A stretch of DNA of 64,000 nt from Pedococcus dokdonensis. GTDB lineage: Bacteria > Actinomycetota > Actinomycetes > Actinomycetales > Dermatophilaceae. The notes below the pieces were generated by a model. It was not told the DNA's origin. It saw only the letters and a program-made list of their open reading frames with translations, and did not search any database. The stretch is from the NCBI RefSeq assembly GCF_900104525.1, contig NZ_LT629711.1:3162001-3226000 (forward strand), given 5' to 3'. A program made the translations under genes and the position numbers. Positions 1 through 64,000 of this stretch are shown here, piece after piece (positions within the stretch are counted from its first letter, which is position 1; each line of letters begins with the position of its first letter).

Positions 1-414
1 GACCGAGTCGGGGTAGCAGAAGGTCGTCCGCGCCACGGTGTGCGCCGCGAGACGCAGGTGCGCCGAGCCGAACCGGGGGGCTCCGCCGACCGGGCTGCGG
101 CGATGGTTCAGCGCGCCGTACTTGGGCCGCTCGCCCGCTGGCGCCACGTCATACGCGCCGCCGAAGATGCGTTGCTCCCACACCCAGCGGTTGCCGCCAG
201 GGTGAGCGGTGAGGCCACCGTTGCTGGTGCCCGTCTCGAACTGGCTGCGGTAACAGCCGTCGCGGAGCAACGCCTCGAGGATCGGTAGGCCGCCGTGCCC
301 CCGGTCGGGGTGGAAGTTGAGGGTGACCCGCAGGGTCGGGTCGATGGGCGGCCCGGAGACCCGGCTGGAGACGTGGTCCACCGCCTCCCTCGCCCAGGTC
401 GACAGGTCGCGCAC
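1..414 (-). CDS. DUF3626 family protein, N-terminal part (runs off window)
   Basis: Reading the minus strand in the frame whose codons end at base 1 gives at least 138 residues without a stop. Recognisable stretches are VTLNFHPDR, EALLRDGCYRSQFETGTSNG, RIFGGAYD and YGALNHRRSPVGGAPRFGSA, which I associate with DUF3626 proteins of unknown function. An in-frame TGA lies at about 427-429. The first usable start is GTG at 414, with AAAGGG seven bases upstream. The 3' end is outside the window. No biochemical role is known to me. Family call fairly confident, start moderately so. Confidence 0.7.
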   Translation of the reverse strand, partial: MRDLSTWAREAVDHVSSRVSGPPIDPTLRVTLNFHPDRGHGGLPILEALLRDGCYRSQFETGTSNGGLTAHPGGNRWVWEQRIFGGAYDVAPAGERPKYGALNHRRSPVGGAPRFGSAHLRLAAHTVARTTFCYPDSV

Positions 415-483
415 AGCCCGACCCTTTCACGGCGGGTGGGCAACCCGGTCGATCCCGGGCGTCGGGTCGGGGACACTGGCGCC

Positions 484-1116
484 ATGTACGTGCCGCACTT
501 CAACGCCTGGGACGACCAGGCCGCGATCCGCCAGATGGTCGCCGACGTGGGCTCCGCCCAGCTGATCACGACGGGGCCGGACGGCTACCCACTCGCGACG
601 CTGCTCCCGGTGGTCTGGCGCGGCGAGACGGTGATCGCCCACCTGGCCCGGGCCAACAAGCACTGGAAGGCGATCGGCGCCGACCAGCCCGCGCTCCTCG
701 TCGTGACCGGGCCGCAGGCCTACATCTCGCCCGGCTGGTACGCCGCCAAGGCCGAGCACGGCAAGGTCGTGCCGACCTGGAACTACTCGGTCGTGCAGCT
801 CACCGGTCGGGCGACCGTCCACGACGACGTCGACTGGCTGCAGGGCGCTGTCGACGAGCTGGTCGAGCACCACGAAGGCCATCGCGACGCGCGGTGGCGC
901 ACCACCGACGCCCCGGAGAAGTACATCCGTGGGCAGCTGCGGGCCATCGTCGGGCTGGAGATCGCGGTGGAGCGGGTCGAGGCCAAGGCCAAGCTCAGCC
1001 AGAACCGGTCCGAGGCAGACCGCGACGGCGTCGTGGCCGGGCTGCTCGCCGAGCCGTCGCCCGACGCGCACCTGGTAGCCGAGCAGATGCGGGTCACAGG
1101 AGGCGTCTCCCGGTGA
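484..1116 (+). CDS. PaiB-like FMN-binding split-barrel protein
   Basis: 210 residues starting MYVPHFNAWDD, close to the usual PaiB length. The family is a flavin-binding split barrel first described as a negative transcriptional regulator of protease and sporulation genes in Bacillus. Typical stretches are ITTGPDGYPLATLLP, YISPGWYAAKAEHGKVVPTW (the conserved Y-x-S-P-x-W-Y and V-P-T-W-N-Y region) and the C-terminal KLSQNRSEADRDGVV. ATG 484 fits family N-termini; an upstream in-frame extension has no family character. The gene stands alone and converges on the next gene, their stop codons abutting at 1116/1117. The regulatory role is inferred from family only. Confidence 0.88.
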   Translation: MYVPHFNAWDDQAAIRQMVADVGSAQLITTGPDGYPLATLLPVVWRGETVIAHLARANKHWKAIGADQPALLVVTGPQAYISPGWYAAKAEHGKVVPTWNYSVVQLTGRATVHDDVDWLQGAVDELVEHHEGHRDARWRTTDAPEKYIRGQLRAIVGLEIAVERVEAKAKLSQNRSEADRDGVVAGLLAEPSPDAHLVAEQMRVTGGVSR

Positions 1117-1707
1117 TCAAGCTGGCGGCGGCCCGAGTCCGGCTCGTGAAGCCGCCCACTCCTCGGCGAGCAGGGCGTAGCCGTAGCCGTCCCTCCACTC
1201 GCCGGACGGGTGCAGCGCGTCCCTGACCGCGTGCTGCTCGCGCCGCATGCCCAGGCGCTCCATCAGTCGCCACGACCGGACGTTGTCGGCGAAGCAGCCG
1301 GCCGTGACTCGGCGCAGGCCCAGGTCCTCGAAGCAGATCCGCAGGACCTCCTCGACCGCCTCGGTGGCGTAACCGTGCCCGGTTTCCTCTGGACGCAGTC
1401 CCCAGCCGAGCTCGGCCTGGACCCCCTCGGCCTGGTCGGTGAGCCGCAGGGGCGACCAGGCATCGCCGATCCGCACCATGAGGTCGCCGATGAAGACCCC
1501 GTCCCGCTCGATGACGAGCAGTAGGTCGAGCCGTTCGGGCGCCACGAACCGCGCCCGAAAGTCCTCCGGGGGAATGCCCATCCACTCGGTGACGCTGGGG
1601 GAGGTCCGATACGCGAGCACGGCATCGGCGTCGTCCGCGGTGGCCCGCCGAATGGTCAACCGCGCGGTCGAGACCGGCCAGTCGACGTGAGTCAGGTCCT
1701 TGGGCAC
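1117..1707 (-). CDS. GNAT acetyltransferase (RimJ/RimL type)
   Basis: 196 residues. The N-terminus VSTARLTIRRATADDADAVL is the usual beta1-alpha1 start of RimJ/RimL-type acetyltransferases, and GWGLRPEETGHGYATEAVEE is the acetyl-CoA loop (here R-P-E-E-T-G-H-G-Y-A-T-E). ADNVRSWRLMERLGMRRE is the conserved C-terminal helix (N-x-x-S-x-x-x-x-x-x-L-G-F/M). The acceptor cannot be read from sequence; a small molecule or a protein N-terminus are both possible. It is convergent with the PaiB-like gene with zero intergenic bases. No operon partner. Confidence 0.9.
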   Translation of the reverse strand: MPKDLTHVDWPVSTARLTIRRATADDADAVLAYRTSPSVTEWMGIPPEDFRARFVAPERLDLLLVIERDGVFIGDLMVRIGDAWSPLRLTDQAEGVQAELGWGLRPEETGHGYATEAVEEVLRICFEDLGLRRVTAGCFADNVRSWRLMERLGMRREQHAVRDALHPSGEWRDGYGYALLAEEWAASRAGLGPPPA

Positions 1708-1741
1708 GTCTCATTCTGCGGCACCGGCCGTGGAGCGTGAG

Positions 1742-2026
1742 TCAGTTCCAGAAGGCCGCGAGGTATGGCGCGAGGGCGAGGCCCTGCGCGTGTCCGCCTC
1801 GGGCGGCAGGGAGTCGGGTGGCCGGGTCGAGTGCGTTGGCGTCGAAGACCTCGCCCGCGCAAGTGATCTGGGCGGCCACTGTCGAGCCGGCCGAGGTGCC
1901 GATGACGAGGTCGGCGGCGACGAGATCGACGCCGCCCTCCGCGAGGCCGGCGATGAGTCCGAGCTCCCACGCGTGGCCGGCTGCGCCACCTCCGGCGAGC
2001 ACCAGCGCGCGGCCGAGCGCACCCAT
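1742..2026 (-). pseudogene. Truncated patatin-like phospholipase
   Basis: 94 residues with the patatin N-terminal core: LVLAGGGAAGHAWELG (glycine-rich oxyanion hole, here GGGAAG instead of GGGxRG) and VIGTSAGS (G-T-S-A-G-S nucleophile elbow). A patatin domain needs a later Asp (D-G-G/A) of the Ser-Asp dyad and is normally 250 residues or more. Here a stop follows soon after the nucleophile and only 34 bases separate it from the next gene, so no C-terminal half exists. I read it as a remnant; a short divergent functional form is possible. A 23-codon frame ending in TGATG overlaps its start codon and may be another remnant. Confidence 0.6.
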
Positions 2027-2125
2027 CAGAGCGGGCTCGGGTCGTCGCGGAGGGAGGGGACCGCTTCGAGGTCCCACCGCTGCAGCACGTCCACCATGGC
2101 CCGAGGGTATGCCGCCCGGGAACCC

Positions 2126-2155
2126 TTGACACCGGACATTTTCGGCACGTACCTT
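2126..2155 (+). promoter_or_regulatory. Sigma70-type promoter of the sugar operon
   Basis: TTGACA at 2126-2131 is a perfect -35. After 18 bases TACCTT (2150-2155) is an acceptable actinobacterial -10 (TAnnnT). The predicted transcription start, near 2162, falls just before the large palindrome at 2168, an arrangement expected for repression by a LacI-type protein. Confidence 0.6.
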
Positions 2156-2167
2156 GGCGGCCGTGGA

Positions 2168-2191
2168 CAAACTGCAAACGTTTGCAGTTTG
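2168..2191 (+). promoter_or_regulatory. LacI-family operator, 24-bp perfect palindrome
   Basis: The 12-base half-site CAAACTGCAAAC is followed immediately by its exact reverse complement, with the C-G step at the centre and AAACG/CGTTT flanks typical of LacI/GalR operators. It lies directly downstream of the predicted transcription start and about 50 bases before the first permease gene. The obvious partner is the LacI-family gene at 8039-9070 within the same operon, making the circuit self-regulated. I saw no second copy in the window. Confidence 0.82.
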
Positions 2192-2239
2192 AGTCCGCAC
2201 CAACGACCGCGAACCCATTCGACGACGATCGGGGCCCCG

Positions 2240-3175
2240 ATGACCCAGGCGCCAGAGCGCACGCCCCAAGGCGAGCGCCTGCCCCAGCGGAACCCGAAGG
2301 CCGCCCGCAGCTCGCAGAAGGCGATGTGGTTCCTGCTGCTGCCGAGCCTGGTCCCGGTCCTGGTCTTCAGCGTCTACCCGCTGGCGAACGGCATCTGGCT
2401 CGGCTTCACCGATGCGCGCGCCGGGTTCGACGTCCAGTACAAGTTCAACGGCTTCGCCAACTACACCAAGCTGCTCCACGACGACCTGTTCTGGAACTCG
2501 TTCAAGATCGGCCTGATCTGGGCCGTCACGGTCACCGTGATCCAGTTCCTCCTGGCCCTCGGGCTGGCGATGCTGCTCAACGCCGGGCTGCGGTTCCAGT
2601 GGCTCGTGCGGCCGTTGGCGCTGGTGCCGTGGGCGATGCCGTCGGTGATCGTCGCCATCCTGTGGAAGCTGATCTACCACCCCGATGCCGGCATCCTCAA
2701 CGCCGTCCTGCGGTGGCTGCACATCATCGACCACAACATCTCCTGGCTCGGCAGCTTCGACCTCGCGCTCCCCGCCGTCATCGTGGTCGGGGTCTGGGCG
2801 GGCATGCCGCAGACCACGATCGCCCTGCTCGCCGGGCTCCAGAACACCCCGGGCGAGCTGCACGAGGCGGCTGCGCTCGACGGCGCCAACGCCTGGCAGC
2901 GTTTCCTCACGGTCACCTGGCCGGCCATCAAGCCGGTGGCCATCGCGATCACCTCGCTCGACTTCGTCTGGAACTTCAACTCGTTCGGCCTGGTCTACGT
3001 CCTCACCGACGGCGGTCCGGGCGGGCGGACGCTGCTCCCGATGCTGTTCGCCTACCAGCGTGCCTTCGGCAACGGCGAGTTCGGCTACGCCGCCGCCCTC
3101 GGCAACGTCATGGTCATCGTCATCGTCGCGATCATGGGCGGCTACCTCTGGCGGCAGATGAGGGAGGCGTCCTGA
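2240..3175 (+). CDS. Sugar ABC transporter permease, MalF/UgpA type
   Basis: 311 residues. A charged N-terminus is followed by hydrophobic helices beginning WFLLLPSLVPVLVFSVYPLANG, and the EAA loop reads ELHEAAALDGANAWQRFLTV (E-A-A-x(3)-G), which docks the ATPase. This matches CUT1-family membrane subunits for oligosaccharides or polyols. ATG 2240 (MTQAPERTP) is chosen because the frame upstream crosses the promoter and operator. It overlaps the next gene by one base (TGATG). No ATP-binding subunit is encoded in the operon, so a shared MsiK-like ATPase elsewhere is likely. Confidence 0.93.
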   Translation: MTQAPERTPQGERLPQRNPKAARSSQKAMWFLLLPSLVPVLVFSVYPLANGIWLGFTDARAGFDVQYKFNGFANYTKLLHDDLFWNSFKIGLIWAVTVTVIQFLLALGLAMLLNAGLRFQWLVRPLALVPWAMPSVIVAILWKLIYHPDAGILNAVLRWLHIIDHNISWLGSFDLALPAVIVVGVWAGMPQTTIALLAGLQNTPGELHEAAALDGANAWQRFLTVTWPAIKPVAIAITSLDFVWNFNSFGLVYVLTDGGPGGRTLLPMLFAYQRAFGNGEFGYAAALGNVMVIVIVAIMGGYLWRQMREAS

Positions 3176-4008
3176 TGCGCACGAAGAGCCCCACCCGAGT
3201 CGCGCAGTATGCCGCGTTGCTGGCCTACGTCGTCTTCCTCGGCTTCCCGCTGCTGTGGTTGTTCTCGACGGCGTTCAAGTCGCCGTCGGAGCTGACCAAG
3301 CTGACGCCCACCGTCTTCCCGACGGACTGGACCCTCGGCAACTTCGACCGGGCCTTCGAGCAGACCCAGCTCTGGTCGGCGCTGCGGAACTCTCTGGTGG
3401 TGGCGGTCGCCACTGCGGTGATCACGACCCTGATCGCGTTGCCGGCGTCCTACGCCCTGGCCCGGTTCAAGAGCCGGCTGCGTTCGGTGACGATCGGCTG
3501 GATCCTGGTGAGCCAGGTCTTCCCGTTCATCCTCATCGTCATCCCGGTGTTCATCGTGCTGCGCAACCTCGGGCTGATCAACACGCTCGTCGGCCTGGTC
3601 ATCGTCTACGTCGTCTGGGCGCTGCCCTTCACGCTGTGGATGCTGCAGGGTTACGTGGCCGCCATCCCGCGCGACCTCGAGGAAGCGGCCTCCACCGACG
3701 GGGCGTCGAGGTTCGTGATCCTCCGCTCGATCATCTTCCCGCTGTTGATGCCCGGCCTGGTCGCCACCTCGATGTTCGCCTTCATCTCGGCGTGGAACGA
3801 GTTCTTCTTCGCGCTGGTGATCATCCAGGACCCGGCCCTGCAGACGGCGCCACTGCTGCTGGCCCGCTACGTCGGCGCTGAGGGCTCGGTCAACCTCGGC
3901 CCGCTCGCCGCCACCGCCCTCGTCACCACCCTCCCGAGCCTGGTGGTCTTCGCGATCGCCCAACGCCGGCTCGTCTCCGGGATGTTGTCCGGCTCCGTCA
4001 AGGGCTGA
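3175..4008 (+). CDS. Sugar ABC transporter permease, MalG/UgpE type
   Basis: 277 residues with six predicted helices. The N-terminal WLFSTAFKSPSEL is the classic MalG-family stretch, and the EAA motif is DLEEAASTDGASRFVILRSI. It pairs with the preceding permease to form the membrane pore. The start ATG shares a base with the previous stop, implying translational coupling. Substrate unknown; the enzymes downstream suggest a glycoside, perhaps an N- or O-ribosyl compound. Confidence 0.93.
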   Translation: MRTKSPTRVAQYAALLAYVVFLGFPLLWLFSTAFKSPSELTKLTPTVFPTDWTLGNFDRAFEQTQLWSALRNSLVVAVATAVITTLIALPASYALARFKSRLRSVTIGWILVSQVFPFILIVIPVFIVLRNLGLINTLVGLVIVYVVWALPFTLWMLQGYVAAIPRDLEEAASTDGASRFVILRSIIFPLLMPGLVATSMFAFISAWNEFFFALVIIQDPALQTAPLLLARYVGAEGSVNLGPLAATALVTTLPSLVVFAIAQRRLVSGMLSGSVKG

Positions 4009-4123
4009 GCGCACCCGTCCACCCGTCCGTCAACCGCAGTCCCTCGACCACCCGACCACCACCCGACCACCACCCGGCGTCACCACTTCGCCACCCACAG
4101 TGCCTGTCTCGAAAGGACCCATC

Positions 4124-5425
4124 GTGAACCGTCGTCCAGCATTCCTGGCCTTCACCTCCGTCGCCGCCGTCCTGCTCACCGCCGGCTGCGTCAGCGGCAG
4201 TGGTGGGTCCGGCGACTCCCAGAGCTCGGCCAAGCCGGGCGAGAAGATCAAGCTCAGCTTCGCGAGCTATGCCTTCCAAGACCCGACCGTGAAGGCCACC
4301 CAGGAGATCGTCGACTCGTGGAACGCGGCCCACCCCGACGTGCAGGTCGACTACCAGAAGGTCGACCCCAACTCGGTGCACGACAAGCTGGTCACCCAGT
4401 TCGCCGGCAACTCGGCGCCCGACATCATCCACGACGAGGCGGCCGACCTGGCCGGCTTCAGTCGGCAGGGCTACCTCGCCGATCTCGGACCACTCCTGCC
4501 CGCCGACCTCAAGGCCGACGTGCCCGAGTCGGTCTGGAAGTCCGTGACCATCGACGGCAAGGTGGCCGGCGTCCCGACCATCGCCCAGGTCTACAACCTG
4601 TTCGCCGACACCGACGCCCTCAAGGCAGCGGGCATCAACCCGCCGACGGCCGACGCGCCCTGGACCTGGGACGACCTCGAGGCGAACGCGAAGAAGCTCA
4701 CCAAGGGTGGCGGCGTGTACGGCTTCGCGGCCGGGCTCAAGTCGCCCACGGCTGCCGTGATGTCGAGCAGCCTGTCCTTCGACGGCACCTTCTTCTCCGG
4801 CGACGAGGCCAAGCCGGACATCAACATCACCGACAAGGAGATGGAGGTCCCGAACCGGCTCAAGGCGATGCTGGACGCCAAGACGATGGCCCCGAACTCC
4901 ACCTCGCTGTCCGCCAGCGACGTGCTCCCCGGCTTCTTCGGCAAGAAGTACGCCCTCGTCCTGGCCGGCAACTATGTCGAGGCGCAGATCGAGGAGAAGG
5001 CCCCGAAGGGTTTCAACTGGACCATGCTGCCGCTGCTCAAGGGCACCAACCAGAACCAGGCGTCCGGCCCGCAGACCCTGAGCGTCGCGCGGCAGAGCAA
5101 GCACCAGAAGGAGGCGATGGAGTTCATCGCCTACTACGACAAGGCCGAGAACCTCGCCAAGATCGCGCAGGGTGACGCCCTCATCCCCGTCACGACCTCG
5201 GCCGCGGCGATCGTCAAGCAGAACCTCGCCGGCAAGCACGGCTGGGACGTGGTCCTCGACGCCGGTCCCAAGCTGGTCGACGCGCCGTGGGCCAAGGCCG
5301 ACAAGTTCCCGCAGTGGAAGTCGGAGGTCGCCACGCCGGCCTACCAGGAGTTCCTCGCGGGCAAGATCGACGCGGCGACCTTGAAGCAGCGGCTCACCGA
5401 CGGCTGGAAGAAGGCCAGCAGCTGA
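4124..5425 (+). CDS. Extracellular solute-binding lipoprotein (sugar ABC)
   Basis: 433 residues. GTG 4124 preceded by GAAAGGA gives VNRRPAFLAF then a hydrophobic segment and lipobox LLTAGC (Cys22), so the protein should be a membrane-anchored substrate receptor. The body is MalE/UgpB-like (FASYAFQDPTVKATQEIVDS; NSAPDIIHDEAADLAG). The 115 bases before it contain a C-rich run with repeated CACCCGACC and no gene. It is separated from the second permease yet clearly in the same transport unit. Confidence 0.92.
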   Translation: MNRRPAFLAFTSVAAVLLTAGCVSGSGGSGDSQSSAKPGEKIKLSFASYAFQDPTVKATQEIVDSWNAAHPDVQVDYQKVDPNSVHDKLVTQFAGNSAPDIIHDEAADLAGFSRQGYLADLGPLLPADLKADVPESVWKSVTIDGKVAGVPTIAQVYNLFADTDALKAAGINPPTADAPWTWDDLEANAKKLTKGGGVYGFAAGLKSPTAAVMSSSLSFDGTFFSGDEAKPDINITDKEMEVPNRLKAMLDAKTMAPNSTSLSASDVLPGFFGKKYALVLAGNYVEAQIEEKAPKGFNWTMLPLLKGTNQNQASGPQTLSVARQSKHQKEAMEFIAYYDKAENLAKIAQGDALIPVTTSAAAIVKQNLAGKHGWDVVLDAGPKLVDAPWAKADKFPQWKSEVATPAYQEFLAGKIDAATLKQRLTDGWKKASS

Positions 5426-5511
5426 GTGCCCGGCGGGGGCGGCGGGACCCGGCGCCCCCGCCACACGGCATACCGAGGGTGAGCAGTGCAGCACATCGAC
5501 AAGGGAGAAGC

Positions 5512-6672
5512 ATGACTTCGTTGCAGGACAAGGCGATCGGCGCGCTCATGGCGGCCGCCGTGGGGGACGCCATCGGAGGTGCCACCGAGGGACGCAGCAC
5601 CGAGGAGATCCTCGAGCGGTACGACGGCTACGTCGAGGGGATCACCGACTACTTCATGAAGGACTGGCGCACGGCCAAGCCGAGCTCGCCCTACTTCAAG
5701 GGTGACGGGCACGTCACCGACGACACGTTGATGACGAACCTGCTGGTCCGGGTCTACGCGGACCAGCGCCGGCACCTGACCGCCTTCGACATGGCCGACC
5801 ACCTCGTGCCGCTGATGATGGACCACAAGACCTGGATCCCTGAGCTGGAGAAGGAGACGGTGCCGCTCCTGCGCGTGTTCCTCGCCGAGAAGTGGCTCGT
5901 CACGCGGCTCTACTACGGCCACGTGGACCCGCGCGAGGCCGGTGTCGGCAACATCGTCAACTGCGGGGCGGCCATGTACATGGCCCCGGTGGGGATCGCG
6001 AACGCCGGTGACCCCGCAGGGGCCTACGCGGAGGCGATCGAGCTCGGCGGCGCCCACCAGTCCAGCTATGGCCGCGAGGCAGGAGCTGTCTTCGCCGCAG
6101 CGGTCGCCGAGGCGATGGCGCCCGATGCCACCGTCGACTCGGTCCTGGGCGCAGCAGTCGACCTCGCCAACGACGGCACCAAGTCGGCCATCGAAGCGGT
6201 GGTCGAGGCTGCCGTGGCCGGACAGGACTGGCGGGAGAGCATCCCGCTGCTGCGCGACGCCGTGCGGCCGTTCGACTCCGTCGGTGAGACCTACCGCCAA
6301 CCGGCGCAGGACTCCCGCCGACCGAGCCGGCTGCGCTCGATCGAGGAGCTGCCGGTCGCCCTCGGATTCCTCAAGGTCACCGGTGGGGACGTCCGCGGGG
6401 CGATCCTCGGTGCCACCAACTACGGCCGTGACTCCGACTCGATCGCCACCATGGGCGGGGCCATCGCCGGAGCCCTCGGGGGAGAGGCGGCGGTGCCGGC
6501 CGAGTGGGTCGAAGCCGTCTCGACCGGCTCCCGCCTCGACCTGCGCGCGGGCGGGTTGGCGATGGCCGCGGTGGCGGAGGAGATCTTTGCCGCCGACGAC
6601 AAGGCCTTCCAGGCCAGGGTCGGACGGATGGGCTCGCTCACCACCGAGCCGACGCCGGCGGCTGCCCGCTGA
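5512..6672 (+). CDS. ADP-ribosylglycohydrolase-family enzyme 1
   Basis: 386 residues beginning MTSLQDKAIGALMAAAVGDAIGG, the usual DraG/ARH opening. Metal-site motifs are GHVTDDTLMT (T-D-D-T) near residue 70 and the C-terminal NYGRDSDSIATMGGAIAGAL (G-x-D-x-D-S/T), so the two Mg/Mn sites look intact. AAGGGAGAAG precedes ATG 5512. The family cleaves N- or O-glycosidic ADP-ribose bonds, but members inside sugar operons may act on nucleosides or other ribosides. Context (sugar uptake, PfkB kinase) favours a catabolic hydrolase over protein de-ADP-ribosylation. Confidence 0.9.
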   Translation: MTSLQDKAIGALMAAAVGDAIGGATEGRSTEEILERYDGYVEGITDYFMKDWRTAKPSSPYFKGDGHVTDDTLMTNLLVRVYADQRRHLTAFDMADHLVPLMMDHKTWIPELEKETVPLLRVFLAEKWLVTRLYYGHVDPREAGVGNIVNCGAAMYMAPVGIANAGDPAGAYAEAIELGGAHQSSYGREAGAVFAAAVAEAMAPDATVDSVLGAAVDLANDGTKSAIEAVVEAAVAGQDWRESIPLLRDAVRPFDSVGETYRQPAQDSRRPSRLRSIEELPVALGFLKVTGGDVRGAILGATNYGRDSDSIATMGGAIAGALGGEAAVPAEWVEAVSTGSRLDLRAGGLAMAAVAEEIFAADDKAFQARVGRMGSLTTEPTPAAAR

Positions 6673-8042
6673 TGCGTGTCACCTGGGTGCAGCCCGAGGA
6701 CCTGGTGCGGCACGAGCTCTGGCAGGCCGAGCGCGAGGGCAGGGACGTCGCCGCGATCCGCGAGCGGTGGGCGTCGGCCGGCACCCTCGTCGAGCCTCCG
6801 TACGTCGGGGCCTCACCCGAGGTCGGCACGCCGGAGCAGCGGGCGCTGGCCGAGGAGCTGCTGCTCGAGCTCGATGCCCTGCCGGACGTCACGGCCGACA
6901 GCGAGCCGAGCGACTGGTCGGACATCGCCGCGAGCATCGGTCCGGTCGCCGGATCAGCCTCCGCTGCAACGGGGCCCGGCGCCGACCTCCCCGAGCGGGT
7001 CCACGGTGGCTGGCTGGGTCGCGCCGTGGGGTGCGTGCTCGGCAAGCCCGTCGAGAAGGTGCCCCGAGCCGGTATCGAGGAGATCCTCCGGTCGACGGGG
7101 CGCTGGCCGCTCGACCGCTACTTCACCGCGGTCGGCCTCGACCCCGAGGTGTCGCAGCGGTGGCCGTGGAACCGTGCCAGCCGTCCCACCAGCCTCGAGG
7201 AGAACATCGACGGCACCCCGGAGGACGACGACATCAACTACACCCTGATGGCGCTTCGGGTCGTCGAGCAGCACGGCGCCGAGTTCACGTCGGACGACGT
7301 CGCCCAGGGCTGGCTCCTCGACCTGCCCGCCGGGCGCTCGTTCACCGCCGAGCGGGTGGCCTACCGCAACCTGCTCGAAGGGCTCACGCCACCGCTGACG
7401 GCTCGGGTCCGCAACCCGTTCCGCGAGTGGATCGGCGCGCAGATCCGGACCGACTTCTACGGGTGGGTCAACCCCGGCGACCCGCTGCGGGCAGCCGAGT
7501 GGGCCTGGCGCGACGCTGCGGTGAGCCACACCCGGAACGGGTTGTACGGCGCGATGTTCGTGGCGGCGATGGCGTCGGAGGCCCTCGTCGCCGACTCTGT
7601 CGGTACCGTGCTCGATGTGGGTGCGTCAGTGGTCCCGAGTGGCAGCCGGATGGCTGCTGCCATCCGGTTCGGACGCGACCTCGCCGCGTCCACGAGCGAC
7701 CCCACCGAGGCGTATGCCGCGCTGGAGCGTGAGTTCGCCGGGATGCACTGGGTGCACGCCCTGAACAACACCGCCTTGGTCGCCTACGCACTGGAGGCGG
7801 GTGGCGGAGACTTCGACCGGTCGATCTGCCTCACCGTGATGGGTGGCTGGGACACCGACTCCAACGGTGCGACGGTCGGGGCCGTGGCCGGTGCCCTCGG
7901 CGGCACGACCGCGATCGCCGCTCGGTGGAGCGACCCGCTGAAGAACCGCATGTCCACCTCGATCCCGGGCTGCGACGGGCAGACCTTCGACGACGTGGCG
8001 GCCCGCACCCTGGCCGTCGCCGAGCGAGTCCGCCGACGATGA
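6672..8042 (+). CDS. ADP-ribosylglycohydrolase-family enzyme 2, with N-terminal extension
   Basis: 456 residues. The first 110 or so residues (MRVTWVQPEDLVRHELWQ onward) precede the ARH fold, which starts at VHGGWLGRAVGCVLGKPVEK. Metal motifs are TPEDDDINYT (replacing T-D-D-T by E-D-D-D) and GGWDTDSNGATVGAVAG (W-D-T-D-S/T). Start overlaps the previous stop by one base. It is clearly diverged from its neighbour, so the pair may act sequentially or on different anomers. N-terminal function unknown. Confidence 0.88.
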   Translation: MRVTWVQPEDLVRHELWQAEREGRDVAAIRERWASAGTLVEPPYVGASPEVGTPEQRALAEELLLELDALPDVTADSEPSDWSDIAASIGPVAGSASAATGPGADLPERVHGGWLGRAVGCVLGKPVEKVPRAGIEEILRSTGRWPLDRYFTAVGLDPEVSQRWPWNRASRPTSLEENIDGTPEDDDINYTLMALRVVEQHGAEFTSDDVAQGWLLDLPAGRSFTAERVAYRNLLEGLTPPLTARVRNPFREWIGAQIRTDFYGWVNPGDPLRAAEWAWRDAAVSHTRNGLYGAMFVAAMASEALVADSVGTVLDVGASVVPSGSRMAAAIRFGRDLAASTSDPTEAYAALEREFAGMHWVHALNNTALVAYALEAGGGDFDRSICLTVMGGWDTDSNGATVGAVAGALGGTTAIAARWSDPLKNRMSTSIPGCDGQTFDDVAARTLAVAERVRRR

Positions 8043-9070
8043 CCCGACGCACGACGATCGTCGAGGTGGCCGAGCTCGCCGGCGTCTCGATCTCCTCGGT
8101 CTCCCGCGTGCTGAACGGGATCCCGGCGCGCAAGGGCACCGAGGAGAAGGTGCGCTCCGCCGCGGCTCAGCTGGGCTACACGCCCGACGCGACGGGTCGG
8201 GCGCTCAAGCTCGGCTCCTCGCTGCAGGTCGCCTTCGCCGTGGACGACATCGGCAACCCCGTCTACACGGAGATGATGCAGGGCGTCGAGGAGGGGATGA
8301 GCGGATCCGGGGCCCGTCTCGTGGTGGCGTCGACAGGGCACGACAAGCACGACCTGCTGTCCCTGGTGCAGAGCCTGTCCCGCGGCTACGCCGACGCCCT
8401 CGTCATCAGCCCGCTGCAGCGCACCCCCGAGCTCGTGCAGGCGCTCCTCGACGCACCGGTCCCCGTCGTCGTCATCGGCGACCTGGGGCCCGACGTCCCC
8501 CTCGACGTCGTCCGCACGGACTCGCGTCGCGGGGTGGTCCTCGCCCACGAGCACCTGGTCGCGTCGGGCCGACGCCGCATCGCCTTCGTCAACGGGCCGA
8601 CCGACACCTCGCCGGGGCGGGCCCGCCTCGAGGGTTTCCAGACCGCAGTGGCGACGTCGGGTGCCGCCGGCCCGGTCATCCAGGCCTCGGGCTTCACCGT
8701 CACCGCCGGTGAGGAGGCCTGGGCCCAGCTCGAGGCGCTGGGCCCGCGCCACCGGCCCGACGCGGTGCTCGCCGCCAACGACCTGCTGGCGCTCGGCGTG
8801 ATGCGTGCCGCGTTGAACGCCGGTCGTCGTCTCCCCCGCCAGCTCGGCGTGGTCGGCATCGACGACATCCAGTTCGCCCGCATCTTCAGCCCGTCCCTGA
8901 CCAGCGTCTCGCTGCAGGCGCGCGAGCGCGGTCGGCTGGCCGCCGAGCTCCTGCTCGAGCGGATCGCCACGCCCGGCACCCCGGCCCGGACGAGATTCGT
9001 CGCCCCCGAGCTCGTGGTCCGCGAGTCCAGCCGCTCGGCCACGGACGCCGCGCTGGGGCAGTCCTCGTGA
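8039..9070 (+). CDS. LacI-family transcriptional regulator
   Basis: 343 residues. Helix-turn-helix TTIVEVAELAGVSISSVSRV with hinge-helix region LKLGSSLQ, then a periplasmic-binding-protein-like effector domain (VAFAVDDIGNPVYTEMMQGV; PDAVLAANDLLALGVMRA; VVGIDDIQFARIFSPSLTSV). ATGA overlaps with both neighbours place it inside the operon. Its operator is most likely the palindrome at 2168-2191; it would be released by the transported substrate or a pathway intermediate. Confidence 0.94.
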   Translation: MTRRTTIVEVAELAGVSISSVSRVLNGIPARKGTEEKVRSAAAQLGYTPDATGRALKLGSSLQVAFAVDDIGNPVYTEMMQGVEEGMSGSGARLVVASTGHDKHDLLSLVQSLSRGYADALVISPLQRTPELVQALLDAPVPVVVIGDLGPDVPLDVVRTDSRRGVVLAHEHLVASGRRRIAFVNGPTDTSPGRARLEGFQTAVATSGAAGPVIQASGFTVTAGEEAWAQLEALGPRHRPDAVLAANDLLALGVMRAALNAGRRLPRQLGVVGIDDIQFARIFSPSLTSVSLQARERGRLAAELLLERIATPGTPARTRFVAPELVVRESSRSATDAALGQSS

Positions 9071-10032
9071 ACGCAGGAGCGACCGGAGGTCGCGTGCTCG
9101 TCGTCGGCAGCATCAACGTCGACCTGTCGCTGACCTGTCCGCGCCTGCCGGCACCCGGGGAGACGCTGCTGGCCGACTCCGTGCACCGCAGCGCAGGGGG
9201 CAAGGGGGCCAACCAGGCGGTGGGTGCCGCCCGGGCCGGCGGGGCCGCGACCACTCTCATCGGCGCAGTCGGTGACGACGCGGACGGGGCGACCATGCTG
9301 GCTGCGCTCGTCTCGGCCGGGGTGGACTGCGACCGGGTCGCCCGCTCCGGCGAGCTGCCCACCGGGCTGGCTCTGATCACCGTCGACCACGCCGCCGAGA
9401 ACACCATCGTCGTCGCCGCGGGCGCCAACGCCTCGGTGCGGGTGACGGAAGACGACCAGGACGTCATCGCCGCTGCCGACGTCATCCTCGCGCAGCTCGA
9501 GGTGCCGCAGCAGGTCGTCGTCGCCGCGGCCCGACGACGGCGCGACGGCGTGCCGCTGGTGCTCAATGCCGCGCCGTCAGCGCCCCTCACCGAGGAGCTG
9601 GTCGCCGAGGTCGACGTCCTCGTGGTCAACGAGCACGAGGCCCGTGACCTCAGTGGGATCGAGGACCTCGAGGCGGCGACCGCCGAGCTGCTGCAGCGGG
9701 TCCCGGCCGTCCTCGTCACCCTCGGCGCGGCGGGGGCGCAGCTGCACCGACAGGGGGCAGCGCCACTCGTCGTGCCCGCACCCGAGGTCGAGGCGGTCGA
9801 CACGGTGGCCGCCGGCGACACCTTCTGCGGCGCCTTCGCCGCTGCGCTGGCGCGTGGTGAGGGCGACCTCGCGGCCATGCGGCTCGGCGCGGCCGCCGCT
9901 TCGCTCGCGGTGCAGCGCCGGGGCGCCCAGAGCTCGGTCCCGACCCTCGAGGAGGCCCGCGCCCAGGTGCACGCCACCTACGGCCGGCAGGCCGCTGCCC
10001 CGTCACCGGCCGCGGAGGCGACCCGTGGATGA
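9067..10032 (+). CDS. PfkB-family carbohydrate kinase (ribokinase-like)
   Basis: 321 residues. GGKGANQAVGAARAGG is the first PfkB signature and DTVAAGDTFCGAFAAALARG carries the second with catalytic Asp in G-D-T-F. VVGSINVDLSLTCPRLPAPG is typical of ribokinases. GTG 9067 overlaps the LacI stop (GTGA). It presumably phosphorylates the ribose-like sugar freed by the two ARH-family hydrolases; the exact sugar is not readable. Confidence 0.92.
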   Translation: MNAGATGGRVLVVGSINVDLSLTCPRLPAPGETLLADSVHRSAGGKGANQAVGAARAGGAATTLIGAVGDDADGATMLAALVSAGVDCDRVARSGELPTGLALITVDHAAENTIVVAAGANASVRVTEDDQDVIAAADVILAQLEVPQQVVVAAARRRRDGVPLVLNAAPSAPLTEELVAEVDVLVVNEHEARDLSGIEDLEAATAELLQRVPAVLVTLGAAGAQLHRQGAAPLVVPAPEVEAVDTVAAGDTFCGAFAAALARGEGDLAAMRLGAAAASLAVQRRGAQSSVPTLEEARAQVHATYGRQAAAPSPAAEATRG

Positions 10033-12019
10033 CGACCTCGACCCCCTGGTCCCTCGCCCGCTGGACCGACCGACCGTCGTGCCCCTCGAGCCCGACGCCG
10101 ACCTCTCGGGTCTCGATGTGGGCAAGATCCTCGCCGCTCCCGACGACCCCGCGCTGTGGCCACGCTGGCGCGAGTCGCTGACGCGCTGGCGTGACGAGGC
10201 CCGACAGCGCCACGACTACGACGACTCGCTCTACCGGCGTCCCGAGCTGGCCTGGGCCGCGGACTGCTTCGTGGTGTCGCAGGTCTGGCTGTGGGACGAG
10301 CTCCTCTACGACTGGGACAACCACACCTTCACCCCGGAGCGGCTGCTGGCGGATGCGCAGGAGCGGTTCGGTGGCTTCGACGGGGTGGTGCTGTGGCACG
10401 CCTACCCGGTCATCGGCGTCGACGACCGCAACCAGTGGGACTTCTACCGCGACGTCGACGGGCTGGCCGAGCTGGTGAGGACGTTGCACGACCACGGGGT
10501 CCGGGTCTTCGTCGACTACAACCCCTGGGACGTCGGCACCCGCCGCTGCGGGGACGACGCCTCCGAGCTCGCCGCGCTCGTCGCCGACCTGGAGATCGAC
10601 GGCGTCTTCCTCGACACCCTCAAGGAGGGCGGCGGCTCGCTCCTCGCCAGTCTCGACGCGGCGCGGCCCGGCGTCGCGGCCGAGGGGGAGTCCACCGTCG
10701 CGCTGCCGAGGGTCGTCGACCACCCCCTCTCGTGGGCCCAGTGGTTCGCCGACTCGCCGGTGCCGGGTGTCGTGCGCTCGCACTTCTACGAGCGCCGCCA
10801 CCAGATGCACCACGTGCGCCGGTGGCACCGGGACCACGGCGAGGAGCTGCAGTCGGCCTGGCTGAACGGCATCGGTGTCATGGTCTGGGAGGTCGTCTTC
10901 GGCGCGTGGGTCGGCTGGTCCGACCGCGACGCGCAGGTCCTGCGCCGAATGGTGCGGGCCCAGCGCGCGCTGAGCCACCTCCTGCGCGACGGCGAGTGGA
11001 CCCCGTTGGCCGACCTGGGGGCGGACGCCGCCGAGCTCGGTGTCTTCGGCTCGACCTTCACCGAGGGCGACGAGCACCTCCTCACCCTGGTCAACCGCGG
11101 CCACACCGCCGCGACGGTGCGTGTCCCGACTCCGGGCACGGGCCCGGCGTTCGACCTCTGGACCGGCCGCGAGCTGAGCCGTTCGGCAGGGACGGTCGAG
11201 GTCGGCATACCGGGTCGTGGGGTGGGCGGGGTGTGGGTGGCGCCGTCCGGGCACGACCGGTCGTGGCTACCCGAGGACTCGCCACGCGAGGACGCCGCAG
11301 GCTTCACGCACCGGCTCGCGCACCGGGTGCCGACGCCGGACGTCGCGCCCAGCCGCCCCACGGTTCCCCACCTCACGGTGCCCTCAGGAACGCACGTGCT
11401 CACCGTCCGCTACCGCTGTCGCGAGACAGGCATGTACGAGGGGGCGCCGTTCGTCGACGAGTGGAAGCCCTTGCCGCCGCGGCTGCACGACCTGCGGACG
11501 CTCGAGCGGGTCGCCGTGCTCGATCGACCCATTGCGGTCGCTGCCCGCGAGGTCAGCGAGCGCGAGTTCGCCGAGTTCGTGGCGGCGACCGGCCATCGGC
11601 CGGCGGTTCCGGGTGGGCGCACCCCGGCGTGGGCGGGCCGGACGCCGGCAGAGGCCGATCCGCAGCGGCCCGTGACCGAGGTGGACCTCGCCGACGCCCG
11701 GGCGTATGCCGCGTGGTCGGGGTCGCGACTGCCCACCGAGGACGAGTGGCAGCTGGCCGCCGAGCAGAGCGGCTTCGAGCGCCTGGTCCCAGCGGTCTGG
11801 AACCTCACCGAGAGCGAACACACTGACGGGAGAACGCGGTTCATGATGCTCAAGGGTGGCGCCGACCACCGGAGCGAGGGCTCGTCCTGGTACTTCGACG
11901 GCGGGGTGCGCGGGCCGGACTTCGCCGCGAAGTATCTCGTCCCCGGGCTCGGGCTGGGTCGCTCGACGAGCATCGGCTTCCGGGTCGCGTGGCCGGTCGC
12001 GGACGAGGACCACCGATGA
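10025..12019 (+). CDS. Glycosidase-like TIM barrel fused to FGE/SUMF1-like domain
   Basis: 664 residues. Residues about 1-420 look like a (beta/alpha)8 glycoside hydrolase: DGVVLWHAYPVIG, VRVFVDYNPWD, DGVFLDTLKEGGG (candidate nucleophile Asp197) and AAEGES (candidate acid/base Glu220 or 222), then a beta-sandwich. Residues about 450-664 resemble a formylglycine-generating-enzyme/sulfatase-modifying fold: PVTEVDLADARAYAAWSG, RLPTEDEWQLAAEQ and terminal STSIGFRVAW. No FGE-type catalytic Cys pair is evident, so the second domain may be structural or sugar binding. GTG 10025 overlaps the kinase gene by eight bases and is the only in-frame start there. Domain calls are from motif reading only. Confidence 0.7.
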   Translation: MDDDLDPLVPRPLDRPTVVPLEPDADLSGLDVGKILAAPDDPALWPRWRESLTRWRDEARQRHDYDDSLYRRPELAWAADCFVVSQVWLWDELLYDWDNHTFTPERLLADAQERFGGFDGVVLWHAYPVIGVDDRNQWDFYRDVDGLAELVRTLHDHGVRVFVDYNPWDVGTRRCGDDASELAALVADLEIDGVFLDTLKEGGGSLLASLDAARPGVAAEGESTVALPRVVDHPLSWAQWFADSPVPGVVRSHFYERRHQMHHVRRWHRDHGEELQSAWLNGIGVMVWEVVFGAWVGWSDRDAQVLRRMVRAQRALSHLLRDGEWTPLADLGADAAELGVFGSTFTEGDEHLLTLVNRGHTAATVRVPTPGTGPAFDLWTGRELSRSAGTVEVGIPGRGVGGVWVAPSGHDRSWLPEDSPREDAAGFTHRLAHRVPTPDVAPSRPTVPHLTVPSGTHVLTVRYRCRETGMYEGAPFVDEWKPLPPRLHDLRTLERVAVLDRPIAVAAREVSEREFAEFVAATGHRPAVPGGRTPAWAGRTPAEADPQRPVTEVDLADARAYAAWSGSRLPTEDEWQLAAEQSGFERLVPAVWNLTESEHTDGRTRFMMLKGGADHRSEGSSWYFDGGVRGPDFAAKYLVPGLGLGRSTSIGFRVAWPVADEDHR

Positions 12020-13227
12020 GTGGCCAGGCGCCGGGCGCGCTGGCAGACCTGCGCGTCGTCGACGCCTCCACGCTGTTCGCCGGCCCGATGGCCGCCATGC
12101 ACCTCGGTGACCTCGGCGCGCAGGTGACCAAGGTGGAGCACCCTCGTCGGCCGGACCCCGCACGGGGACACGGCCCGGAGAAGGACGGCCAGAACCTGTG
12201 GTCCAAGACCTTGGGGCGCAACAAGCGGACCATCCAGGTCGACCTGTCGACCGAAGCCGGCGCCGACGTCTTCCGGCGGCTCTGCGCGACCGCCGACGTG
12301 GTCATCGAGAACTTCCGTCCCGACACCCTCGAGCGGTGGGGCCTGGCCTACCCGGAGCTGTCCGAGGCCAACCCCGGGCTCGTGCTCGCTCGCGTCACCG
12401 GGTTCGGGCAGATCGGCCCCTACCGGCGACGCCCGGGCTTCGGCACCCTGGCCGAGGCGATGAGCGGCTTCGCCTCCTCGACCGGTGCGCCGGACGGTCC
12501 GCCGACCCTCCCGCCGTTCGGGCTCGCCGACGGGATCGCCTCGCTGGCCACGGCCTTCGCGATCATGTCCGCGCTCCACCAGCGGGCTGCGACCGGCCGC
12601 GGACAGGTGGTCGACGTGGCCATCGTGGAGCCGATCATGGCGATGCTCGGCCCGCAGATCTCCCGGTGGGACCAGCTCGGCACGCTGCAGCCGAGGCTGG
12701 GCAACCGCACCAACAACAACGCCCCCCGCAACACCTACCGCACCGGCGACGATCAGTGGGTCGCGATCTCCACGAGCTCCCAGAACATCGCCGAGCGGGT
12801 GATGCGGCTGGTCGGCCGTGCGGACCTCGTCGACGAGCCGTGGTTCGCGACCGGGCGGACCCGAGCCGAACACGCGGACGTGCTCGACGCGGCAGTGGGT
12901 GGCTGGATCGCCCGGCACTCCAGGGACGAGGTGATCGCGGCGTTCGAGCGGTCCGAGGCCGCCGTCGCACCGGTGTACACCGCGAAGGACATCGTCGACG
13001 ACCCGCAGTTCCAGGCGCTCGGCACGATCCGCCGCGTGGACGACCCCGACCTCGGGGAGCTGGCCATGCAGGGACCGTTGTTCCGGATGTCTGAGGGTGA
13101 TGCCCCCACCCGCCACACGGGGCGCGGACCGGGGGCGGACACGGCCACCGTGCTCCGCGAGCTGGGCTACTCCGAGGCGGAGGTCGGCGCGCTCCGTGAG
13201 AGCGGTGCTGTCGGAGGGGTCGGATGA
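12016..13227 (+). CDS. CaiB/BaiF-type (class III) CoA-transferase
   Basis: 403 residues. LRVVDASTLFAGPMAAMHLGDLGAQVTKVE is the family N-terminus, DVVIENFRPDTLERWGL precedes the catalytic Asp region, and RVTGFGQIGPYRRRPGFGTLAEAMSG is conserved. Such enzymes move CoA between carboxylic acids through an aspartyl-CoA anhydride. Its presence with a CitE-like lyase at the end of a sugar operon implies that an organic acid is activated and cleaved. Start overlaps the preceding stop by four bases. Confidence 0.93.
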   Translation: MSGQAPGALADLRVVDASTLFAGPMAAMHLGDLGAQVTKVEHPRRPDPARGHGPEKDGQNLWSKTLGRNKRTIQVDLSTEAGADVFRRLCATADVVIENFRPDTLERWGLAYPELSEANPGLVLARVTGFGQIGPYRRRPGFGTLAEAMSGFASSTGAPDGPPTLPPFGLADGIASLATAFAIMSALHQRAATGRGQVVDVAIVEPIMAMLGPQISRWDQLGTLQPRLGNRTNNNAPRNTYRTGDDQWVAISTSSQNIAERVMRLVGRADLVDEPWFATGRTRAEHADVLDAAVGGWIARHSRDEVIAAFERSEAAVAPVYTAKDIVDDPQFQALGTIRRVDDPDLGELAMQGPLFRMSEGDAPTRHTGRGPGADTATVLRELGYSEAEVGALRESGAVGGVG

Positions 13228-14087
13228 GCACCCCCGCCGACGCCCCGGCACTCACGCTGCTCTACGCCCCGGCCGACCGGCTCGAGCTCGTCGCCAAGGC
13301 CCTCGCCGGAGCCGCCGACGTCGTCATCATCGACCTCGAGGACGCCGTCGCTCCCGACCACAAGGAGGTGGCGAGAGCGGGGCTGCGGCGACTGCTCACA
13401 GACCACCCCGGTCGGCCCGTCCAGGTGCGGGTCAACGCGCTCGGGTCCCCCTGGGCGGTCGCCGACCTGGCGGCGGTGGCCGCCCTCCCCGCCCACGTGG
13501 GGATCCGGATCCCCAAGGTGGTCGACCCGGCCGAGGTCGCGGCCGTGGCCGAGCAGGTCGGGGGGCGCGACCTGCACCCGCTGGTGGAGACCGCGGCAGG
13601 TGTCGAGGCGGCCTACGACATCGCCCGGGCGCATCCGCGCGTCGCCACCCTCGCGCTGGGCGAGGCCGACCTGCGGTCCGACCTCGGCGTGGACAGCGAC
13701 GACGGCATGCTCTTTGCGCGCTCACGCATCGTGACCGCGGCCCGGGCGGCCGGGCTCCCACCACCGGCGATGTCGGTCCACGCCAACGTCGGTGACGACG
13801 AAGGGTTGGCCAGGTCGTGTGCCCTGGGACGCCGGCTCGGCTTCCTGGGACGGGCCGCCATCCACCCGCGCCAGCTGCCGACGATCGTCACCGCGTTCAC
13901 GCCGACGGAGGCAGAGGTGGATCGAGCCCGGCTGGTCGTCGAGAGCCTGCGCGATGCGTCCGAGGTCGGTGGCGGGACCGTCGTGCTCGCCGACGGCACG
14001 TTCCTCGACCGCGCGATGGTCGAGGGCGCCCGCCGGGTCATCGCGCTCGCCGAGCGGAGACGCGGGGGTCGCGGCACGGCTGATTGA
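13224..14087 (+). CDS. HpcH/HpaI-type aldolase, CitE-like CoA lyase subunit
   Basis: 287 residues. LLYAPADRLELVAKAL and DVVIIDLEDAVAPDHKEVAR are CitE/malyl-CoA lyase signatures, the latter with acidic metal ligands; HPLVETAAGVEAAYDIA and the terminal GRAAIHPRQLPTI also fit. Stand-alone CitE-like proteins cleave malyl-, citramalyl- or related acyl-CoA thioesters, which matches the CoA-transferase directly upstream (ATGA overlap). Last gene of the operon; 97 bases follow before the MFS gene. Confidence 0.92.
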   Translation: MSTPADAPALTLLYAPADRLELVAKALAGAADVVIIDLEDAVAPDHKEVARAGLRRLLTDHPGRPVQVRVNALGSPWAVADLAAVAALPAHVGIRIPKVVDPAEVAAVAEQVGGRDLHPLVETAAGVEAAYDIARAHPRVATLALGEADLRSDLGVDSDDGMLFARSRIVTAARAAGLPPPAMSVHANVGDDEGLARSCALGRRLGFLGRAAIHPRQLPTIVTAFTPTEAEVDRARLVVESLRDASEVGGGTVVLADGTFLDRAMVEGARRVIALAERRRGGRGTAD

Positions 14088-14184
14088 CCCGGGTGCCCTG
14101 CGCGTCGATCATGACAGCACCCGCTCGTCGAGCAGCCGGGCTCGACCGCCACGGGCCCGCGCCGCAGATCCGGAGACCACCTCG

Positions 14185-15405
14185 ATGAACTCGCCCTCCA
14201 CGGCAGGCGGTGGTCCGCGACACCCCACACGGGTGCAGATCGGCCTGCTCGCGGCGGCGGTCTTCATGGCGGTGACCACCGAGCTGATGCCCGCCGGCGT
14301 GCTGCCCTGGCTGAGCGCCGACCTCGGGGTCGAGAACGAACGGGCCGGGCTGCTGGTCACGGCGTACGCCTTCGTCGTGGCCGCCACGGCCGTGCCGCTG
14401 ACCACGGCGACGATGCGCTGGCCGCGGCGCCGGCTGATCGTCACCGTGCTGCTCGGGTATGCCGTGTCGAACGTCCTCATGGCCATTGCCGGTTCGCTGG
14501 TGGTGGCCGGGGCGGCGCGGGTGGTCGGCGGGCTGTCGCACGCCGTGCTCTTCTCGATCGTCACCGCCTACGCGGCCAGGCTGGTCCGTCCCGACCTGGT
14601 GGGGCGGACCGTGGCGGTGCTGTGGCTGGGGACGGCCTTGGCCCTGCTCGCCGGGCTGCCGGCCGGGACGTCACTCGGCGCGGCGACGAGCTGGCGCTGG
14701 CCGTTCGTCGTGCTCGCGGTCCTCGGCGTCGCGCTGGCCGCGTGCGCCGGCACCCTCCTCGCCCCCGTCGAGTCGTCAGAGCCGGGGACCACGTCGTTGT
14801 CGGGGGTGGTGCGCTCCCCGGGCGTCGCCCGGGTCGCCATCGCCACCGGCCTCGTCATGCTGGGCAACTTCACGGCCTACACGTATGTCGCGACCCTCCT
14901 GCTCTCTGCCGGGTTCAGCAAGGACGCCGTGGGGCCCGGGCTGCTGGCCCACGGCCTCGCCGGCCTCGCCGGCCTATGGTGGTCGGCGCGGCTGGCGGAC
15001 CGGCGCCCGCGCCTCGGGTTGACGATCTCGCTGGCCCTGCTGGTCTGCTCGCTGCTCGGACTGGCCCTCGCGCAGGACTCGGCGGCTGCCACGGTCGTCG
15101 CGCTCGTCGGGTGGGGCGCCGCCTACGGCGGGCTCGCCACCTTCTTCAATGCCGCGGCCCTGCGGGCCACGCCGGCCCGCGACACGGCCACGGCCCTGAT
15201 CAACGTGGCCTTCAACCTCGGTATCGGCGGCGGAGCGGTGTTGGGGAGCTTGGTGATCGGCGCCGGTGGGCGGGCCCCGGCGTTGGCGCCGCTGGCCGCC
15301 GGACTGGTCGCGGTGGGACTGCTCGTCGTCCTCGCGGGCCGGCGCCACGCCTTCCCGTCCGGGGCGGCTCCGGAACGCGAGGCCCCGGGTCAGCACCCCT
15401 CCTGA
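14185..15405 (+). CDS. MFS transporter, DHA1-like
   Basis: 406 residues with about twelve hydrophobic segments. The first helix carries AVTTELMPAGVLPWLSADLG, the motif of the arabinose/drug exporter subgroup, and the cytoplasmic loop 2-3 region is PRRRLIVTVLLGY. ATG 14185 follows CGGAGACC. It may be cotranscribed with the upstream operon (gap 97 bases) and could export an intermediate, but substrate is unknown. Confidence 0.85.
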   Translation: MNSPSTAGGGPRHPTRVQIGLLAAAVFMAVTTELMPAGVLPWLSADLGVENERAGLLVTAYAFVVAATAVPLTTATMRWPRRRLIVTVLLGYAVSNVLMAIAGSLVVAGAARVVGGLSHAVLFSIVTAYAARLVRPDLVGRTVAVLWLGTALALLAGLPAGTSLGAATSWRWPFVVLAVLGVALAACAGTLLAPVESSEPGTTSLSGVVRSPGVARVAIATGLVMLGNFTAYTYVATLLLSAGFSKDAVGPGLLAHGLAGLAGLWWSARLADRRPRLGLTISLALLVCSLLGLALAQDSAAATVVALVGWGAAYGGLATFFNAAALRATPARDTATALINVAFNLGIGGGAVLGSLVIGAGGRAPALAPLAAGLVAVGLLVVLAGRRHAFPSGAAPEREAPGQHPS

Positions 15406-15408
15406 CCA

Positions 15409-15438
15409 TTGTCACGGCCAGGACCGGCTCCCTAGACT
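15409..15438 (+). promoter_or_regulatory. Promoter of the small protein/subtilase pair
   Basis: TTGTCA (15409-15414), 18-base spacer, TAGACT (15433-15438). Predicted start near 15445 leaves a short leader containing GAGGGGG before ATG 15458. Confidence 0.55.
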
Positions 15439-15457
15439 CGCTCGGCGAGGGGGTGCG

Positions 15458-15964
15458 ATGGTGGCTCCGCAGACAGACGTTTCGCAGCTGTGGGTGCACG
15501 GGCACACCGGACGCCTCCAGCAGACCCACCTGTGGCAGGTCGAGGTCATCGGCTACTACCTGCGGCTCAAGGCCGAGGGCCCGAACGAGTCCTGGCTCCA
15601 CTACGCCCCTCCCACGATCGTCTCCCCGGGGACCCGGCTGTCTGCGGTGCACGTCGAGATGCTCACGTTCGGCGGGGCGCGGATCGACAAGCTGCACGTG
15701 TGGGCCGGAGCCCGGCAGATTGCCGCGAAGGACGACCTCGGGCTGTCGAGCGACACGGGGACGGCGATCCACCTCGGCGAGGACGGTGAGGACCTGAGAC
15801 GGTTCGAGATCGCGCTCGACGAGCCGGCCCCCGTGACGAGCGGGATCGCGCTCTCGTTCCTCATCACCGCGAAGGAGCGTCTCGACGCCCTCGCGCTCGC
15901 GGCCGTCGGCATCTCCCTGTCCACCGCGGCGGACGACGGTGCCGTCGCGACCGGTCCGGCCTGA
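15458..15964 (+). CDS. Uncharacterised 168-residue protein, partner of subtilase
   Basis: Starts MVAPQTDVSQLWVHGHTGRL and has alternating beta-rich segments (SWLHYAPPTIVSPGTRLSAV; IDKLHVWAGARQIAAK), suggestive of a beta-sandwich. No signal peptide, membrane segment or metal motif. It lies 22 bases before the subtilase gene and shares its promoter, so it could be substrate, inhibitor or chaperone of the protease. I do not recognise the family. Confidence 0.75.
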   Translation: MVAPQTDVSQLWVHGHTGRLQQTHLWQVEVIGYYLRLKAEGPNESWLHYAPPTIVSPGTRLSAVHVEMLTFGGARIDKLHVWAGARQIAAKDDLGLSSDTGTAIHLGEDGEDLRRFEIALDEPAPVTSGIALSFLITAKERLDALALAAVGISLSTAADDGAVATGPA

Positions 15965-15986
15965 CCGGGCGAGGAAGGGCTCCGAC

Positions 15987-17945
15987 ATGGCAGGTATCCC
16001 CCCGGAGGAAGCCGAGCGCTTCCTCGTCACCGAGCGGATCGACTACGACGCCACCGACTGCCCGGTGCGCTACGAGGTGTGGCGGGAGTACGCGCTCAAG
16101 GGTCCGCAGGCCACACCGCACCTCCTCCTCGAACGAGCGGCGGAACGGCACGACCCCGACCAGCTGGGCGACGCCCACGCGACCAACCTCGGCCGGAGCA
16201 CCTCGGACCTGGCCCTGGAGGTCGCGCGGCGACTGACCACCGCCCGCGACAACCCGCTGCCGCCGCGGCAGGTGCAGAGCTCCGTGCGCGTGACGCGGCG
16301 GGACCCGGGTGGCGAGCCGCAGGCGTACGCGGCTGCCGGCTCCGCTCCCTCCCCGGGCGACCCCGGGCCGGCGGCGCAGACCCCCAACGAGCTCTCGACC
16401 GACGGTCCCGCCGACGCCGGGCCCGCCACCCGACCCCGCCCCGACGAGGCCCTCCCGCACTTCGGCGACTGGATCGTCATCCAGCCCAACCTGGTGGAGC
16501 TGATGACCGTCGTCCTGCCGCTCACCACCTGGGGACCGTTGCTCGAGCGTGGTCTGCGGATGTCCAACGACGAGCTGGCGAGCCTGATGGAACCACCCAC
16601 CTCCCACCAGGCGGTGACCGCCGAGGGGGACGTGCCGTCGCGCGGCGCGAACGTCGCGTGGCTCTTCCGCTTCCTCGCTCGGCTCCAGGGGTGGGACCCC
16701 GACCTGGCGAGCGAGCGCCGTCGGGGCGCGGAGTGGGTGCATCGCAACCTCGGCACCGACCTCCCCCAGGCGCCCGTCAACGCCGCCGGTCGGGCGGCAG
16801 GCGACGTCACCGGATACATCGCCTCGGTCAACCTCGACCGGCTGGTGACGACGGCCGTGTCGTTCTCGAGCCGCACGGTCAAGGCGGACGTGGCCCGCAA
16901 GGCCTTCCACATCGACTGCTCCCACCTCACCTGGGCAGTGATCGACTCCGGCATCGACGCCCGCCACCCCGCGTTCCAGGAGCGGGTCGAGCTGGAGGAC
17001 GGGACGACGCGGTTGCGCAGCCGGGTGGTCAAGACGCTCGACTTCACCGCGATCGAGATGTCCCAGTTCCGGGCCCTGCAGCGGGGCGACGACTTCATCA
17101 ACCGGTTGGAGGGTTCGATCGGGATGGAGCCGCCCGGAGGTGGCGGCTACCTCCCGCCAGCCAACAGCCATGGCACGCACGTGGCGGGGATCCTCGCCGG
17201 CGACTGGCGAAATGCCCACGAGCACAACGAAGTCCGTGGAGTCTGCCCGGACCTCAGGCTGTGGGACCTGCGCGTCGTCGGGGAGTCGGGCGAAGGACTC
17301 GAGTCCAGGCTGCTGATGGCCCTCCAGTACATCCGGGAGGTGAACGCCAAGGGGGGCGAGGCGTTGCAGGTGGCCGGGGTCAACGTGAGCCTCTCGGTGC
17401 CCTACAACGCGAGGGCTTACGCGTGCGGCTGGACCCCGGTCTGCCAGGAGGCCCGTCGGCTGGTCCGTTCCGGTGTCGTGGTCGTGGCGGCCGCGGGCAA
17501 CAGTGGCTTCGACACGTCGGACGGCGCGATCACCACTGGGGGCACGGGATTCCAGGGCGTCGGCATCACCGACCCGGGCAATGCGTCTGAGGTGATCACG
17601 GTCGGAGCCACCCACCGCTTCCAGCCCGACCGGTATGGCGCGAGCTTCTTCTCGAGCAAGGGCCCGACCGCCGACGGTCGCCCCAAGCCCGACCTCCTCG
17701 CGCCGGGGGAGGGCATCTACTCGGCAGTGGGACGGGACGGCTTCGGCGCCAAGGACGGCACCAGCCAGGCCGCTCCACACGTGTCGGGGGCGGCGGCCCT
17801 GCTGATCGGGCGGAACTCCGAGCTGATGGGGCAGCCGGAACGCGTGAAGGAGCTGCTGGTGTCGACCGCCACCGACCTGGGTCGGGACCGCAACTTCCAG
17901 GGCAGCGGCCTCCTGGACATCTTCCGGGCGCTCCAGGCGCTGTAG
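15987..17945 (+). CDS. S8 (subtilisin-family) serine protease without signal peptide
   Basis: 652 residues. The catalytic triad is visible as AVIDSGID (Asp320), NSHGTHVAG (His395) and GTSQAAPHVSG (Ser593, with Gln in place of the usual Met), and VVVVAAAGNSG supplies the oxyanion Asn. About 300 residues precede the protease domain, contain a Pro/Ala-rich stretch near residues 105-150 and show no secretion signal, so I expect a cytoplasmic enzyme. RBS GAGGAAGGG before ATG 15987. Cotranscribed with the preceding 168-residue protein and perhaps with the carbamoyltransferase 40 bases downstream. Confidence 0.9.
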   Translation: MAGIPPEEAERFLVTERIDYDATDCPVRYEVWREYALKGPQATPHLLLERAAERHDPDQLGDAHATNLGRSTSDLALEVARRLTTARDNPLPPRQVQSSVRVTRRDPGGEPQAYAAAGSAPSPGDPGPAAQTPNELSTDGPADAGPATRPRPDEALPHFGDWIVIQPNLVELMTVVLPLTTWGPLLERGLRMSNDELASLMEPPTSHQAVTAEGDVPSRGANVAWLFRFLARLQGWDPDLASERRRGAEWVHRNLGTDLPQAPVNAAGRAAGDVTGYIASVNLDRLVTTAVSFSSRTVKADVARKAFHIDCSHLTWAVIDSGIDARHPAFQERVELEDGTTRLRSRVVKTLDFTAIEMSQFRALQRGDDFINRLEGSIGMEPPGGGGYLPPANSHGTHVAGILAGDWRNAHEHNEVRGVCPDLRLWDLRVVGESGEGLESRLLMALQYIREVNAKGGEALQVAGVNVSLSVPYNARAYACGWTPVCQEARRLVRSGVVVVAAAGNSGFDTSDGAITTGGTGFQGVGITDPGNASEVITVGATHRFQPDRYGASFFSSKGPTADGRPKPDLLAPGEGIYSAVGRDGFGAKDGTSQAAPHVSGAAALLIGRNSELMGQPERVKELLVSTATDLGRDRNFQGSGLLDIFRALQAL

Positions 17946-17985
17946 GGGACTCGGGCGGGGGCACGGTGCGCGGGAGGGGACGTCG

Positions 17986-19620
17986 ATGACGCTGGTCCTC
18001 GGGGTCAACGGGCTGACCGGGCTGCACGACCGCCACGACCCGGGCGCCGCGCTGGTCGATGACGACGGCGTCGTGGCGGCAGTCGAGGAGGAGCGTCTCA
18101 ACCGGGTCAAGCGGGCGCCCGGCTACGCACCGGAGGGCAGCGTCCGCGAGGTGCTCGCGGTGGGCGGTGTCGAGCTCGACGCCGTCGACGTCGTCGCCTA
18201 TCCGTGGTCGCCGACCGCCATCGGCGAGACCGAGGCCGACGTGGCGACCCTGATCCGAGACTGGTGCCGACAGCTGGGCCGGACCCGACCACTCGAGGTC
18301 CGCTTCGTCGAGCACCATGCCGCGCACGCCTGGTGCGGGTTCGCCTTCGCGCCGCAGGCGGCTCGGGCCGGGTCGATGGGTTTCCTGGTCCTCGACGGGT
18401 CGGGCGAGACGACGTCGGGTGCTGCCTTCATCCTCGGGGACGCCGGGTTGTCCCGCCTCTGGAACCTGCGACAGAGCGCCTCACTCGGCGGCTACTACGA
18501 GGCCCTCACGCTGCACGTCGGGTTCGACCTCGGTGAGGAGGGCAAGACGATGGGCCTGGCGTCGTACGGCGCCCCCGCGGCCACCCTCGACCTCCCCCCG
18601 CTGCCCGACCTGCGGTTCGACGGCGGGCTCCCCACCCGGTCAGCCGACCCCGCGCTGTCGCCGTCCTCCTTCCGGGAGCTGCGGGCTCGCCTGCTGCAGG
18701 ACTTCCGGGACCGGTGCCCCCACGTGGGCACGTTCCAGGCGCGGGCCGACCTGGCGCTCGGTGCCGAGCGGCTCGTCGGCGAGCGCGTGCTGGCCTACGC
18801 GCGTGAGCTGCTGCCCCTGGTCGACACCCTCGTGCACAGCGGCGGCGTCGCCCTCAACTGCACGGTGAACGCCGAGCTCGCCAGGCTCTGCCGCGAGGCC
18901 GGCGTGCGCCTCGTCATACCTCCGTGCGCGAGCGACACCGGGGTGGCGCTGGGCGCCGCGGTGGCCGTCGCCGTCGAGCGCGGGCACCCGCCCGCGCCGA
19001 CCGGACCGTTCCTCGGGCGCAGCCACGACGGCGACTCCGTGGCCGAGGCAGCAGCGGCAGCGGGACTGGACGTCGAGGCGTGCACCGTCGACGACCTCGC
19101 TGCGGCCATCTCCGAGAGGTCGGCCCTGTGCGGCTGGTTCGAGGGGCGCAGCGAGGTCGGGCCACGGGCCCTCGGCCGGCGCAGCGTCCTCGCGCGTCCT
19201 GACGACCCCGCGGTGCGAGACCGCCTGAACCGCGTCAAGGGCCGGGAGGCGTGGCGGCCGCTCGCCCCGTCGCTGACCGCCGCCGAGTTCGACCGGTCGT
19301 TCCCGGGAGAGTCCCCGTCGCCGCACATGCTCATCGCCGCGCTGGCCACGCCCGAGGCCCGGGAGCGGCTCGCCGGTGTCGTGCACGTCGACGGCAGCGC
19401 CCGCGCCCAGGTGGTGGACGACGCCAGTCCCTACCTGCAGCTGATCCGGGCGTTGGGCGCCAGGAGTGGCTCCGAAGCCGTCACCTGCACGTCCTTCAAC
19501 CGCGCGGGCGAGCCGATGGTCTACACCCCTGCCGACGCCCTGCGGAGTGCGACCCGGATGGGGCTCGACCTGCTTGCCGGCCCCGGTTGGGGGATCCGGT
19601 TGCGCCGACCGGGCAGCTGA
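17986..19620 (+). CDS. Carbamoyltransferase, NodU/CmcH family
   Basis: 544 residues. N-terminal LVLGVNGLTGLHDRHDPGAALV and EEERLNRVKRAPGYAP match the TsaD-like half; VEHHAAHAWCGFAFAP holds the metal-binding His residues; GGVALNCTVNAEL, EVGPRALGRRSVLA and VTCTSFNRAGEPMV are family signatures. These enzymes transfer carbamoyl from carbamoyl phosphate to a hydroxyl of a sugar or natural product. GGGAGGGGA precedes ATG 17986. No biosynthetic cluster is nearby, so the acceptor is unknown. Confidence 0.92.
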   Translation: MTLVLGVNGLTGLHDRHDPGAALVDDDGVVAAVEEERLNRVKRAPGYAPEGSVREVLAVGGVELDAVDVVAYPWSPTAIGETEADVATLIRDWCRQLGRTRPLEVRFVEHHAAHAWCGFAFAPQAARAGSMGFLVLDGSGETTSGAAFILGDAGLSRLWNLRQSASLGGYYEALTLHVGFDLGEEGKTMGLASYGAPAATLDLPPLPDLRFDGGLPTRSADPALSPSSFRELRARLLQDFRDRCPHVGTFQARADLALGAERLVGERVLAYARELLPLVDTLVHSGGVALNCTVNAELARLCREAGVRLVIPPCASDTGVALGAAVAVAVERGHPPAPTGPFLGRSHDGDSVAEAAAAAGLDVEACTVDDLAAAISERSALCGWFEGRSEVGPRALGRRSVLARPDDPAVRDRLNRVKGREAWRPLAPSLTAAEFDRSFPGESPSPHMLIAALATPEARERLAGVVHVDGSARAQVVDDASPYLQLIRALGARSGSEAVTCTSFNRAGEPMVYTPADALRSATRMGLDLLAGPGWGIRLRRPGS

Positions 19621-19641
19621 CGGCGCCCGGGTGATCGACCG

Positions 19642-20313
19642 CTAGCCGGCCACGGTTTCGTCGAGCCGCTCGACGGCCGAGGTGCCGTCGAGGACGAGAC
19701 GCCCCGCAGTCCGCCACGACCAGCGCCGGTCCTCACGCCGCAGCAGGACCAGGGTCAGCGTCGGTGGTTGCATCACGAGGGTGGGGTGCGGCACGGTGGC
19801 CAGCCGGGCGACCACCTCGTAGGCCGGCACGTCGCCGTTGGCGTACGCGATGCTGATGTGCGGGTCGAAGCCGTTGGACGGCTCGGGCAGCTTGTGCAGC
19901 GGACGGTCGCCGAGGACGGTCGTGGCCGCCTCGAGGATGAGCCGCCGCACGTCCACCAACGGCTGGGCAGGACGCAGGGGCAGGTAGATCGCGTCGGTGT
20001 CGAGCTCGGGTGCCTCGAGGGTCATCGGCGGGAAGGCGACGCCCTCGAGGGCGCCGGCCACGTGGTCGAAGATCCGGTGCGCCGTCTCGGAGTCCATCTG
20101 CGCGGCGAAGTCGAGGCCGTGGATGGTGGCGTGTAGCCACTCCTGGAGGATCAGGTCGAGGTGCTCGAAGCCGACCATCGAGTCCTGGTAGGAGCGGATC
20201 AGCGCGTGCGCCGACGGGTCGTCGGGGATGGTGAGGTAGAAGGTCCAGAGCTCACGGCCCGGGCCCCAGTGGGGCGAGTCGGTCCAGTGGTTGACCAGGT
20301 GGGTGAGCGTCAA
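19642..20313 (-). CDS. 2'-5' RNA ligase/cyclic phosphodiesterase-like protein
   Basis: 223 residues with the two histidine motifs of the 2H superfamily: HATIHG (H-x-T) near residue 62 and HISIAY (H-x-S) near residue 153. The start is TTG at 20313, supported by GGGAG seven bases upstream; no ATG or GTG with an RBS precedes it. Members hydrolyse or ligate 2',5' or cyclic phosphate bonds in RNA or small nucleotides. Divergent from the PCD-VOC gene; the 167-base gap carries two GGTGnCACC-like short palindromes (20347-20357, 20364-20372). Confidence 0.82.
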   Translation of the reverse strand: MTLTHLVNHWTDSPHWGPGRELWTFYLTIPDDPSAHALIRSYQDSMVGFEHLDLILQEWLHATIHGLDFAAQMDSETAHRIFDHVAGALEGVAFPPMTLEAPELDTDAIYLPLRPAQPLVDVRRLILEAATTVLGDRPLHKLPEPSNGFDPHISIAYANGDVPAYEVVARLATVPHPTLVMQPPTLTLVLLRREDRRWSWRTAGRLVLDGTSAVERLDETVAG

Positions 20314-20480
20314 CGCTGGGCTCCCGCAGAGGGGCCTCGATGTCCCGGTGTCACACCGAAAATGGTGGCACCCGGAGGGGCAAAGAGCACTGCCACACGC
20401 CGGATGCGCGGCAAACTCGCGGTGAACGGGCGACGACCAGCCCCCTCCCCGTGGCCGGATCGCGGATAGTGTCCCGGGGC

Positions 20481-21200
20481 ATGGACATGCTGAGTGGCGA
20501 GCAGATCACCGGGGCGGCGCTGACCGACTGGCGCAAGCTGGCGCAGGGGCTGCACGCCCGCTACCTGGTGGACGACTTCGGGGCCGGGGCGCGCTTCCTC
20601 GTCGCCGTGGCCGAGGCGGGCGACGCGGTCGGCCACCACCCGCGCGTCACCATGGGCTCGGGGCACGTCGACCTCAAGCTGACCAGTGCGGATGCGGTCT
20701 ACCGCGAGGACGACGGCACCGAGCACATCGTCGAGTGGGTGACCCAGCAGGACGTCGACCTCGCGCGCCGGATCACCGAGGTCGCGGCCGACCTCGGGCT
20801 CGAGGCCGACCCGTCGTCGGTCGCGGTGATCGAGCTCGGCCTCGACACCGCGGACTCGGCGACGATCGCCCCGGTGTGGGCGGCGCTGCTGACCGGCGAC
20901 GCCGAGGCCCAGGGCAGGGGCACGCCGGGCGACGAGGTGCGCGACGCCACCGGTCGGGTGCCGAACCTGTGGTTCGGCGACGACGTCCCGGCTGGGGATG
21001 GTGCCGCTCCAGCTCCGGCACAGCGGTTCCACGTGGAGGTCTACGTGGCGCCCGAGGTGGCCGAGCGGCGGATCGCTGCCGCGGTGGCCGCGGGTGGCAC
21101 GGTCGTCGACGACTCCGAGTCGCCGTCGCTCACCGTGATCGCCGACCAGGAGGGCAACCGCGGCGTGCTCTGTGTCGCGCAGGCGCCGCCGCAGGACTGA
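20481..21200 (+). CDS. Pterin carbinolamine dehydratase fused to VOC domain
   Basis: 239 residues. Residues 1-110 fit 4a-hydroxytetrahydrobiopterin dehydratase: MLSGEQITGAALTDWRKL and AGDAVGHHPRVTMGSGHVDL, where the H-H-P catalytic centre is intact. Residues 110-239 form a glyoxalase-like VOC half (RFHVEVYVAPEVAERRIAAA). ATG 20481 is preceded by TAGTGT eight bases upstream, so the message probably has almost no leader. Role in pterin recycling is inferred; the VOC half may be regulatory. Confidence 0.85.
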   Translation: MDMLSGEQITGAALTDWRKLAQGLHARYLVDDFGAGARFLVAVAEAGDAVGHHPRVTMGSGHVDLKLTSADAVYREDDGTEHIVEWVTQQDVDLARRITEVAADLGLEADPSSVAVIELGLDTADSATIAPVWAALLTGDAEAQGRGTPGDEVRDATGRVPNLWFGDDVPAGDGAAPAPAQRFHVEVYVAPEVAERRIAAAVAAGGTVVDDSESPSLTVIADQEGNRGVLCVAQAPPQD

Positions 21201-21345
21201 CTGAGCCGACCAGCAGGATGCCGGCTGCCGGCTCCCGCAGGTGGAGGACATCGACGACCTGCGGCGGGCCGAGCCGTGCGTTGGCGAGGGCTGTCACCGT
21301 GGGGATGGCAGCTCGCAGGGAGCTGGGTGACAGGAGCGTCCCACC

Positions 21346-21555
21346 ATGACGAGATATGTTGCGCGGCATCGGGTCCACGCCGGTCGGCACCGCGGCTACG
21401 CCGGACGGCACCTGCGACCGAGCGACCCGCCGGACCTGCCGGTGAACGGCCCCTCGACCGCCCTGGCTCCCGTGGCTCCTTCCGCTTCCGCGCCGGCGAG
21501 CTTGTTCGGGCCGCCGGCTCTGGCCCGGCCGGTCGAGGTGCACCAGTTCGACTGA
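21346..21555 (+). CDS. Possible small protein, 69 residues
   Basis: MTRYVARHRVHAGRHRGYAG then a Pro/Ala-rich tail. Rich in Arg and His at the N-terminus; AGGAG lies 12 bases before the ATG. No homology recognised and composition could reflect non-coding G+C-rich DNA. The adjoining 145 bases upstream show nothing else. Confidence 0.3.
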   Translation: MTRYVARHRVHAGRHRGYAGRHLRPSDPPDLPVNGPSTALAPVAPSASAPASLFGPPALARPVEVHQFD

Positions 21556-21571
21556 CGCCGGGGCCGGCATA

Positions 21572-21616
21572 CTTGCCAAACTGGAAAGTAGACGTCATGC
21601 TTTCCAACATGGAAAG
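21572..21616 (+). promoter_or_regulatory. Two tandem operators for the winged-helix regulator
   Basis: Two 17-bp inverted repeats of the same 7-3-7 design: CTTgCCA-AAC-TGGAAAG (21572-21588, one mismatch) and CTTTCCA-ACA-TGGAAAG (21600-21616, perfect), centres 28 bases apart. The first overlaps the end of a -10-like CATACT (21568-21573) and the expected start site; the second covers the start-codon region of the first gene. Both would be bound by the regulator encoded second in the operon (22169). Confidence 0.75.
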
Positions 21617-22169
21617 TTCATTGCGACCCGAGCCCGAGGACCCGCGCTCCGCACTGGCCGCAGCCGACCAGGCGCGCGAGCGCCTGGCAGCCGCCCTGCG
21701 GCTGCCGACCGGGCTGTTCCCCGCGCTGGCAGTCGCGGTCGCGGTGCAGGTGGGTGCCGCGGCATACGGGATCGCCGACCAGAGCACGAGCGGACTGGCC
21801 ATCGCGCTGGGAGGTGCTGCTCTCTTCCTGGCCACAGCTGCAGTGCTGCTCACCAGGTTCCGGAATGCCAACGGCGTCCGGGTGGACGGCCTGGCCAGCA
21901 CGATCATCCTCGGCACCGGCACGGTGTCGACCTCCGTCTACCTGGCCACCTTCGCGGCGGCGACGTGGGCAGCCTTCGAGGCGCAGTGGTGGCTCGTGGC
22001 GCTCGCCGCGGCCGCAGGCGGAGCCGCCTACTCCTTCAGCGCACACCTGTGGTGGCGCGCCTACCGCGACGACCCGGCCTCCCGTGCGGGAGGCGCCTCC
22101 CCGCGGCTGCTCGCTGCCCTCGCCGTCGTCGCGTGCCTCGGCGCCGTCGCCCTGGTGGTCGGCAGCTGA
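21597..22169 (+). CDS. Four-helix membrane protein in winged-helix operon
   Basis: 190 residues. A charged N-terminus is followed by four hydrophobic segments, the first around LFPALAVAVAVQVGAAAYGI. ATG 21597 has GGAAAG eight bases upstream; ATG 21609 is an alternative inside the second operator. Function unknown, but the pairing of a small membrane protein with a MarR/PadR-like winged-helix protein is common in actinobacteria. Stop overlaps the next start (TGATG). Confidence 0.8.
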   Translation: MLSNMESSLRPEPEDPRSALAAADQARERLAAALRLPTGLFPALAVAVAVQVGAAAYGIADQSTSGLAIALGGAALFLATAAVLLTRFRNANGVRVDGLASTIILGTGTVSTSVYLATFAAATWAAFEAQWWLVALAAAAGGAAYSFSAHLWWRAYRDDPASRAGGASPRLLAALAVVACLGAVALVVGS

Positions 22170-22456
22170 TGGCGGGGTTGGACCCGTTGATCCACGCGCC
22201 GGCCAGGCTGCAGGTGATGACCACGCTCTCGGCCGTGTCGGAGGCGGAGTTCGCCACCCTGCGCGAGGCTCTCGAGGTGAGCGACTCGGTGCTGTCCAAG
22301 CACCTTTCGGCGCTCGCCGCGGCCGGCTACGTGCGGCTGCGCAAGGGAGCCCTGTCCGGCCGTCGCACCACCTGGATCTCCATGACCGGCAACGGTCGCA
22401 AGGCGCTGCGCGGCCACGTCACGGCACTGCGCCAGATGATCGACCTGGTCGACTGA
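22169..22456 (+). CDS. Winged-helix transcriptional regulator (MarR/ArsR-like)
   Basis: 95 residues. VSEAEFATLREALEVSDSVLSKHLSALAAAGYVRLRKG is a helix-turn-helix with recognition helix SDSVLSKHLSAL; the wing is SGRRTTWISMTGNGRKAL. It probably represses its own operon through the two TGGAAAG palindromes upstream. It abuts the convergent mraY gene with no bases between stop codons. Confidence 0.9.
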   Translation: MAGLDPLIHAPARLQVMTTLSAVSEAEFATLREALEVSDSVLSKHLSALAAAGYVRLRKGALSGRRTTWISMTGNGRKALRGHVTALRQMIDLVD

Positions 22457-23569
22457 CTACTGGTAGCCGATCCACTCGGAGTAGAAGAGCGCGAGACCGC
22501 CCCCGACGCAGATGCCCGCGATGATCCAGAAGCGGGTGACGATGGTGACCTCGGACCACCCCACCAGCTCGAAGTGGTGGTGGATCGGGGCGATCCGGAA
22601 GACCCGCTTGCCGCGCAGCCTGAAGCTGGCGACCTGGATGATGACCGACCCGGTCACCATCACGAAGAGGCCGCCCAGGATGACGAGCAGCAGCTGGGTG
22701 TGGGTGAGGATCGCCAGTCCGGCCAGGGCCGCGCCGAGGGACAGCGAACCGGTGTCTCCCATGATGATCTGGGCCGGCGAGGTGTTCCACCACAGGAACC
22801 CGAAGCAGGCGCCGGCGATCGCGCACGACACCACGGCCAGGTCGAGGGCGTCGGGCACGTCGTAGCAGCTGACCCCGGGCGCGACCTCACAGCCCTGGTT
22901 GAACTGCCACATGCTGATCATCGTGTAGGCGCCGAACACCATCACGGAGGCGCCGGTCGCGAGGCCGTCGAGACCGTCGGTGATGTTCACGCCGTTCGAG
23001 GCGCCCGCGACCAGCAGGTAGGCCCAGCCGACGAAGAGGATCCCTCCCACCACCGGCCCGGCGAAGGCGAGGTCGACAGGCGTGTCACGCACGAACGAGA
23101 TCGCCGTCGACGCGGGAGCGCGGCCGCCGTCGCCCTTGACCAGCAGTGCGGCGAGGGCGAACGCGACGGTCACGATGGACTGGCCGGCCAGCTTCTGCTT
23201 CGAGGTGAGACCGAGGCTGCGCTCCTTGTGGATCTTGATGTAGTCGTCGAGGAAGCCCACGAACCCCATGCCCACGAACAGGAAGAGCAGGAGCAGTGCG
23301 CTCAGTGACACCCGGCCCGGGCTGGTGTCGAGCAGGCCGGTGGCCGCCAGTCCCACGAGCGCGAGGTGCGAGCCGAAGTAGCCCACCAGCGCCGCCCCGA
23401 TGATCACGACTCCGCCCATGGTGGGCTTGCCCCGCTTGACCTGGTGGTGGGCCAGGTCGTCGTGGATGAACTGGCCCCACCTGCGTCGCACCAGGAACCT
23501 GATGGACGGCCGCGTGCACAGCAGGGCCAGGGCCATCGCGATACCGCCCGCGAGCGCGACGTTGACCAT
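22457..23569 (-). CDS. mraY: Phospho-N-acetylmuramoyl-pentapeptide transferase
   Basis: 370 residues, ten or so membrane helices. Family signatures are KRGKPTMGG, FVGFLDDYIKIHKERSLGL (the D-D-Y motif), NITDGLDGLATGASV and the C-terminal APIHHHFELVGWSEV (HHHFE). It transfers phospho-MurNAc-pentapeptide to undecaprenyl phosphate to form lipid I. All catalytic Asp and His residues appear intact. AAGGA precedes ATG 23569. Unusually it is alone and not flanked by murF, murD or ftsW, so it is either a relocated gene or a second copy. Confidence 0.93.
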   Translation of the reverse strand: MVNVALAGGIAMALALLCTRPSIRFLVRRRWGQFIHDDLAHHQVKRGKPTMGGVVIIGAALVGYFGSHLALVGLAATGLLDTSPGRVSLSALLLLFLFVGMGFVGFLDDYIKIHKERSLGLTSKQKLAGQSIVTVAFALAALLVKGDGGRAPASTAISFVRDTPVDLAFAGPVVGGILFVGWAYLLVAGASNGVNITDGLDGLATGASVMVFGAYTMISMWQFNQGCEVAPGVSCYDVPDALDLAVVSCAIAGACFGFLWWNTSPAQIIMGDTGSLSLGAALAGLAILTHTQLLLVILGGLFVMVTGSVIIQVASFRLRGKRVFRIAPIHHHFELVGWSEVTIVTRFWIIAGICVGGGLALFYSEWIGYQ

Positions 23570-23704
23570 CGGGTGTCCTTGCAGCCTTCCTGCGTCGGTG
23601 GGGGAATGCGCCCTGCGCGCGACTCCTCAGCCCCCCGAGCAGCCGGTCCACGGTATGCCGTGTGGCTGGGGTCCGGGGGGACCCTCACCCCGGGTGTCGC
23701 CCCC

Positions 23705-23776
23705 CGCCCGTCCGGCGGGCGAGCGACCCGCCCGTCCGGCGGGCGACCGACCCGCCCGCTCGGCGGGCGACGGACC
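23705..23776. repeat. 24-bp tandem repeat, three copies, hairpin-forming
   Basis: Three consecutive 24-base units start CGCCCG, each holding CGCCCG(TC/CT)CGGCGGGCG, which folds on itself. They sit in the 350-base gap between the mraY start and the next gene; nothing else recognisable is in that gap. Could be terminator-like or a slipped-strand expansion. Confidence 0.7.
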
Positions 23777-23920
23777 CGTCCACCTGTGTGACGTAAGGCA
23801 ATCGCCCTAGAGACGGTCATCCGTTCGTCGGTGAAGGTCGGCCCATTGCCCGATCACGAGGACCGCCACGGAGGCGTTCCATGGAAGCTGCACCGACATT
23901 CACCAGGAGAGGTGAGCCAG

Positions 23921-24196
23921 ATGTTCGACTCGACACCCGGTCAGTCCGACAGCCCCGTGGCTGCCTGCACGGTCGATGCGGTGCACCGGCGCGACCACCA
24001 CCACGTCGGCGAGGAGAGCTGCCACCCGCACCGGGTCGAGGTCGTCCACCTCGGCCACCGCGCCATCGCGGTCTGCCACGACTGCGGCCAGGACTCCGGC
24101 TTCATCCCCGAGCGAGATGCCGACCAGCTGGCCACCGAGCACCGCACCGAGACGGCCACCGCCGACCCGTCGAGCTTCATGCCCCACGTCGCCTGA
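23921..24196 (+). CDS. Small Cys/His-rich protein, 91 residues
   Basis: MFDSTPGQSDSPVAACTVDA then RRDHHHVGEESCHPHRVEV and AVCHDCGQDSGFIPERDADQ. Four Cys with clustered His, including C-H-D-C, suggest one zinc site. GGAGAGG precedes the ATG. No known family recognised. It is convergent with the MAPEG gene (20-base gap). Confidence 0.72.
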   Translation: MFDSTPGQSDSPVAACTVDAVHRRDHHHVGEESCHPHRVEVVHLGHRAIAVCHDCGQDSGFIPERDADQLATEHRTETATADPSSFMPHVA

Positions 24197-24216
24197 CGGA
24201 CCTTCGGCCCCCACTC

Positions 24217-24624
24217 CTAGACCGCGGCGACCCCGGCGACTCCGGCGGTGACCGCGAGGGCCAGGCCGAAGGCGTAGGTTCCCATCGCACCGGTCATGCG
24301 TGGCGCGTTCTCGGAGGCGAGGGTCTCGCTGCGCAGCATCGAGATCGCGTGCAGGAGGCGGGACGCAGTGGCCAGCACGATGAGGACCTGGGCCCACGGA
24401 GTCGGGGACAACCAGCCGACGAGCAGGAACAGCGCGATCAGCGTGGGCACGTACTCGGTGGCGTTGCCGTGGGCGCGCTGGGCGATCAGCAGACGGTCGG
24501 CCGGGTCCGTCGGCATCTGGCTGCCGCCCCGCTTGGCCGCGTAGCCGCGGTTCATCGAGACGTTGAAGCCGAGCACGAAGATCGACGCGGCCAGGACGGC
24601 CGAGCAGACGATGGCTGTGGTCAT
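24217..24624 (-). CDS. MAPEG-family membrane protein
   Basis: 135 residues with four helices; NRGYAAKRGGSQMPTDPADR and RAHGNATEYVPTLIALFLL (the conserved R-A-H-x-N-x-x-E) are MAPEG hallmarks. The family includes microsomal glutathione transferases, and this gene overlaps gshB by four bases, so glutathione-dependent detoxification or peroxide reduction is a reasonable inference. Third gene of the operon. Confidence 0.88.
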   Translation of the reverse strand: MTTAIVCSAVLAASIFVLGFNVSMNRGYAAKRGGSQMPTDPADRLLIAQRAHGNATEYVPTLIALFLLVGWLSPTPWAQVLIVLATASRLLHAISMLRSETLASENAPRMTGAMGTYAFGLALAVTAGVAGVAAV

Positions 24625-25619
24625 GACGGTGCCTTCCAGGTGGTGTGGGTGAGGACGTGGGAGACGAGGTCGGCGCAGTAGGTCGTGCCGAGCAGCGCGT
24701 CGGCCTTGCGCAGCGCGCCGGGAGAGGTCACGTTGACCTCGATGAGGTGGCCGTCGATCACGTCGAGGCCCACACATCGCAGACCGTGCGCCTCCAGGGT
24801 CGGGGCGAGGCGGTCGACGATCTCGTGGTCGCGGGCGGTCAGGTCGGCCGGCCCGTCGGGGCTGACGATGCGGAAGTCTCCGGGCACCGGGTGGCGCAGG
24901 CTCGCGCCGACAGCCACCCCGTCGAGCACGTAGATGCGCTTGTTGCCGGCCTCGACCTCGGGCAGGTAGGGCTGGGCCACGACCTGGCGCCGCCCGGCCA
25001 GGGTGCTCGACTCCACGACCGTGGCGAGGTTGGGGTCGTGCCGCGAGAGGAGGAAGACGCCTCGGCCGCTGAAGCCGTCGACCGGCTTGACGACGATGCG
25101 GCCGTGCTCGTGCAGGAAGTCCGCGACCGTGTCCGCGCTCGCCGTGACGACGGTCGGTGGCGTGAGGTCGGGGAAGCCCAGGCCGAGGAGGTGCTCGCTG
25201 CAGGCCCGCAGACCTGCGGGTGCGTTGACCATGGCCGTGGTCCGGTCGCTGTCGTCGTTGCGGTCGGCGTCGCGGCCGACGAGGTCCAGCACATGGGTCG
25301 CGGCCAGGTAGTCACCGTCCACCGGTGGCTCGATCCGCAGGAAGACGGCTGCCATGTCGTCGATCCGCACCCGCTCGCTGGGCCCCGCGGCATACCAAGG
25401 GTCGGGCACGGTCCAGCGGCACCCGTCGGCGGGCACGGACGGCGCGAGCCGAAGGCTCCGCGCGCGAGCCACGGCCCGGCCGTCGACGACCTCGAGGTCG
25501 CGTGCCTCGGTGACCCAGACCTGCACGCCGAGGTCCTGCGCGGCGTGCATCAGGCCGATGCTGGTGTCGAGGCTCGCGTCGAGACCGTCGAGTGGGTCGA
25601 CCACGAACAGTGTCCTCAT
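24621..25619 (-). CDS. gshB: Glutathione synthetase (ATP-grasp)
   Basis: 332 residues. N-terminal TLFVVDPLDGLDASLDTSIG, LRIEPPVDGDYLAATHVLDL (family R-x-D-P-P-x-D), GRIVVKPVDGFSGRGVFLL (ATP-grasp Lys and Gly-rich loop), VVAQPYLPEVEAGNKRIYVL and CVGLDVIDGHLIEVNVTSPG (metal-binding E-x-N) follow the GshB order. It ligates glycine to gamma-glutamylcysteine. ATGA overlaps with both neighbours make a compact operon. Glutathione synthesis is rare in Actinomycetota, which normally use mycothiol. Confidence 0.87.
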   Translation of the reverse strand: MRTLFVVDPLDGLDASLDTSIGLMHAAQDLGVQVWVTEARDLEVVDGRAVARARSLRLAPSVPADGCRWTVPDPWYAAGPSERVRIDDMAAVFLRIEPPVDGDYLAATHVLDLVGRDADRNDDSDRTTAMVNAPAGLRACSEHLLGLGFPDLTPPTVVTASADTVADFLHEHGRIVVKPVDGFSGRGVFLLSRHDPNLATVVESSTLAGRRQVVAQPYLPEVEAGNKRIYVLDGVAVGASLRHPVPGDFRIVSPDGPADLTARDHEIVDRLAPTLEAHGLRCVGLDVIDGHLIEVNVTSPGALRKADALLGTTYCADLVSHVLTHTTWKAPS

Positions 25620-26533
25620 GCCGCCACCTCCTCGCGGCGTCCAGCGACCAGCGCGAGGAGAGCGGTCGGGTCGGCAGCCTCCCACTGGTCACCGAAGGTG
25701 GGCAGCGTGGGGAGCAGCAGGGCCAGGGCGTCGCGACGCAGCCCGGCGTCGTACATCAGCGCCCAGATGGTGCCGAGCAGCTCGTGGGTCGGTCGCTGCG
25801 AGTCGAGGTAGCGGAGCTCGAGGTAGCCGCCGCGGGGTCGGACCGGCGGGAACAGCGTGCTGAGGTGGTAGGCATCGTCTGCCGCCTCGGGGAGGGGGAG
25901 GCGGGAGGCGGCTGCGGCGAAGGCGGCGTAGCTGCCGACCGGGTCGTGGACCCCCAGGTGCCGCCCGTCGTAGCCGGTGCGAGCGGCGTCGATGTCCTGC
26001 CAGATCCGGGTGCGTGCGAGGTGGCCGGGGTGCGCCGCGACGAGGCTTGGCCCGGCGAGGTTCGCGACCAGCCACTGCTCGTGGCCGGCCCGACCGGGGA
26101 GCAGGTCGACGCAGACCTGGAGGCTCGCGGTGAGTCGCATCATCCGGCGCCCGGCGTCGCCGTCCCTGTCGAAGAGCTGCTGCATGCTGAGGTAGCGCGG
26201 CGTCTCCAGCACGAGGGGGACGTCGTCGAGGGCTCGCCACGGGTCGACACCAGTGAGTGCGAAGTCGGTCGTGGCCGAGAGGGTTTCGAGGCACCAGTCG
26301 ACCTCGCGAACGAGGGCGGCGACGGACGGCTGCGGGGGCAGGCTGAGCTCGAGCTGTCCGCCGGGCTCGAGGCTGGGTCGTCCCCGCTCGACGAGCTCCC
26401 CCGCCAGGTCGGGTATGCCGCCTGGCGGCTTGGACTGCAGGTGCAGCTCGAGCTCGACGCCGATCCGTGGCGGCCCCTCGCAGGGGTGGAACGCGCGCCG
26501 GACCGCGTCGTCCAGGCTGGGTGTCGCATCCAT
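25616..26533 (-). CDS. Glutamate-cysteine ligase, GCS2/EgtA-like
   Basis: 305 residues. PPRIGVELELHLQ and EPGGQLELSLPPQP carry the Glu residues expected for the GCS2 fold, and MRLTASLQVCVDLLPG and ARTRIWQDIDAARTGYDGRH fit the active-site region. Shorter than typical EgtA (about 400). Makes gamma-glutamylcysteine; adjacency to gshB points to glutathione over ergothioneine. GGAGAAG precedes ATG 26533. First gene of the operon, divergent from a TetR regulator. Confidence 0.85.
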   Translation of the reverse strand: MDATPSLDDAVRRAFHPCEGPPRIGVELELHLQSKPPGGIPDLAGELVERGRPSLEPGGQLELSLPPQPSVAALVREVDWCLETLSATTDFALTGVDPWRALDDVPLVLETPRYLSMQQLFDRDGDAGRRMMRLTASLQVCVDLLPGRAGHEQWLVANLAGPSLVAAHPGHLARTRIWQDIDAARTGYDGRHLGVHDPVGSYAAFAAAASRLPLPEAADDAYHLSTLFPPVRPRGGYLELRYLDSQRPTHELLGTIWALMYDAGLRRDALALLLPTLPTFGDQWEAADPTALLALVAGRREEVAA

Positions 26534-26550
26534 CGGCTCTTCTCCATTTC

Positions 26551-26585
26551 ACCGCAGTTGCACTGCGGTCAATTACCGATAGGAT
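26551..26585 (+). promoter_or_regulatory. TetR operator and leaderless promoter, divergent region
   Basis: ACCGCAGT-TGC-ACTGCGGT (26551-26569) is a perfect 8-3-8 inverted repeat. For the TetR gene a -35 TTGCAC (26558-26563) lies inside it, and after 16 bases TAGGAT (26580-26585) serves as -10. On the other strand TTGACC (26573-26568) may be the -35 for the glutathione operon, so one bound TetR dimer would block both directions. Confidence 0.72.
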
Positions 26586-26592
26586 GAGCCTC

Positions 26593-27270
26593 GTGGAGGA
26601 AGCTGTCAAGAGGCCCGCTGGCACCAGCCCGGAAACCAGACGGCTCTACCGGTCCCCGGCGCGTGAGGCGGCGGCCGAGGAGACCCGGGCGCGGATCCGC
26701 GACGCGGCGAAAGAGCTGTTCATCGCCAACGGTTACCAGGGCACGACGCTGAAGGACGTGGCCGCGCGAGCGGGAGTCGGCGAGCGGACGCTCTACGACA
26801 GCTTCGGCAACAAGCTCGGGTTGCTGCGCCACACCATCGCGATCCTCACGATGGGCGACGAGTCCCGGGTGCCGGCCGCCGACCGGCCGGCGGCGGCCGC
26901 CGCGCGCGAGCTGGACGACCCTCGCGCCGCGCTGGCCGCCCATCTGAAGCTGGGCACCGACCTGATGAACCGGGCCGGCGACCTGATCCTGGTGAGCCAG
27001 GCCAACCCGGGCATCGACGCCGACCTGGAGCGCACGATCGCCCGCGGCACGCAGGCGGCTTACGACGTCAACGTGAGGTTCGCCCAGCGGTTGGCCTCCC
27101 GCGGTGAGCTCCGGGACGGCCTGACCGCTGCCACGGCCGCCGACATCATGTTCACCCTCACCTCACCGGGGGTCTTCCACACGCTGCGCCGCACCCGGCA
27201 CTGGGGGCAGCAGCGCTACCAGGACTGGGTCGTCGACACGGCCACGCAGCAACTGCTCCATGACGGCTGA
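26593..27270 (+). CDS. TetR-family repressor of the glutathione operon
   Basis: 225 residues from GTG 26593. ARIRDAAKELFIANGYQGTT and DVAARAGVGERTLYDSFGNK form the TetR helix-turn-helix. I prefer GTG 26593 over ATG 26584 because TAGGAT ends seven bases before it, the spacing of leaderless genes in this window. The ligand-binding half is not classifiable; a thiol-reactive electrophile is a natural guess from the operon it faces. Confidence 0.9.
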   Translation: MEEAVKRPAGTSPETRRLYRSPAREAAAEETRARIRDAAKELFIANGYQGTTLKDVAARAGVGERTLYDSFGNKLGLLRHTIAILTMGDESRVPAADRPAAAAARELDDPRAALAAHLKLGTDLMNRAGDLILVSQANPGIDADLERTIARGTQAAYDVNVRFAQRLASRGELRDGLTAATAADIMFTLTSPGVFHTLRRTRHWGQQRYQDWVVDTATQQLLHDG

Positions 27271-27434
27271 CCTGCACTTTTGACGCTTCAAGGCTGTTCA
27301 GGCAGACGCACCTCACCCGTTCGGCCGTACCTGCGCGCAGTCCTCGTGAATGACCAAACTGGGGGCCAGGGTTGCTGTTCTACTCGGCGGGCCCGACATC
27401 TGCCGATACCTGAGCGAAAGCAGCCACCTTCCCC

Positions 27435-30311
27435 ATGACCTGGTCCCTCCACCGCCGGCTCGTCGCCGCGGGCGTCACAGTCAGCACCGTTGCGGCGGGG
27501 GCGGTCATCGCGGCCACCCCGTCCTTCGCCTCCGTTCCCACCGACACGTTGCAGACCTTCTACGCCACCGGGAGCGTCCAGAACTGGACCGTGCCGGCAG
27601 GCGTCACCCAGGTCTACGTGGACATCAGCGGTGCGCAGGGCGGGTCCTCCTACGGCGGCGGCTGGGGCGGAGCCGAGCTGACCGGCACGATCTCCGTGAC
27701 TCCCGGCGAGACCCTCAAGATCATCGCCGGCAGTGTGGGCAGCAACGGCATCGTCTACAGCCGCGGCGCCGGCGGCGGCGGCGGGTCCTTCATCTACCGG
27801 ACCGCGGACCAGGCCGGCCTCCTCGCGGCCGCAGGGGGTGGCGGCGGGGCGGGGTCCAACACCTTCCCCTCCGAGGCCAGCACCGGCCCCTCCGGAACCC
27901 CCGGCCTGAACGGCGGCGGCGCAGGTGGGACCGACGGCAACGGTGGCGGTGCCGGGACCGCCGGCGGCGGCGGCGGCCTGCTCAGCAACGGTGGCAGCTA
28001 CCAGGGCGGCGGCGGCCAGTCCGTCGTGAACGGCGCCGGCGGCGGCTACGGCGCGGGCGGTTACGGGGTCGGCGGCTTTGGCGGCGGCGGCGGGACGGCT
28101 GGATTCGCCGGTGCCGGCGGTGGCGGCTACAGCGGCGGCGGCGGCGGACGCTACAACGGCAACAACGGTGGCGGTGGCGGTGGCGGTTCCTTCTTCGCAG
28201 GCACGCTCACCGGCGCGGTCGGCGGCCACGCCGGCAACGGCTTCGTCACCTTGTCCTACCCCGCGCACCTCGTCTCGACCTCGCCCGCGGCCGGGCTGCC
28301 CGGCTCGTCCGTGACCATCGACGGGACCGGCCTCGCGGGGTCGACCGTGACCATCGGTGGGTATGCCGCGACGGTGACCTCCTCCAGCGACACGCAGCTC
28401 GTGGCCACCGTGCCCACGCCGGCGACGCTCCCCACTGGAAAGCAGACCGTGGCAGTGGCCACCGCGGGCGGAGTCACCCTCCCTGCCGTCGGAGCATTCA
28501 CCTACCTGTCACCCGAGCCGCCGCTGTTCACCGCGGCCGGGGCACCAGGCACCGGCACTGTGGGAGCGCCCTACTCGTACACCTACACGGCGTCCGGGCT
28601 GCCCGCGCCCACCTTCGCCGTGTCCTCCGGGAGCCTCCCGGCAGGGCTCTCCCTGACGAGTGCCGGGGTCCTCTCCGGCACCCCGACCAGCGCCGGGACC
28701 GCCAGCTTCACGGTCACCGCGAGCAACGGCGTCCTGCCCGACGCGAGCACCGACCAGGCGATCACCGTCGGTCCGGCCGCACAGGCCATCACCTTCGCCC
28801 CGATCCCCGCCACGGCGACGGTCGGCGGCACGCAGCAGCTCTCCGCGGCTGGAGGCGACTCGGGCAACCCGGTCACCTTCGCCGTCGCACCGGCCACGAC
28901 CGGCTCGGCCTGCTCGGTCGACCTCGCGACCGTGTCGTTCGACCACGCCGGCACCTGTGTCGTCGCGGCCCGCCAACCGGGCAGCTCCGACTACACCGCT
29001 GCTCCGGAAGTGACCCAGACCGTGACCGTCGCCGCCAAGCCGACGACCCTGTCGGTCTCGCTCAGCCCGGCCTCGTCGGTCTACGGCCAGACCGTGACCG
29101 CCACGGCCGCCGTGGGCGGGGCGCAGGACGGCACCGTCCAGTTCTCGGTCGACGGCGCTGACCTGGGCGGTCCGCGGAACGTCGACAACGGCTGGGCCAC
29201 CAGCCCCGCACTGGGCACCCTCGCGCCCGGCGCCCACACGGTCGCAGCGGCCTTCACCCCCCTCGACCCGACGACGCACGCGCCCTCGGTTGCGACGCCC
29301 CAGACCCTGGTCGTCGACAAGGCCGCCACGAGCCCCACCATCACGGTGCGCTCCACCAGCCTCTCGGCCAGCGTCGCCCGGGTGGCGCCGGGCACCGGCA
29401 CCCCGACCGGCACCGTGACGTTCAGCGTCGGCGGAGTCACGGTCGGGACCGCCCCACTCGCCGAGGGCGTGGCCAAGCTGGGCTACTCCCTGCCGACCGA
29501 CAAGGCCGACGAGGTGGCCGTCCAGTACTCCGGCGACACCAACTTCCTGCGCTCGTCCGGGTCCACCACCCGGCACAACCCGACGATCACCGCGAAGGTC
29601 ACCAGCGCCTACCCGAAGAGCAAGACCGGGTGGTACCGCAGTGCCGTCACGGTGAGCTTCACCTGCACCCCCAGCGGTGCCGCCCTGGTGGCAGCCTGCC
29701 CGCAGCCGGTCAAGCTCACCAGGAGCGGCGCGGCACAGTCCGTCTCCCGCACCATCCTGGCCGAGGACGGGGGCGTCGCGACCGTCTCGGTCAACGGCAT
29801 CAACATCGACCAGGCCCGCCCCACGGTGAAGATCACCGGGGTCTCCACGACGGTGCCGTACTTCGCCACCGCGCCGGCCGGGCGGTGCACCGCCCGTGAC
29901 GGGCTCTCCGGCGTCGCGTCCTGCACCATCAGTCGCCGCGTCAGTGGTGCCAGCACGGTCTACACCGCGACGGCGAAGGACAAGGCCGGCAACGTCTCGA
30001 CCACCCGGCTCACCGCGAAGACCTCCACCTTCGTGATCCAGGGCGCGACCTACAGCAACGGCGCGTACGTGGTGCGCGCCGGCCGCACCTACACGATGCT
30101 GGGCGCCGCGACGAGCCAGCCGCGGTACGTCGACGCGATGCCCTACCCCAAGGCGCCGCGCGGTCTGGACAACCGGTTCTACAAGACCGGCCCGAACCGC
30201 TGGGCCCTCGGCGTCACCTTCAGCGGCTCGATGGTGAAGCAGCAGTACTGGAACATCGGCATGAAGGTCGGCTCCAGGACCCAGGTGCTGAAGGTCAAGG
30301 TCGTCCGCTAG
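27435..30311 (+). CDS. Large secreted protein with Gly-rich and Ig-like domains
   Basis: 958 residues. Signal peptide MTWSLHRRLVAAGVTVSTVA with cleavage after about ATPSFAS. Residues 40-275 are a glycine-rich beta region (GAGGGGGSFIYRT and many GGG runs), followed by an IPT/TIG-like domain (STSPAAGLPGSSVTIDGTGL), a putative-Ig domain (GVLSGTPTSAGTASFTV), several bacterial Ig-like repeats and a C-terminal beta domain. No LPxTG or membrane anchor at the C-terminus. Probably an adhesin or matrix protein. The 164 bases upstream show no clear promoter. Confidence 0.85.
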   Translation: MTWSLHRRLVAAGVTVSTVAAGAVIAATPSFASVPTDTLQTFYATGSVQNWTVPAGVTQVYVDISGAQGGSSYGGGWGGAELTGTISVTPGETLKIIAGSVGSNGIVYSRGAGGGGGSFIYRTADQAGLLAAAGGGGGAGSNTFPSEASTGPSGTPGLNGGGAGGTDGNGGGAGTAGGGGGLLSNGGSYQGGGGQSVVNGAGGGYGAGGYGVGGFGGGGGTAGFAGAGGGGYSGGGGGRYNGNNGGGGGGGSFFAGTLTGAVGGHAGNGFVTLSYPAHLVSTSPAAGLPGSSVTIDGTGLAGSTVTIGGYAATVTSSSDTQLVATVPTPATLPTGKQTVAVATAGGVTLPAVGAFTYLSPEPPLFTAAGAPGTGTVGAPYSYTYTASGLPAPTFAVSSGSLPAGLSLTSAGVLSGTPTSAGTASFTVTASNGVLPDASTDQAITVGPAAQAITFAPIPATATVGGTQQLSAAGGDSGNPVTFAVAPATTGSACSVDLATVSFDHAGTCVVAARQPGSSDYTAAPEVTQTVTVAAKPTTLSVSLSPASSVYGQTVTATAAVGGAQDGTVQFSVDGADLGGPRNVDNGWATSPALGTLAPGAHTVAAAFTPLDPTTHAPSVATPQTLVVDKAATSPTITVRSTSLSASVARVAPGTGTPTGTVTFSVGGVTVGTAPLAEGVAKLGYSLPTDKADEVAVQYSGDTNFLRSSGSTTRHNPTITAKVTSAYPKSKTGWYRSAVTVSFTCTPSGAALVAACPQPVKLTRSGAAQSVSRTILAEDGGVATVSVNGINIDQARPTVKITGVSTTVPYFATAPAGRCTARDGLSGVASCTISRRVSGASTVYTATAKDKAGNVSTTRLTAKTSTFVIQGATYSNGAYVVRAGRTYTMLGAATSQPRYVDAMPYPKAPRGLDNRFYKTGPNRWALGVTFSGSMVKQQYWNIGMKVGSRTQVLKVKVVR

Positions 30312-30326
30312 GACGCACCGCGCTGC

Positions 30327-30359
30327 AGGCGGGCCAGCTCATCTGGAGCTGGCCCGCCT
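30327..30359. terminator. Strong hairpin terminator
   Basis: AGGCGGGCCAGCTC, loop ATCTG, then the exact complement: a 14-bp perfect stem with a five-base loop, 15 bases after the stop of the secreted protein. No U-run, as is common in actinobacteria; it also marks the boundary to the lower-G+C island. Confidence 0.85.
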
Positions 30360-30427
30360 CCGGCTGATCGGTATTCCGCGTGGTAGCCGTTACGCAGCAC
30401 GCCTGCGGTGAATCGGCCCCCGGGCTT

Positions 30428-30889
30428 TCATCGCCTCAGCACGGCAGGGAAACTCGCCGCCGCCAAGGTCTCAATGAATTCTCTCTCTGCCCGGCGGTCG
30501 CGTATTCGCATGAGGTATGTGCATGCAGTGTTGTAGACAGCGCTGCCCACCGCGATTGCGACGGTGCTCTGCGCCTGTTGGTCTCCCGCGGCTCGAGCGA
30601 GCTCCTCGCTGATCGACTGATAGAAGTCGGGGGACAGGCGTGGGCCAGCACTGGCTGGGATGTCCTGGGGCCGATGCCTCATTCGATCGTGGCCGCGACT
30701 GAAAGTCGTGCCCAAAGTCCACAGCCCGTGCGCCCAGTCGATGGAGGCGGCAGCCCCGGCCGTCAACAAATTTGCGTCAATTGACGGATGCGGAGAAGTC
30801 GATTGCCGGGACAGACTCCCTGCCACCGAGGGGTGCAAGTCGTATCCGGGAGCATCGGCAAGGGGATCGAACGGAGGGGTGTCGAGCAT
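30428..30889 (-). CDS. Hypothetical protein, island left edge
   Basis: 153 residues from ATG 30889 (a longer 170-residue form from 30940 would overlap the divergent gene). The C-terminal half, e.g. SPDFYQSISEELARAAGDQQ and YLMRIRDRRAEREFIETLAA, looks like genuine helical protein; the N-terminal half is less convincing. No RBS is clear. Function unknown. Confidence 0.45.
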   Translation of the reverse strand: MLDTPPFDPLADAPGYDLHPSVAGSLSRQSTSPHPSIDANLLTAGAAASIDWAHGLWTLGTTFSRGHDRMRHRPQDIPASAGPRLSPDFYQSISEELARAAGDQQAQSTVAIAVGSAVYNTACTYLMRIRDRRAEREFIETLAAASFPAVLRR

Positions 30890-31052
30890 GGCCAAAGGGA
30901 TGCGTTGTAAAGAGTGCGGCAGTGCAATGTATGCCGACAAGGAGGATTACCAACCCAAGGGAACGTGGGTCACTTACGTCTGCCGGAACGGCTCTTGCCC
31001 GTCCGTCAAGCGTGGCTTCCCGTGGTCCGAACGCACCTTCGAAGGGTCGTGA
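30888..31052 (+). CDS. Small zinc-ribbon-like protein, 54 residues
   Basis: MAKGMRCKECGSAMYADKED then GTWVTYVCRNGSCPSVKRGF: two Cys pairs (C-x2-C and C-x4-C) as in a zinc ribbon. GGAGGGG is seven bases before the ATG. It opens the run of tiny Cys-rich proteins; its start codon lies back to back with that of the divergent hypothetical gene. Confidence 0.78.
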   Translation: MAKGMRCKECGSAMYADKEDYQPKGTWVTYVCRNGSCPSVKRGFPWSERTFEGS

Positions 31053-31115
31053 GTTCATGCGGGCTGAGAGCTACGACGGCGTATCTTCACGGCTCGACAA
31101 CGCGGCCGGGCCCAC

Positions 31116-31313
31116 ATGAGCTCTGACCAGGACAAGGTAGACGGTCACCGCCGCGCGATTCGGGAACATATTGAGAAGTATCAGCGCTACCCGGATGCGC
31201 AAGACAAAGAGTTTGCGCTTAAGACAATTGCCAGGGTTCAGGGAGAGATACGCGATCTCAAGCGCAGAAACCCACGACTCCGAGACGCAGCCGAGGACTC
31301 GTGGCGGCCCTGA
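31116..31313 (+). CDS. Small charged helical protein, 65 residues
   Basis: MSSDQDKVDGHRRAIREHIE with KYQRYPDAQDKEFALKTIAR: highly charged, probably a helical hairpin. A 20-codon frame (31057-31119) ends in ATGA overlapping its start and may couple its translation. Function unknown; conserved-looking codon use supports it as real. Confidence 0.65.
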   Translation: MSSDQDKVDGHRRAIREHIEKYQRYPDAQDKEFALKTIARVQGEIRDLKRRNPRLRDAAEDSWRP

Positions 31314-31440
31314 AAGGATGGGCGCCCCCCTCCCTACATACCAATGGGCAATTGTCGGATGCTGACTGGGTGGCCACCAGCCTTCTCATCAATTCAACCG
31401 GCCTCAATCAGGTCTTCCAATATCTCGAAGGGTAACGTTA

Positions 31441-31851
31441 ATGGCTTCTTGGGACACTTTGGTCGGGTATGTGCGGAACAACTACAAGATCGCGAACGAG
31501 TTCCGAGACGACACGGGGCACGTAAATGGTCTCCAGATGCTCTTCGATGTCGGGGATCTTCGATCCCAATTGATCTACCTCTGGGAGCACAACCTCAACG
31601 GTGGGACAGAGCCGTGGTTCACGATCGCCTCGCCGTTCGCTCGGGCGTCAAATGTGGACGTCGTTGGGGTGCTCGAATCCGTCGGGGCCAACGTGTGCGG
31701 GGGCGTTGCCAAGGTCGGCGACCTCCTCGTCTTGAAGCACGCCGTCCCGCTCGCCACGCTCGACATCCTGGAGTTCGAGCGTCCGTTGATGCTCGTCGTT
31801 CACACCGCAGATGCTCTCGAGGAAAAGTTCGCCGGAGGAGACAGCTTCTAG
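31441..31851 (+). CDS. YbjN/type III chaperone-like protein, 136 residues
   Basis: MASWDTLVGYVRNNYKIANE; core EPWFTIASPFARASNVDVVG, CGGVAKVGDLLVLKHAVPLA and EFERPLMLVVHTADALEEKF. The strand-strand-helix order with LVLKHAVPLATLD resembles actinobacterial YbjN/T3SS-chaperone-fold proteins. GAAGGG precedes ATG 31441. Such folds bind other proteins; here the small Cys-rich proteins are candidates. Fold assignment is inference. Confidence 0.72.
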   Translation: MASWDTLVGYVRNNYKIANEFRDDTGHVNGLQMLFDVGDLRSQLIYLWEHNLNGGTEPWFTIASPFARASNVDVVGVLESVGANVCGGVAKVGDLLVLKHAVPLATLDILEFERPLMLVVHTADALEEKFAGGDSF

Positions 31852-31888
31852 TTCGCCGTTGAGCGATAGGTCGAAGGGAGGTTGGACC

Positions 31889-31990
31889 ATGGCATGTGCC
31901 TGCGAGAAGGATCGCGGACAGGGGAACAAGTGCGCCCACTGCAAAGAGGGTAATCACAAAGCCTGTTCGTCGTTCGGTAAGTGCTCCTGA
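31889..31990 (+). CDS. 33-residue Cys-rich peptide
   Basis: MACACEKDRGQGNKCAHCKE then GNHKACSSFGKCS. Six cysteines among 33 residues (C-x-C, C-x2-C, C-x5-C) and two His, enough for one or two zinc sites. GGAGG lies seven bases before ATG 31889 and the frame has a clean TGA at 31990. Likely missed by automatic annotation because of its length. Confidence 0.75.
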   Translation: MACACEKDRGQGNKCAHCKEGNHKACSSFGKCS

Positions 31991-32088
31991 GTGACCGGTC
32001 ACCGTGCAATCGGCTTGAACTTCAGCTCTGTTCAAGACTTCCGCAGCGGTTTCCAATTCGTAAGGAACGAGTGTGAAAGGGGAGGTCG

Positions 32089-32238
32089 ATGGCGAAACCT
32101 CGCTGTGGCCTTTGTGGAGGGAATGGCAAGTGTCGGCTGTGTGACGGGAGTGGAAAGGGGATCACTGGCGCAAATTGTTCCATGTGTGGAGGCAATAAGC
32201 GCTGCTCCAGCTGCTTCGGAACCGGAGTAGAGCGTTAG
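32089..32238 (+). CDS. 49-residue stand-alone DnaJ-type zinc finger
   Basis: MAKPRCGLCGGNGKCRLCDG then GSGKGITGANCSMCGGNKRC and SSCFGTG: four C-x-x-C motifs, most followed by Gly-x-Gly, i.e. the CxxCxGxG zinc module of DnaJ without a J domain. GGGGAGG precedes ATG 32089; TAG at 32236-32238. DnaJ zinc modules bind unfolded protein, consistent with the neighbouring chaperone-like proteins. Confidence 0.82.
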   Translation: MAKPRCGLCGGNGKCRLCDGSGKGITGANCSMCGGNKRCSSCFGTGVER

Positions 32239-32323
32239 AGCATGGCCGACCCATCCGTCGTGCCGGCCGTGTACCTGCGAATGTGTCCCGCGCTCATTGA
32301 GTCCCCGGAGAGGAGCCGAGACG

Positions 32324-32791
32324 GTGGAGCCTGAGGAACTCCTATCCGCTTTGCCCAACATTCTCAATCAGGTCTTTTCAGAGGAAGTCTCTCCATTTCT
32401 CGAGGGCGCTCCGATGTGGTTGCTGAGTCGCGACGAGACGAGCGCACTCGTCGGAGTCGTGACGGACCCCCTCCAAGTCCGGGTCACCGCGGGTTGCGCC
32501 ATCGGGGTGCCTGAGTCGCCTGGGCTTTATCGCACCTTGTCAGCGGCCAACAGTGGGCTAGTGGTCGGTCGGGTGTATGGAGTGGACAACAGTGCAGGAG
32601 GAGTCAATGTCGTGATGCAGGAAATCATCATGGGGGCTCCGTTGTCATTTGATCATTTTCCGGTGATGCAAGACATGGTGTCTCGTGTCAGCACGGTGAT
32701 GAACGCCGCCGTGCGGCTGGGGACGGACTTGCGGAAGGAATTTGGGGGGCGGTGGTGTGCGCCCGACCTCGCCTACGCGCTGATCGACTGA
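32324..32791 (+). CDS. YbjN/type III chaperone-like protein, 155 residues
   Basis: Starts VEPEELLSALPNILNQVFSE from GTG 32324, which has GGAGAGGAG seven bases upstream; an ATG at 32297 has none. The middle GLYRTLSAANSGLVVGRVYG and DHFPVMQDMVSRVSTVMNAA resemble the L-N-x(n)-G-R-x-Y core and last helix of YbjN/T3SS-chaperone folds. Second such gene in the island. Function unknown. Confidence 0.7.
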   Translation: MEPEELLSALPNILNQVFSEEVSPFLEGAPMWLLSRDETSALVGVVTDPLQVRVTAGCAIGVPESPGLYRTLSAANSGLVVGRVYGVDNSAGGVNVVMQEIIMGAPLSFDHFPVMQDMVSRVSTVMNAAVRLGTDLRKEFGGRWCAPDLAYALID

Positions 32792-32878
32792 GGGTGCCCT
32801 GGTGCCGCCCCAGGCCGGTCCCAATCGGTCGCGCAAGTTGTGGACGTACTTCATCTTCTCGCTTGAAAGGCCGCCCTG

Positions 32879-33406
32879 GTGCCTCTGTTCGCACAGACTG
32901 TCGATCTGAACTTCCCAGACCCTGGCACCGTGGCCTCAGGTGACGTCGCCTCGGCGCTCCCTGATCTTGGCCAGGCTCTGTGCGATTGGTACTTGTGGGC
33001 GATGGGTCGCGTGCCGGAGGTAGTCGAGTCTGAGATTCGGCGGGTGCGTCAACCTGACGGCGGATATGTCATCCCTGCTCAACTGAAGCTGAAGGGAGGT
33101 GGACCGCTTTACCTGATGTCGTGGATCGGTCAGACCCAATGGGTCGCCACCCAGGTCTGGGCCCAGAACAACGTCAGGCTGTCGCGAGCCCAAAGTCGCG
33201 ACCTGGATGCGTATGTCTCGGGAGCTATATCTCGCTACGGAATCCCTCGGGCTGCCGCCTGCGTCAGCATGGCGTGGTCGTCCGCCGGACGCAGACCCCC
33301 CAGCTTGCCGACGCTCGCGCACCTGCTCTCAAAGTCCTACGCAGAACACAGTGGCACCATGCGGCGTGGATGGTCGGCGGACGTCATCAACAACTGGCGC
33401 AAGTAG
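32879..33406 (+). CDS. Uncharacterised 175-residue island protein
   Basis: GTG 32879 with GAAAGG upstream. Sequence VDLNFPDPGTVASGDVASAL, VESEIRRVRQPDGGYVIPAQ and PLYLMSWIGQTQWVATQVWA looks like globular protein; no motif recognised. Last gene before tRNA-Gly, facing it across a hairpin. Confidence 0.65.
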   Translation: MPLFAQTVDLNFPDPGTVASGDVASALPDLGQALCDWYLWAMGRVPEVVESEIRRVRQPDGGYVIPAQLKLKGGGPLYLMSWIGQTQWVATQVWAQNNVRLSRAQSRDLDAYVSGAISRYGIPRAAACVSMAWSSAGRRPPSLPTLAHLLSKSYAEHSGTMRRGWSADVINNWRK

Positions 33407-33408
33407 GG

Positions 33409-33445
33409 GTGGAGAGGCATGAGGTTCAGTTCGGCTGCTCTCCAC
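33409..33445. terminator. Bidirectional hairpin between island and tRNA-Gly
   Basis: GTGGAGAG and its exact complement CTCTCCAC with a 21-base loop, three bases after the stop of the last island gene and 13 bases beyond the 3' end of the convergent tRNA. Could serve both. Confidence 0.5.
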
Positions 33446-33457
33446 ACTCCCCGTCCG

Positions 33458-33528
33458 AGCCGGTGACGGGAATCGAACCCGCGTGTCCAGCTTGGGAAGC
33501 TGGCGCTCTACCATTGAGCTACACCGGC
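33458..33528 (-). tRNA. tRNA-Gly (anticodon CCC)
   Basis: The minus strand gives a 71-base cloverleaf: acceptor GCCGGTG/CACCGGC, D-loop GCTCAATGGTAGAGC, anticodon stem CCAGC/GCTGG around loop TTCCCAA (anticodon CCC), T-arm GCGGGTTCGATTCCCGT, discriminator U as in glycine tRNAs, no encoded CCA. It decodes GGG. It borders the small-protein island and could be an integration site, although no second copy of its 3' end was found. Confidence 0.95.
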
Positions 33529-33632
33529 GCACCCGCCCGGAGGCGGCGTGAACACCGCCCGGAGGGCGGTGCGGCAGGAAGTCTAACCGAACGCGCGCGG
33601 CGGACTGACGGCCCCCGGCATACCCCTCGCGT

Positions 33633-33638
33633 TAGTCT
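33633..33638 (+). promoter_or_regulatory. -10 element of leaderless dcd message
   Basis: TAGTCT followed by exactly six bases and then the GTG start of dcd, the spacing expected when transcription begins at the start codon. No ribosome-binding site is present. Confidence 0.7.
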
Positions 33639-33644
33639 CTCCCC

Positions 33645-34220
33645 GTGCTGCTGAGCGACCGCGACATCAAGGCCGAGATCGACAACGGACGGGTCGTCCT
33701 CGACCCGTGGGACCCGGAGATGGTCCAGCCGTCGAGCGTCGACGTGCGCCTCGACCGCTACTTCCGGCTGTTCGACAACCACAAGTACCCGTTCATCGAC
33801 CCGGCCGAGGACCAGCCCGACCTGACCCGCCTGGTCGAGGTCGACCAGGGCGAGCCGTTCATCCTGCACCCGGGCGAGTTCGTGCTCGGCTCGATCTTCG
33901 AGACGGTGACGCTGCCCGACGACGTCGCCGCCCGGGTCGAGGGCAAGTCGAGCCTGGGCCGGCTCGGGCTGCTCACCCACGCGACGGCAGGCTTTGTCGA
34001 CCCCGGCTTCACCGGTCACGTCACCCTCGAGCTGAGCAACGTCGCCACCCTGCCGATCAAGCTGTGGCCGGGCATGAAGATCGGCCAGCTCTGCTTCTTC
34101 CGCCTCAGCTCGCCGGTCGAGAACCCTTACGGCTCCGCGAAGTACGGCTCGCACTACCAGGGGCAGCGCGGCCCGACGGCCAGCAGGTCGTTCAAGAACT
34201 TCCACACCACCGAGGTCTGA
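33645..34220 (+). CDS. dcd: dCTP deaminase
   Basis: 191 residues, the standard length. [60 protein letters not shown] (R-x-x-G-x-S-S-x-G-R) and [18 protein letters not shown] are the trimeric dCTP deaminase/dUTPase signatures. The actinobacterial form is often bifunctional, giving dUMP directly. GTG 33645 is chosen because TAGTCT lies six bases before it. Confidence 0.96.
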
Positions 34221-34291
34221 CCGGCGGATCGGTGGGCCATCCGGGCGCGAGACGGCTACGAATGAAGGGCACCCACCCCGAAGGAGGCCTC

Positions 34292-34933
34292 GTGCCCGCA
34301 CCCCGACTGCTCTGGCCCGCCGAGGTCGAGCATCCGCGTGCGGTCGCGCTGATCCTGCACGGGGGCAAGGCGCGCAGCCGCCGACCGGTCCGGCCGTGGC
34401 AGGGCGCGGTGCTGCGTATGGCGCCGTTCGCCAAGGCGATCGCCGACGCCGGCGACGGCCAGATCGCCGTCGCGTCGATCCGGTATGCCGTGCGCGGCTG
34501 GAACGGCGCGGAACAGAGCCCCGTCGCGGACACTCTCCTGGCGTTGGAGCAGATCGAGGCGAAGTACCCCGGTGTCCCCGTCGGCCTGCTCGGCCACTCG
34601 ATGGGCGGGCGGGTCGCCTTGCGCCTTGCCGACGACGAGCGGGTGCGGGCGATCGTCGCCCTCGCCCCCTGGGTCGAGTCCGGCGACCGCCCCCGGTCCC
34701 ACGACGGACTGCACGTGCTCTTCATGCACGGCAACCTCGACCGGATGACCTCCCCCCGGGCGTCGCGCTCGATGGCGACGGCGATGGCCGGGCTCGGTGC
34801 GGACGTCAGCTATGAGTCCGTCACGGGCGAGAGCCACGCCATGCTCCGCCAAGCGTCCCGGTGGCACCGCGAGTCGGCGGCCTTCCTCGCCTGCCACCTC
34901 GTGGACCAACCCTGCCGCACTCCCGCCTCCTGA
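34292..34933 (+). CDS. Alpha/beta hydrolase
   Basis: 213 residues. AVALILHGGKARSRRPV holds the oxyanion HGG, GLLGHSMGGRVALRLADD the nucleophile (G-H-S-M-G), FMHGNLDRMTSP the Asp and GESHAMLRQ the His, so the triad looks complete. GTG 34292 follows AAGGAGG by four bases; ATG 34262 in the same frame lacks an RBS and sits beside a -10-like TACGAA. Substrate unknown; cytoplasmic. Confidence 0.85.
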   Translation: MPAPRLLWPAEVEHPRAVALILHGGKARSRRPVRPWQGAVLRMAPFAKAIADAGDGQIAVASIRYAVRGWNGAEQSPVADTLLALEQIEAKYPGVPVGLLGHSMGGRVALRLADDERVRAIVALAPWVESGDRPRSHDGLHVLFMHGNLDRMTSPRASRSMATAMAGLGADVSYESVTGESHAMLRQASRWHRESAAFLACHLVDQPCRTPAS

Positions 34934-35021
34934 CCACCCGGCGCCCGGGGCGCGCGCCCGGGGCGCGCCGCCGGCCACGCGCCCGGCCACGGGCCCGAGC
35001 TCGGAATGATGCGCGGTCCCG

Positions 35022-35047
35022 CGTGATGTGCCGCCAACGGCACCGTC
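35022..35047 (+). promoter_or_regulatory. ECF-type promoter 1 (CGTGAT-N16-CGTC)
   Basis: CGTGAT at 35022-35027, 16 bases, CGTC at 35044-35047; about 90 bases before the polytopic membrane protein. One of nine sites in this window with the same spacing. This one departs from TGTAAT at two positions, so it is less certain than the best members. Confidence 0.5.
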
Positions 35048-35136
35048 CCTGTGGGTAGGGGCAGCCGTCCCTGACCGGCCAGACCGAGGAGACGCTTCAT
35101 CGTGCCGCAGAACTGCGTCGCCTGCCTCGAACGGTC

Positions 35137-36633
35137 ATGACGTCGCAGCGAACCTCCGATGGCCAGTCGTCGGGGGAGCGGGTGTGGCCGGTCTGGCGGT
35201 CCTCGGTCGTCCTGGGTGTGCTCGCCACGGTCGCGATGGTCCTGCACATCTGCTGGCCCAGACCCGTGGGGCAGGCACCTCACCCGGATGGAGACCGGTA
35301 CCTCTGCCAGCTGAACGCACACTCGATGGTGCCCAGGGACGCAGCGGCCCCCAGATATTGGGACTACGCGCTGTTCCAGTGGATCCCGGGGGCGGAAATG
35401 GACCGGGGCTGCATCCAGTACCCGTCCTCCCAGGTGTGGATCCTGCGGGTCTTCGTCAAGCTGACCGAGTGGACCACGGGGAGCTCCGGCGCCCTGGATC
35501 TGCGTTGGGGGGTGGTCAGCTTCGCCGTGTTCGTCGGCCTGGCCGTGGGCCTGTTCGCAGCCATGGTCCGGCGAGACATCTGGCGCAGGATCGGGCTTTC
35601 CGCGCTGCTGCTCCTGGTCGTCGGGGACTCCACCTTCGCCTCGTACTCCGCCGGTCCGATGGGGGAGTTCCCCGGAATCCTGGGCGTCGTCATGGTCTGC
35701 CTGGCATCCGTGCTGCTGGGTCGACGAGGGCTGCAGCAGTGGGTCGGCCTGGGAGCCTTCGCGATGGGCTCAGGTCTGGTGCTGACGTCGAAGGTGCAAG
35801 CGGTCACGCTGGTCGTGCCGCTGGCCCTGTTCCTGGGAGCCACCTCGATGAGACCGTGGCCCGACCGCTCGGTGCTGCGCACGGTGCAGGCGAGCCCATC
35901 GGGTGGTTGGCGCGTGAAGGTGGCTCCGGTGCTCCTTGCGCTGGGCCTGCTCGCGCCCACGGCGTGGATGCTGGACAGCAACCCAGAGCAGTTCAGGTCG
36001 GTCAACGCGTGGGAGCTCATCTCCGTCGGAATCCTCGGCCCCAGCCACGATCCGGCCGGAGATCTCGCCGAGATGGGGTTGCCGGGTGCGTTGGTCAGGT
36101 ATGCGGGCAAGACGGCCTGTGACGACAACTGTGCGACCCTGAACGATCCCGTGTGGAGGGAGTCACGAGGCAGGTTCACGTACCGCGTTGCGGGGGAGTT
36201 CTTGCTCAGACACCCCGGTGTGGCCCTGGACATCGCGCAGGTGGCAGCGCAGGACTTCGCCACGGCACGGCCGGGCTATCTCGGCTCCTTTCCGCCGGGA
36301 CCGGGTCATGCGCCGCAGGAAAACGACCTGTCGCTCCTTGCATCCGGGCTGCAGCTGTTCCGGCCCCACGCCCTCCCGGTGCTCCTGGTCTCATGGGGCG
36401 TGCTGACAGCGTGTGCCGTGCGGCTCGGGCGCAGCGGGCAGCCAGGCTCGTGGCGCCGCGCGTTCGCTGGATCGGCCGGGTTGATGCTGTCCTTCTCGGT
36501 CGTCCAGTTCCTCACCGCCACCTACGGGGAGGCGATCGAGAACACCAAGCACCTGGTGCTGGCGATCCTGGCCTTCGCGCTGACCCTGGTGATGGCCCTC
36601 GCAGCCCGGCTGAGCGCCCCGACCCGGACCTGA
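35137..36633 (+). CDS. Polytopic membrane protein, glycosyltransferase-like
   Basis: 498 residues with roughly nine to eleven hydrophobic segments, a large extracellular loop after the first (DRYLCQLNAHSMVPRDAAAP) and another holding CDDNCATLNDPVWRESRGRF. The plan, an extracytoplasmic loop after helix 1 and a second near the C-terminus, resembles GT-C glycosyltransferases, but I see no firm catalytic motif. Sits behind an ECF-type promoter, linking it to the envelope regulon. Confidence 0.7.
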   Translation: MTSQRTSDGQSSGERVWPVWRSSVVLGVLATVAMVLHICWPRPVGQAPHPDGDRYLCQLNAHSMVPRDAAAPRYWDYALFQWIPGAEMDRGCIQYPSSQVWILRVFVKLTEWTTGSSGALDLRWGVVSFAVFVGLAVGLFAAMVRRDIWRRIGLSALLLLVVGDSTFASYSAGPMGEFPGILGVVMVCLASVLLGRRGLQQWVGLGAFAMGSGLVLTSKVQAVTLVVPLALFLGATSMRPWPDRSVLRTVQASPSGGWRVKVAPVLLALGLLAPTAWMLDSNPEQFRSVNAWELISVGILGPSHDPAGDLAEMGLPGALVRYAGKTACDDNCATLNDPVWRESRGRFTYRVAGEFLLRHPGVALDIAQVAAQDFATARPGYLGSFPPGPGHAPQENDLSLLASGLQLFRPHALPVLLVSWGVLTACAVRLGRSGQPGSWRRAFAGSAGLMLSFSVVQFLTATYGEAIENTKHLVLAILAFALTLVMALAARLSAPTRT

Positions 36634-36682
36634 CCGGCCGGTCGGGCGCGCAGGCGCCGCACTCAGTCATCGCGAGGGTTCG

Positions 36683-36808
36683 CTAGCAGACCTCGGGTTC
36701 GGCATCGAGGAACTCGGTGACCAGAGCGGCGGTCTCCTCGGCGGAGCTGATGATGAACAGGTGGCCGTCGTGCAGGACCTGGAGGCTGACCCGCGGTCCG
36801 TGCGCCGA
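36683..36808 (-). pseudogene. C-terminal fragment of alpha/beta hydrolase
   Basis: In frame with a TAG at 36683-36685 the minus strand reads VSLQVLHDGHLFIISSAEET then AALVTEFLDAEPEVC, the His-containing C-terminus of hydrolases related to polyhydroxyalkanoate depolymerases (D-D/G-G-H-L-F). Nothing upstream continues the domain, so it is a remnant. Confidence 0.55.
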
Positions 36809-36837
36809 GGACGTAGCTGTCGAAACTGAGCGAACCC

Positions 36838-37094
36838 ATGTTCGCTCGGCTGCTGCAGGTTTACCTGGCCACCAGCGACGCGCTGGACGGGTATGCCGGG
36901 CGGTTCAGCGGCACCGTCCGCGAGGCCGTCACTCCCGGGAGACGCGGCAGGGGCTCGACCCAGGGCGGGCCCGCGTCGTCGTCCACGCCCTGCTGATGAC
37001 CATCAACGACCTGGCCCGGACACCAGGTGTGGGTTCGAGACCGGACGCCGAGATGGTTCTCGGCGCGGTCGGGCGCCGGATCCTCGGCCTCTGA
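36838..37094 (+). pseudogene. TetR C-terminal remnant with frameshift
   Basis: ATG 36838 begins MFARLLQVYLATSDALDGYA; after about 35 codons homology shifts frame to ARVVVHALLMTINDLARTPG and ends DAEMVLGAVGRRILGL. Helices look like the C-terminal half of a TetR protein; no helix-turn-helix remains. It is adjacent to the hydrolase remnant, as though a deletion removed the middle of a divergent pair. Confidence 0.5.
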
Positions 37095-37101
37095 GGCCGG
37101 G

Positions 37102-37749
37102 TCAGGACGATGCTGCCCCTGCGTCGGCCGCGGGGTCGAGACGCGTGAAGGCGACCGAAGCCACCGCGCCGGCCGTCAGGCCCGCCGTGACGAACATCCA
37201 CAGGTTCGACCACGAGGTCAGGCCCATGATCGAGAGTGCCAGAGCCACCGCCGGGTTGAAGGCGCCGCCGCTGATCGGCCCGACTGCGGTCGCCCCCGCG
37301 AGTACGACGCCACCGATGGCGATTCCGTAGAACCCGTTCTTCGGATGGGAGTCGCTGGTCGCGACGTTGAGAACCGTGTAGGCCAGAGCAAACGTGAACA
37401 GGAACTCAGCCAGCCAGGCGGCAGCCAGCGCATGGCCCGACAGTGTCGGCGGTGCGCTGGTGGCGGTGGGGATGAGGAAACAGACGACTGTCGACCCGAG
37501 CGCTGCCCCGAGAAGCTGCGAGGCCCAGTAGGGGAGGAGCTGCGAACCAGCCAGCCGTCCACGAAGGTGCACGGCAAGGGTCACGGCGGGGTTGAGGTGG
37601 GCTCCGGACACGTGACCGTTGGCGTAGATCATCGCCGCCAGAACCGTGCCGATCGCAAGGGGAGCGGCAATGGGGTTCAGACGGACGGCACCGCCGATGG
37701 TGAGGGTGAGGAACATGGTGCCCACCAGCTCCGCTGCGTACTTGCGCAC
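37102..37749 (-). CDS. Aquaporin-family (MIP) channel
   Basis: 215 residues, six helices and both half-helix motifs: SGAHLNPAVTLAV and GGAFNPAVALAL (N-P-A twice). Starts MRKYAAELVGTMFLTLTIGG. Conducts water or small neutral solutes; selectivity cannot be fixed by eye. Preceded by an ECF-type promoter and a hairpin-containing leader of about 100 bases, which suggests it responds to envelope or osmotic stress with the rest of the regulon. Confidence 0.92.
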   Translation of the reverse strand: MRKYAAELVGTMFLTLTIGGAVRLNPIAAPLAIGTVLAAMIYANGHVSGAHLNPAVTLAVHLRGRLAGSQLLPYWASQLLGAALGSTVVCFLIPTATSAPPTLSGHALAAAWLAEFLFTFALAYTVLNVATSDSHPKNGFYGIAIGGVVLAGATAVGPISGGAFNPAVALALSIMGLTSWSNLWMFVTAGLTAGAVASVAFTRLDPAADAGAASS

Positions 37750-37790
37750 TCGATGTGTCTCCTCACGCCCGTTGCTGTCGCTCTGTTTGG

Positions 37791-37828
37791 CCGTCCGGGC
37801 CCGGGGTGAGGGGCCCGAGCCCGGACGG
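37791..37828 (-). terminator. Hairpin in aquaporin leader / terminator of upstream small gene
   Basis: CCGTCCGGGC and GCCCGGACGG form a 10-bp perfect stem around 18 bases that can pair further. It lies downstream of the ECF-type promoter at 37859-37884 and 42 bases before the aquaporin start, so it is either a terminator for the 53-residue protein gene or an attenuator. No U-run. Confidence 0.5.
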
Positions 37829-37858
37829 TGTTTCCCCCGGAGGGTCCCCTTCGGTATA

Positions 37859-37884
37859 GACGCGGTCCGAGCGGTGGTGTTACA
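37859..37884 (-). promoter_or_regulatory. ECF-type promoter 2 (TGTAAC-N16-CGTC)
   Basis: On the minus strand TGTAAC (37884-37879), 16 bases, CGTCTATA (from 37862). TGTAAC is the textbook -35 of several ECF sigma factors. Directs the aquaporin gene. Confidence 0.7.
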
Positions 37885-37938
37885 CCCTCCGCCCAGTCAT
37901 GCCACGATGCGGCCGCGCACCGCGGACTGAATCGGCGC

Positions 37939-38100
37939 TCAGCGCCGCTGTGCGGTGCGGCGCGCGACGGCCAGCACGATGAGTGCCGCGCCGAGCACGG
38001 CACCAGCGATGATCGCCAGCCACACGCCGTCCAGTCCCTGAGAGGCGATCCCGCCCATCGTCACTGCGCCGCCGGCATTGATCGCTGATACGCGGTACAT
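37939..38100 (-). CDS. 53-residue membrane peptide with C-terminal Arg cluster
   Basis: MYRVSAINAGGAVTMGGIAS then one hydrophobic helix (VWLAIIAGAVLGAALIVLAV) and tail ARRTAQRR. This looks like an isolated C-terminal sorting signal: short polar segment, membrane helix, arginine cluster. CGGAGAG precedes the ATG and an ECF-type promoter lies about 55 bases upstream. Candidate substrate of the exosortase-like protein at 42912. Confidence 0.72.
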   Translation of the reverse strand: MYRVSAINAGGAVTMGGIASQGLDGVWLAIIAGAVLGAALIVLAVARRTAQRR

Positions 38101-38153
38101 AGAAAACTCTCCGTCTCGGTTCGGTATGGCCCTGTAGGACCCTCGGACAAGAA

Positions 38154-38179
38154 GACGGGGGACAGCGGGACCTATTACA
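38154..38179 (-). promoter_or_regulatory. ECF-type promoter 3 (TGTAAT-N16-CGTC)
   Basis: Minus strand TGTAAT (38179-38174), 16 bases, CGTCTTCT (from 38157), about 55 bases before the 53-residue membrane peptide gene. Confidence 0.72.
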
Positions 38180-38292
38180 GAACGGCCCCGACGCTGCGCT
38201 GCCTTCGCTGCCGTGGATCGCGGTCGTGGCGGCTACGCGTGGCGCGACGCGTCCCCGTGCGACGGCGCGGTCATCGGCGCCGAATTCCCTTG

Positions 38293-38889
38293 CTACGGCT
38301 GGTCCGCCGCAGGGTAGCCGCGAACCCCGGACTGCAGCGCTTCCGCACCCGCGCACGTCCTCGCCCGACCCGGCTTCTGGGGGTACGAGACCTGTTTCGC
38401 GGATGCCGGGCCGGAAGGTTCGAAGGCGGTTCCCAGGACGACATCGACACCGGTGCCCACGCGGTGGTCGGCGACCAGGCGGCTGCCGGCGATCTGAGCA
38501 GCAGCCAGCCGCGCGCCCGGCAAACCGTCAGGGCCGTACCTGATGTCAGCCGCGTGATCGGTCCACAGGCTCTCGGGAGCGTTGGCGACCCCGCAGGTGC
38601 GGAACCCTGCGTGGGCTAGCTGGCTTGCCCCTGCGGCAGCCAGGCCGGTGCGTCCGGACCCGTTCAGAACTCGGAGGTCGAAGGAGTCCCGCGCGACGGA
38701 CACGGTCAGGACGACCTGACCTCGACTGGCCGGCGGTGGACGATGCCACAGTCCTAGGACGTAGGCGCTGGACAGGCTTGCTCCGCCAAGGGTAAGACCG
38801 GGAAGACACACGAACACCGCGACGCGGCGGAGCTGACGCCGCCGCCATACGTCGGGTGCCAGGGGCAGCGCATTCTTGCTCACAGCCAC
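38293..38889 (-). CDS. LytR C-terminal-domain protein, single membrane helix
   Basis: 198 residues: a short cytoplasmic N-terminus, one helix (VAVFVCLPGLTLGGASLSSA), then an extracellular LytR_C-like domain (RVLNGSGRTGLAAAGASQLA; GTGVDVVLGTAFEP). LytR_C domains occur beside wall-polymer ligases. Start is GTG 38889 or GTG 38883; AGTTAG-N16-CGTC (38918-38893) directly precedes it and might be a weaker ECF-type promoter giving a leaderless message. Cys-containing tail. Confidence 0.78.
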   Translation of the reverse strand: MAVSKNALPLAPDVWRRRQLRRVAVFVCLPGLTLGGASLSSAYVLGLWHRPPPASRGQVVLTVSVARDSFDLRVLNGSGRTGLAAAGASQLAHAGFRTCGVANAPESLWTDHAADIRYGPDGLPGARLAAAQIAGSRLVADHRVGTGVDVVLGTAFEPSGPASAKQVSYPQKPGRARTCAGAEALQSGVRGYPAADQP

Positions 38890-38989
38890 AGAGACGAGAG
38901 TTCCGTGGGGTTCTAACTCGGACCTGCGGCACTACGAGCACACGGCACCACGACGTGCAGCCTGGAGTCGGGCATACTCTGCCCGTCCA

Positions 38990-39004
38990 AGGGTCACTGA
39001 CCCT
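38990..39004 (+). promoter_or_regulatory. Candidate operator of the PucR-like gene
   Basis: AGGGTCACTGACCCT is a perfect 15-bp palindrome 35 bases before the start codon, following a -10-like CATACT (38973-38978). Suggests autoregulation by the downstream PucR-type protein; no second site seen. Confidence 0.45.
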
Positions 39005-39039
39005 CTCCCGCAGGGAACACTGTGGAGGCAACGACTTCG

Positions 39040-40284
39040 ATGACGACACCGGCGACTCTGGACCAGTGGCTCCATGAATTCTCCGAGCGCGCGGTCGTGC
39101 CACCCATGTCCGACGAGTTCGTCCGCAGGGTCGACGCGCGGATCGCGAGCCAGGTACCCGAGGTCGGCGCCGACCACATGCTCATGGATGAGCTGCATGA
39201 CAGTACCCGCGCCCAATGGCGGTCGTTCGCGACCAGCCTGGTCGGTGACCACACATTCACGCTGCCGCCCGCGGCATCCGCTCTCGCTCGCTCCTTGGCC
39301 CGTCGTGGCATGGACCTCAGCCTGCTCCTGAAGGTCTACCGCTCGGCGCAGCAGAGCGTGTTCCAGTTCTTCACCGAGGTCACTGACGCGTTCGACGAGA
39401 GCGCCCCGCCGCGCGACGAGGTGCTCAAGTTCATGTGGAGCCGCGCCGAGCAGTGGTTGAACGACTCGGTCGAGGCGCTGATCGAGACCTTCTACGCCGA
39501 GCGCCACCAGCTCATCGAAGGGGCGCTGCTGCGCCGCACCCAGCTTGTCGACGACCTGCTGCGTGGCTCCACCGCAAACCTCGACGCGGCCTCGGCGGAG
39601 CTCTCGCATGCGCTGACCCACTGGCAGACCGGTCTCGTCGTGTGGGCGGCAGGCACTGACCTGGCCGACGGCGCCGACTCTGCCGAGCGGCTCCTCGACT
39701 TCGCGAACCTGGCGGCCCGTGCGCTGCGCGCGCCGCGACCGCTGACCCTGATGACGGGGAGCCGCGAGCTGTGGTTCTGGGTGGCCTCCCCTTCGCAGCC
39801 AGAGCTGCAGTCCCTGGCGGAGCTGGTGGATGCGCTGGGTGAGGCCCGCCTACGTCTCGCGCATGGTGTCCCCGCGCGCGGACTGGCGGGATTTCGCAGC
39901 AGCCACGTGGAGGCGCGTGCGGCCCAGCGGGTCAGTATCGAGGCGGTTCGTCCGCCCGCGATCCTCGACTACCGCGACGTCGAGCTGGTCTGCCTCGCGG
40001 CGGGCAGCGCCGACCTGGTCAACCGGATGGTGGTCCGCGAGCTCGGCGCCCTGTGTGCCGCCGACAAGAACCTCGTGCAGGTCCGAGAGACCCTCCTGGC
40101 GCACTACCGCGGTGGCTTCAACGTCGAGCGGACCGCCGAGCAGCTCTTCGTCCACAAGAACACCGTCCGCTACCGCCTGGCCCGCGCCGAGGATCTGCTC
40201 GGCCACCCCATCGAGGTGCAGGCGGCGAAGGTCGAGCTGGCCCTGCGACACGTGGAGCTGTTCGGGCCGCCGCCCATGCACTGA
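39040..40284 (+). CDS. PucR/CdaR-family transcriptional regulator
   Basis: 414 residues. N-terminal RsbRD-like helical domain (LARRGMDLSLLLKVYRSAQQ), a GGDEF-related middle and C-terminal HTH_30: ETLLAHYRGGFNVERTAEQL with VHKNTVRYRLARAEDLLGHP. ATG 39040 has GGAGG upstream; a GTG at 39022 is less likely. Targets unknown. The 190 bases after the gene hold only short hairpins and then the sigma-factor promoter. Confidence 0.9.
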   Translation: MTTPATLDQWLHEFSERAVVPPMSDEFVRRVDARIASQVPEVGADHMLMDELHDSTRAQWRSFATSLVGDHTFTLPPAASALARSLARRGMDLSLLLKVYRSAQQSVFQFFTEVTDAFDESAPPRDEVLKFMWSRAEQWLNDSVEALIETFYAERHQLIEGALLRRTQLVDDLLRGSTANLDAASAELSHALTHWQTGLVVWAAGTDLADGADSAERLLDFANLAARALRAPRPLTLMTGSRELWFWVASPSQPELQSLAELVDALGEARLRLAHGVPARGLAGFRSSHVEARAAQRVSIEAVRPPAILDYRDVELVCLAAGSADLVNRMVVRELGALCAADKNLVQVRETLLAHYRGGFNVERTAEQLFVHKNTVRYRLARAEDLLGHPIEVQAAKVELALRHVELFGPPPMH

Positions 40285-40460
40285 GCCGACCCCCCGCTCC
40301 GGCGGGCTTGTTCCCCAGTCCCATGGCCCGACGGACTTTTGGAGTCCAGACCGAGCGCGGCTGCGCGCCGCGCTGAGATTTTGGGGACTGCGAGGTCGCC
40401 CCCGGGGTTCGCCGAACTCCTGGGCCGCGAGATCGCGGCGTCCGCATCGTCGCGGGGGTC

Positions 40461-40486
40461 TGTTATGTGGGGCGCTCGTCTACGTC
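40461..40486 (+). promoter_or_regulatory. ECF-type promoter 4, autoregulation of sigma gene (TGTTAT-N16-CGTC)
   Basis: TGTTAT (40461-40466), 16 bases, CGTCCTCG (from 40483), 150 bases before the ECF sigma-factor start. Matching the motif at the regulon genes implies positive autoregulation, standard for ECF sigma factors. Confidence 0.7.
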
Positions 40487-40517
40487 CTCGTCTGTGTAGA
40501 CCCGTAGACGTTTTTTT
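40477..40517 (+). terminator. Hairpin with seven-T tract overlapping the sigma promoter
   Basis: CGTCTACG (40477-40484) pairs exactly with CGTAGACG (40503-40510), then TTTTTTT. An intrinsic terminator for pucR transcription; its first arm overlaps the -10 CGTC, so only read-through RNA and not sigma-initiated RNA can form the hairpin. Confidence 0.65.
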
Positions 40518-40529
40518 GGAGGATGGGGT

Positions 40530-40646
40530 ATGTCGGGCGAGGACGTGTTCGCCGTGCAGTCGCGAGCTGGCGCGTGGCCGGCCTTGAACCGGCCAGGTCA
40601 GGTGCCAGGCGCCGGGTCGAAGTGGTGCAACCGACGTGAGCGCTGA
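40530..40646 (+). CDS. 38-residue upstream reading frame overlapping sigma gene
   Basis: MSGEDVFAVQSRAGAWPALN then a basic end (WCNRRER). GGAGG is eight bases before its ATG, one of the best ribosome-binding sites here, whereas the sigma GTG at 40636 has none. Its stop lies 8 bases inside the sigma gene in another frame, so it may be a leader peptide coupling sigma translation. Confidence 0.45.
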   Translation: MSGEDVFAVQSRAGAWPALNRPGQVPGAGSKWCNRRER

Positions 40647-42192
40647 CCTGCTCCCGGACGACCCCCAGGCCACTCGCAGCGACGCCGAGCTGCTGGACGC
40701 GGTTCGTGATGGCGACCAGGGAGCCTTCGGCGTTCTGTGGCACCGTCATCGGGATGCGGCGATGGCCACTGCGCGAACTCTGTCGAGGCGTCCGCACGAC
40801 GCTGAAGAGCTGGTCAGTGAAGCCTCCGTGCGGGTCCTGTCGGCCCTGCAGCGTGGGTCGGGCCCGCGGGTGGCCTTTCGGCCGTACCTCCTCACCACCA
40901 TTCGGCGGGTCGCCATCGACGTCTCCCGTGGTGGCCACGCCAGGCGAGTCCACCTGGTCAACGACGACGTTGCCTTGGAGGAGGCGGCACAGGTCAGCAG
41001 TCGCGACGCCGGCAGTGGTGGCGCGGCAGAGGCCGTTCTTGCCGCAGACGAGCATGCATTCGCGCGGGCTGCCTGGGCCGGGCTGGACGAGGAGTCGCAG
41101 CTGCTCCTATGGCACAACCTGATCGACGAACAGGGACCCAGTGCGTTGGCGACGCACCTGGGGATCAGTGCCGGTGCCGCGGCGGTGCGGTTGATGCGCG
41201 CGAAGGAGCGGTTGCGGCAGTCTTACCTGCAGCTCCACGTCGCCAGTGCCCAGTCGGCGCAGTGTCACTGGGTCCGGCAGCGTCTACCGGGCCTGGTCAG
41301 GGCTTCGTTGTCGGAGTCGGCGACCGCCAGGGTGCGAGAGCACCTGTCAACCTGCCAGGACTGCGAGCGGGCCTACTCCGATCTGGTCGCGGACGCTCCA
41401 CAGTTGCGTAAGTCGTTGAGCGCGGCCTTCCTCGGGGTGCCGCTGGTCTACCCCTCCGTGGCGTCGTGGTCGCCGCTCGCCACGACGGCCGCCGGCTCGA
41501 CCGCACCGATGCAGAGTCCCAGTCTCAGCGCCAGCGCCAGCCCCGGTCCTGGCCTGTCCCGGACTGTGCTGGAGGCTTCGACCAGGTGGGTCGTCGGCTC
41601 CGCCGCCGCCGCATCGGTGGCCGTCACGGTTGGGCTGCTCGTCGCCGGCCACGAAGCCAACCCGAAACCGCGCTCGGCCGCAAGACCCGCGCAGCTCGTC
41701 ACGGGCCCCGTGAACAACGCCGGGTCGCCGTCGTCCACGAGGACCTCCAGCGCGCCGGCCCTCGGCCGGGTCACGCCCAGCACGGTCCGTCCGACCACGG
41801 TTGCTTCCCTGGTGTCGCCGTCCCCGCAGGTGAGCCGGAGGCCGTCGGCCGGGCTCCCTACGGTGTCCGCGACGGTGTCGCCGACCGAGTCGCCGACGGT
41901 GTCGCCGACGGTGTCCGCGACGCTGTCGCCCACCGAGTCGCCCACGCTGTCGCCCACGCTGTCGCCCACGCTGTCGCCCACGCTGTCGCCCACGCTGTCG
42001 CCCACGCTGTCGCCCACGCTGTCGCCCACGCTGTCGCCCACGCTGTCGCCCACGCTGTCGCCCACGCTGTCGCCCACGCTGTCGCCCACGAGGCGGCCGA
42101 CGGCGTGGCCGACGGTGTCGCCCACCGGGACTCCGGGCCATCGTCCGCCGACCAGCAGCGTCACGATCCCCGTGCCCACCACCCCTCAGTGA
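40636..42192 (+). CDS. ECF sigma factor fused to zinc anti-sigma-like segment, membrane helix and SPTL repeats
   Basis: 518 residues. Sigma region 2 is residues 17-100 (DAELLDAVRDGDQGAFGVLW; RPYLLTTIRRVAIDVSRGGH) and region 4 about 140-197 (GPSALATHLGISAGAAAVRL). Residues 236-243 read HLSTCQDC, the H-x3-C-x2-C of ZAS anti-sigma factors. A membrane helix (about 317-337) and a C-terminal Ser/Thr/Pro region with twelve perfect S-P-T-L repeats follow, presumably outside the cell. So sensor, anti-sigma and sigma are one chain; release would need proteolysis. Convergent with whiB (7-base overlap). Likely master of the nine-promoter regulon. Confidence 0.85.
   Translation: MSADLLPDDPQATRSDAELLDAVRDGDQGAFGVLWHRHRDAAMATARTLSRRPHDAEELVSEASVRVLSALQRGSGPRVAFRPYLLTTIRRVAIDVSRGGHARRVHLVNDDVALEEAAQVSSRDAGSGGAAEAVLAADEHAFARAAWAGLDEESQLLLWHNLIDEQGPSALATHLGISAGAAAVRLMRAKERLRQSYLQLHVASAQSAQCHWVRQRLPGLVRASLSESATARVREHLSTCQDCERAYSDLVADAPQLRKSLSAAFLGVPLVYPSVASWSPLATTAAGSTAPMQSPSLSASASPGPGLSRTVLEASTRWVVGSAAAASVAVTVGLLVAGHEANPKPRSAARPAQLVTGPVNNAGSPSSTRTSSAPALGRVTPSTVRPTTVASLVSPSPQVSRRPSAGLPTVSATVSPTESPTVSPTVSATLSPTESPTLSPTLSPTLSPTLSPTLSPTLSPTLSPTLSPTLSPTLSPTLSPTLSPTRRPTAWPTVSPTGTPGHRPPTSSVTIPVPTTPQ
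41941..42084 (+). repeat. Twelve perfect 12-bp tandem repeats
   Basis: Unit CCCACGCTGTCG repeated twelve times without a mismatch, flanked by degenerate copies (about 41872-41940 and 42085-42125). Codes for the SPTL tail of the sigma protein. In-frame unit length permits copy-number variation without loss of the reading frame. Confidence 0.97.
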
Positions 42193-42611
42193 TCCGGTCG
42201 GCCGGGTGAGTGGTCGTCTCGGAGCTCGAGGTCCGGCGCAGCTGTCGAGGCCGTCGCATCCAGATGCCTGAGCAGGCTGCGCACCGCGCGGCGCTGTTCC
42301 TCGGACTGCCCGCCCCAGATGCCATGCCGCTCGTCGGCCGCCACGGCGTACTGGAGGCAGTGGCCGATCACCGGGCAGTTGGCGCAGAGCCTGGCGGCGT
42401 AGGCGCGCCTCTGGATGGGCGAGACATTCTTCGGGTGCTCTGGCCACCAGTGTTCGGGGTGCGGGGACGACCGGCAGAGTCCGTGGTCCCCGATCAGCTG
42501 ACGCCGCTGACGTAGCTCCAGTCCCGAAAGCGACGCTGTCAGGGTCACCGCCTGTTCACTGCCGGGGTCAGCCGAGTGGTTCGAGGTGGTCGGTGCGGCG
42601 AGGTTGGTCAT
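42186..42611 (-). CDS. WhiB-family iron-sulfur regulator
   Basis: 141 residues. Four Cys in the WhiB order: GDHGLC, then RLCANCPVIGHC (C-x2-C-x5-C), followed by the G-(I/V)-W-G-G turn in ERHGIWGGQSEEQRRAVRSL. Binds a [4Fe-4S] cluster and usually partners a sigma factor. Divergent from the exosortase operon, with back-to-back ECF-type promoters between, and convergent with the sigma gene; probably a redox- or NO-sensing modulator of the same regulon. Confidence 0.93.
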   Translation of the reverse strand: MTNLAAPTTSNHSADPGSEQAVTLTASLSGLELRQRRQLIGDHGLCRSSPHPEHWWPEHPKNVSPIQRRAYAARLCANCPVIGHCLQYAVAADERHGIWGGQSEEQRRAVRSLLRHLDATASTAAPDLELRDDHSPGRPDH

Positions 42612-42687
42612 GGGCGCTGGTCTCTCTCGCTGTGCGTGCGGGAATCGCTCGGCCGGGCACACCAGGCACCGAGCCGTTCGCTGGGAT

Positions 42688-42713
42688 GACGATCGAGGAC
42701 TGGCGGTATTACC
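42688..42713 (-). promoter_or_regulatory. ECF-type promoter 5 (GGTAAT-N16-CGTC)
   Basis: Minus strand GGTAAT (42713-42708), 16 bases, CGTCATCC (from 42691), 77 bases before the whiB-like start. The 300-base gap 42612-42911 holds this and promoter 6 and no gene. Confidence 0.65.
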
Positions 42714-42761
42714 GCGTTCCGACCGTGGATCCCGAGCGATGGGGGTCGCTGTGTCTGCCCA

Positions 42762-42787
42762 TGTAATGCGCCTCTGGCAGATCCGTC
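42762..42787 (+). promoter_or_regulatory. ECF-type promoter 6 (TGTAAT-N16-CGTC)
   Basis: TGTAATGCG starts at 42762 and CCGTCTCTA ends at 42791, with the same spacing and same extended bases as promoter 9 before the beta-helix protein; the two share 17 of these bases plus a following AAG. Drives the exosortase operon. Confidence 0.82.
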
Positions 42788-42911
42788 TCTACCAAGACGA
42801 GGGGCTGTCCATCGGGCCGTCACGCACGTCCATTCCGGGTGGGACGACAGCACCACCCAGCGAGCCTCCGCCTTGCTGCAACCCATGACAACCATTCGAG
42901 AAAGTGACGCA

Positions 42912-43463
42912 ATGACCCCGGACGTCTCCGTTGACCTGGCGCCCCCACGTCAGAAACCGAACCAGCTCGCGTCGCGGGCCATGGCAGTCGCTTTGCTGCT
43001 GGTCGGCGCGGCCCTGATGGTGGAGAACGCGGTAGTGCGTGGCTACGAGGCGGGTCTGCTCACCCTCGTGCTGAAGGCACTGGGCCAGCCGGCTGTACGC
43101 GCCGGATCAACGGTGTTCTTCTCGGACACCAGCGGCGCCGTCGGCCTCCAGCTGACGTTCGGCTGCTCCGTCGGACCGCTCATCGCCTTGTTTGCCCTCT
43201 GCGCCGCCGTGATCTGCTGGTACCGGGCGGCACCCGTGGTGACTGCCGTGCTGGCGATACTCGCGCTGTCGGCGGCCTTCGTCGTGTGCAACCAGATCCG
43301 ACTGCTGGCGATCATCTTCGCGATCAAGAGGTGGGGGATCGACCCGGGGTACGAGGTCTCCCACGTCTTCGTCGGGTCCTTGATCACCACGGTCGGCTTC
43401 GTCACCGGGGTCTACGTCTTCGCCCGCATTCTCTCGCGGGCGCGCGCCCAGGCGCCGGCATGA
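42912..43463 (+). CDS. Exosortase/archaeosortase-like membrane transpeptidase
   Basis: 183 residues with five or six helices. The family triad is visible: Cys85 in LTFGCSVGPL, Arg130 in VVCNQIRLLA and His151 in GYEVSHVFVG. Exosortases cut C-terminal sorting signals of secreted proteins and pass them to an acceptor. This is a short form. ATG 42912 has GAGAAAG upstream; 42885 is an alternative. ATGA overlap with the glycosyltransferase. I cannot assign it to a numbered exosortase subfamily. Confidence 0.85.
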   Translation: MTPDVSVDLAPPRQKPNQLASRAMAVALLLVGAALMVENAVVRGYEAGLLTLVLKALGQPAVRAGSTVFFSDTSGAVGLQLTFGCSVGPLIALFALCAAVICWYRAAPVVTAVLAILALSAAFVVCNQIRLLAIIFAIKRWGIDPGYEVSHVFVGSLITTVGFVTGVYVFARILSRARAQAPA

Positions 43464-44986
43464 TCGGACTGGATGTCGTCAACGGCCTCGCCGTTGTCCT
43501 CTGCGTCGTCTTCATCTCGTACGTGTTCGCCATCCTGCTGCCCTTCATGCGGCGGACCGTGGCGAGCACGGGTGACCCGGACAGGTACGAGTGGCATTTC
43601 ATCATTCCCTGCCTCGACGAGGAGGCGGTCATCGAGAGCTCGGTCGCACAGCTGCGCCGGGATCATCCGGCCGCGCATCTGTGGTGCATCGACGACGACT
43701 CCGCTGACTCCACCGGGACGATCCTTGCGCGCCTGCAGGCCGGGGACCCGCAGATCCACCTGGTGAGCCGTCGCGCACCCGACGCCAGGCAGGGCAAGGG
43801 AGAGGCGCTCAACGCGGCGTGGCGCCGCCTGACGGCCTTCCGGCTGGAGGCCGCGAGTCCTCGGCCGGAGACCGACGTGATCGTGGGTGTCCTGGACGCC
43901 GACGGCCGACTGGACCCGGACGCGTTGCGCGTCATCAGTGGCGAGTCCGGCTTCGCGGATCCACAGGTCGGTGCCGTGCAGCTCCAGGTGCGCATGATCA
44001 ACCGAGGGATCGACCGCCCTGACGGCGACCATCCGGCGGCCTCAGGACGGTTGGGCCGCACGCTCGTCCTGTTGCAGGACCTCGAGTTCCGCACCGTCAT
44101 CGCTGCGATGCAGCACTTCAGACACCGGATGTCGAGCGCTGGAATGGGCGGTAACGGTCAGTTCAGCCGGCTCAGCGCCCTCAACGCCGTGGCCGAAGGA
44201 CATGACTCGCCGTGGCACGGATCCCTTTTGGAGGACTTCGAGTTCGGTCTGCACGTGCTCCTGGTCGGCCTGCGAAACAGCTACTGCCATGACGCCTGGG
44301 TGGCGCAGGAGGCGCTGCCTTCGGCCCGCAAGCTGATCAGACAGCGGGCCCGGTGGGCCCAGGGCGGTATGCAGTGTGCCAAGTACTTCCGGCGGGTGCT
44401 CACGAGTCCGTGGCTGTCCACCGCCGCCGCCATCGAGATCGCCTACTTCCTGCTCATTCCCTGGACCCAGATCCTGGGCAGTCTCGTCTACGCGGCGGCC
44501 TCCGTCGTCATGATCTACTTCGCACTCACCACGGTCGGCGGCCCGATCGCCTGGCTGACCCACGGAGCCTGGGGGATCATCCCGCTCGCGGTCCTGTTCG
44601 GGTTCCTTCCCCTGGCGATCTGGGCGCTTGCCTACAAGCTGCGCTGCGAGCCGGACACCTCGTGGCGTCGGACCCTCGCTCTGGCGGTCGGCTACTGGCT
44701 CTACACCTACCTCATGCTCCTCTCGGTCTGGAGCGGTCTGTTCAGACTCGTCCGGGGCAGAACGGGTGGGCGAAGACCCAGCGGGTGGCCGCCCAGTCCG
44801 ATCCGGCCCGAGCGGCGTCACCGGGTGAAGCACCGACACCGGTCCACAGTTCCGCGAGTCCGCCCCGCGACCGCCCGTCCGTGGCTCCTGGGCCACCGCG
44901 GCACCGGGGGCCCTCACGCAGCTCTGCAGCCGCCGTCCGACTGCGCAGGCTGCTCCGACCGCGACCGGGCGAGCCACGCCCCCTGA
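43460..44986 (+). CDS. Membrane glycosyltransferase, GT2 (processive type)
   Basis: 508 residues. Helix 1 near VVLCVVFISYVFAILLPFMR, then GT-A motifs WHFIIPCLDEEAVIESSVAQ, CIDDDSADSTG, VLDADGRLDPD and LLEDFEFG, and the product-channel motif IRQRARWAQGG (Q-R-x-R-W), with further C-terminal helices. Such enzymes build or export polysaccharide (hyaluronan/cellulose/NdvC-like). The last 70 residues are basic and low complexity. Translationally coupled to the exosortase-like gene. Confidence 0.9.
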   Translation: MIGLDVVNGLAVVLCVVFISYVFAILLPFMRRTVASTGDPDRYEWHFIIPCLDEEAVIESSVAQLRRDHPAAHLWCIDDDSADSTGTILARLQAGDPQIHLVSRRAPDARQGKGEALNAAWRRLTAFRLEAASPRPETDVIVGVLDADGRLDPDALRVISGESGFADPQVGAVQLQVRMINRGIDRPDGDHPAASGRLGRTLVLLQDLEFRTVIAAMQHFRHRMSSAGMGGNGQFSRLSALNAVAEGHDSPWHGSLLEDFEFGLHVLLVGLRNSYCHDAWVAQEALPSARKLIRQRARWAQGGMQCAKYFRRVLTSPWLSTAAAIEIAYFLLIPWTQILGSLVYAAASVVMIYFALTTVGGPIAWLTHGAWGIIPLAVLFGFLPLAIWALAYKLRCEPDTSWRRTLALAVGYWLYTYLMLLSVWSGLFRLVRGRTGGRRPSGWPPSPIRPERRHRVKHRHRSTVPRVRPATARPWLLGHRGTGGPHAALQPPSDCAGCSDRDRASHAP

Positions 44987-45039
44987 CGAGCACCCCGCCG
45001 ACCAGTGCCCTGCGCTGAGCAACCGCCGTGGCGGCCCCG

Positions 45040-45124
45040 CCGTCCACCCCGACCCGCCGTCCACCCCGACCCGCCGTCCACCCCGACCCGCCGTCCACCT
45101 CGACCCGCCATCCTCACCGAGCCG
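45040..45124 (+). repeat. 17-bp tandem repeat
   Basis: CCGTCCACCCCGACCCG three times exactly (45040-45090), once with one change (45091-45107) and a degenerate fifth copy. Fills the gap between glycosyltransferase and epimerase genes. No gene or clear regulatory role; possibly an expanded spacer. Confidence 0.85.
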
Positions 45125-45141
45125 AAAGCACCACCGCACCC

Positions 45142-46347
45142 ATGCACCATGATCTGTCGCCCTCACCGAAACCCACCGCAGACAACGCGCCCCTCGTCCA
45201 TGTCATCGTGGGCACCCGACCCGAAGCAGTGAAGGTCGCCCCGATGATGACGGCGATGCGACGGGCCGGTCTGAACCCGTTGCTGATCGACACCGGCCAA
45301 CAACCGGGCAGAGTGGCCGAGGCGATCGCGCCCTTCGGCCTGACGCCAGACATCGGCCTCGACATCGAGCGCCGTGCGGGCTCGCTGCGCGAGCTGATCA
45401 ACCTCGTCAGCGACGCTGTCGACCGCCTGCTCGACACGCAGCTGCCTGCAGCCGTGCTCGTGCAGGGCGACACCACCACAGCCATGGCGGTGGCTCTCAC
45501 CGCACATCTGCGCCAGGTGCCGGTGGTGCATCTCGAAGCCGGACTGCGCACCGGTGACCCTCGAAATCCCTTTCCCGAGGAGACCAACCGCCGCCTGATC
45601 GCAGACCTCGCCGACCTCCACCTTGCCCCGACACCTCGCGCTGCGCGGGCGCTCGCGCTGGAGGGTCGCGACGGACACAGGGTGGTCGTCACAGGAAACA
45701 CCGTGGTCGACGCGCTGGCCACGCTCCTGCCTGCCGCTCGCGCCCGGACCGCAAGCGCGCAGGACGGGCGCCTGATGCGCCACCTGGTGGTGACCGTCCA
45801 TCGACGCGAGGCCTGGGGCGAGGGGGTGCGGACCGTGGCGGGCAGCGTTCGTGAGCTCCTGGCGCGATACCCCGACCTCCGGGCGTCAGTGGTCACGCAC
45901 CCCAACCCCGTGGTCGCTGCCGACGTGGAGTCGGTCCTTGCGGGCACCGATCGCTGTGACCTGCTGCCTCCTCAGCCCTACGACGACATGTTGACCCTGC
46001 TGTGCAGTGCCGACGTCGTGCTCACGGACTCGGGAGGCCTCCAGGAGGAGGCGCCGTCGATCGGGGTTCCCGCAGTCGTGACGCGATGGACGACGGAGCG
46101 TCCCGAGGGAGTCGAGGCGGGCTGGGCCGACCTCGTCGGCCTCGATCGAGCCGCAATTCTCGAGGCCGTGTCTCGCAGACTCGATGATCCGACCCGCCCC
46201 GATACCGGCAATCCCTATGGCGACGGTGCGGCTGCCGACCGGTCGGCAGCCGCGGTCAGGTGGCTGCTCGGTGGAGGCGCCCGGCCCGAGGACTGGGCTG
46301 GCCCCGCGATGACTTCTCACGCCGATGATCTCGCGTCGACGCGCTAA
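45142..46347 (+). CDS. UDP-N-acetylglucosamine 2-epimerase (WecB-like)
   Basis: 401 residues. HVIVGTRPEAVKVAPMMTAM (G-T-R-P-E), QGDTTTAMAVALTAHLRQVP, VHLEAGLRTGDPRNPFPEET, VTVHRREAWGEG and DSGGLQEEAPSIGVPAVVTR are all family signatures with catalytic acidic residues present. Produces UDP-ManNAc for wall or capsule polymer. ATG 45142 chosen. It overlaps the sortase gene by 23 bases, so sugar precursor and anchoring are coexpressed. Confidence 0.94.
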   Translation: MHHDLSPSPKPTADNAPLVHVIVGTRPEAVKVAPMMTAMRRAGLNPLLIDTGQQPGRVAEAIAPFGLTPDIGLDIERRAGSLRELINLVSDAVDRLLDTQLPAAVLVQGDTTTAMAVALTAHLRQVPVVHLEAGLRTGDPRNPFPEETNRRLIADLADLHLAPTPRAARALALEGRDGHRVVVTGNTVVDALATLLPAARARTASAQDGRLMRHLVVTVHRREAWGEGVRTVAGSVRELLARYPDLRASVVTHPNPVVAADVESVLAGTDRCDLLPPQPYDDMLTLLCSADVVLTDSGGLQEEAPSIGVPAVVTRWTTERPEGVEAGWADLVGLDRAAILEAVSRRLDDPTRPDTGNPYGDGAAADRSAAAVRWLLGGGARPEDWAGPAMTSHADDLASTR

Positions 46348-47047
46348 CGCCCTCCGCGTGATCCTGGCCGCAGTGCTCATCGCAGCGGCCGGCATCAGCG
46401 CGGTGCTCCTGATCCGGGGCCAGACCCCCCCGACGTTATGGGTGGCTCCCCTGCCGGGCCAGGATCCGTCCGAGGCTGCTCCCAAGGTGGTCCTGGGCGC
46501 AGACGACGTCCCGGCCCAGGCCGCTCTGCCCATGCTCGATCCGCTGACGATCCACATACCCGTTCTCGAGGTCAGCGGTCACATCGGTCTGGCCACCGTT
46601 GACGGCGACGGCGTACTGGACCCCCCGCACGTCTCCACCACCGTGGGGCTCTGGCCAGGATCGGCCTCGTTGGCCTCCGACACGGGTGAGGTCACCATCG
46701 CCGGCCACGTCAACTGGGCTGGAATGAGCCCGTTCACCTTCGGCAAACTGGCCTACCTCAAGCGTGGAAACACGATCTACACCAGCGATGCGTCCGGAAG
46801 GGTCACCCGCTGGAGGGTCGCCAGCGTGAGCGCCCGGGGCAAGTCCGAACCCGTCGACCACGGTGCCTTCCGGGGTGCTGTCGGGCCCCGAAGGCTCGCG
46901 CTCATCACGTGTGGCGGATCGTTCGACGCCGAGCGGAGGTCATATGTCGACAACGTCTACGTGTATGCCGACCCCGTGACGACTCCGCGGCAGGCAGCGA
47001 GGAAGGGTGTCACCGCACCGAAGAGTGCGACCGGAGCCCGCGGATGA
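46325..47047 (+). CDS. Class F-like sortase
   Basis: 240 residues. N-terminal membrane anchor (ALRVILAAVLIAAAGISAVL), then sortase barrel: TVGLWPGSASLASDTGEVTI, catalytic His in AGHVNWAG, Cys in LALITCGGSFD and Arg in ERRSYVDNVYVYAD. Class F sortases attach surface proteins in actinobacteria; which substrates it uses is unclear as no LPxTG protein is in the window. Last gene of the exosortase operon. Confidence 0.9.
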   Translation: MISRRRANALRVILAAVLIAAAGISAVLLIRGQTPPTLWVAPLPGQDPSEAAPKVVLGADDVPAQAALPMLDPLTIHIPVLEVSGHIGLATVDGDGVLDPPHVSTTVGLWPGSASLASDTGEVTIAGHVNWAGMSPFTFGKLAYLKRGNTIYTSDASGRVTRWRVASVSARGKSEPVDHGAFRGAVGPRRLALITCGGSFDAERRSYVDNVYVYADPVTTPRQAARKGVTAPKSATGARG

Positions 47048-47068
47048 TGCGAAGTGACGGCCTGCGGG

Positions 47069-47094
47069 TGTGATATTCCGACCTCGACTTCGTC
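47069..47094 (+). promoter_or_regulatory. ECF-type promoter 7 (TGTGAT-N16-CGTC)
   Basis: TGTGAT (47069-47074), 16 bases, CGTCTCCG (from 47091), 98 bases before the 91-residue protein. Confidence 0.65.
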
Positions 47095-47191
47095 TCCGTC
47101 AGTGACGGGCCGACGGCGTGCACCCCTACCGCCGGGGCCAGTCCAGGCGAAACGTCTGCGGCTCTAAGTGGTCATCTGATTTGGAGAAATC

Positions 47192-47467
47192 ATGGAATAT
47201 GACGAACTCATGAGTGCCTTGAGTGACGACAGGATCAGCGACTTCCTGGTCGCGATGGAGCTCTCGGAGCTGGATCTGCCACACATCGTGCTGACTCGCG
47301 GTGACGACTTCGGAGTCGTCACGTACTCGGGCCCCTACCTGCATGCTGTGGACGCCTTGACCGCGGCCGAAGCCCAGCATCGGATCCAGGTCAACAGCGG
47401 TGGCGGTGATCTCACGTTTCATGTGGCGGCTCTCTATCCCGACGATGACCTCACCGACACGGACTGA
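47192..47467 (+). CDS. Small conserved protein, 91 residues (paralogue A)
   Basis: MEYDELMSALSDDRISDFLV with SELDLPHIVLTRGDDF, YSGPYLHAVDALTAAEAQ and LTFHVAALYPDDD. These blocks recur in the minus-strand gene at 49999-50454, so the two form a family within this locus. GGAGAAAT precedes ATG. No signal peptide; acidic; function unknown but regulated with the envelope genes. The 270 bases after it show no convincing gene before 47738. Confidence 0.82.
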   Translation: MEYDELMSALSDDRISDFLVAMELSELDLPHIVLTRGDDFGVVTYSGPYLHAVDALTAAEAQHRIQVNSGGGDLTFHVAALYPDDDLTDTD

Positions 47468-47737
47468 CTTCGAGCGCAGACCGAGCCAGCAGCAGCCTTG
47501 TGCCCTGCTGGACGATCGCGCCAGTCTCCCCCTGCCACCTCCCAGTCCGGCACAGCACGGAGCAACCACCCACCCATGCACGTTTCAGACCCGTTCTTCT
47601 TCAGGGTGCACCGCCTCAGCCCGACTCGACCTGCCAGCACCAGCAGCCAGGCCATGCCTGCATGCAGCTACACCGCCACTGGCTGGCCACCCCGCGACAT
47701 GATCGTCGAGACCCAACCACGTCAGGGGACCACGTCC

Positions 47738-48040
47738 ATGGACCAGGCCGTGACGCGCACCCTCGCAGCTGTGGACGCGCTGCTCTCCTGCGCTGAGGGA
47801 ACGCCGCCCGGCCCGGATCGTCTTCAGCTGGCCAACCTCCTGCTGCGTGTCCAGGGCGATCTGGTTACCCACGGCGCCAAGACCTTCCAGGTGCCCGGCG
47901 AGATTCCCGCCCCCCTGTCGAGTGCGGTGGGATCGGCCCTGTTGGCGCTGGAGGACCTGGCCCCACTGCCCGGTCGCAACGACCTGCAGGAGCGGGTGGC
48001 CGAGCTGCGATCGGCGGTCCAGGGCGCCCGGCTGCACTAG
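47738..48040 (+). CDS. Hypothetical helical protein, 100 residues
   Basis: MDQAVTRTLAAVDALLSCAE then RLQLANLLLRVQGDLVTHGA and LQERVAELRSAVQGARLH: mostly alpha-helical. AGGGGA lies before ATG 47738. A possible weak ECF-type site (CATGAT-N16-CGTC, 47698-47723) precedes it. No homology recognised. Confidence 0.6.
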   Translation: MDQAVTRTLAAVDALLSCAEGTPPGPDRLQLANLLLRVQGDLVTHGAKTFQVPGEIPAPLSSAVGSALLALEDLAPLPGRNDLQERVAELRSAVQGARLH

Positions 48041-48073
48041 CAGCGACACCACGGCACTCTGCGACCCGAGCCC

Positions 48074-48268
48074 ATGACACCTGTCTACCCAGCCACCTCC
48101 GCAGCCCTGGTGGCGCTTCTCCTGGCCGTCGTCTCGCTCATCCTGGGCTCCAGCACGGCGGTGCTGCTGCTGTTGCGTCGCCCGGGAGGCACGGCCGCGT
48201 CCATGGTGCTGGTGCTGTCGATGGTCTGCGCGGGGGTCTTCGCGTCGTGGGCGGACCAACCGTGGTGA
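48074..48268 (+). CDS. Small two-helix membrane protein, 64 residues
   Basis: MTPVYPATSAALVALLLAVV and SMVLVLSMVCAGVFASWADQ are two membrane segments joined by a basic turn (LLRRPGG). Lies 33 bases after the helical protein, probably cotranscribed. Function unknown. Confidence 0.6.
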   Translation: MTPVYPATSAALVALLLAVVSLILGSSTAVLLLLRRPGGTAASMVLVLSMVCAGVFASWADQPW

Positions 48269-48312
48269 ACGGGTGTGACGCGACGGCCGACCAGCCCGGC
48301 GGCCGCCGGTGG

Positions 48313-48338
48313 AGTAATGGTCGAGGACGTCGTCCGTC
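48313..48338 (+). promoter_or_regulatory. ECF-type promoter 8 (AGTAAT-N16-CGTC)
   Basis: AGTAAT (48313-48318), 16 bases, CGTCCTTC (from 48335), 81 bases before the 88-residue protein/carboxypeptidase pair. Confidence 0.62.
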
Positions 48339-48418
48339 CTTCTCGGTGTGACAGCCCCGCGAGGATCGGACCTCGTGGCCGGACGTCGTCACCCCCGCCA
48401 GGAAAGGCCAGGACTGCT

Positions 48419-48685
48419 ATGAGTGCCACCATCGTGACCCGCCTCCGTCAGAGCCAGCGACTGGCAGCCGCGCTCGACGCAGTCGTCGAGGCCGAGGCTC
48501 GAGCGGAGGCTGCCGAGGTGCGACTGGAGCGGGTGCGGGCCATTCTCGTCGCCGCCCTCGTGGAGCACCGCAGCACCATCACGCACGCGGAACCGGCCTT
48601 CGGCCGGATGCTGCCGTGCAGCGCCAACGCGCGGGTCGCCGCCGCCTTGAGTGCCGCCACGGCCGACGACCGCCAAGGCCGGTGA
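48419..48685 (+). CDS. Small helical protein, 88 residues
   Basis: MSATIVTRLRQSQRLAAALD then EAEARAEAAEVRLERVRAIL: a likely coiled coil. GGAAAGG precedes the ATG. Its TGA overlaps the GTG of the carboxypeptidase gene. Possibly a partner of the coiled-coil half of that protein. Confidence 0.65.
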   Translation: MSATIVTRLRQSQRLAAALDAVVEAEARAEAAEVRLERVRAILVAALVEHRSTITHAEPAFGRMLPCSANARVAAALSAATADDRQGR

Positions 48686-49964
48686 GAGGAGTCCGGGTTC
48701 GGGTCGCGCTGCGGCTGACCACCGTGGCGGTGCTGGTCGTCGGGGTGGTCGGGTTCGCGGTGGTCGGGGCCGCGGGTGCGGCACCGGCGCCGAAAGACAG
48801 CGGAAAGTACGGTGGTGGCCGGCAGTCGACCTTCGACGAGCAGGGTCTGCCCGCGGACGAGCTGGAACGACAGCTCGCGGCGGGACGACGGCTCCAGACC
48901 AGCATCGCTGCCACGAACCGTCAGCTCGCAATGGCGACCGCTCGACTGAAGGTCGTCTCCGATCATGCCAACGAGGTGCTGCAGGCCTACGCCACCGCGG
49001 TCGAGCAGGCACAGCTGGCCCATGCGGAGAAACAGCACCAGCTGGCCATCGAGCGAGCGCTGAGCGCCCAGCTCGCCCGTGACCGCCGGACCCTTGCGGA
49101 CGTGGCCTACCGGATCTACGCCGACGGCGAGGGTGCCTTGGGCGACCTGGGGAGAATGATCGACCTGTTGGGTGCCTCGCCGCAGGAGGCGTCCGGCACC
49201 GCCGCTCAGCTGGCATACCTCGGCGACCGCCGGGGCGACGCGGTGCGGCAGCTGCAGGCCACGGTGCAGGCGCAAGCGGCTGCGGCGCGAGCGGCTGATG
49301 CCGCCAGCGACAAGGCCGAGACTTCGGCTCAGCGGGCCGCGGCAGCCAAGCGGGAGGTGGAGGCGGCGGTCGCCGACCAACGACGCGAGCTCGACGTCCT
49401 CCGCGACCGCTATGCCACGCAGGTGGCCGAGTCCGGCCCCATCGCCGGCTTGCTCCTCGGGAGCAGCGACCGCAAGGCCGCTGCCCTGTCGCGTGAGCTG
49501 ATGGCGGCCGGGGCCGATGCGGGTGCGCTCGGCAGTGGCGCGCGGGTGCCCTGCAGCGCGAATGTCGGCGCCTACCCCAACGGGCAGTTCCCCGAGAGCG
49601 CACTCTGCCCCTCTACGGCGCGAAGAACCAACGCCTGCGCCCTGCTGCAGCCGCGGCGTTCAACGCGATGAGCCGCGCCTACCTGCGCGACACCGGCTCG
49701 CCGCTGTGCGTCACGGACTCGTACCGGTCCTACGACGAGCAGGTCAGGATCAAGGCAACCCGTGGGCGATGGGCGGCAACGCCGGGCACCAGCAACCACG
49801 GCCGCGGTCTCGCGGTCGACCTGTGCGGCGGGGTCGCGAGCTTCGGCTCGCCAGCCCACCTGTGGCTGCGCCAGAACGCCCCCCTCTACGGCTGGTTCCA
49901 CCCCGCCTGGGCGGAGCCGTCCGGGGCGCTGCCGGAACCATGGCACTGGGAGTATGCCGCCTGA
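48682..49964 (+). CDS. Secreted coiled-coil / VanY-type D,D-carboxypeptidase with -1 frameshift
   Basis: GTG 48682 gives a signal peptide (VALRLTTVAVLVVGVVGFAV), then about 230 residues of coiled coil like the PcsB/CwlO N-terminus. The frame then runs ESALCPSTARR to a stop at 49671, while the -1 frame continues CPLYGAKNQRLRPAA and encodes a complete VanY domain: TDSYRSYDEQVRIKATRG, GTSNHGRGLAVDLCGG (S-N-H-G-x-G-x-A-x-D) and EPWHWEYAA. The switch lies at a C-run, 49608-49611. A sequencing error, inactivating deletion or programmed slip are all possible; both halves are well preserved. Confidence 0.75.
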
Positions 49965-49998
49965 GGACACGATCGCCTGCTCGCACCTCGGCGACGGC

Positions 49999-50454
49999 TC
50001 AGGCCCGCTGGTGACGGTGGCGGGTGTGGATCACGTCGGCGATGCGGCTCAGCCAGCCGCTGATCCGGTGCGTCGGGTCGGGCGCCGGGCCAGCCGTGGG
50101 CACTGCGCCGTCGACCGGCCGAGCCGCGTCGGCGCGACCGCCTGCGACACAGTCGCCGACCCCGCCGGGCGGTAGGCGGGGAGTCTCGAAAGGAGGGTAG
50201 ATGGCGGCCACGTGGAAGGTGACCTCCCCGACTCCGCCGGCCGCACGCTCCACCCGGTTCTGGATCTCGGCGGCCATCAACGCCTCGAGCGCCGAAGGAT
50301 ACGGTCCGGAGAAGGAGTCGACATCGGCGCCGGGCGCTCGGCAGATCACCACGTGCGGCAGGTCGATCTCGGAGGCCTCGAGGTCGTAGAGCAGCCTCGT
50401 GAAGTTCCAGGGGTCCCGTGCCTGCGGTTCGCCGAGAGCGTCGTGATCGGGCAT
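49999..50454 (-). CDS. Paralogue B of the 91-residue protein, with C-terminal tail
   Basis: 151 residues from ATG 50454, which has GGAGG seven bases upstream. EIDLPHVVICRAPGADVDSF, SGPYPSALEALMAAEIQNRV and EVTFHVAAIYPP align block for block with the product of 47192. The last 50 residues (tail ending DVIHTRHRHQRA) are unique. Function unknown. Confidence 0.75.
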   Translation of the reverse strand: MPDHDALGEPQARDPWNFTRLLYDLEASEIDLPHVVICRAPGADVDSFSGPYPSALEALMAAEIQNRVERAAGGVGEVTFHVAAIYPPFETPRLPPGGVGDCVAGGRADAARPVDGAVPTAGPAPDPTHRISGWLSRIADVIHTRHRHQRA

Positions 50455-50669
50455 CGGCGCACCTCCGGGAGCAGGTCTGGCGAGGGCAGTTCGACGTGCT
50501 GGCGATCGCGGCACGTGCGCGTCCACCGACAAGCAAGATCGCAGCGCGGCGCACGGCAGCGCTCGTGCACGCCGACAAATCTGCGGTTGCCGATCGTGCT
50601 GCGGGACAACCCGAGATTCCCGTCCGCACCTCGAGCGCCGCCACCCCCGGAGCAATCTGGGCCGCGCCG

Positions 50670-50695
50670 TGTAATGCGGCCCGCCCAGGCCCGTC
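50670..50695 (+). promoter_or_regulatory. ECF-type promoter 9 (TGTAAT-N16-CGTC)
   Basis: TGTAATGCG begins at 50670 and CCGTCTCTA ends at 50699, with identical spacing to promoter 6. It is about 180 bases before the beta-helix protein. The rest of 50455-50873 contains no gene that I can support. Confidence 0.82.
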
Positions 50696-50873
50696 TCTAG
50701 GAAGCAAGGGCGGCCGCCGACCGCGCCCCGCGCACCAATCTCCGTTTCCGGTCGGCACCAGGATCCAAACCCGACGATCCACCGTCGCCCGCTGGCGCGG
50801 GCGACGTGATCAGGAAAGTGAAGCAATGACACACGTAGCCCCACCCCACCCGACAAGAACTGGGAGATCGTCC

Positions 50874-53156
50874 ATGTCTTCTCGACCCGCGACACGGCGT
50901 CGCCTCCCGGCGGCGCCGGTGCGGATCCTCAGCGGCATCGCGCTCGCGGCCGTGACCGCAGTGATGTTGACGTCCGCGCCGGCGGGGGCGGCGACGCCTG
51001 GAGCGATCTCGGGCACCGTGTTCGAGGATGTCGCGGGCACGGCGAGTGCGAGCACCGCCAACGGAATCGCCGGCGTGAGCGTCTCGCTGTGGTCCGACAG
51101 CGACGGCGATGGTGTGCTGGGCGCCGGTGACACGCTGGTCACCACCACCACGACCGCAGCGAACGGGTCCTACACCTTCACGGGCACAACCACGGGCGCG
51201 CAGTACTTCGTGACGTCCGCTGCGCCGACCCGCAATGCGGCCGGCACCACGGGGATGGTGGGGGAGCAGACCTACGCCTCGAGCAACGCGACCGCGCTCG
51301 GCGCGCCGGGCGCGGTGCGCGCCTCCTGCGTGCGCGGCACCCCCACCCCGGTGGCCACGACGCTGGCTGCGAGTGGCCCGTGTTACGGAGGTCGGGCGCC
51401 GGCGTCCGCTGACGTCCCGACGTCGGCGACCGGCGCGCGCACCGTCACCGCGGTGACCCAGAGCTCGGCTGGCGTGGACAACGTCAACTTCGGGTTCAGC
51501 TTCAACGTCGTCACCAACACCAACGACACCGGGCAGGGCTCGGTGCGGCAGATGATGGCGAACTCGGAGGTCTACCCGGGCGGCAACACGATGCGGTTCG
51601 TCCCGGCGGTCGCGCCGACGGACAGCAGTGGCGCGGGGTCGTGGTGGACGGTTCACCTGGTCGACTCGACCTCCAACGGCAGCACGCAGGTGACGCTGCC
51701 GATCGTGACCCAGGACCTTGTTCTGGACGGCACCGCACACAGCAACGTCGACGGCAGCACCGTCGTCGACACCGCACCCGGCACCGTGGTCGACCCGAAC
51801 ACCTCCGTCGGCACCGGCAGCGACACGGTGGGCTCGATCCCGCGCCCCGAGCTGGTCCTCTCGCTGGAGAACGCCCGGTTGGTGAACACCGCGGTCGGGG
51901 GCTGGGTCACGATCAGCTGCCGTAGCGCGTCCGCCGACCTGACCCTCAACGGGATCTCGTTCGTCAAGGGCGCCAACGGCGACCCCAACCTCGGCTCCTA
52001 CAGCCAGGTCGAGTCCAGCTGCCGGCTCACCGCGACGAACAACGTCTTCGGCGCCACCCCCGACGGCGCGCCATCCACCGACACCGTCAACACCAACCTG
52101 CTGGTCAACAGCGGAACCTACAGCCATGGGGCTTACGCGATCGACCACAACTACTTCACCCGCGGCTCGTACGGCCTGGTCGTGCGGCCCGGCTCCCCGA
52201 CGGTCGCGGGCACCTACCAGGCAGACCACAACTACGCCACCGGCCTGACCCAGGCCGCCTACTCCATCGAAGGTGACCACTGGACGCTGAGTGAGAACTA
52301 CGCCACCGACTCCAGGTTCGGCATCCTCGTCGGCACCACCGCCGCGCAGGTCGGGGCGAACCTGGTGACCAACAACACCGTGACGGACAGCACCAACGGC
52401 GCCAGCGTCAGCAGCGGCAACATCCGGATCAGGAGCAGCGCCAACACGGTGTCCGAGAACGTCTCCACCGGTGCCACCGGGACCACGCCGGCCTCCGGCT
52501 TCGGGGTCGGGGTGGACGCCTCGGCGACCGGCAACGAGATCACCAGGAACGAGTTCGGCGGCAACGCCGCCAACGCGATCGACCTCGACCGCGACGGCGT
52601 CTCGCTCAACAGCCCGGACACGGCTGGCTCGTGCACCGCCGCGGCCACCAGCGGCGCGAACAACAACATCGCTCGCGCCCTGATCGTCGCCGTCACGATC
52701 GACGGGTCCGGGACGCTGGACATCGGCGGTGTGCTGTGCGACGACGCCTCCACCTACCGGGTCGAGGTCTACGGGGTCGGTGGTCCCTCGACCGGCGACA
52801 TCGGCACCGACGGCCTGCGAGCCGGCGAAGGCACCAGCTACCTGGGCGCTATCTCCGGGGTGACCGGCGGCACCTTCACCGGCACCTTCAGCGGCACCGG
52901 CCTGGCTCCGGGTGACCTGGTCAGTGTGATCGTGATCCGCACCGCCACGGGCGGCGTCGGCGCGGTCGGCGACACCTCCGAGTTCAGCCCGACGCTCGTG
53001 CCGCTCGAAGTTCCCGCGTTCCCGATCGCCGGTCACCTCGGCCACGGGCCGATGGGCTGGCTGACCGCGGCGATGCTGCTCGCGCTGGTGCTGACGCTTA
53101 GCCACGCACGGGCCCGGCGCGCGTCTGCTCCGGTGGGACCGGCGGCCGCGCGGTAG
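50874..53156 (+). CDS. Large surface protein: SdrD-B-like plus right-handed beta-helix, C-terminal anchor
   Basis: 760 residues from ATG 50874 (an in-frame ATG at 50826 also has an RBS, AGGAAAG). Signal peptide around LSGIALAAVTAVMLTSAPAG; residues 45-150 resemble an SdrD B-type Ig fold (ISGTVFEDVAGTASASTANG; SLWSDSDGDGVLGAGD); the middle is a parallel beta-helix (NYFTRGSYGLVV; SENYATDSRFGILVG; EITRNEFGGNAANAIDLDRD). The C-terminus is FPIAGHLGHGPMGW, a hydrophobic helix, then HARARRASAP, the layout of a sorting signal. Best candidate substrate for the exosortase-like or sortase gene upstream. Confidence 0.85.
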   Translation: MSSRPATRRRLPAAPVRILSGIALAAVTAVMLTSAPAGAATPGAISGTVFEDVAGTASASTANGIAGVSVSLWSDSDGDGVLGAGDTLVTTTTTAANGSYTFTGTTTGAQYFVTSAAPTRNAAGTTGMVGEQTYASSNATALGAPGAVRASCVRGTPTPVATTLAASGPCYGGRAPASADVPTSATGARTVTAVTQSSAGVDNVNFGFSFNVVTNTNDTGQGSVRQMMANSEVYPGGNTMRFVPAVAPTDSSGAGSWWTVHLVDSTSNGSTQVTLPIVTQDLVLDGTAHSNVDGSTVVDTAPGTVVDPNTSVGTGSDTVGSIPRPELVLSLENARLVNTAVGGWVTISCRSASADLTLNGISFVKGANGDPNLGSYSQVESSCRLTATNNVFGATPDGAPSTDTVNTNLLVNSGTYSHGAYAIDHNYFTRGSYGLVVRPGSPTVAGTYQADHNYATGLTQAAYSIEGDHWTLSENYATDSRFGILVGTTAAQVGANLVTNNTVTDSTNGASVSSGNIRIRSSANTVSENVSTGATGTTPASGFGVGVDASATGNEITRNEFGGNAANAIDLDRDGVSLNSPDTAGSCTAAATSGANNNIARALIVAVTIDGSGTLDIGGVLCDDASTYRVEVYGVGGPSTGDIGTDGLRAGEGTSYLGAISGVTGGTFTGTFSGTGLAPGDLVSVIVIRTATGGVGAVGDTSEFSPTLVPLEVPAFPIAGHLGHGPMGWLTAAMLLALVLTLSHARARRASAPVGPAAAR

Positions 53157-53175
53157 GGCTGGGTCGCTCTGGACA

Positions 53176-53219
53176 GAGCGCGGCTGACCTCGGACGTGCG
53201 GTCCGGGTCAGCCGCGCTC
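53176..53219 (+). terminator. Strong hairpin terminator of beta-helix gene
   Basis: GAGCGCGGCTGACC pairs with GGTCAGCCGCGCTC (14 bp, perfect), 16-base loop, 19 bases after the stop codon. Confidence 0.85.
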
Positions 53220-53280
53220 GTCGTGTCCGGCAGGTCCTGACGCGGCGGCGCGGCTCACCCCCTCCCGGCGCGCTGGTGCC

Positions 53281-54738
53281 CTAGCGCTCCTGCGGTGTCG
53301 ACACGGCATACCGCTCGACGATGCGCTCGGCGATCATCAGCTCGGGTGACAGGTCGCGGTCCTCGATGCCGGCGGGCAGCGCCGCGCACCGCGCGAACGC
53401 CTCACCCAGCTCCCCGACCGGGACGACCCCGCGCATCCGCAGCGCCCGCACGGTGCACACCAGCTCGACCGCGAGCATCCGGCGGTAGGCAGCGGTCGCC
53501 TCGCCGAGCCGCACGGCGGCCTGCCCAGCGAACGACGCGTCGTCCTCGATCCCCGCCGACACCCCGGCGGTCTGCACGCTCGACGGGGTCGACGCGACTC
53601 CGCGGATCGTCGAAAGTGCCGACGCCGCAACGTATTCCGCGATCAGAACTCCTGACGATCCGTTCGTCGCGTCCGACAGGAAGAGCGGCAGGCCCAGGTC
53701 CGAGTCGGTGAGGGTGTGGCTGATCCGCGACTGCACCGCCTGCGCCGACCGCGTCAGCGCCAGCAGCGTCGTGTCCACCGCCAACACCAGGTATGCCGCG
53801 TGGAAGCCACCGTGGTGCGTGACCTCGGGGGCGTCCGCGGTGCCCGTGAAGAGCGGGTTCTCCGACGCCGTGTTGGCGGCCGTCTCGACGACCCGCTTGA
53901 GGTCGAGCACGGTGTCGAGCACGGGGCCGTGCACCTGGGGCCAGGTGCGCAGCCCGAAGAAGTCCTGGAGGTGGGCTGGCTGGCCCGGCTGGTCGTCGAG
54001 CAGCTCGCGCAGGACCCGAATGACCTCTTGCGCTCCCCGGAACGGTGTCGCAGCCGCCGCGGTGTCGCTCACTGCCTCGGGATTGCCCTGCAGGGCAACG
54101 AAGCTCAGTGCGCAGACCGTGTCGGCGGCGCGGGCGAGCTCGTGCAGCGAGGCGGCATGCAGCCCGGTCTCGGCGATCGCGAACGCGTTCGACGACATGA
54201 GCGGGAGGGCGTCGGCCGAGGTGAGCTGCACGTCGGCGCGCTTCGTCCCGCCGATGCGTTCGCGCTCCCCGATCAGCGCGAGGCCGACCTCGGCGAGGGC
54301 GGTGAGGTCGCCGGTGCCGAGCGACCCGTAGCGGTGCACGACGGGGAGGTCCGACTCGGGCGCGCCCACGAGGTCGGCCAGGGCGCTGGCGAGTGCGGGC
54401 GTGGCCCCCGAGCCACCGGCGAGGATCTGGTTGGCCCGCACCGCGAGCGCGGCCCGCACGACGGGGGCCGGCATCACCTCGCCCCACCCGGCGGCGTGCG
54501 AGCGCAGCAGCCGGAGCCCGTGGTCGACCTTGGAGTCGGTGCTCTCGTCGCGGGCCGCGCCGACGCCGGTGGTGCGGCCGTAGACCGGGCGCATCGTGCT
54601 GACCTCGGCGGCGTTGCGGTGCGACGCTGCGGCCCGCCCCAGGGCGTCGTCGGCGATCGTGACCGTCGCGCCGCGGGCAGCCCGCCCCAGCGCGTCGAGG
54701 TCGAGGCTGTGCCCGTCGAGGTGGACCTGGTGCGTCAC
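53281..54738 (-). CDS. Aromatic amino acid lyase (HAL/PAL) homologue with altered MIO motif
   Basis: 485 residues from GTG 54738. The fold is clear: VYGRTTGVG (Tyr53 region), SSNAFAIAETGLHAASLHEL, ENPLFTG and QDFFGLRTWPQVHGPVLDTV. Where active enzymes have G-x-G-A-S-G-D-L, this protein has GSLGTGDLTALAE (residues 138-150), one residue shorter with Gly-Thr-Gly instead of the Ala-Ser-Gly that cyclises to MIO. Activity is therefore uncertain. GATACT plus six bases precedes the GTG, indicating a leaderless message. Divergent from the osmoprotectant operon. Confidence 0.85.
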   Translation of the reverse strand: MTHQVHLDGHSLDLDALGRAARGATVTIADDALGRAAASHRNAAEVSTMRPVYGRTTGVGAARDESTDSKVDHGLRLLRSHAAGWGEVMPAPVVRAALAVRANQILAGGSGATPALASALADLVGAPESDLPVVHRYGSLGTGDLTALAEVGLALIGERERIGGTKRADVQLTSADALPLMSSNAFAIAETGLHAASLHELARAADTVCALSFVALQGNPEAVSDTAAAATPFRGAQEVIRVLRELLDDQPGQPAHLQDFFGLRTWPQVHGPVLDTVLDLKRVVETAANTASENPLFTGTADAPEVTHHGGFHAAYLVLAVDTTLLALTRSAQAVQSRISHTLTDSDLGLPLFLSDATNGSSGVLIAEYVAASALSTIRGVASTPSSVQTAGVSAGIEDDASFAGQAAVRLGEATAAYRRMLAVELVCTVRALRMRGVVPVGELGEAFARCAALPAGIEDRDLSPELMIAERIVERYAVSTPQER

Positions 54739-54744
54739 GCCGCC

Positions 54745-54788
54745 AGTATCGCCCGTCAGTGTCGCTTGTCGGTGTGCTGGGTTAGGTT
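54745..54788. promoter_or_regulatory. Divergent leaderless promoters
   Basis: Minus strand GATACT (54750-54745) lies six bases before the lyase GTG 54738. Plus strand TAGGTT (54783-54788) lies seven bases before ATG 54796. Only 57 bases separate the two start codons. Confidence 0.6.
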
Positions 54789-54795
54789 GATGCGC

Positions 54796-55914
54796 ATGAT
54801 CGCCTTCGACGGTGTCACGAAGAAGTACCCCGACGGCACCGTGGCTGTCGACGACCTCAGCCTCGAGGCGCCCAGCGGCAAGATCACCGTGCTCGTCGGT
54901 CCCTCGGGCTGTGGCAAGACCACGTCGTTGCGCATGATCAACCGGATGATCCAGCCGACCTCGGGCACCATCTCGCTCGACGGCAAGGACACCGGGCGGA
55001 TGAAGGAGTCCGAGCTGCGACGCGGCATCGGCTACGTCATCCAGCACGCCGGTCTCTTCCCGCACCGCACCGTCATCGACAACGTCTCGACCGTGCCCCG
55101 GTTGCTGGGCATGGACAAGACCGAGACCCGCAAGCGCTCCATGGAGCTGCTCGAGCGGGTCGGTCTCGACCCCGCGTTCGCCCAGCGCTACCCGGCCCAG
55201 CTGTCGGGCGGTCAGCAGCAGCGCGTCGGGGTGGCCCGGGCGCTCGCCGCCGACCCCCCGGTGATGCTGATGGACGAGCCGTTCAGCGCGGTCGACCCGG
55301 TGGTGCGCGAGCAGCTCCAGGACGAGTTCCTTCGGCTGCAGGGTGAGCTCGGCAAGACGATCATCTTCGTCACCCACGACATCGACGAGGCGATCAAGCT
55401 CGGCGACCAGGTGGCCGTGCTCAAGGTCGGCGGCCACCTGGCCCAGATCGCCGAGCCCGCCTACCTGCTGTCCCACCCGGTCGACGACTTCGTGGCCGAC
55501 TTCGTGGGGCGCGACCGCGGCTACCGCGCTCTGTCGTTCCAGCCGACCCCGCGGCTGCCGCTCGCCGCCGAGCGCACCGTCGCGATGGGCGAGCGGGTCG
55601 AGGGCGTCACCGCCGACTGGGTGCTCGTGGTCGACGACCGCAACCACCCTCTCGGCTGGGTCGAGCCGGCCCGGATCCAGGGCGAGGTCACCAGCGAGCG
55701 ACTGCACCGCGGCGGCACGGTCGCGCGGGCCAGCGGTCCCCTGCGGGCCGCGCTCGACGCCGCGCTCTCCAGCCCCAGCCGCCGCGGCGTGATCGTCGAC
55801 GACGACGGGGCGCTGGTCGGCACGGTCAAGGCGCACGAGGTGCTCACCGCCATCGAGGAGGCCAGCCGGCCAGAGCTGGAGAACCCCGACAACCCGGGAG
55901 CGCCGGCGGCATGA
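54796..55914 (+). CDS. Osmoprotectant ABC transporter ATPase, OpuCA/ProV type
   Basis: 372 residues. Walker A VGPSGCGKTT, signature LSGGQQQRVGVARAL, Walker B PVMLMDEPF with switch THD; the N-terminal MIAFDGVTKKYPDGTVAV is OpuCA-like. Residues 255-355 hold two CBS-like halves (WVLVVDDRNHPLGWVEPARI; RRGVIVDDDGALVGTVKAHE) that sense ionic strength in OpuA-type systems. ATG 54796 chosen from the leaderless -10; ATG 54790 is in frame. First of four coupled genes. Confidence 0.94.
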   Translation: MIAFDGVTKKYPDGTVAVDDLSLEAPSGKITVLVGPSGCGKTTSLRMINRMIQPTSGTISLDGKDTGRMKESELRRGIGYVIQHAGLFPHRTVIDNVSTVPRLLGMDKTETRKRSMELLERVGLDPAFAQRYPAQLSGGQQQRVGVARALAADPPVMLMDEPFSAVDPVVREQLQDEFLRLQGELGKTIIFVTHDIDEAIKLGDQVAVLKVGGHLAQIAEPAYLLSHPVDDFVADFVGRDRGYRALSFQPTPRLPLAAERTVAMGERVEGVTADWVLVVDDRNHPLGWVEPARIQGEVTSERLHRGGTVARASGPLRAALDAALSSPSRRGVIVDDDGALVGTVKAHEVLTAIEEASRPELENPDNPGAPAA

Positions 55915-56558
55915 CCTGGTTCCTCGACCACGTCTCGGAGGTCCTGAAGCTGGCGTGGACGCACGCGTGGCTCGCGGGGATCCCGCTGCTGGTCGGGCTC
56001 CTCCTGGCGCTGCCCCTCGGCTGGCTGGCGCGCCGCTACTCCTGGCTCTACGCGCCCTTCACCGCCGGCTTCGGGCTGCTCTACACGATCCCCAGCCTCG
56101 CGCTCTTCGTGATGCTCCCGCTCTTCACCGGCTACGGCATCCTCGACCCCAAGAACGTCATCATCGCGCTGTCCCTCTACACCCTGGCGCTGCTGGTGCG
56201 CACCGTCGCCGACGGCCTCGGTGCGGTCCCAGACCATGTCCAGAACGCCGCGACCGCGATGGGCTACACCCGCGGCAAGCGGTTCTTCGCGATCGAGCTG
56301 CCGCTGGCCGTGCCGGTCATCGCGGCCGGGCTGCGGGTCGCCGCCGTGAGCAACGTCAGCATCGTCAGCGTGGGCACCATCATCGGCGTGCAGCAGCTGG
56401 GCCTGCTCTTCAGCGACGGCTTCAACCGCGACTTCTACGACCCGCTCATCGTCGGCATCATCGGCTGCGTCGTGCTCGCGCTGCTCTTCGACGTCATCAT
56501 CATCGGGCTGACCCGGCTTTTCACGCCGTGGCTGCGGGCGACGGGGGGCCGGGCGTGA
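55911..56558 (+). CDS. Osmoprotectant ABC permease, OpuCB type
   Basis: 215 residues, about six helices; IPLLVGLLLALPLGWLARRY and the loop NAATAMGYTRGKRFFAIELP (A-A-x(3)-G) are typical. Overlaps the ATPase stop by four bases (ATGA). Part of a glycine betaine/choline/carnitine importer. Confidence 0.93.
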   Translation: MTWFLDHVSEVLKLAWTHAWLAGIPLLVGLLLALPLGWLARRYSWLYAPFTAGFGLLYTIPSLALFVMLPLFTGYGILDPKNVIIALSLYTLALLVRTVADGLGAVPDHVQNAATAMGYTRGKRFFAIELPLAVPVIAAGLRVAAVSNVSIVSVGTIIGVQQLGLLFSDGFNRDFYDPLIVGIIGCVVLALLFDVIIIGLTRLFTPWLRATGGRA

Positions 56559-57346
56559 ACGGCGTCATCGACTGGCTCGCCGACCCGATCAACTGGTCGG
56601 GCCCTGACGGCATCCCGGGCCAGACCCTCACCCACCTCTGGTACTCCGCGATCTCGTTGTTCTTCGCCTGCCTGATCGCGATCCCGCTGGGCCTGGCGAT
56701 CGGCCACACCGGCCGCGGCCGGTTCTTCGTGGTCAACCTGGCCGGCGCCGCGCGGGCGATCCCGAGCCTCGGCCTGCTCTACCTCATGGTGCTCTGGCTG
56801 TTCCCCAAGCTGGCCGGCGACTCGGCCTTCCTGGTGCCGAGCCTGATCGTCCTGGTCGTCCTGGCGATCCCGCCGATCATGGCGGGCGCCTACGCCGGGG
56901 TCGAGGGCGTCGACCCGGCCGCCCGCGACGCCGCCAAGGGGATGGGCATGACCGGCACCCAGGTGCTCGGCAAGGTCGAGGTCCCCAACGCCCTGCCGCT
57001 GATCTTCTCCGGCTTCCGTTCGGCCACCCTGCAGGTGATCGCCACGGCGACGCTCGCTGCGGTGGCCGGCACCGGTGGGCTCGGTCGCTTCCTGATCGAC
57101 GGCCAGAAGATCCGCGACTACCCCCAGATGGCCAGTGGGGCACTACTGGTCGCGGTGCTCGCCCTCGTCGTCGACCTGCTGCTCGCGCTGGTGCAGCGCT
57201 ACGTCGTGTCGCCGGGCCTGACCGGCCGCGGGGCCGGAGCCAGCAGGAGATCGCGGCGGCAGTCATCGAACCGTAACCAAGGTAATACCCCCCTTGATGT
57301 AGACATTCCGTCGTCGCAACGTACGGTGGATGCCCAGACCCCCTGA
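56555..57346 (+). CDS. Osmoprotectant ABC permease, OpuCD type
   Basis: 263 residues from GTG 56555 (GTGA overlap). HLWYSAISLFFACLIAIPLG and ARDAAKGMGMTGTQVLGKVE give the permease signature. The last 40 residues are polar (SRRSRRQSSNRNQGNTPLDV) and more AT-rich than the gene body, an unusual soluble tail for this family. Confidence 0.92.
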   Translation: MNGVIDWLADPINWSGPDGIPGQTLTHLWYSAISLFFACLIAIPLGLAIGHTGRGRFFVVNLAGAARAIPSLGLLYLMVLWLFPKLAGDSAFLVPSLIVLVVLAIPPIMAGAYAGVEGVDPAARDAAKGMGMTGTQVLGKVEVPNALPLIFSGFRSATLQVIATATLAAVAGTGGLGRFLIDGQKIRDYPQMASGALLVAVLALVVDLLLALVQRYVVSPGLTGRGAGASRRSRRQSSNRNQGNTPLDVDIPSSQRTVDAQTP

Positions 57347-57394
57347 ACATCGTCGAGGTCGCCCGACCTCATGACCAACCCCAGGAGTGGGACC

Positions 57395-58324
57395 GTGAAA
57401 CTCACCAAGATCACCCTCACCATCGCGACGGCGGCAGCCCTGATGGCCACCGCTGCGTGTGGCGACTCGGGTGGCGACCCGCTCGCCACCACCTCCAGCT
57501 CGAGCTCTGGTGGTGGCTCGTCGAGCTCCATCAAGGTGGGCTCGGCCGACTTCCCCGAGAGCGCCCTGCTCGCCGAGATCTACGCCGGTGCCCTCGAGGC
57601 CAAGGGCGTCAAGGTCGAGAAGAAGCTCAACATCGGCGCCCGTGAGGCCTACATCCCGGCGCTCCAGGACGGGTCGATCGACCTGATCCCCGAATACACC
57701 GGCGTGCTGCGCGACTACTTCAAGAAGGGGCAGACGGGCACCGACTCCGAGGCCGTCTACACCGAGCTCAAGTCCTCCGTGCCCGACACCCTCACGGTGC
57801 TCGACAAGTCAGCGGCCGAGGACAAGGACGCGCTCGTCATGAAGAAGTCGCGCGCCGACGAGCTCGGCGTGAAGTCGATCGCCGACCTGGCCGGCAAGGC
57901 CGACAAGCTCACCGTCGGTGGCCCGCCCGAGTGGAAGACCCGTGACACCGGCATCCCCGGGTTCAAGAAGATCTACGGCCTGGAGTTCAAGGCGTTCCGC
58001 CCGCTCGACGCCGGTGGCCCGCTGACGCTGGCCGCGCTCAAGAACGGCCAGATCGACGCCGGCGACCTGTTCACCACCGACCCGAGCATCGCTGCGAACG
58101 ACCTGGTCGCGCTCGAGGACCCGAAGAACATGTATGCCGCGCAGAACGTCGTGCCGCTGATCACCAAGAGCAAGAGCAACCCGACCATCGAGGGCGCTCT
58201 CAACGCGGTGTCGGCCAAGCTCGACACGGCGACCCTGTCCGACCTGCTCAAGCAGGTCGTCGTCGACAAGAAGGACGCCGACACGGTGGCCAAGGACTTC
58301 TTGACCAAGGCCGGTCTGGCCTGA
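57395..58324 (+). CDS. Osmoprotectant-binding lipoprotein, OpuCC/OsmX type
   Basis: 309 residues from GTG 57395, preceded by AGGAGTGG. Lipobox LMATAAC (Cys22), Ser/Gly-rich linker, then SIKVGSADFPESALLAEIYA, DLIPEYTGVLRDYFKKGQTG and AGDLFTTDPSIAANDL of the quaternary-amine binding family. ATG 57371 is in frame but less well placed. Terminated by a strong hairpin. Confidence 0.93.
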   Translation: MKLTKITLTIATAAALMATAACGDSGGDPLATTSSSSSGGGSSSSIKVGSADFPESALLAEIYAGALEAKGVKVEKKLNIGAREAYIPALQDGSIDLIPEYTGVLRDYFKKGQTGTDSEAVYTELKSSVPDTLTVLDKSAAEDKDALVMKKSRADELGVKSIADLAGKADKLTVGGPPEWKTRDTGIPGFKKIYGLEFKAFRPLDAGGPLTLAALKNGQIDAGDLFTTDPSIAANDLVALEDPKNMYAAQNVVPLITKSKSNPTIEGALNAVSAKLDTATLSDLLKQVVVDKKDADTVAKDFLTKAGLA

Positions 58325-58376
58325 CCCGACGGTCCGGCCCGGCCTCCCGGCCTGACTGACCCAGCCCGACACGAGG

Positions 58377-58417
58377 AAGGCCGGGTGCGGTGTCCCCCCG
58401 GACCCGCACCCGGCCTT
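58377..58417 (+). terminator. Strong hairpin terminator of osmoprotectant operon
   Basis: AAGGCCGGGTGCGG and CCGCACCCGGCCTT form a perfect 14-bp stem with a 13-base loop, ending in TTT, 53 bases after the operon. Confidence 0.9.
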
Positions 58418-58546
58418 TCGGCATGACCCCCCGGTCTGCCCAATCCCTGATCCGAGATCTCGGGAGGCGCCCCTCCGCGCCTCACGCCACCTCGGATCCG
58501 GTGATTTCCGTTGCCACCAGAGTGGCCGAGGTGAGGGTGGGCGGGC

Positions 58547-58590
58547 ATCGGTGAAACCACCGATATTCCTGCTGACCTACCGGATAGCCT
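58547..58590 (+). promoter_or_regulatory. Operator and leaderless promoter of LuxR-type gene
   Basis: ATCGGTG-AAAC-CACCGAT (58547-58564) is a perfect 7-4-7 inverted repeat at the expected -35 position. TAGCCT (58585-58590) is followed by exactly six bases and GTG 58597. A second long-range repeat GATCCGAG/CTCGGATC (58449-58456, 58491-58498) lies upstream. Confidence 0.6.
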
Positions 58591-58596
58591 GTCGGG

Positions 58597-61038
58597 GTGC
58601 TGACTCCGTGCGTGGGTCGTGACGACGTCCTCGACCGCCTCCGGCTCCTGCTCAGCAGCAACCGGTGGGTGACGCTGACCGGCGCCCCGGGGTGTGGCAA
58701 GACCCTCGTCGCCCGGCACACGGCCGGGGCCGAGCAAGGGGTCGTCTGGGTGGCCGGTCACCAGCACGGGAACGTCGAGTCGCTGGTGCAGGCCTGCCTC
58801 GGCTCCCTCGACGCCGAGGTCGCCCCCGGTGACTCGCCGACGATGGCCCTCAAGCGTGCCCTGGACGGGCGCAACACCCTCGTCGTCCTGGACGGTGTCG
58901 ACGCCATCGACGGCCTGGGCGAGCTCCTCAACGACCTGCTCGACGACGCCTCCGACTGGCGACTGCTCTGCACCGCGACGACCGTCTCGGGTCGCCCGCA
59001 CGAGCAGGTGCTGCGGCTGCCGCCGCTGCACGTGCCGTCCTCGCGCGAACCGTTGGAGGGGCCGGCCATCGAGCTGCTGCTCGCCCGGGTCGCAGCGGCG
59101 GGTGGCCACCCGATCGACCTCGAGCAGCACGACGCCACCTTGCGCGGGTTGCTCCGCGCCAGCGGTGGCCTGCCGTCGCTGATCGAGCAGCTGGCTGTCC
59201 AGATCGCGCTGGTGGGCGTCAGCGACGTGTCGCCGGCCGACAGCCTGGCCGACGCGGTGCGCGCCTCCTACGACCTGCTCGACCCCGCCCAGCAGGAGTG
59301 CTTCCGCCGGCTGGCCGTGATCGGTCGCCCGGTCGGGCTCGACGTCCTCGCCGACGTCTGTGGCGTCAGCCGACCGCAGGCGGTGCAGCTCGCGGCTGCG
59401 CTCGCCCGGCGCAGCCTCGTCGAGGTGCAGCCCGACGGCCGGTTCGACCTGCTGCCCCCGATGCGGGAGGCCGGCCGCCTGCTGTCCCGCGACACCGACG
59501 ACGCGGCGAAGGCGTTCGCCGGTCTGCTCGCCTGGGCCGACCGGATGGTGCCGAAGGCCGTCAACGCGGGGTCGGCCGACGAGCCGTTCCTGGCCCAGCT
59601 GGCCCTCGTCGACTCCGCCGTGCGGCACGCCTGCGCCGACGACTCCACCCGCCCCCAGGGCTATGCGATCGCCAACCGCGCCTTCCCCTCGCTGTCCGCG
59701 GCGATGCGGGCCCGCGAGGCGCTCGAGCTGATGGACGCCGCCCTCGCCAGTGGTGACGGACCGCCGATCATCGGCTCCCAGCTCGCCCGCCGGGCCGGGA
59801 TCTGCGCATCCGAGGTGCGTGGCACCTACGAGGGCCTGCGGCTCCTGGACCGCGCCGACCAGCACGCTTCGGCGCTCGGCAGCGAGACCCCCGACCGTGA
59901 CCTCGAGCTGGCCCGCACCGCGGCGATCCGCGCCGAGATGCACCTTGACGCGGGTGACCTCGCCTCGGCCCGGCGCGACGCCGAGCGCACGCTGGCCCTC
60001 GGTCAGGGCGACCCCTACGTCATCCGCCAGGTGCGTCGCACCCTGATGGACGTGTGCGTCTCCGCCGGTGACTTCGACGAGGCGGAGCAGCTCGCCACCC
60101 TCATCGTCGACGCCCCGCCCGCCGACGAGCTCTGGATCGCGCTCTCGGCCCGCACCCTGCAGGCCAAGATGGCCTGGGAGCGGGGCCAGCTCGTCGAGGC
60201 CGCCTCGCTCGCGATGTTCGCGCGGACGCAGGCCGAGGAGATCCGGGAGGACCGGATCACCCTGCTCGCCGACACCGTGCACCGCATGGTGGCCGGTGGA
60301 CCGGGGCTGCCGGTCGACGCCGAGACGCTCCCGTGGGCCGTGCGGCTGGTCGTCCTGCTCCAGGACGCCCGCGAGCTGCTCGCCGGCGGCGACACCACCC
60401 GGGCGGCGGGTCTGGCGGCCGACATCGTCGTCCTCGCCGACAGCAGCAAGCTGGGCCGCGACGCCGTCGAGGCCAGGTTGCTCGTGGCCGACGCGCTGAT
60501 GGCCCTCGGGGAGCCGCTCCAGGCGCGGCCGTCCTACCTGTCGGTGTTGCGCCGCTGCGTCGAGGTGCCCCTGCCCCTGCGCGCCGCGGACGCCCTCGAC
60601 GGCCTGGCGGCGATCGCCGGGGAACCGGGCACGGCGGCATACCGGGCGATCGCGGGGGCGGCGGCGGCACTGCGCGTCGGGCGCCGCGCCGTCGGTCGCG
60701 AGCGCCCGGGGGTGCCGTATGCCGCGGGGTCGCCGCGCGACTGCCCGGCCGGCTGGGTGGAGGCAGGGCAGCTGACCGCCGCCGGGGTCGCCGGGGTGAC
60801 CAGCCTGTTCGGTGCTGGTCAGGAGCCGAACGACGCCGCCGCCACACCGTTGCGGGCGCTGACGCGGGCCGAGCGGGCCGTGGCCGAGCTGGTCGCCGAG
60901 GGGCTGACCAGCCGGCAGATCGCGGAGCAGCTGTTCGTGTCGCCGCGCACCGTCGACGCCCACCTGTCCCACATCTTCCGCAAGCTCGAGATCGCCTCGC
61001 GCGCCAAGCTCGCCGCCCTGATGGTCGAGATCGCCTGA
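58597..61038 (+). CDS. Large ATPase-LuxR transcriptional regulator
   Basis: 813 residues. Walker A TGAPGCGKT (29-36) and LVVLDGVDAID as Walker B, winged-helix part of an AAA/STAND module, TPR-like helices from about 340 to 690, and a C-terminal LuxR helix-turn-helix (LTRAERAVAELVAEGLTSRQ; VSPRTVDAHLSHIFRKLEI). GTG 58597 is set by the leaderless -10. Such LAL-like proteins switch genes on in response to ligand or partner binding; targets unknown, though the palindrome in its own promoter suggests autoregulation. Confidence 0.9.
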   Translation: MLTPCVGRDDVLDRLRLLLSSNRWVTLTGAPGCGKTLVARHTAGAEQGVVWVAGHQHGNVESLVQACLGSLDAEVAPGDSPTMALKRALDGRNTLVVLDGVDAIDGLGELLNDLLDDASDWRLLCTATTVSGRPHEQVLRLPPLHVPSSREPLEGPAIELLLARVAAAGGHPIDLEQHDATLRGLLRASGGLPSLIEQLAVQIALVGVSDVSPADSLADAVRASYDLLDPAQQECFRRLAVIGRPVGLDVLADVCGVSRPQAVQLAAALARRSLVEVQPDGRFDLLPPMREAGRLLSRDTDDAAKAFAGLLAWADRMVPKAVNAGSADEPFLAQLALVDSAVRHACADDSTRPQGYAIANRAFPSLSAAMRAREALELMDAALASGDGPPIIGSQLARRAGICASEVRGTYEGLRLLDRADQHASALGSETPDRDLELARTAAIRAEMHLDAGDLASARRDAERTLALGQGDPYVIRQVRRTLMDVCVSAGDFDEAEQLATLIVDAPPADELWIALSARTLQAKMAWERGQLVEAASLAMFARTQAEEIREDRITLLADTVHRMVAGGPGLPVDAETLPWAVRLVVLLQDARELLAGGDTTRAAGLAADIVVLADSSKLGRDAVEARLLVADALMALGEPLQARPSYLSVLRRCVEVPLPLRAADALDGLAAIAGEPGTAAYRAIAGAAAALRVGRRAVGRERPGVPYAAGSPRDCPAGWVEAGQLTAAGVAGVTSLFGAGQEPNDAAATPLRALTRAERAVAELVAEGLTSRQIAEQLFVSPRTVDAHLSHIFRKLEIASRAKLAALMVEIA

Positions 61039-61100
61039 GCGCCCGTCCGGCCCGGCGGGGTCATCCCAACCGGCCCGTGCCTCGGCCACGAACCACCCGC

Positions 61101-61862
61101 GTGCCCGACCTCACCTACCGCGTCGTCATCCGGCTGTGCCGGGTGCTGTTCCGTGCCCTGGGACTGCGGATCCGGGTGACCGGCGTCGAGCACCTGCCTG
61201 CTGCCGGGCCGGTGGTCGTCGCCGCGAACCACAGCAGCTTCCTCGACTTCATGTTCGTGGGACTGGCTGCGGTGCGGCGCGGACGGCTGGTGCGGTTCAT
61301 GGCCAAGCAGTCGGTCTTCAGGTCGCGGGTGTCCGGACCACTGATGCGCGCGATGGCGCACCTGCCGGTCGACCGCGCGCACGGTGAGCTCGCCGCCCGG
61401 CAGGCGCTGTGGGCGCTGCGGTCCGGAGAGGTGGTCGGGGTCTATCCGGAGGCCACCATCGGGCGGGCATTCGTGGTGAAGGACGTCGAGGACTTCCGCC
61501 GTGGGGCGGCCCATCTCGCGCTCGCGACCGGGGCGCCGCTGGTGCCGGTCGCACACTGGGGCATCCACCGGATCTTCACCGTCGACGGGCGGTGGTCGCT
61601 GCGTCGTGGCAGGGCAGTGGAGGTGCTGGTCGGTGCACCCCTGGTGCCCCTTCCGGGAGAGTCGCCGGAGGCGTTGACCGTCCGGCTCCACGAACGGCTC
61701 GCAGCGATGGTCGACGACCTCGTGGGCCGCTACCCGCAGCCGCCGGCCGACCCGGCGCGCGCCTGGTGGTGGCCGGCCGACCGCGGAGGGGCGGCACCGA
61801 CCCGCGCGGAGGCCGGGGTGCTCGACGAAGCGGCCGTGCGTCGCGTCGACGCGCCCCGCTGA
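61101..61862 (+). CDS. 1-acyl-glycerol-3-phosphate acyltransferase (PlsC-like)
   Basis: 253 residues from GTG 61101. VVVAANHSSFLDFMFVGLAA has the H-x4-D motif; VVGVYPEATIGRAF replaces the usual F-P-E-G-T with Y-P-E-A-T; AHLALATGAPLVPVAHWGIH completes the fold. Acylates lysophosphatidate or a related acceptor at the membrane. The C-terminal 45 residues are Ala/Arg-rich and variable. Confidence 0.88.
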   Translation: MPDLTYRVVIRLCRVLFRALGLRIRVTGVEHLPAAGPVVVAANHSSFLDFMFVGLAAVRRGRLVRFMAKQSVFRSRVSGPLMRAMAHLPVDRAHGELAARQALWALRSGEVVGVYPEATIGRAFVVKDVEDFRRGAAHLALATGAPLVPVAHWGIHRIFTVDGRWSLRRGRAVEVLVGAPLVPLPGESPEALTVRLHERLAAMVDDLVGRYPQPPADPARAWWWPADRGGAAPTRAEAGVLDEAAVRRVDAPR

Positions 61863-61896
61863 CCCAGCCCCGCGCCATACCCCCGCACGGTGCACG

Positions 61897-61980
61897 AACC
61901 TTTGCTAGCAAAGGTTGCGGTGTCGTGGACAGGTTGCAACCTGTCCCTCAACCAGTTTCCTGTGCTAGCAAAGGAAACTG
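61897..61980. repeat. Three consecutive AT-richer palindromes
   Basis: 61897-61916: half-site AACCTTTGCT plus its exact complement (20 bp). 61927-61946: half-site GGACAGGTTG plus its complement (20 bp). 61953-61980: CAGTTTCCT and AGGAAACTG around GTGCTAGCAA (28 bp, one mismatch pair). GCTAGCAAAGG occurs in the first and third. They fill the gap between convergent genes and may act as terminators or a REP-like element. Confidence 0.85.
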
Positions 61981-61993
61981 CCGGCGGGCGGGG

Positions 61994-64000
61994 TCAGGCG
62001 ACCGGGGCGGGCTGGGGCTCGCTGTCAGCGGTGGGCTCGGGCTGGGGGTCCTCGCGACGCTTGACCGCGGCGAGCAGCATCTGGGCCACGTCGACGACCT
62101 CGACGTCCTCGGCCTTGCCCTCGGACTGGGCGGCGGTGAGGCCGTCGGACATCATCACCCGGCAGAACGGGCAGCCGATCGCGATCCGCTCCGCGCCGGT
62201 GCCGATGGCCTCCTCGGTGCGGTTGGTGTTGATCCGCGTGCCGAGCTTCTCCTCCATCCACATGCGGGCCCCACCGGCGCCGCAGCAGAACGACTTCTCC
62301 TTGGTGCGCTCCATCTCCCTGAGCTCGACGCCGGGCAGCGCACCGATCAGCTCGCGCGGCGGGGCGTAGACGCCGTTGTGCCGGCCGAGGTAGCAGGGGT
62401 CGTGGTACGTCACCGTCTCGGCAGTGGAGGCGACGTCCTTGGTCGAGGACTTCGGCGACCCTCCACGCACGTCGGCCGGGCGGGCCACCGGCACGAGCTT
62501 CTTCTCGCGGACCAGCCGGTTGAGCAGCTGGGTGTGGTGGACCACCTCGTACTTGCCCCCCAGCTGCGGGTACTCGTTCTTGATGGTGTTGAAGCAGTGT
62601 GCACAGGTGACGACGATCTTGGTGGCCCCCACCTCGTTGAGCGTCTCGACGTTCTGCTGGGCGAGCATCTGGAAGAGGAACTCGTTGCCGGCCCGCCGCG
62701 CGGAGTCACCGGTGCAGGACTCGCCGTCGCCGAGGATCGCGAACGACACCCCGGCCTGGTCGAGCAGCTCCGCCACCGCGCGGGTGGTCTTCTTGGCCCG
62801 GTCCTCGTAGGCGCCGGCGCAGCCCACCCAGAACAGGTAGTCGACGTCGTCGGCCGACTCGACGTCCTGGCCGAGGATCTTCACCGGGAACGGCAGGTCC
62901 TTGGCCCAGTCGAGCCGGGCGCGGGCGGCCATGCCCCAGGGGTTGCCCTTGTTCTCGAGGTTCTTGAACAGCCCGCCGAGCTCGTTCGGGAAGGCCGACT
63001 CGATGAGGTTCTGGTAGCGGCGCATGTCGACGATCGCGTCGACGTGCTCGATGTCGACGGGGCACTGCTCAACGCAGGCGCCGCAGGTGGTGCAGGACCA
63101 CAGCACGTCCTGGTCGATCACGGCGTCCGGCCCGTGCGGGTTGTAGGCCGCCAGCGGGTTGGTGATGTCGTAGCCGGTGTCGCCGATCAGCGGCACCTCG
63201 GCCAGCGCGGCCGCGCTCTCGCCCAGACCGGGGCGGTCGCCCTCGGCGGCCAGCAGCCAGGGGGCCTTGGCGTGCGCGTGGTCGCGCAGCGCCATCACGA
63301 GCAGCTTGGGGGAGAGCGGCTTGTCGGTGTTCCAGGCCGGGCACTGCGACTGGCATCGGCCGCACTCGGTGCAGGTGGTGAAGTCGAGCAGGCCCTTCCA
63401 GGTGAAGTCCTCGACCTTGCCGACGCCCAGGGCGGCGTCCTCGTCGAGCTCCTCGATGTTCTCGAAGTCGATCGGCTCACCCTTGACCATGAGCGGCTGG
63501 AGCTCGCCGAGCGAGGTGCGCCCGTCGGCGTGCCGCTTGAGGAAGATGTTGAAGAAGGCGAGGAACCGGTGCCAGGCGACACCCATGGTGGGCTGCAGCG
63601 AGATCGTGATCATCCAGGCGAACGAGATCAGGATCTTCACGGCGGCGACGACCACGATGGTCTGCTCGAGGGTGTCGACCGAGGCGCCGTCGAAGAGGCC
63701 GCCGAGCCAGCCGGTCAGCGGGTAGTGCAGGGCGTCCGCATGACCCACCGCCGTGGTTCCGGTCGTGCCGCCGAGCTTGTCGAGCGCGTACTCCAGCGCC
63801 CGCAGCGTGATGATGCAGATCGTGACCCCGAGGATGGTCAGCTCGACGTAGTAGGCCTGCCAGAAGGTCGAGCCGAAGAACCGCGAGCGCCGACCACCCT
63901 CGCCGGCGGCTGAGCGCGGGTGGTTCTTCTGGCGGATCGCCATCAGCGCGATGATGCCGACCAGACCGGTCCAGGCGAAGAACTCGGTGACCCACTCGTA
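61994..64000 (-). CDS. Membrane-bound heterodisulfide-reductase-like Fe-S oxidoreductase (5' end off window)
   Basis: At least 668 residues, open to the window edge; the ATG at 63943 is internal because YEWVTEFFAWTGLVGIIAL continues a membrane helix upstream. Order: N-terminal helices, two 4Fe-4S ferredoxin motifs (CTECGRCQSQCP and CTTCGACVEQCP), then two CCG domains (CAGAYEDRAKKTTRAVAELL to CAHCF; HDPCYLGRHNGVY to SFCCGAGGARMW). Resembles HdrD/GlpC-like proteins widespread in actinobacteria, passing electrons between a soluble donor and the membrane. Ala/Pro/Glu-rich C-terminus. Confidence 0.9.
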   Translation of the reverse strand, partial: YEWVTEFFAWTGLVGIIALMAIRQKNHPRSAAGEGGRRSRFFGSTFWQAYYVELTILGVTICIITLRALEYALDKLGGTTGTTAVGHADALHYPLTGWLGGLFDGASVDTLEQTIVVVAAVKILISFAWMITISLQPTMGVAWHRFLAFFNIFLKRHADGRTSLGELQPLMVKGEPIDFENIEELDEDAALGVGKVEDFTWKGLLDFTTCTECGRCQSQCPAWNTDKPLSPKLLVMALRDHAHAKAPWLLAAEGDRPGLGESAAALAEVPLIGDTGYDITNPLAAYNPHGPDAVIDQDVLWSCTTCGACVEQCPVDIEHVDAIVDMRRYQNLIESAFPNELGGLFKNLENKGNPWGMAARARLDWAKDLPFPVKILGQDVESADDVDYLFWVGCAGAYEDRAKKTTRAVAELLDQAGVSFAILGDGESCTGDSARRAGNEFLFQMLAQQNVETLNEVGATKIVVTCAHCFNTIKNEYPQLGGKYEVVHHTQLLNRLVREKKLVPVARPADVRGGSPKSSTKDVASTAETVTYHDPCYLGRHNGVYAPPRELIGALPGVELREMERTKEKSFCCGAGGARMWMEEKLGTRINTNRTEEAIGTGAERIAIGCPFCRVMMSDGLTAAQSEGKAEDVEVVDVAQMLLAAVKRREDPQPEPTADSEPQPAPVA

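Follow-up and report, generated by a model that had tools for sequence, protein, structure and literature searches.

ECF sigma factors with an anti-sigma-like region fused to the sigma domain are described in ECF48, ECF52, ECF53 and the IutY type (ECF243). Activation by proteolysis is expected for ECF48, ECF52 and ECF53 and shown for IutY, according to the available part of PMC8999054. The actinobacterial ECF52 sigmas, such as SCO4117 of Streptomyces coelicolor, combine an ECF sigma domain, a zinc finger, a membrane helix and a Pro-rich extension with a carbohydrate-binding domain. In the sections of PMC5826349 available to us, SCO4117 is linked to pleiotropic development, positive autoregulation is suggested for ECF52, its motif is given as CSGYN-17bps-SRHA, a different motif prediction by Pinto and Mascher 2016 is mentioned, and the promoter is said to still need unequivocal identification. 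Among surface-protein systems, the XrtP system (NF012139, NF053846) brings together an exosortase, an XrtP-type glycosyltransferase, a UDP-GlcNAc 2-epimerase, an MY protein and a surface protein. In Gram-negatives, PEP-CTERM/exosortase genes are regulated by sigma-54, and one RpoN-dependent exosortase-linked case is reportedly known (PMC9850573). The locus described here resembles these in that an alternative sigma factor would control exosortase-linked surface genes, but sigma class and phylum are different. No paper on the regulation of such an actinobacterial exosortase system was found in our literature searches, and the locus offers a candidate regulator for one.

The window, that is the whole stretch analysed, comprises 64,000 nt of Pedococcus dokdonensis (GCF_900104525.1, NZ_LT629711.1, positions 3,162,001-3,226,000, forward strand). 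The genes and related features of the cluster are as follows.

35182..36633, + strand: predicted polytopic membrane protein without a Pfam family at E<=0.001
37102..37749, - strand: MIP/aquaporin-like channel (TIGR00861 97.4 bits, below the cut-off of 171.25)
37939..38100, - strand: 53-aa membrane protein of the 'MY...' type that relatives carry next to XrtP glycosyltransferases (a resemblance seen by eye, without a match to any family model)
40530..40646, + strand: 38-codon leader ORF with a GGAGG ribosome site, overlapping the sigma start
40636..42192, + strand: ECF sigma factor fused to a zf-HC2 domain, a hydrophobic helix and a Pro-rich tail
41860..42122, + strand: 12-bp tandem array of about 22 copies, in frame (SPTL stalk)
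42186..42611, - strand: WhiB-like regulator (PF02467 59.6 bits, cut-off 23.6, on ORF 42186-42662; start at 42611 picked by eye)
42912..43463, + strand: exosortase of XrtP/XrtR/XrtS kind (PF09721 28.1 bits, cut-off 25.7)
43460..44986, + strand: XrtP-associated glycosyltransferase (NF053846 522.6 bits, cut-off 520)
45142..46347, + strand: non-hydrolysing UDP-GlcNAc 2-epimerase (TIGR00236 307.9, cut-off 210.15)
46325..47047, + strand: sortase, class F-like (PF04203 49.8, cut-off 26.6)
47192..47467, + strand: small SGPY-family protein
48419..49964, + strand: small protein, secreted coiled-coil protein and VanY-type carboxypeptidase ORF
49999..50454, - strand: second SGPY-family protein, without any of the nine predicted promoter sites in front
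50919..53156, + strand: secreted surface protein with a C-terminal hydrophobic helix and an Arg-rich tail (no Pfam match over cut-off)

The initial annotation had placed an ECF sigma factor in its own regulon. ECF membership was confirmed (PF04542 44.5 bits, cut-off 24; TIGR02937 52 bits, cut-off 42.9, residues 32-195), and the type was corrected to a membrane-anchored fusion of sigma and anti-sigma-like parts. The gene was missed by the codon-based gene caller and was placed by Pfam match and open frame; the Pfam model of sigma region 4 gave no score on the protein. The zf-HC2 domain occupies residues 210-243 (PF13490 28.3 bits, cut-off 22.2), with C210, H236 and C240 invariant in nine aligned sequences, the window's included. 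A single hydrophobic helix lies at about residues 319-337 (hydropathy 2.13), and Pro makes up 21% of the residues after 345. Past this helix no Pfam match, including any to a carbohydrate-binding domain, exceeded its cut-off, and a PT-repeat match fell just below. The protein is accordingly best described, from its predicted domains, as ECF52-like without the carbohydrate-binding domain of ECF52. It is likened to ECF48, ECF53 and IutY by architecture only and differs from them in its repetitive Pro-rich stalk. It is the only match in its genome to the fused-sigma query at E<=1e-10, in a genome with 24 matches to sigma-70 region 2; a close-relative scan of genome contigs with the window sigma gave no match. 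The leader ORF and the sigma gene may be translationally coupled.

The remaining genes resemble the XrtP system in the exosortase adjoining an XrtP-type glycosyltransferase over cut-off, the epimerase, the MY protein and the surface protein. The exosortase exceeds the cut-offs of the generic models PF09721 and TIGR04178 but stays below the specific ones, with 55.6 bits against 200 for XrtP (NF012139) and 65.4 against 145 for XrtS, its best specific model. Similarly, the sortase reaches the general PF04203 cut-off and stays below that of the class F model NF033748 (74.4 bits, cut-off 166). The MY gene is displaced by about 4.8 kb and, unlike most other MY genes, is without the TG motif. The surface protein is a candidate exosortase/sortase substrate on the basis of a sorting signal judged by eye. 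The presumed carboxypeptidase of the initial annotation turned out to lie in a separate frame from the preceding coiled-coil ORF, and the gene behind the site at 38179 was relabelled as the 53-aa protein of the kind beside XrtP exosortases.

The nine reported sites of the form xGTnA(T/C)-N16-CGTC were all recovered at the positions and strands below, each with a 16-base spacer. Ranks are leave-one-out matrix ranks among 127,946 window positions.

35022..35047, + strand: predicted promoter CGTGAT-N16-CGTC (weaker), before membrane protein 35182-36633; rank 13
37859..37884, - strand: predicted promoter TGTAAC-N16-CGTC (weakest by leave-one-out), before the aquaporin-like gene; rank 20
38154..38179, - strand: predicted promoter TGTAAT-N16-CGTC, before the 53-aa MY protein; rank 1
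40461..40486, + strand: predicted autoregulatory promoter TGTTAT-N16-CGTC, before the leader ORF and sigma; rank 11
42688..42713, - strand: predicted promoter GGTAAT-N16-CGTC, before the whiB-like gene
42762..42787, + strand: predicted promoter TGTAAT-N16-CGTC, before the exosortase operon; rank 2
47069..47094, + strand: predicted promoter TGTGAT-N16-CGTC, before the small SGPY protein
48313..48338, + strand: predicted promoter AGTAAT-N16-CGTC, before 48419 and 48682
50670..50695, + strand: predicted promoter TGTAAT-N16-CGTC, before the surface protein; rank 2

Sites 42762 and 50670 share the flanks TGTAATGCG and CCGTCTCTA, as had been claimed. Every site precedes a gene; the distance given earlier, 55-180 bases, was slightly narrow: the start codon that follows lies 69-249 bases from the first base of the -35, with the leader ORF at 40530 used for the sigma site (175 bases to the sigma start itself). 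The largest distance is that from 50670 to the GTG at 50919 (249 bases). At 40461 the -10 is near or inside a terminator-like hairpin that belongs to the upstream gene; the energy of this hairpin is not unusual (z -0.57).

With a matrix built from these same nine sites, the top nine of the 127,946 positions were exactly those nine, all of them non-coding; the complete leave-one-out ranks were 1, 2, 2, 6, 8, 9, 11, 13 and 20. The literal rule GTnAY-N16-CGTC, chosen after the sites had been seen, has five further matches in the window (12123, 23083, 29895, 46077 and 51381, all on the + strand), which all score lower than the nine; 29895, 46077 and 51381 are among the 24 best-scoring window positions and lie within called genes. 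Between 35000 and 50720 the rule gave 10 matches at N16 against 0-4 at any one of the other twelve spacers between 10 and 22, and in the rest of the window 4 at N16 against 1-11. A pattern-free scan of all 5-mer/4-mer pairs at gaps 10-23, with the tandem repeat masked, recovered this motif in first place, and its best P was equalled in none of 200 first-order Markov shuffles. A dyad scan restricted to CGTn tails (41 stretches, up to 20 kb) was discarded because repeats and coding bias dominated its output.

GTAAT-N16-CGTC occurs seven times in the 3.94 Mb genome; five copies are in the window, within 12.6 kb, and the two outside it precede genes with no obvious envelope role. The initial annotation had named hits at N16 no more frequent than at N14, N15, N17 or N18 genome-wide as evidence against its reading, and formally this is what was found outside the cluster, where TGTnAY-CGTC showed no preference for N16 (11, 23, 17, 10 and 27 matches for N14-N18). 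As N16 is not in excess elsewhere, the regulon would be local; the signal is that of a local cluster and not of a genome-wide regulon. In this it differs from the pleiotropic role reported for SCO4117 in the available part of the literature, as TGTAAT-N16-CGTC differs from the ECF52 motif published there.

The same layout was observed in relatives. The search form xGTnAY-N17-GTCY, equal in spacing to xGTnAY-N16-CGTC of the window, was applied to 125 sigma relatives (ORFs of at least 300 aa, the window included), 121 of which carry a zinc-finger-like motif. Within 350 bp upstream it was found for 25 of the 125 fused sigmas, compared to 1-5 at twelve other spacers; it was absent from this distance in the other 100, and 22 of the 23 from the sample's largest genus were among these. 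Ten other genomes of the window's genus yielded seven fused-sigma loci, and in each of them the form stands before the sigma gene or operon. In these seven loci CGTCAY-N17-GTCY occurs 30 times against 1-10 at each of twelve other spacers, and 20 of the 30 are upstream and non-coding against 0-1. Genome-wide counts of this form in the same genus did not separate holders (48, 54, 55, 57, 55) from non-holders (39, 64, 54, 50, 36). The layout also stands upstream of neighbouring surface-protein genes in relatives' fused-sigma loci. In one locus (L071) it lies before the fused sigma and before a divergent substrate-MY-glycosyltransferase-exosortase operon; in a second copy of that record (L230) the divergent site was not counted as upstream because the gene caller had called wrong-strand genes, as it did in some loci. 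Two fused-sigma/XrtP loci (L060, L061) have no N17-GTC site before sigma.

Association with XrtP loci is partial. A fused sigma lies within 10 kb of the XrtP glycosyltransferase in 4 of 40 other loci, compared to 0.1 expected; among 80 named XrtP loci four hold a relative of the window sigma, two of these with the zinc-finger motif. Most XrtP loci have no such sigma nearby. ECF-type sites stand in front of the window locus, whereas 22 XrtP loci without a fused sigma showed no peak at N17 (two upstream matches, also two at N22). MY-type ORFs were detected by regex in 13 of 25 XrtP loci; an N17 match within 300 bp before them was found in one of the 13 (L086), in what looks like the preceding gene.

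The -35 letters differ, being TGTAAT in the window and CGTCAY in relatives. When CGTCAC of the relatives was taken as a -10, no -35 was found, and taking it as the -35 resolved the layout. With the window left out, position 4 of the -35 is A or G in six of seven Gln-type sigmas and C in all 17 others (Fisher 5e-5); since all six come from one genus, the covariation represents few evolutionary events. One sigma in the C group (L187) has a G-type site as well, which the rule of the script left out of account. Arg at helix position 10 is found in 5 of the 125 fused sigmas, the window's among them, and the two other Val-Arg sigmas have TGTCAT upstream, one with a -10 outside the strict rule. Changes in the -35 follow the recognition helix, chiefly within one genus, and the helix comparison gives no explanation for the mostly-A position 4 of the window.

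Several other readings of the sites were weighed. It is highly improbable that reading many patterns produced the cluster as an artefact of chance or composition: the rule followed the sites and N16 is not enriched genome-wide, but the shuffled pattern-free scan, the clustering within the genome and the independent recurrence in relatives argue against it. A far more serious possibility, though still the lesser one, is that no more than the five to seven strongest sites are genuine, with 35022 and 37884, and perhaps also 40461, matching by chance and chosen for their fit. These three have the poorest leave-one-out ranks, the former two lie at the cluster edge and the -10 of the third is beside the hairpin; against this, none of the nine lies in coding sequence, each has the right orientation, and all outscore the rest of the window in the full matrix, although that matrix was built from them.

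Another sigma factor of the genome may read the sites, with the fused sigma as a mere regulon member; the many sigma-70 region 2 matches and a -35 unlike that of relatives would allow this. We consider it unlikely, given that the fused sigma is unique in the genome and located inside the cluster, that the fused sigmas of relatives have the same layout upstream, and that the window shares its rare Arg with sigmas preceded by TGTCAT. Slightly less likely again is binding by the WhiB-like protein (42186-42611) or a transcription factor, with an incidental ECF resemblance. WhiB proteins act at promoter -35 regions, and the whiB gene is within the cluster and itself has a site, but tblastn with its product gave no match (E<=1e-5) in the fused-sigma loci of the same genus, where the promoter layout is nevertheless kept. 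Two blocks at strict spacing, an ECF-type -10 and position-specific covariation with the helix also fit a sigma factor better.

A tethered, self-activating sigma switch with a local surface-protein regulon is probably the right explanation. The earlier proposal, a single ECF system that activates itself and governs a local envelope regulon, stands as the best-supported reading, by computational comparison only, with sigma type, -35 letters and gene labels corrected. Motif, spacing, clustering, fused architecture and the conserved layout in relatives are directly visible in the sequences. The product of 40636-42192 would be held in the membrane by its one helix, with the zinc-finger anti-sigma-like domain built in and the long Pro-rich repeat stalk outside. 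By analogy with the literature on fused ECF sigmas, a surface signal probably sets off proteolysis of the membrane portion, which would release the sigma domain. We infer that the freed sigma would bind xGTnAY-N16-CGTC, mostly TGTAAT-N16-CGTC, before its own gene and before as many as eight units nearby, including the XrtP-like exosortase/glycosyltransferase/epimerase/sortase operon, the MY protein, the WhiB regulator, the surface protein and the small SGPY protein. Autoregulation is suggested by the predicted site before the sigma gene (40461) and the same layout upstream of relatives' sigmas. The physiological outcome would be a self-amplifying single-locus switch for a surface-protein modification and anchoring kit.

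More tentatively, tethered fused ECF sigmas might form a family of such single-locus switches, each with a private version of xGTnAY-N17-GTCY in which the -35 x and n co-evolve with recognition-helix residues, and each controlling just the surface-protein kit next to it, which here is an exosortase system. The locus and its relatives provide a sharp, testable signature for an ECF52-type promoter, with spacer control and helix/-35 covariation, and offer a promoter code that can be put to the test in a switch family of which little is understood; if confirmed, surface-protein regulons could become predictable from the sigma sequence.

The locus also offers a small-protein partner that is conserved and has no name. 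For the small SGPY protein, 5.8 billion proteins were searched by a method that needs shared 5-residue words, which returned SGPY itself and one other protein, and its AlphaFold model (mean pLDDT 84.5) had no convincing PDB match (best Foldseek E 0.24). In same-genus genomes its homologues are situated directly upstream of fused sigma genes.

The initial annotation proposed nine ECF-type promoters of the form xGTnAY-N16-CGTC, at 35022, 37884, 38179, 40461, 42713, 42762, 47069, 48313 and 50670, and all nine were recovered with exactly the strand, letters and 16-base spacer it gave. The same rule also fits five further window positions (12123, 23083, 29895, 46077 and 51381). When both strands (127,946 positions) were scored with a matrix covering the -35 hexamer and the -10 region, the nine sites took ranks 1-9. 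Each of them is non-coding and correctly oriented, and the tenth-ranked position is inside a called gene with a lower score (14.9 vs 12.6 bits). Leave-one-out ranks were 1, 2, 2, 6, 8, 9, 11, 13 and 20. In 35000-50720, the rule gave 10 matches with the N16 spacer, and every other length from 10 to 22 gave 0-4. When every 5-mer/4-mer dyad with a gap of 10-23 was scanned, with a tandem array in the sigma gene masked, the same motif came out on top, and 0/200 Markov shuffles were as extreme. GTAAT-N16-CGTC occurs 7 times in the 3.94-Mb genome, five of them within 12.6 kb of the window. Genome-wide preference for N16, which the initial annotation had made a check of its proposal, did not hold outside the cluster (TGTnAY-CGTC at N14-N18: 11, 23, 17, 10 and 27); the system is therefore local. 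Only two GTAAT-N16-CGTC copies lie outside the window cluster, at G000:C1:1275384 (locus L104) and 3550820 (L105) of the same genome, and an envelope role was not obvious for the genes near them.

The following genes lie downstream of predicted sites, or in the cluster where coordinates are given.

Downstream of a predicted site: 53-aa MY-type membrane protein
Downstream of a predicted site: WhiB-like gene
Downstream of a predicted site: operon of exosortase, XrtP-type glycosyltransferase (NF053846, 522.6 vs 520 cut-off), UDP-GlcNAc 2-epimerase and sortase
Downstream of a predicted site: SGPY small protein
Downstream of a predicted site: small protein, coiled-coil protein and VanY ORF
Downstream of a predicted site: surface protein
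Downstream of a predicted site: aquaporin-like gene
Downstream of a predicted site: membrane protein
38293-38703, minus strand: Cei-like envelope integrity protein (NF035953, below cut-off), within the cluster
41860-42122, plus strand: 12-bp tandem array lying in frame within the sigma gene, encoding an SPTL-repeat stalk
47192-47467, plus strand, and 49999-50454, minus strand: SGPY-family proteins

In the window, about 4.8 kb separates the MY gene from the exosortase gene. That it has the best-scoring predicted site despite this distance suggests membership in the exosortase operon's group of co-regulated genes. A simple regular expression found MY-type ORFs in 13/25 other XrtP loci (14 ORFs, one being a start inside a longer gene). 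The secreted coiled-coil protein (48682-49671, plus strand) is followed by the VanY-type carboxypeptidase ORF (49668-49964, plus strand) in a different frame, the two overlapping by 4 bases; the pair looks like either one frameshift-split gene or two coupled genes.

The sigma gene (40636-42192, plus strand) encodes a 518-aa product with sigma region 2 (PF04542, profile match), an ECF superfamily match at residues 32-195 (TIGR02937, above cut-off), a zf-HC2 domain at residues 210-243 (above cut-off) and a hydrophobic helix at about 319-337. The tail is 21% proline and is based on about 22 copies of the 12-bp repeat; stalk length could differ between strains. As described in PMC5826349, ECF52 (SCO4117) has the same layout but carries a carbohydrate-binding domain that was not found here, and a review (PMC8999054) expects proteolysis to release such fusions. 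The predicted promoter at 40461 is 69 bases upstream of a 38-codon leader ORF, which has a GGAGG site and overlaps the sigma start. The CdaR-like gene upstream is followed, at about 40478-40516, by a terminator-like hairpin with a T run, which overlaps or borders the -10 element of this promoter. In the proposed mechanism, the sigma would be held tethered at the membrane and released upon a signal from outside; the freed sigma would activate its own gene, and the surface kit would be expressed. We infer the signal, the protease and the binding of the predicted sites, the DNA layout and protein architecture being the only parts directly seen.

A search with the sigma and zinc-finger region showed relatives to be common: they were found in 14/58 genomes at E<=1e-10 and, within the order, in 114/396 genomes at E<=1e-25, counting the own genome in both samples. 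Five of ten other genomes of the same genus gave seven fused-sigma loci. In these, CGTCA[CT]-N17-GTC[CT] occurs 30 times, 20 of them upstream and non-coding by our own gene calls, and twelve other spacers (11-23) gave 1-10 matches with 0-1 upstream. This motif equals xGTnAY-N16, one base, GTC, so spacing and -10 are as in the window and the -35 letters differ. In 7/7 loci it stands before the sigma gene or an operon of a small SGPY gene and the sigma. Eleven other fused-sigma loci had a smaller N17 peak (6 upstream vs at most 1), and none was found in 22 XrtP loci without a fused sigma. Among 125 sigma relatives (window included; matches with ORFs below 300 aa dropped), 121 have a zinc-finger-like motif and 25 have GTnAY-N17-GTCY within 350 bp upstream, against 1-5 for twelve other spacings (k = 11-23). 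In the largest genus sampled, only 1/23 has this layout, which is therefore not universal. In one relative (G003), 11/54 genome-wide CGTCAY-N17-GTCY matches lie in two short clusters, located at its two sigma loci, and so relatives' predicted regulons likewise look local. Genomes that hold a fused sigma and those that lack one had similar totals, however. LA[FY]TG-type surface proteins are paired with the fused sigma in three same-genus loci (L090 6550-8709, L091 7453-8793, L093 11212-12525), each with a predicted CGTCAY-N17-GTCY promoter.

In the 396-genome order sample, 38 genomes together yielded 41 matches to the XrtP glycosyltransferase. Five of these have a fused-sigma match no more than 10 kb away, in the window and in genomes G341, G147, G256 and G298. 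Excluding the window, this is 4/40 against 0.1 expected if genomes are taken to be 4 Mb long (P 4e-6). In G147, the N17 motif precedes the fused sigma and, divergently, a substrate-MY-glycosyltransferase-exosortase operon. G298 has three motifs before locus genes, epimerase included, and two more inside called genes; no motif was found before the sigma in G341 and G256. Among 80 named loci forming another set, four have a sigma relative, two of these with the zinc-finger motif. The sigma-exosortase link is therefore recurrent but not general. One locus of this set (L230, Paraoerskovia marina) has the motifs seen at the G147 locus, of which it is probably a second copy of one record. Literature searches found no paper on an exosortase-sigma factor link in Actinobacteria (titles and abstract starts, subscription papers mostly outside the search), no XrtP exosortase paper among the matches listed (titles only), and none joining exosortase, ECF sigma and glycosyltransferase among the matches listed.

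Alignment of region 4, leaving the window out and taking one site per sigma, related helix position 9 to -35 position 4 (Fisher 5e-5). CGTAAT or CGTGAT accompanies Gln in 6/7 sigmas, and C is at position 4 in 17/17 non-Gln sigmas. The six are all of one genus and therefore represent few independent events; a second, G-type site in L187 was set aside by the one-site rule. Arg at helix position 10 is found in 5/125 sigmas, window included. TGTCAT stands upstream of both other Val-Arg sigmas (L101 and one in L151, the latter with a -10 of GTC then another letter), and the two Ala-Arg sigmas have GGTCAT and CGTCAT. The first-position T of the window's predicted sites fits the Val-Arg pattern, and the A at -35 position 4 finds no explanation in this comparison.

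A search of 5.8 billion proteins with a window SGPY member returned itself and one other only, and no convincing PDB match was found for the predicted fold. The family, in which PH and SGPY motifs are invariant, also occurs in L089-L093 and L095. In the same genus its members are conserved directly upstream of fused sigma genes, and they may be partners of the sigma switch. Cei-like homologues are also close to fused sigmas in L089 and L092.
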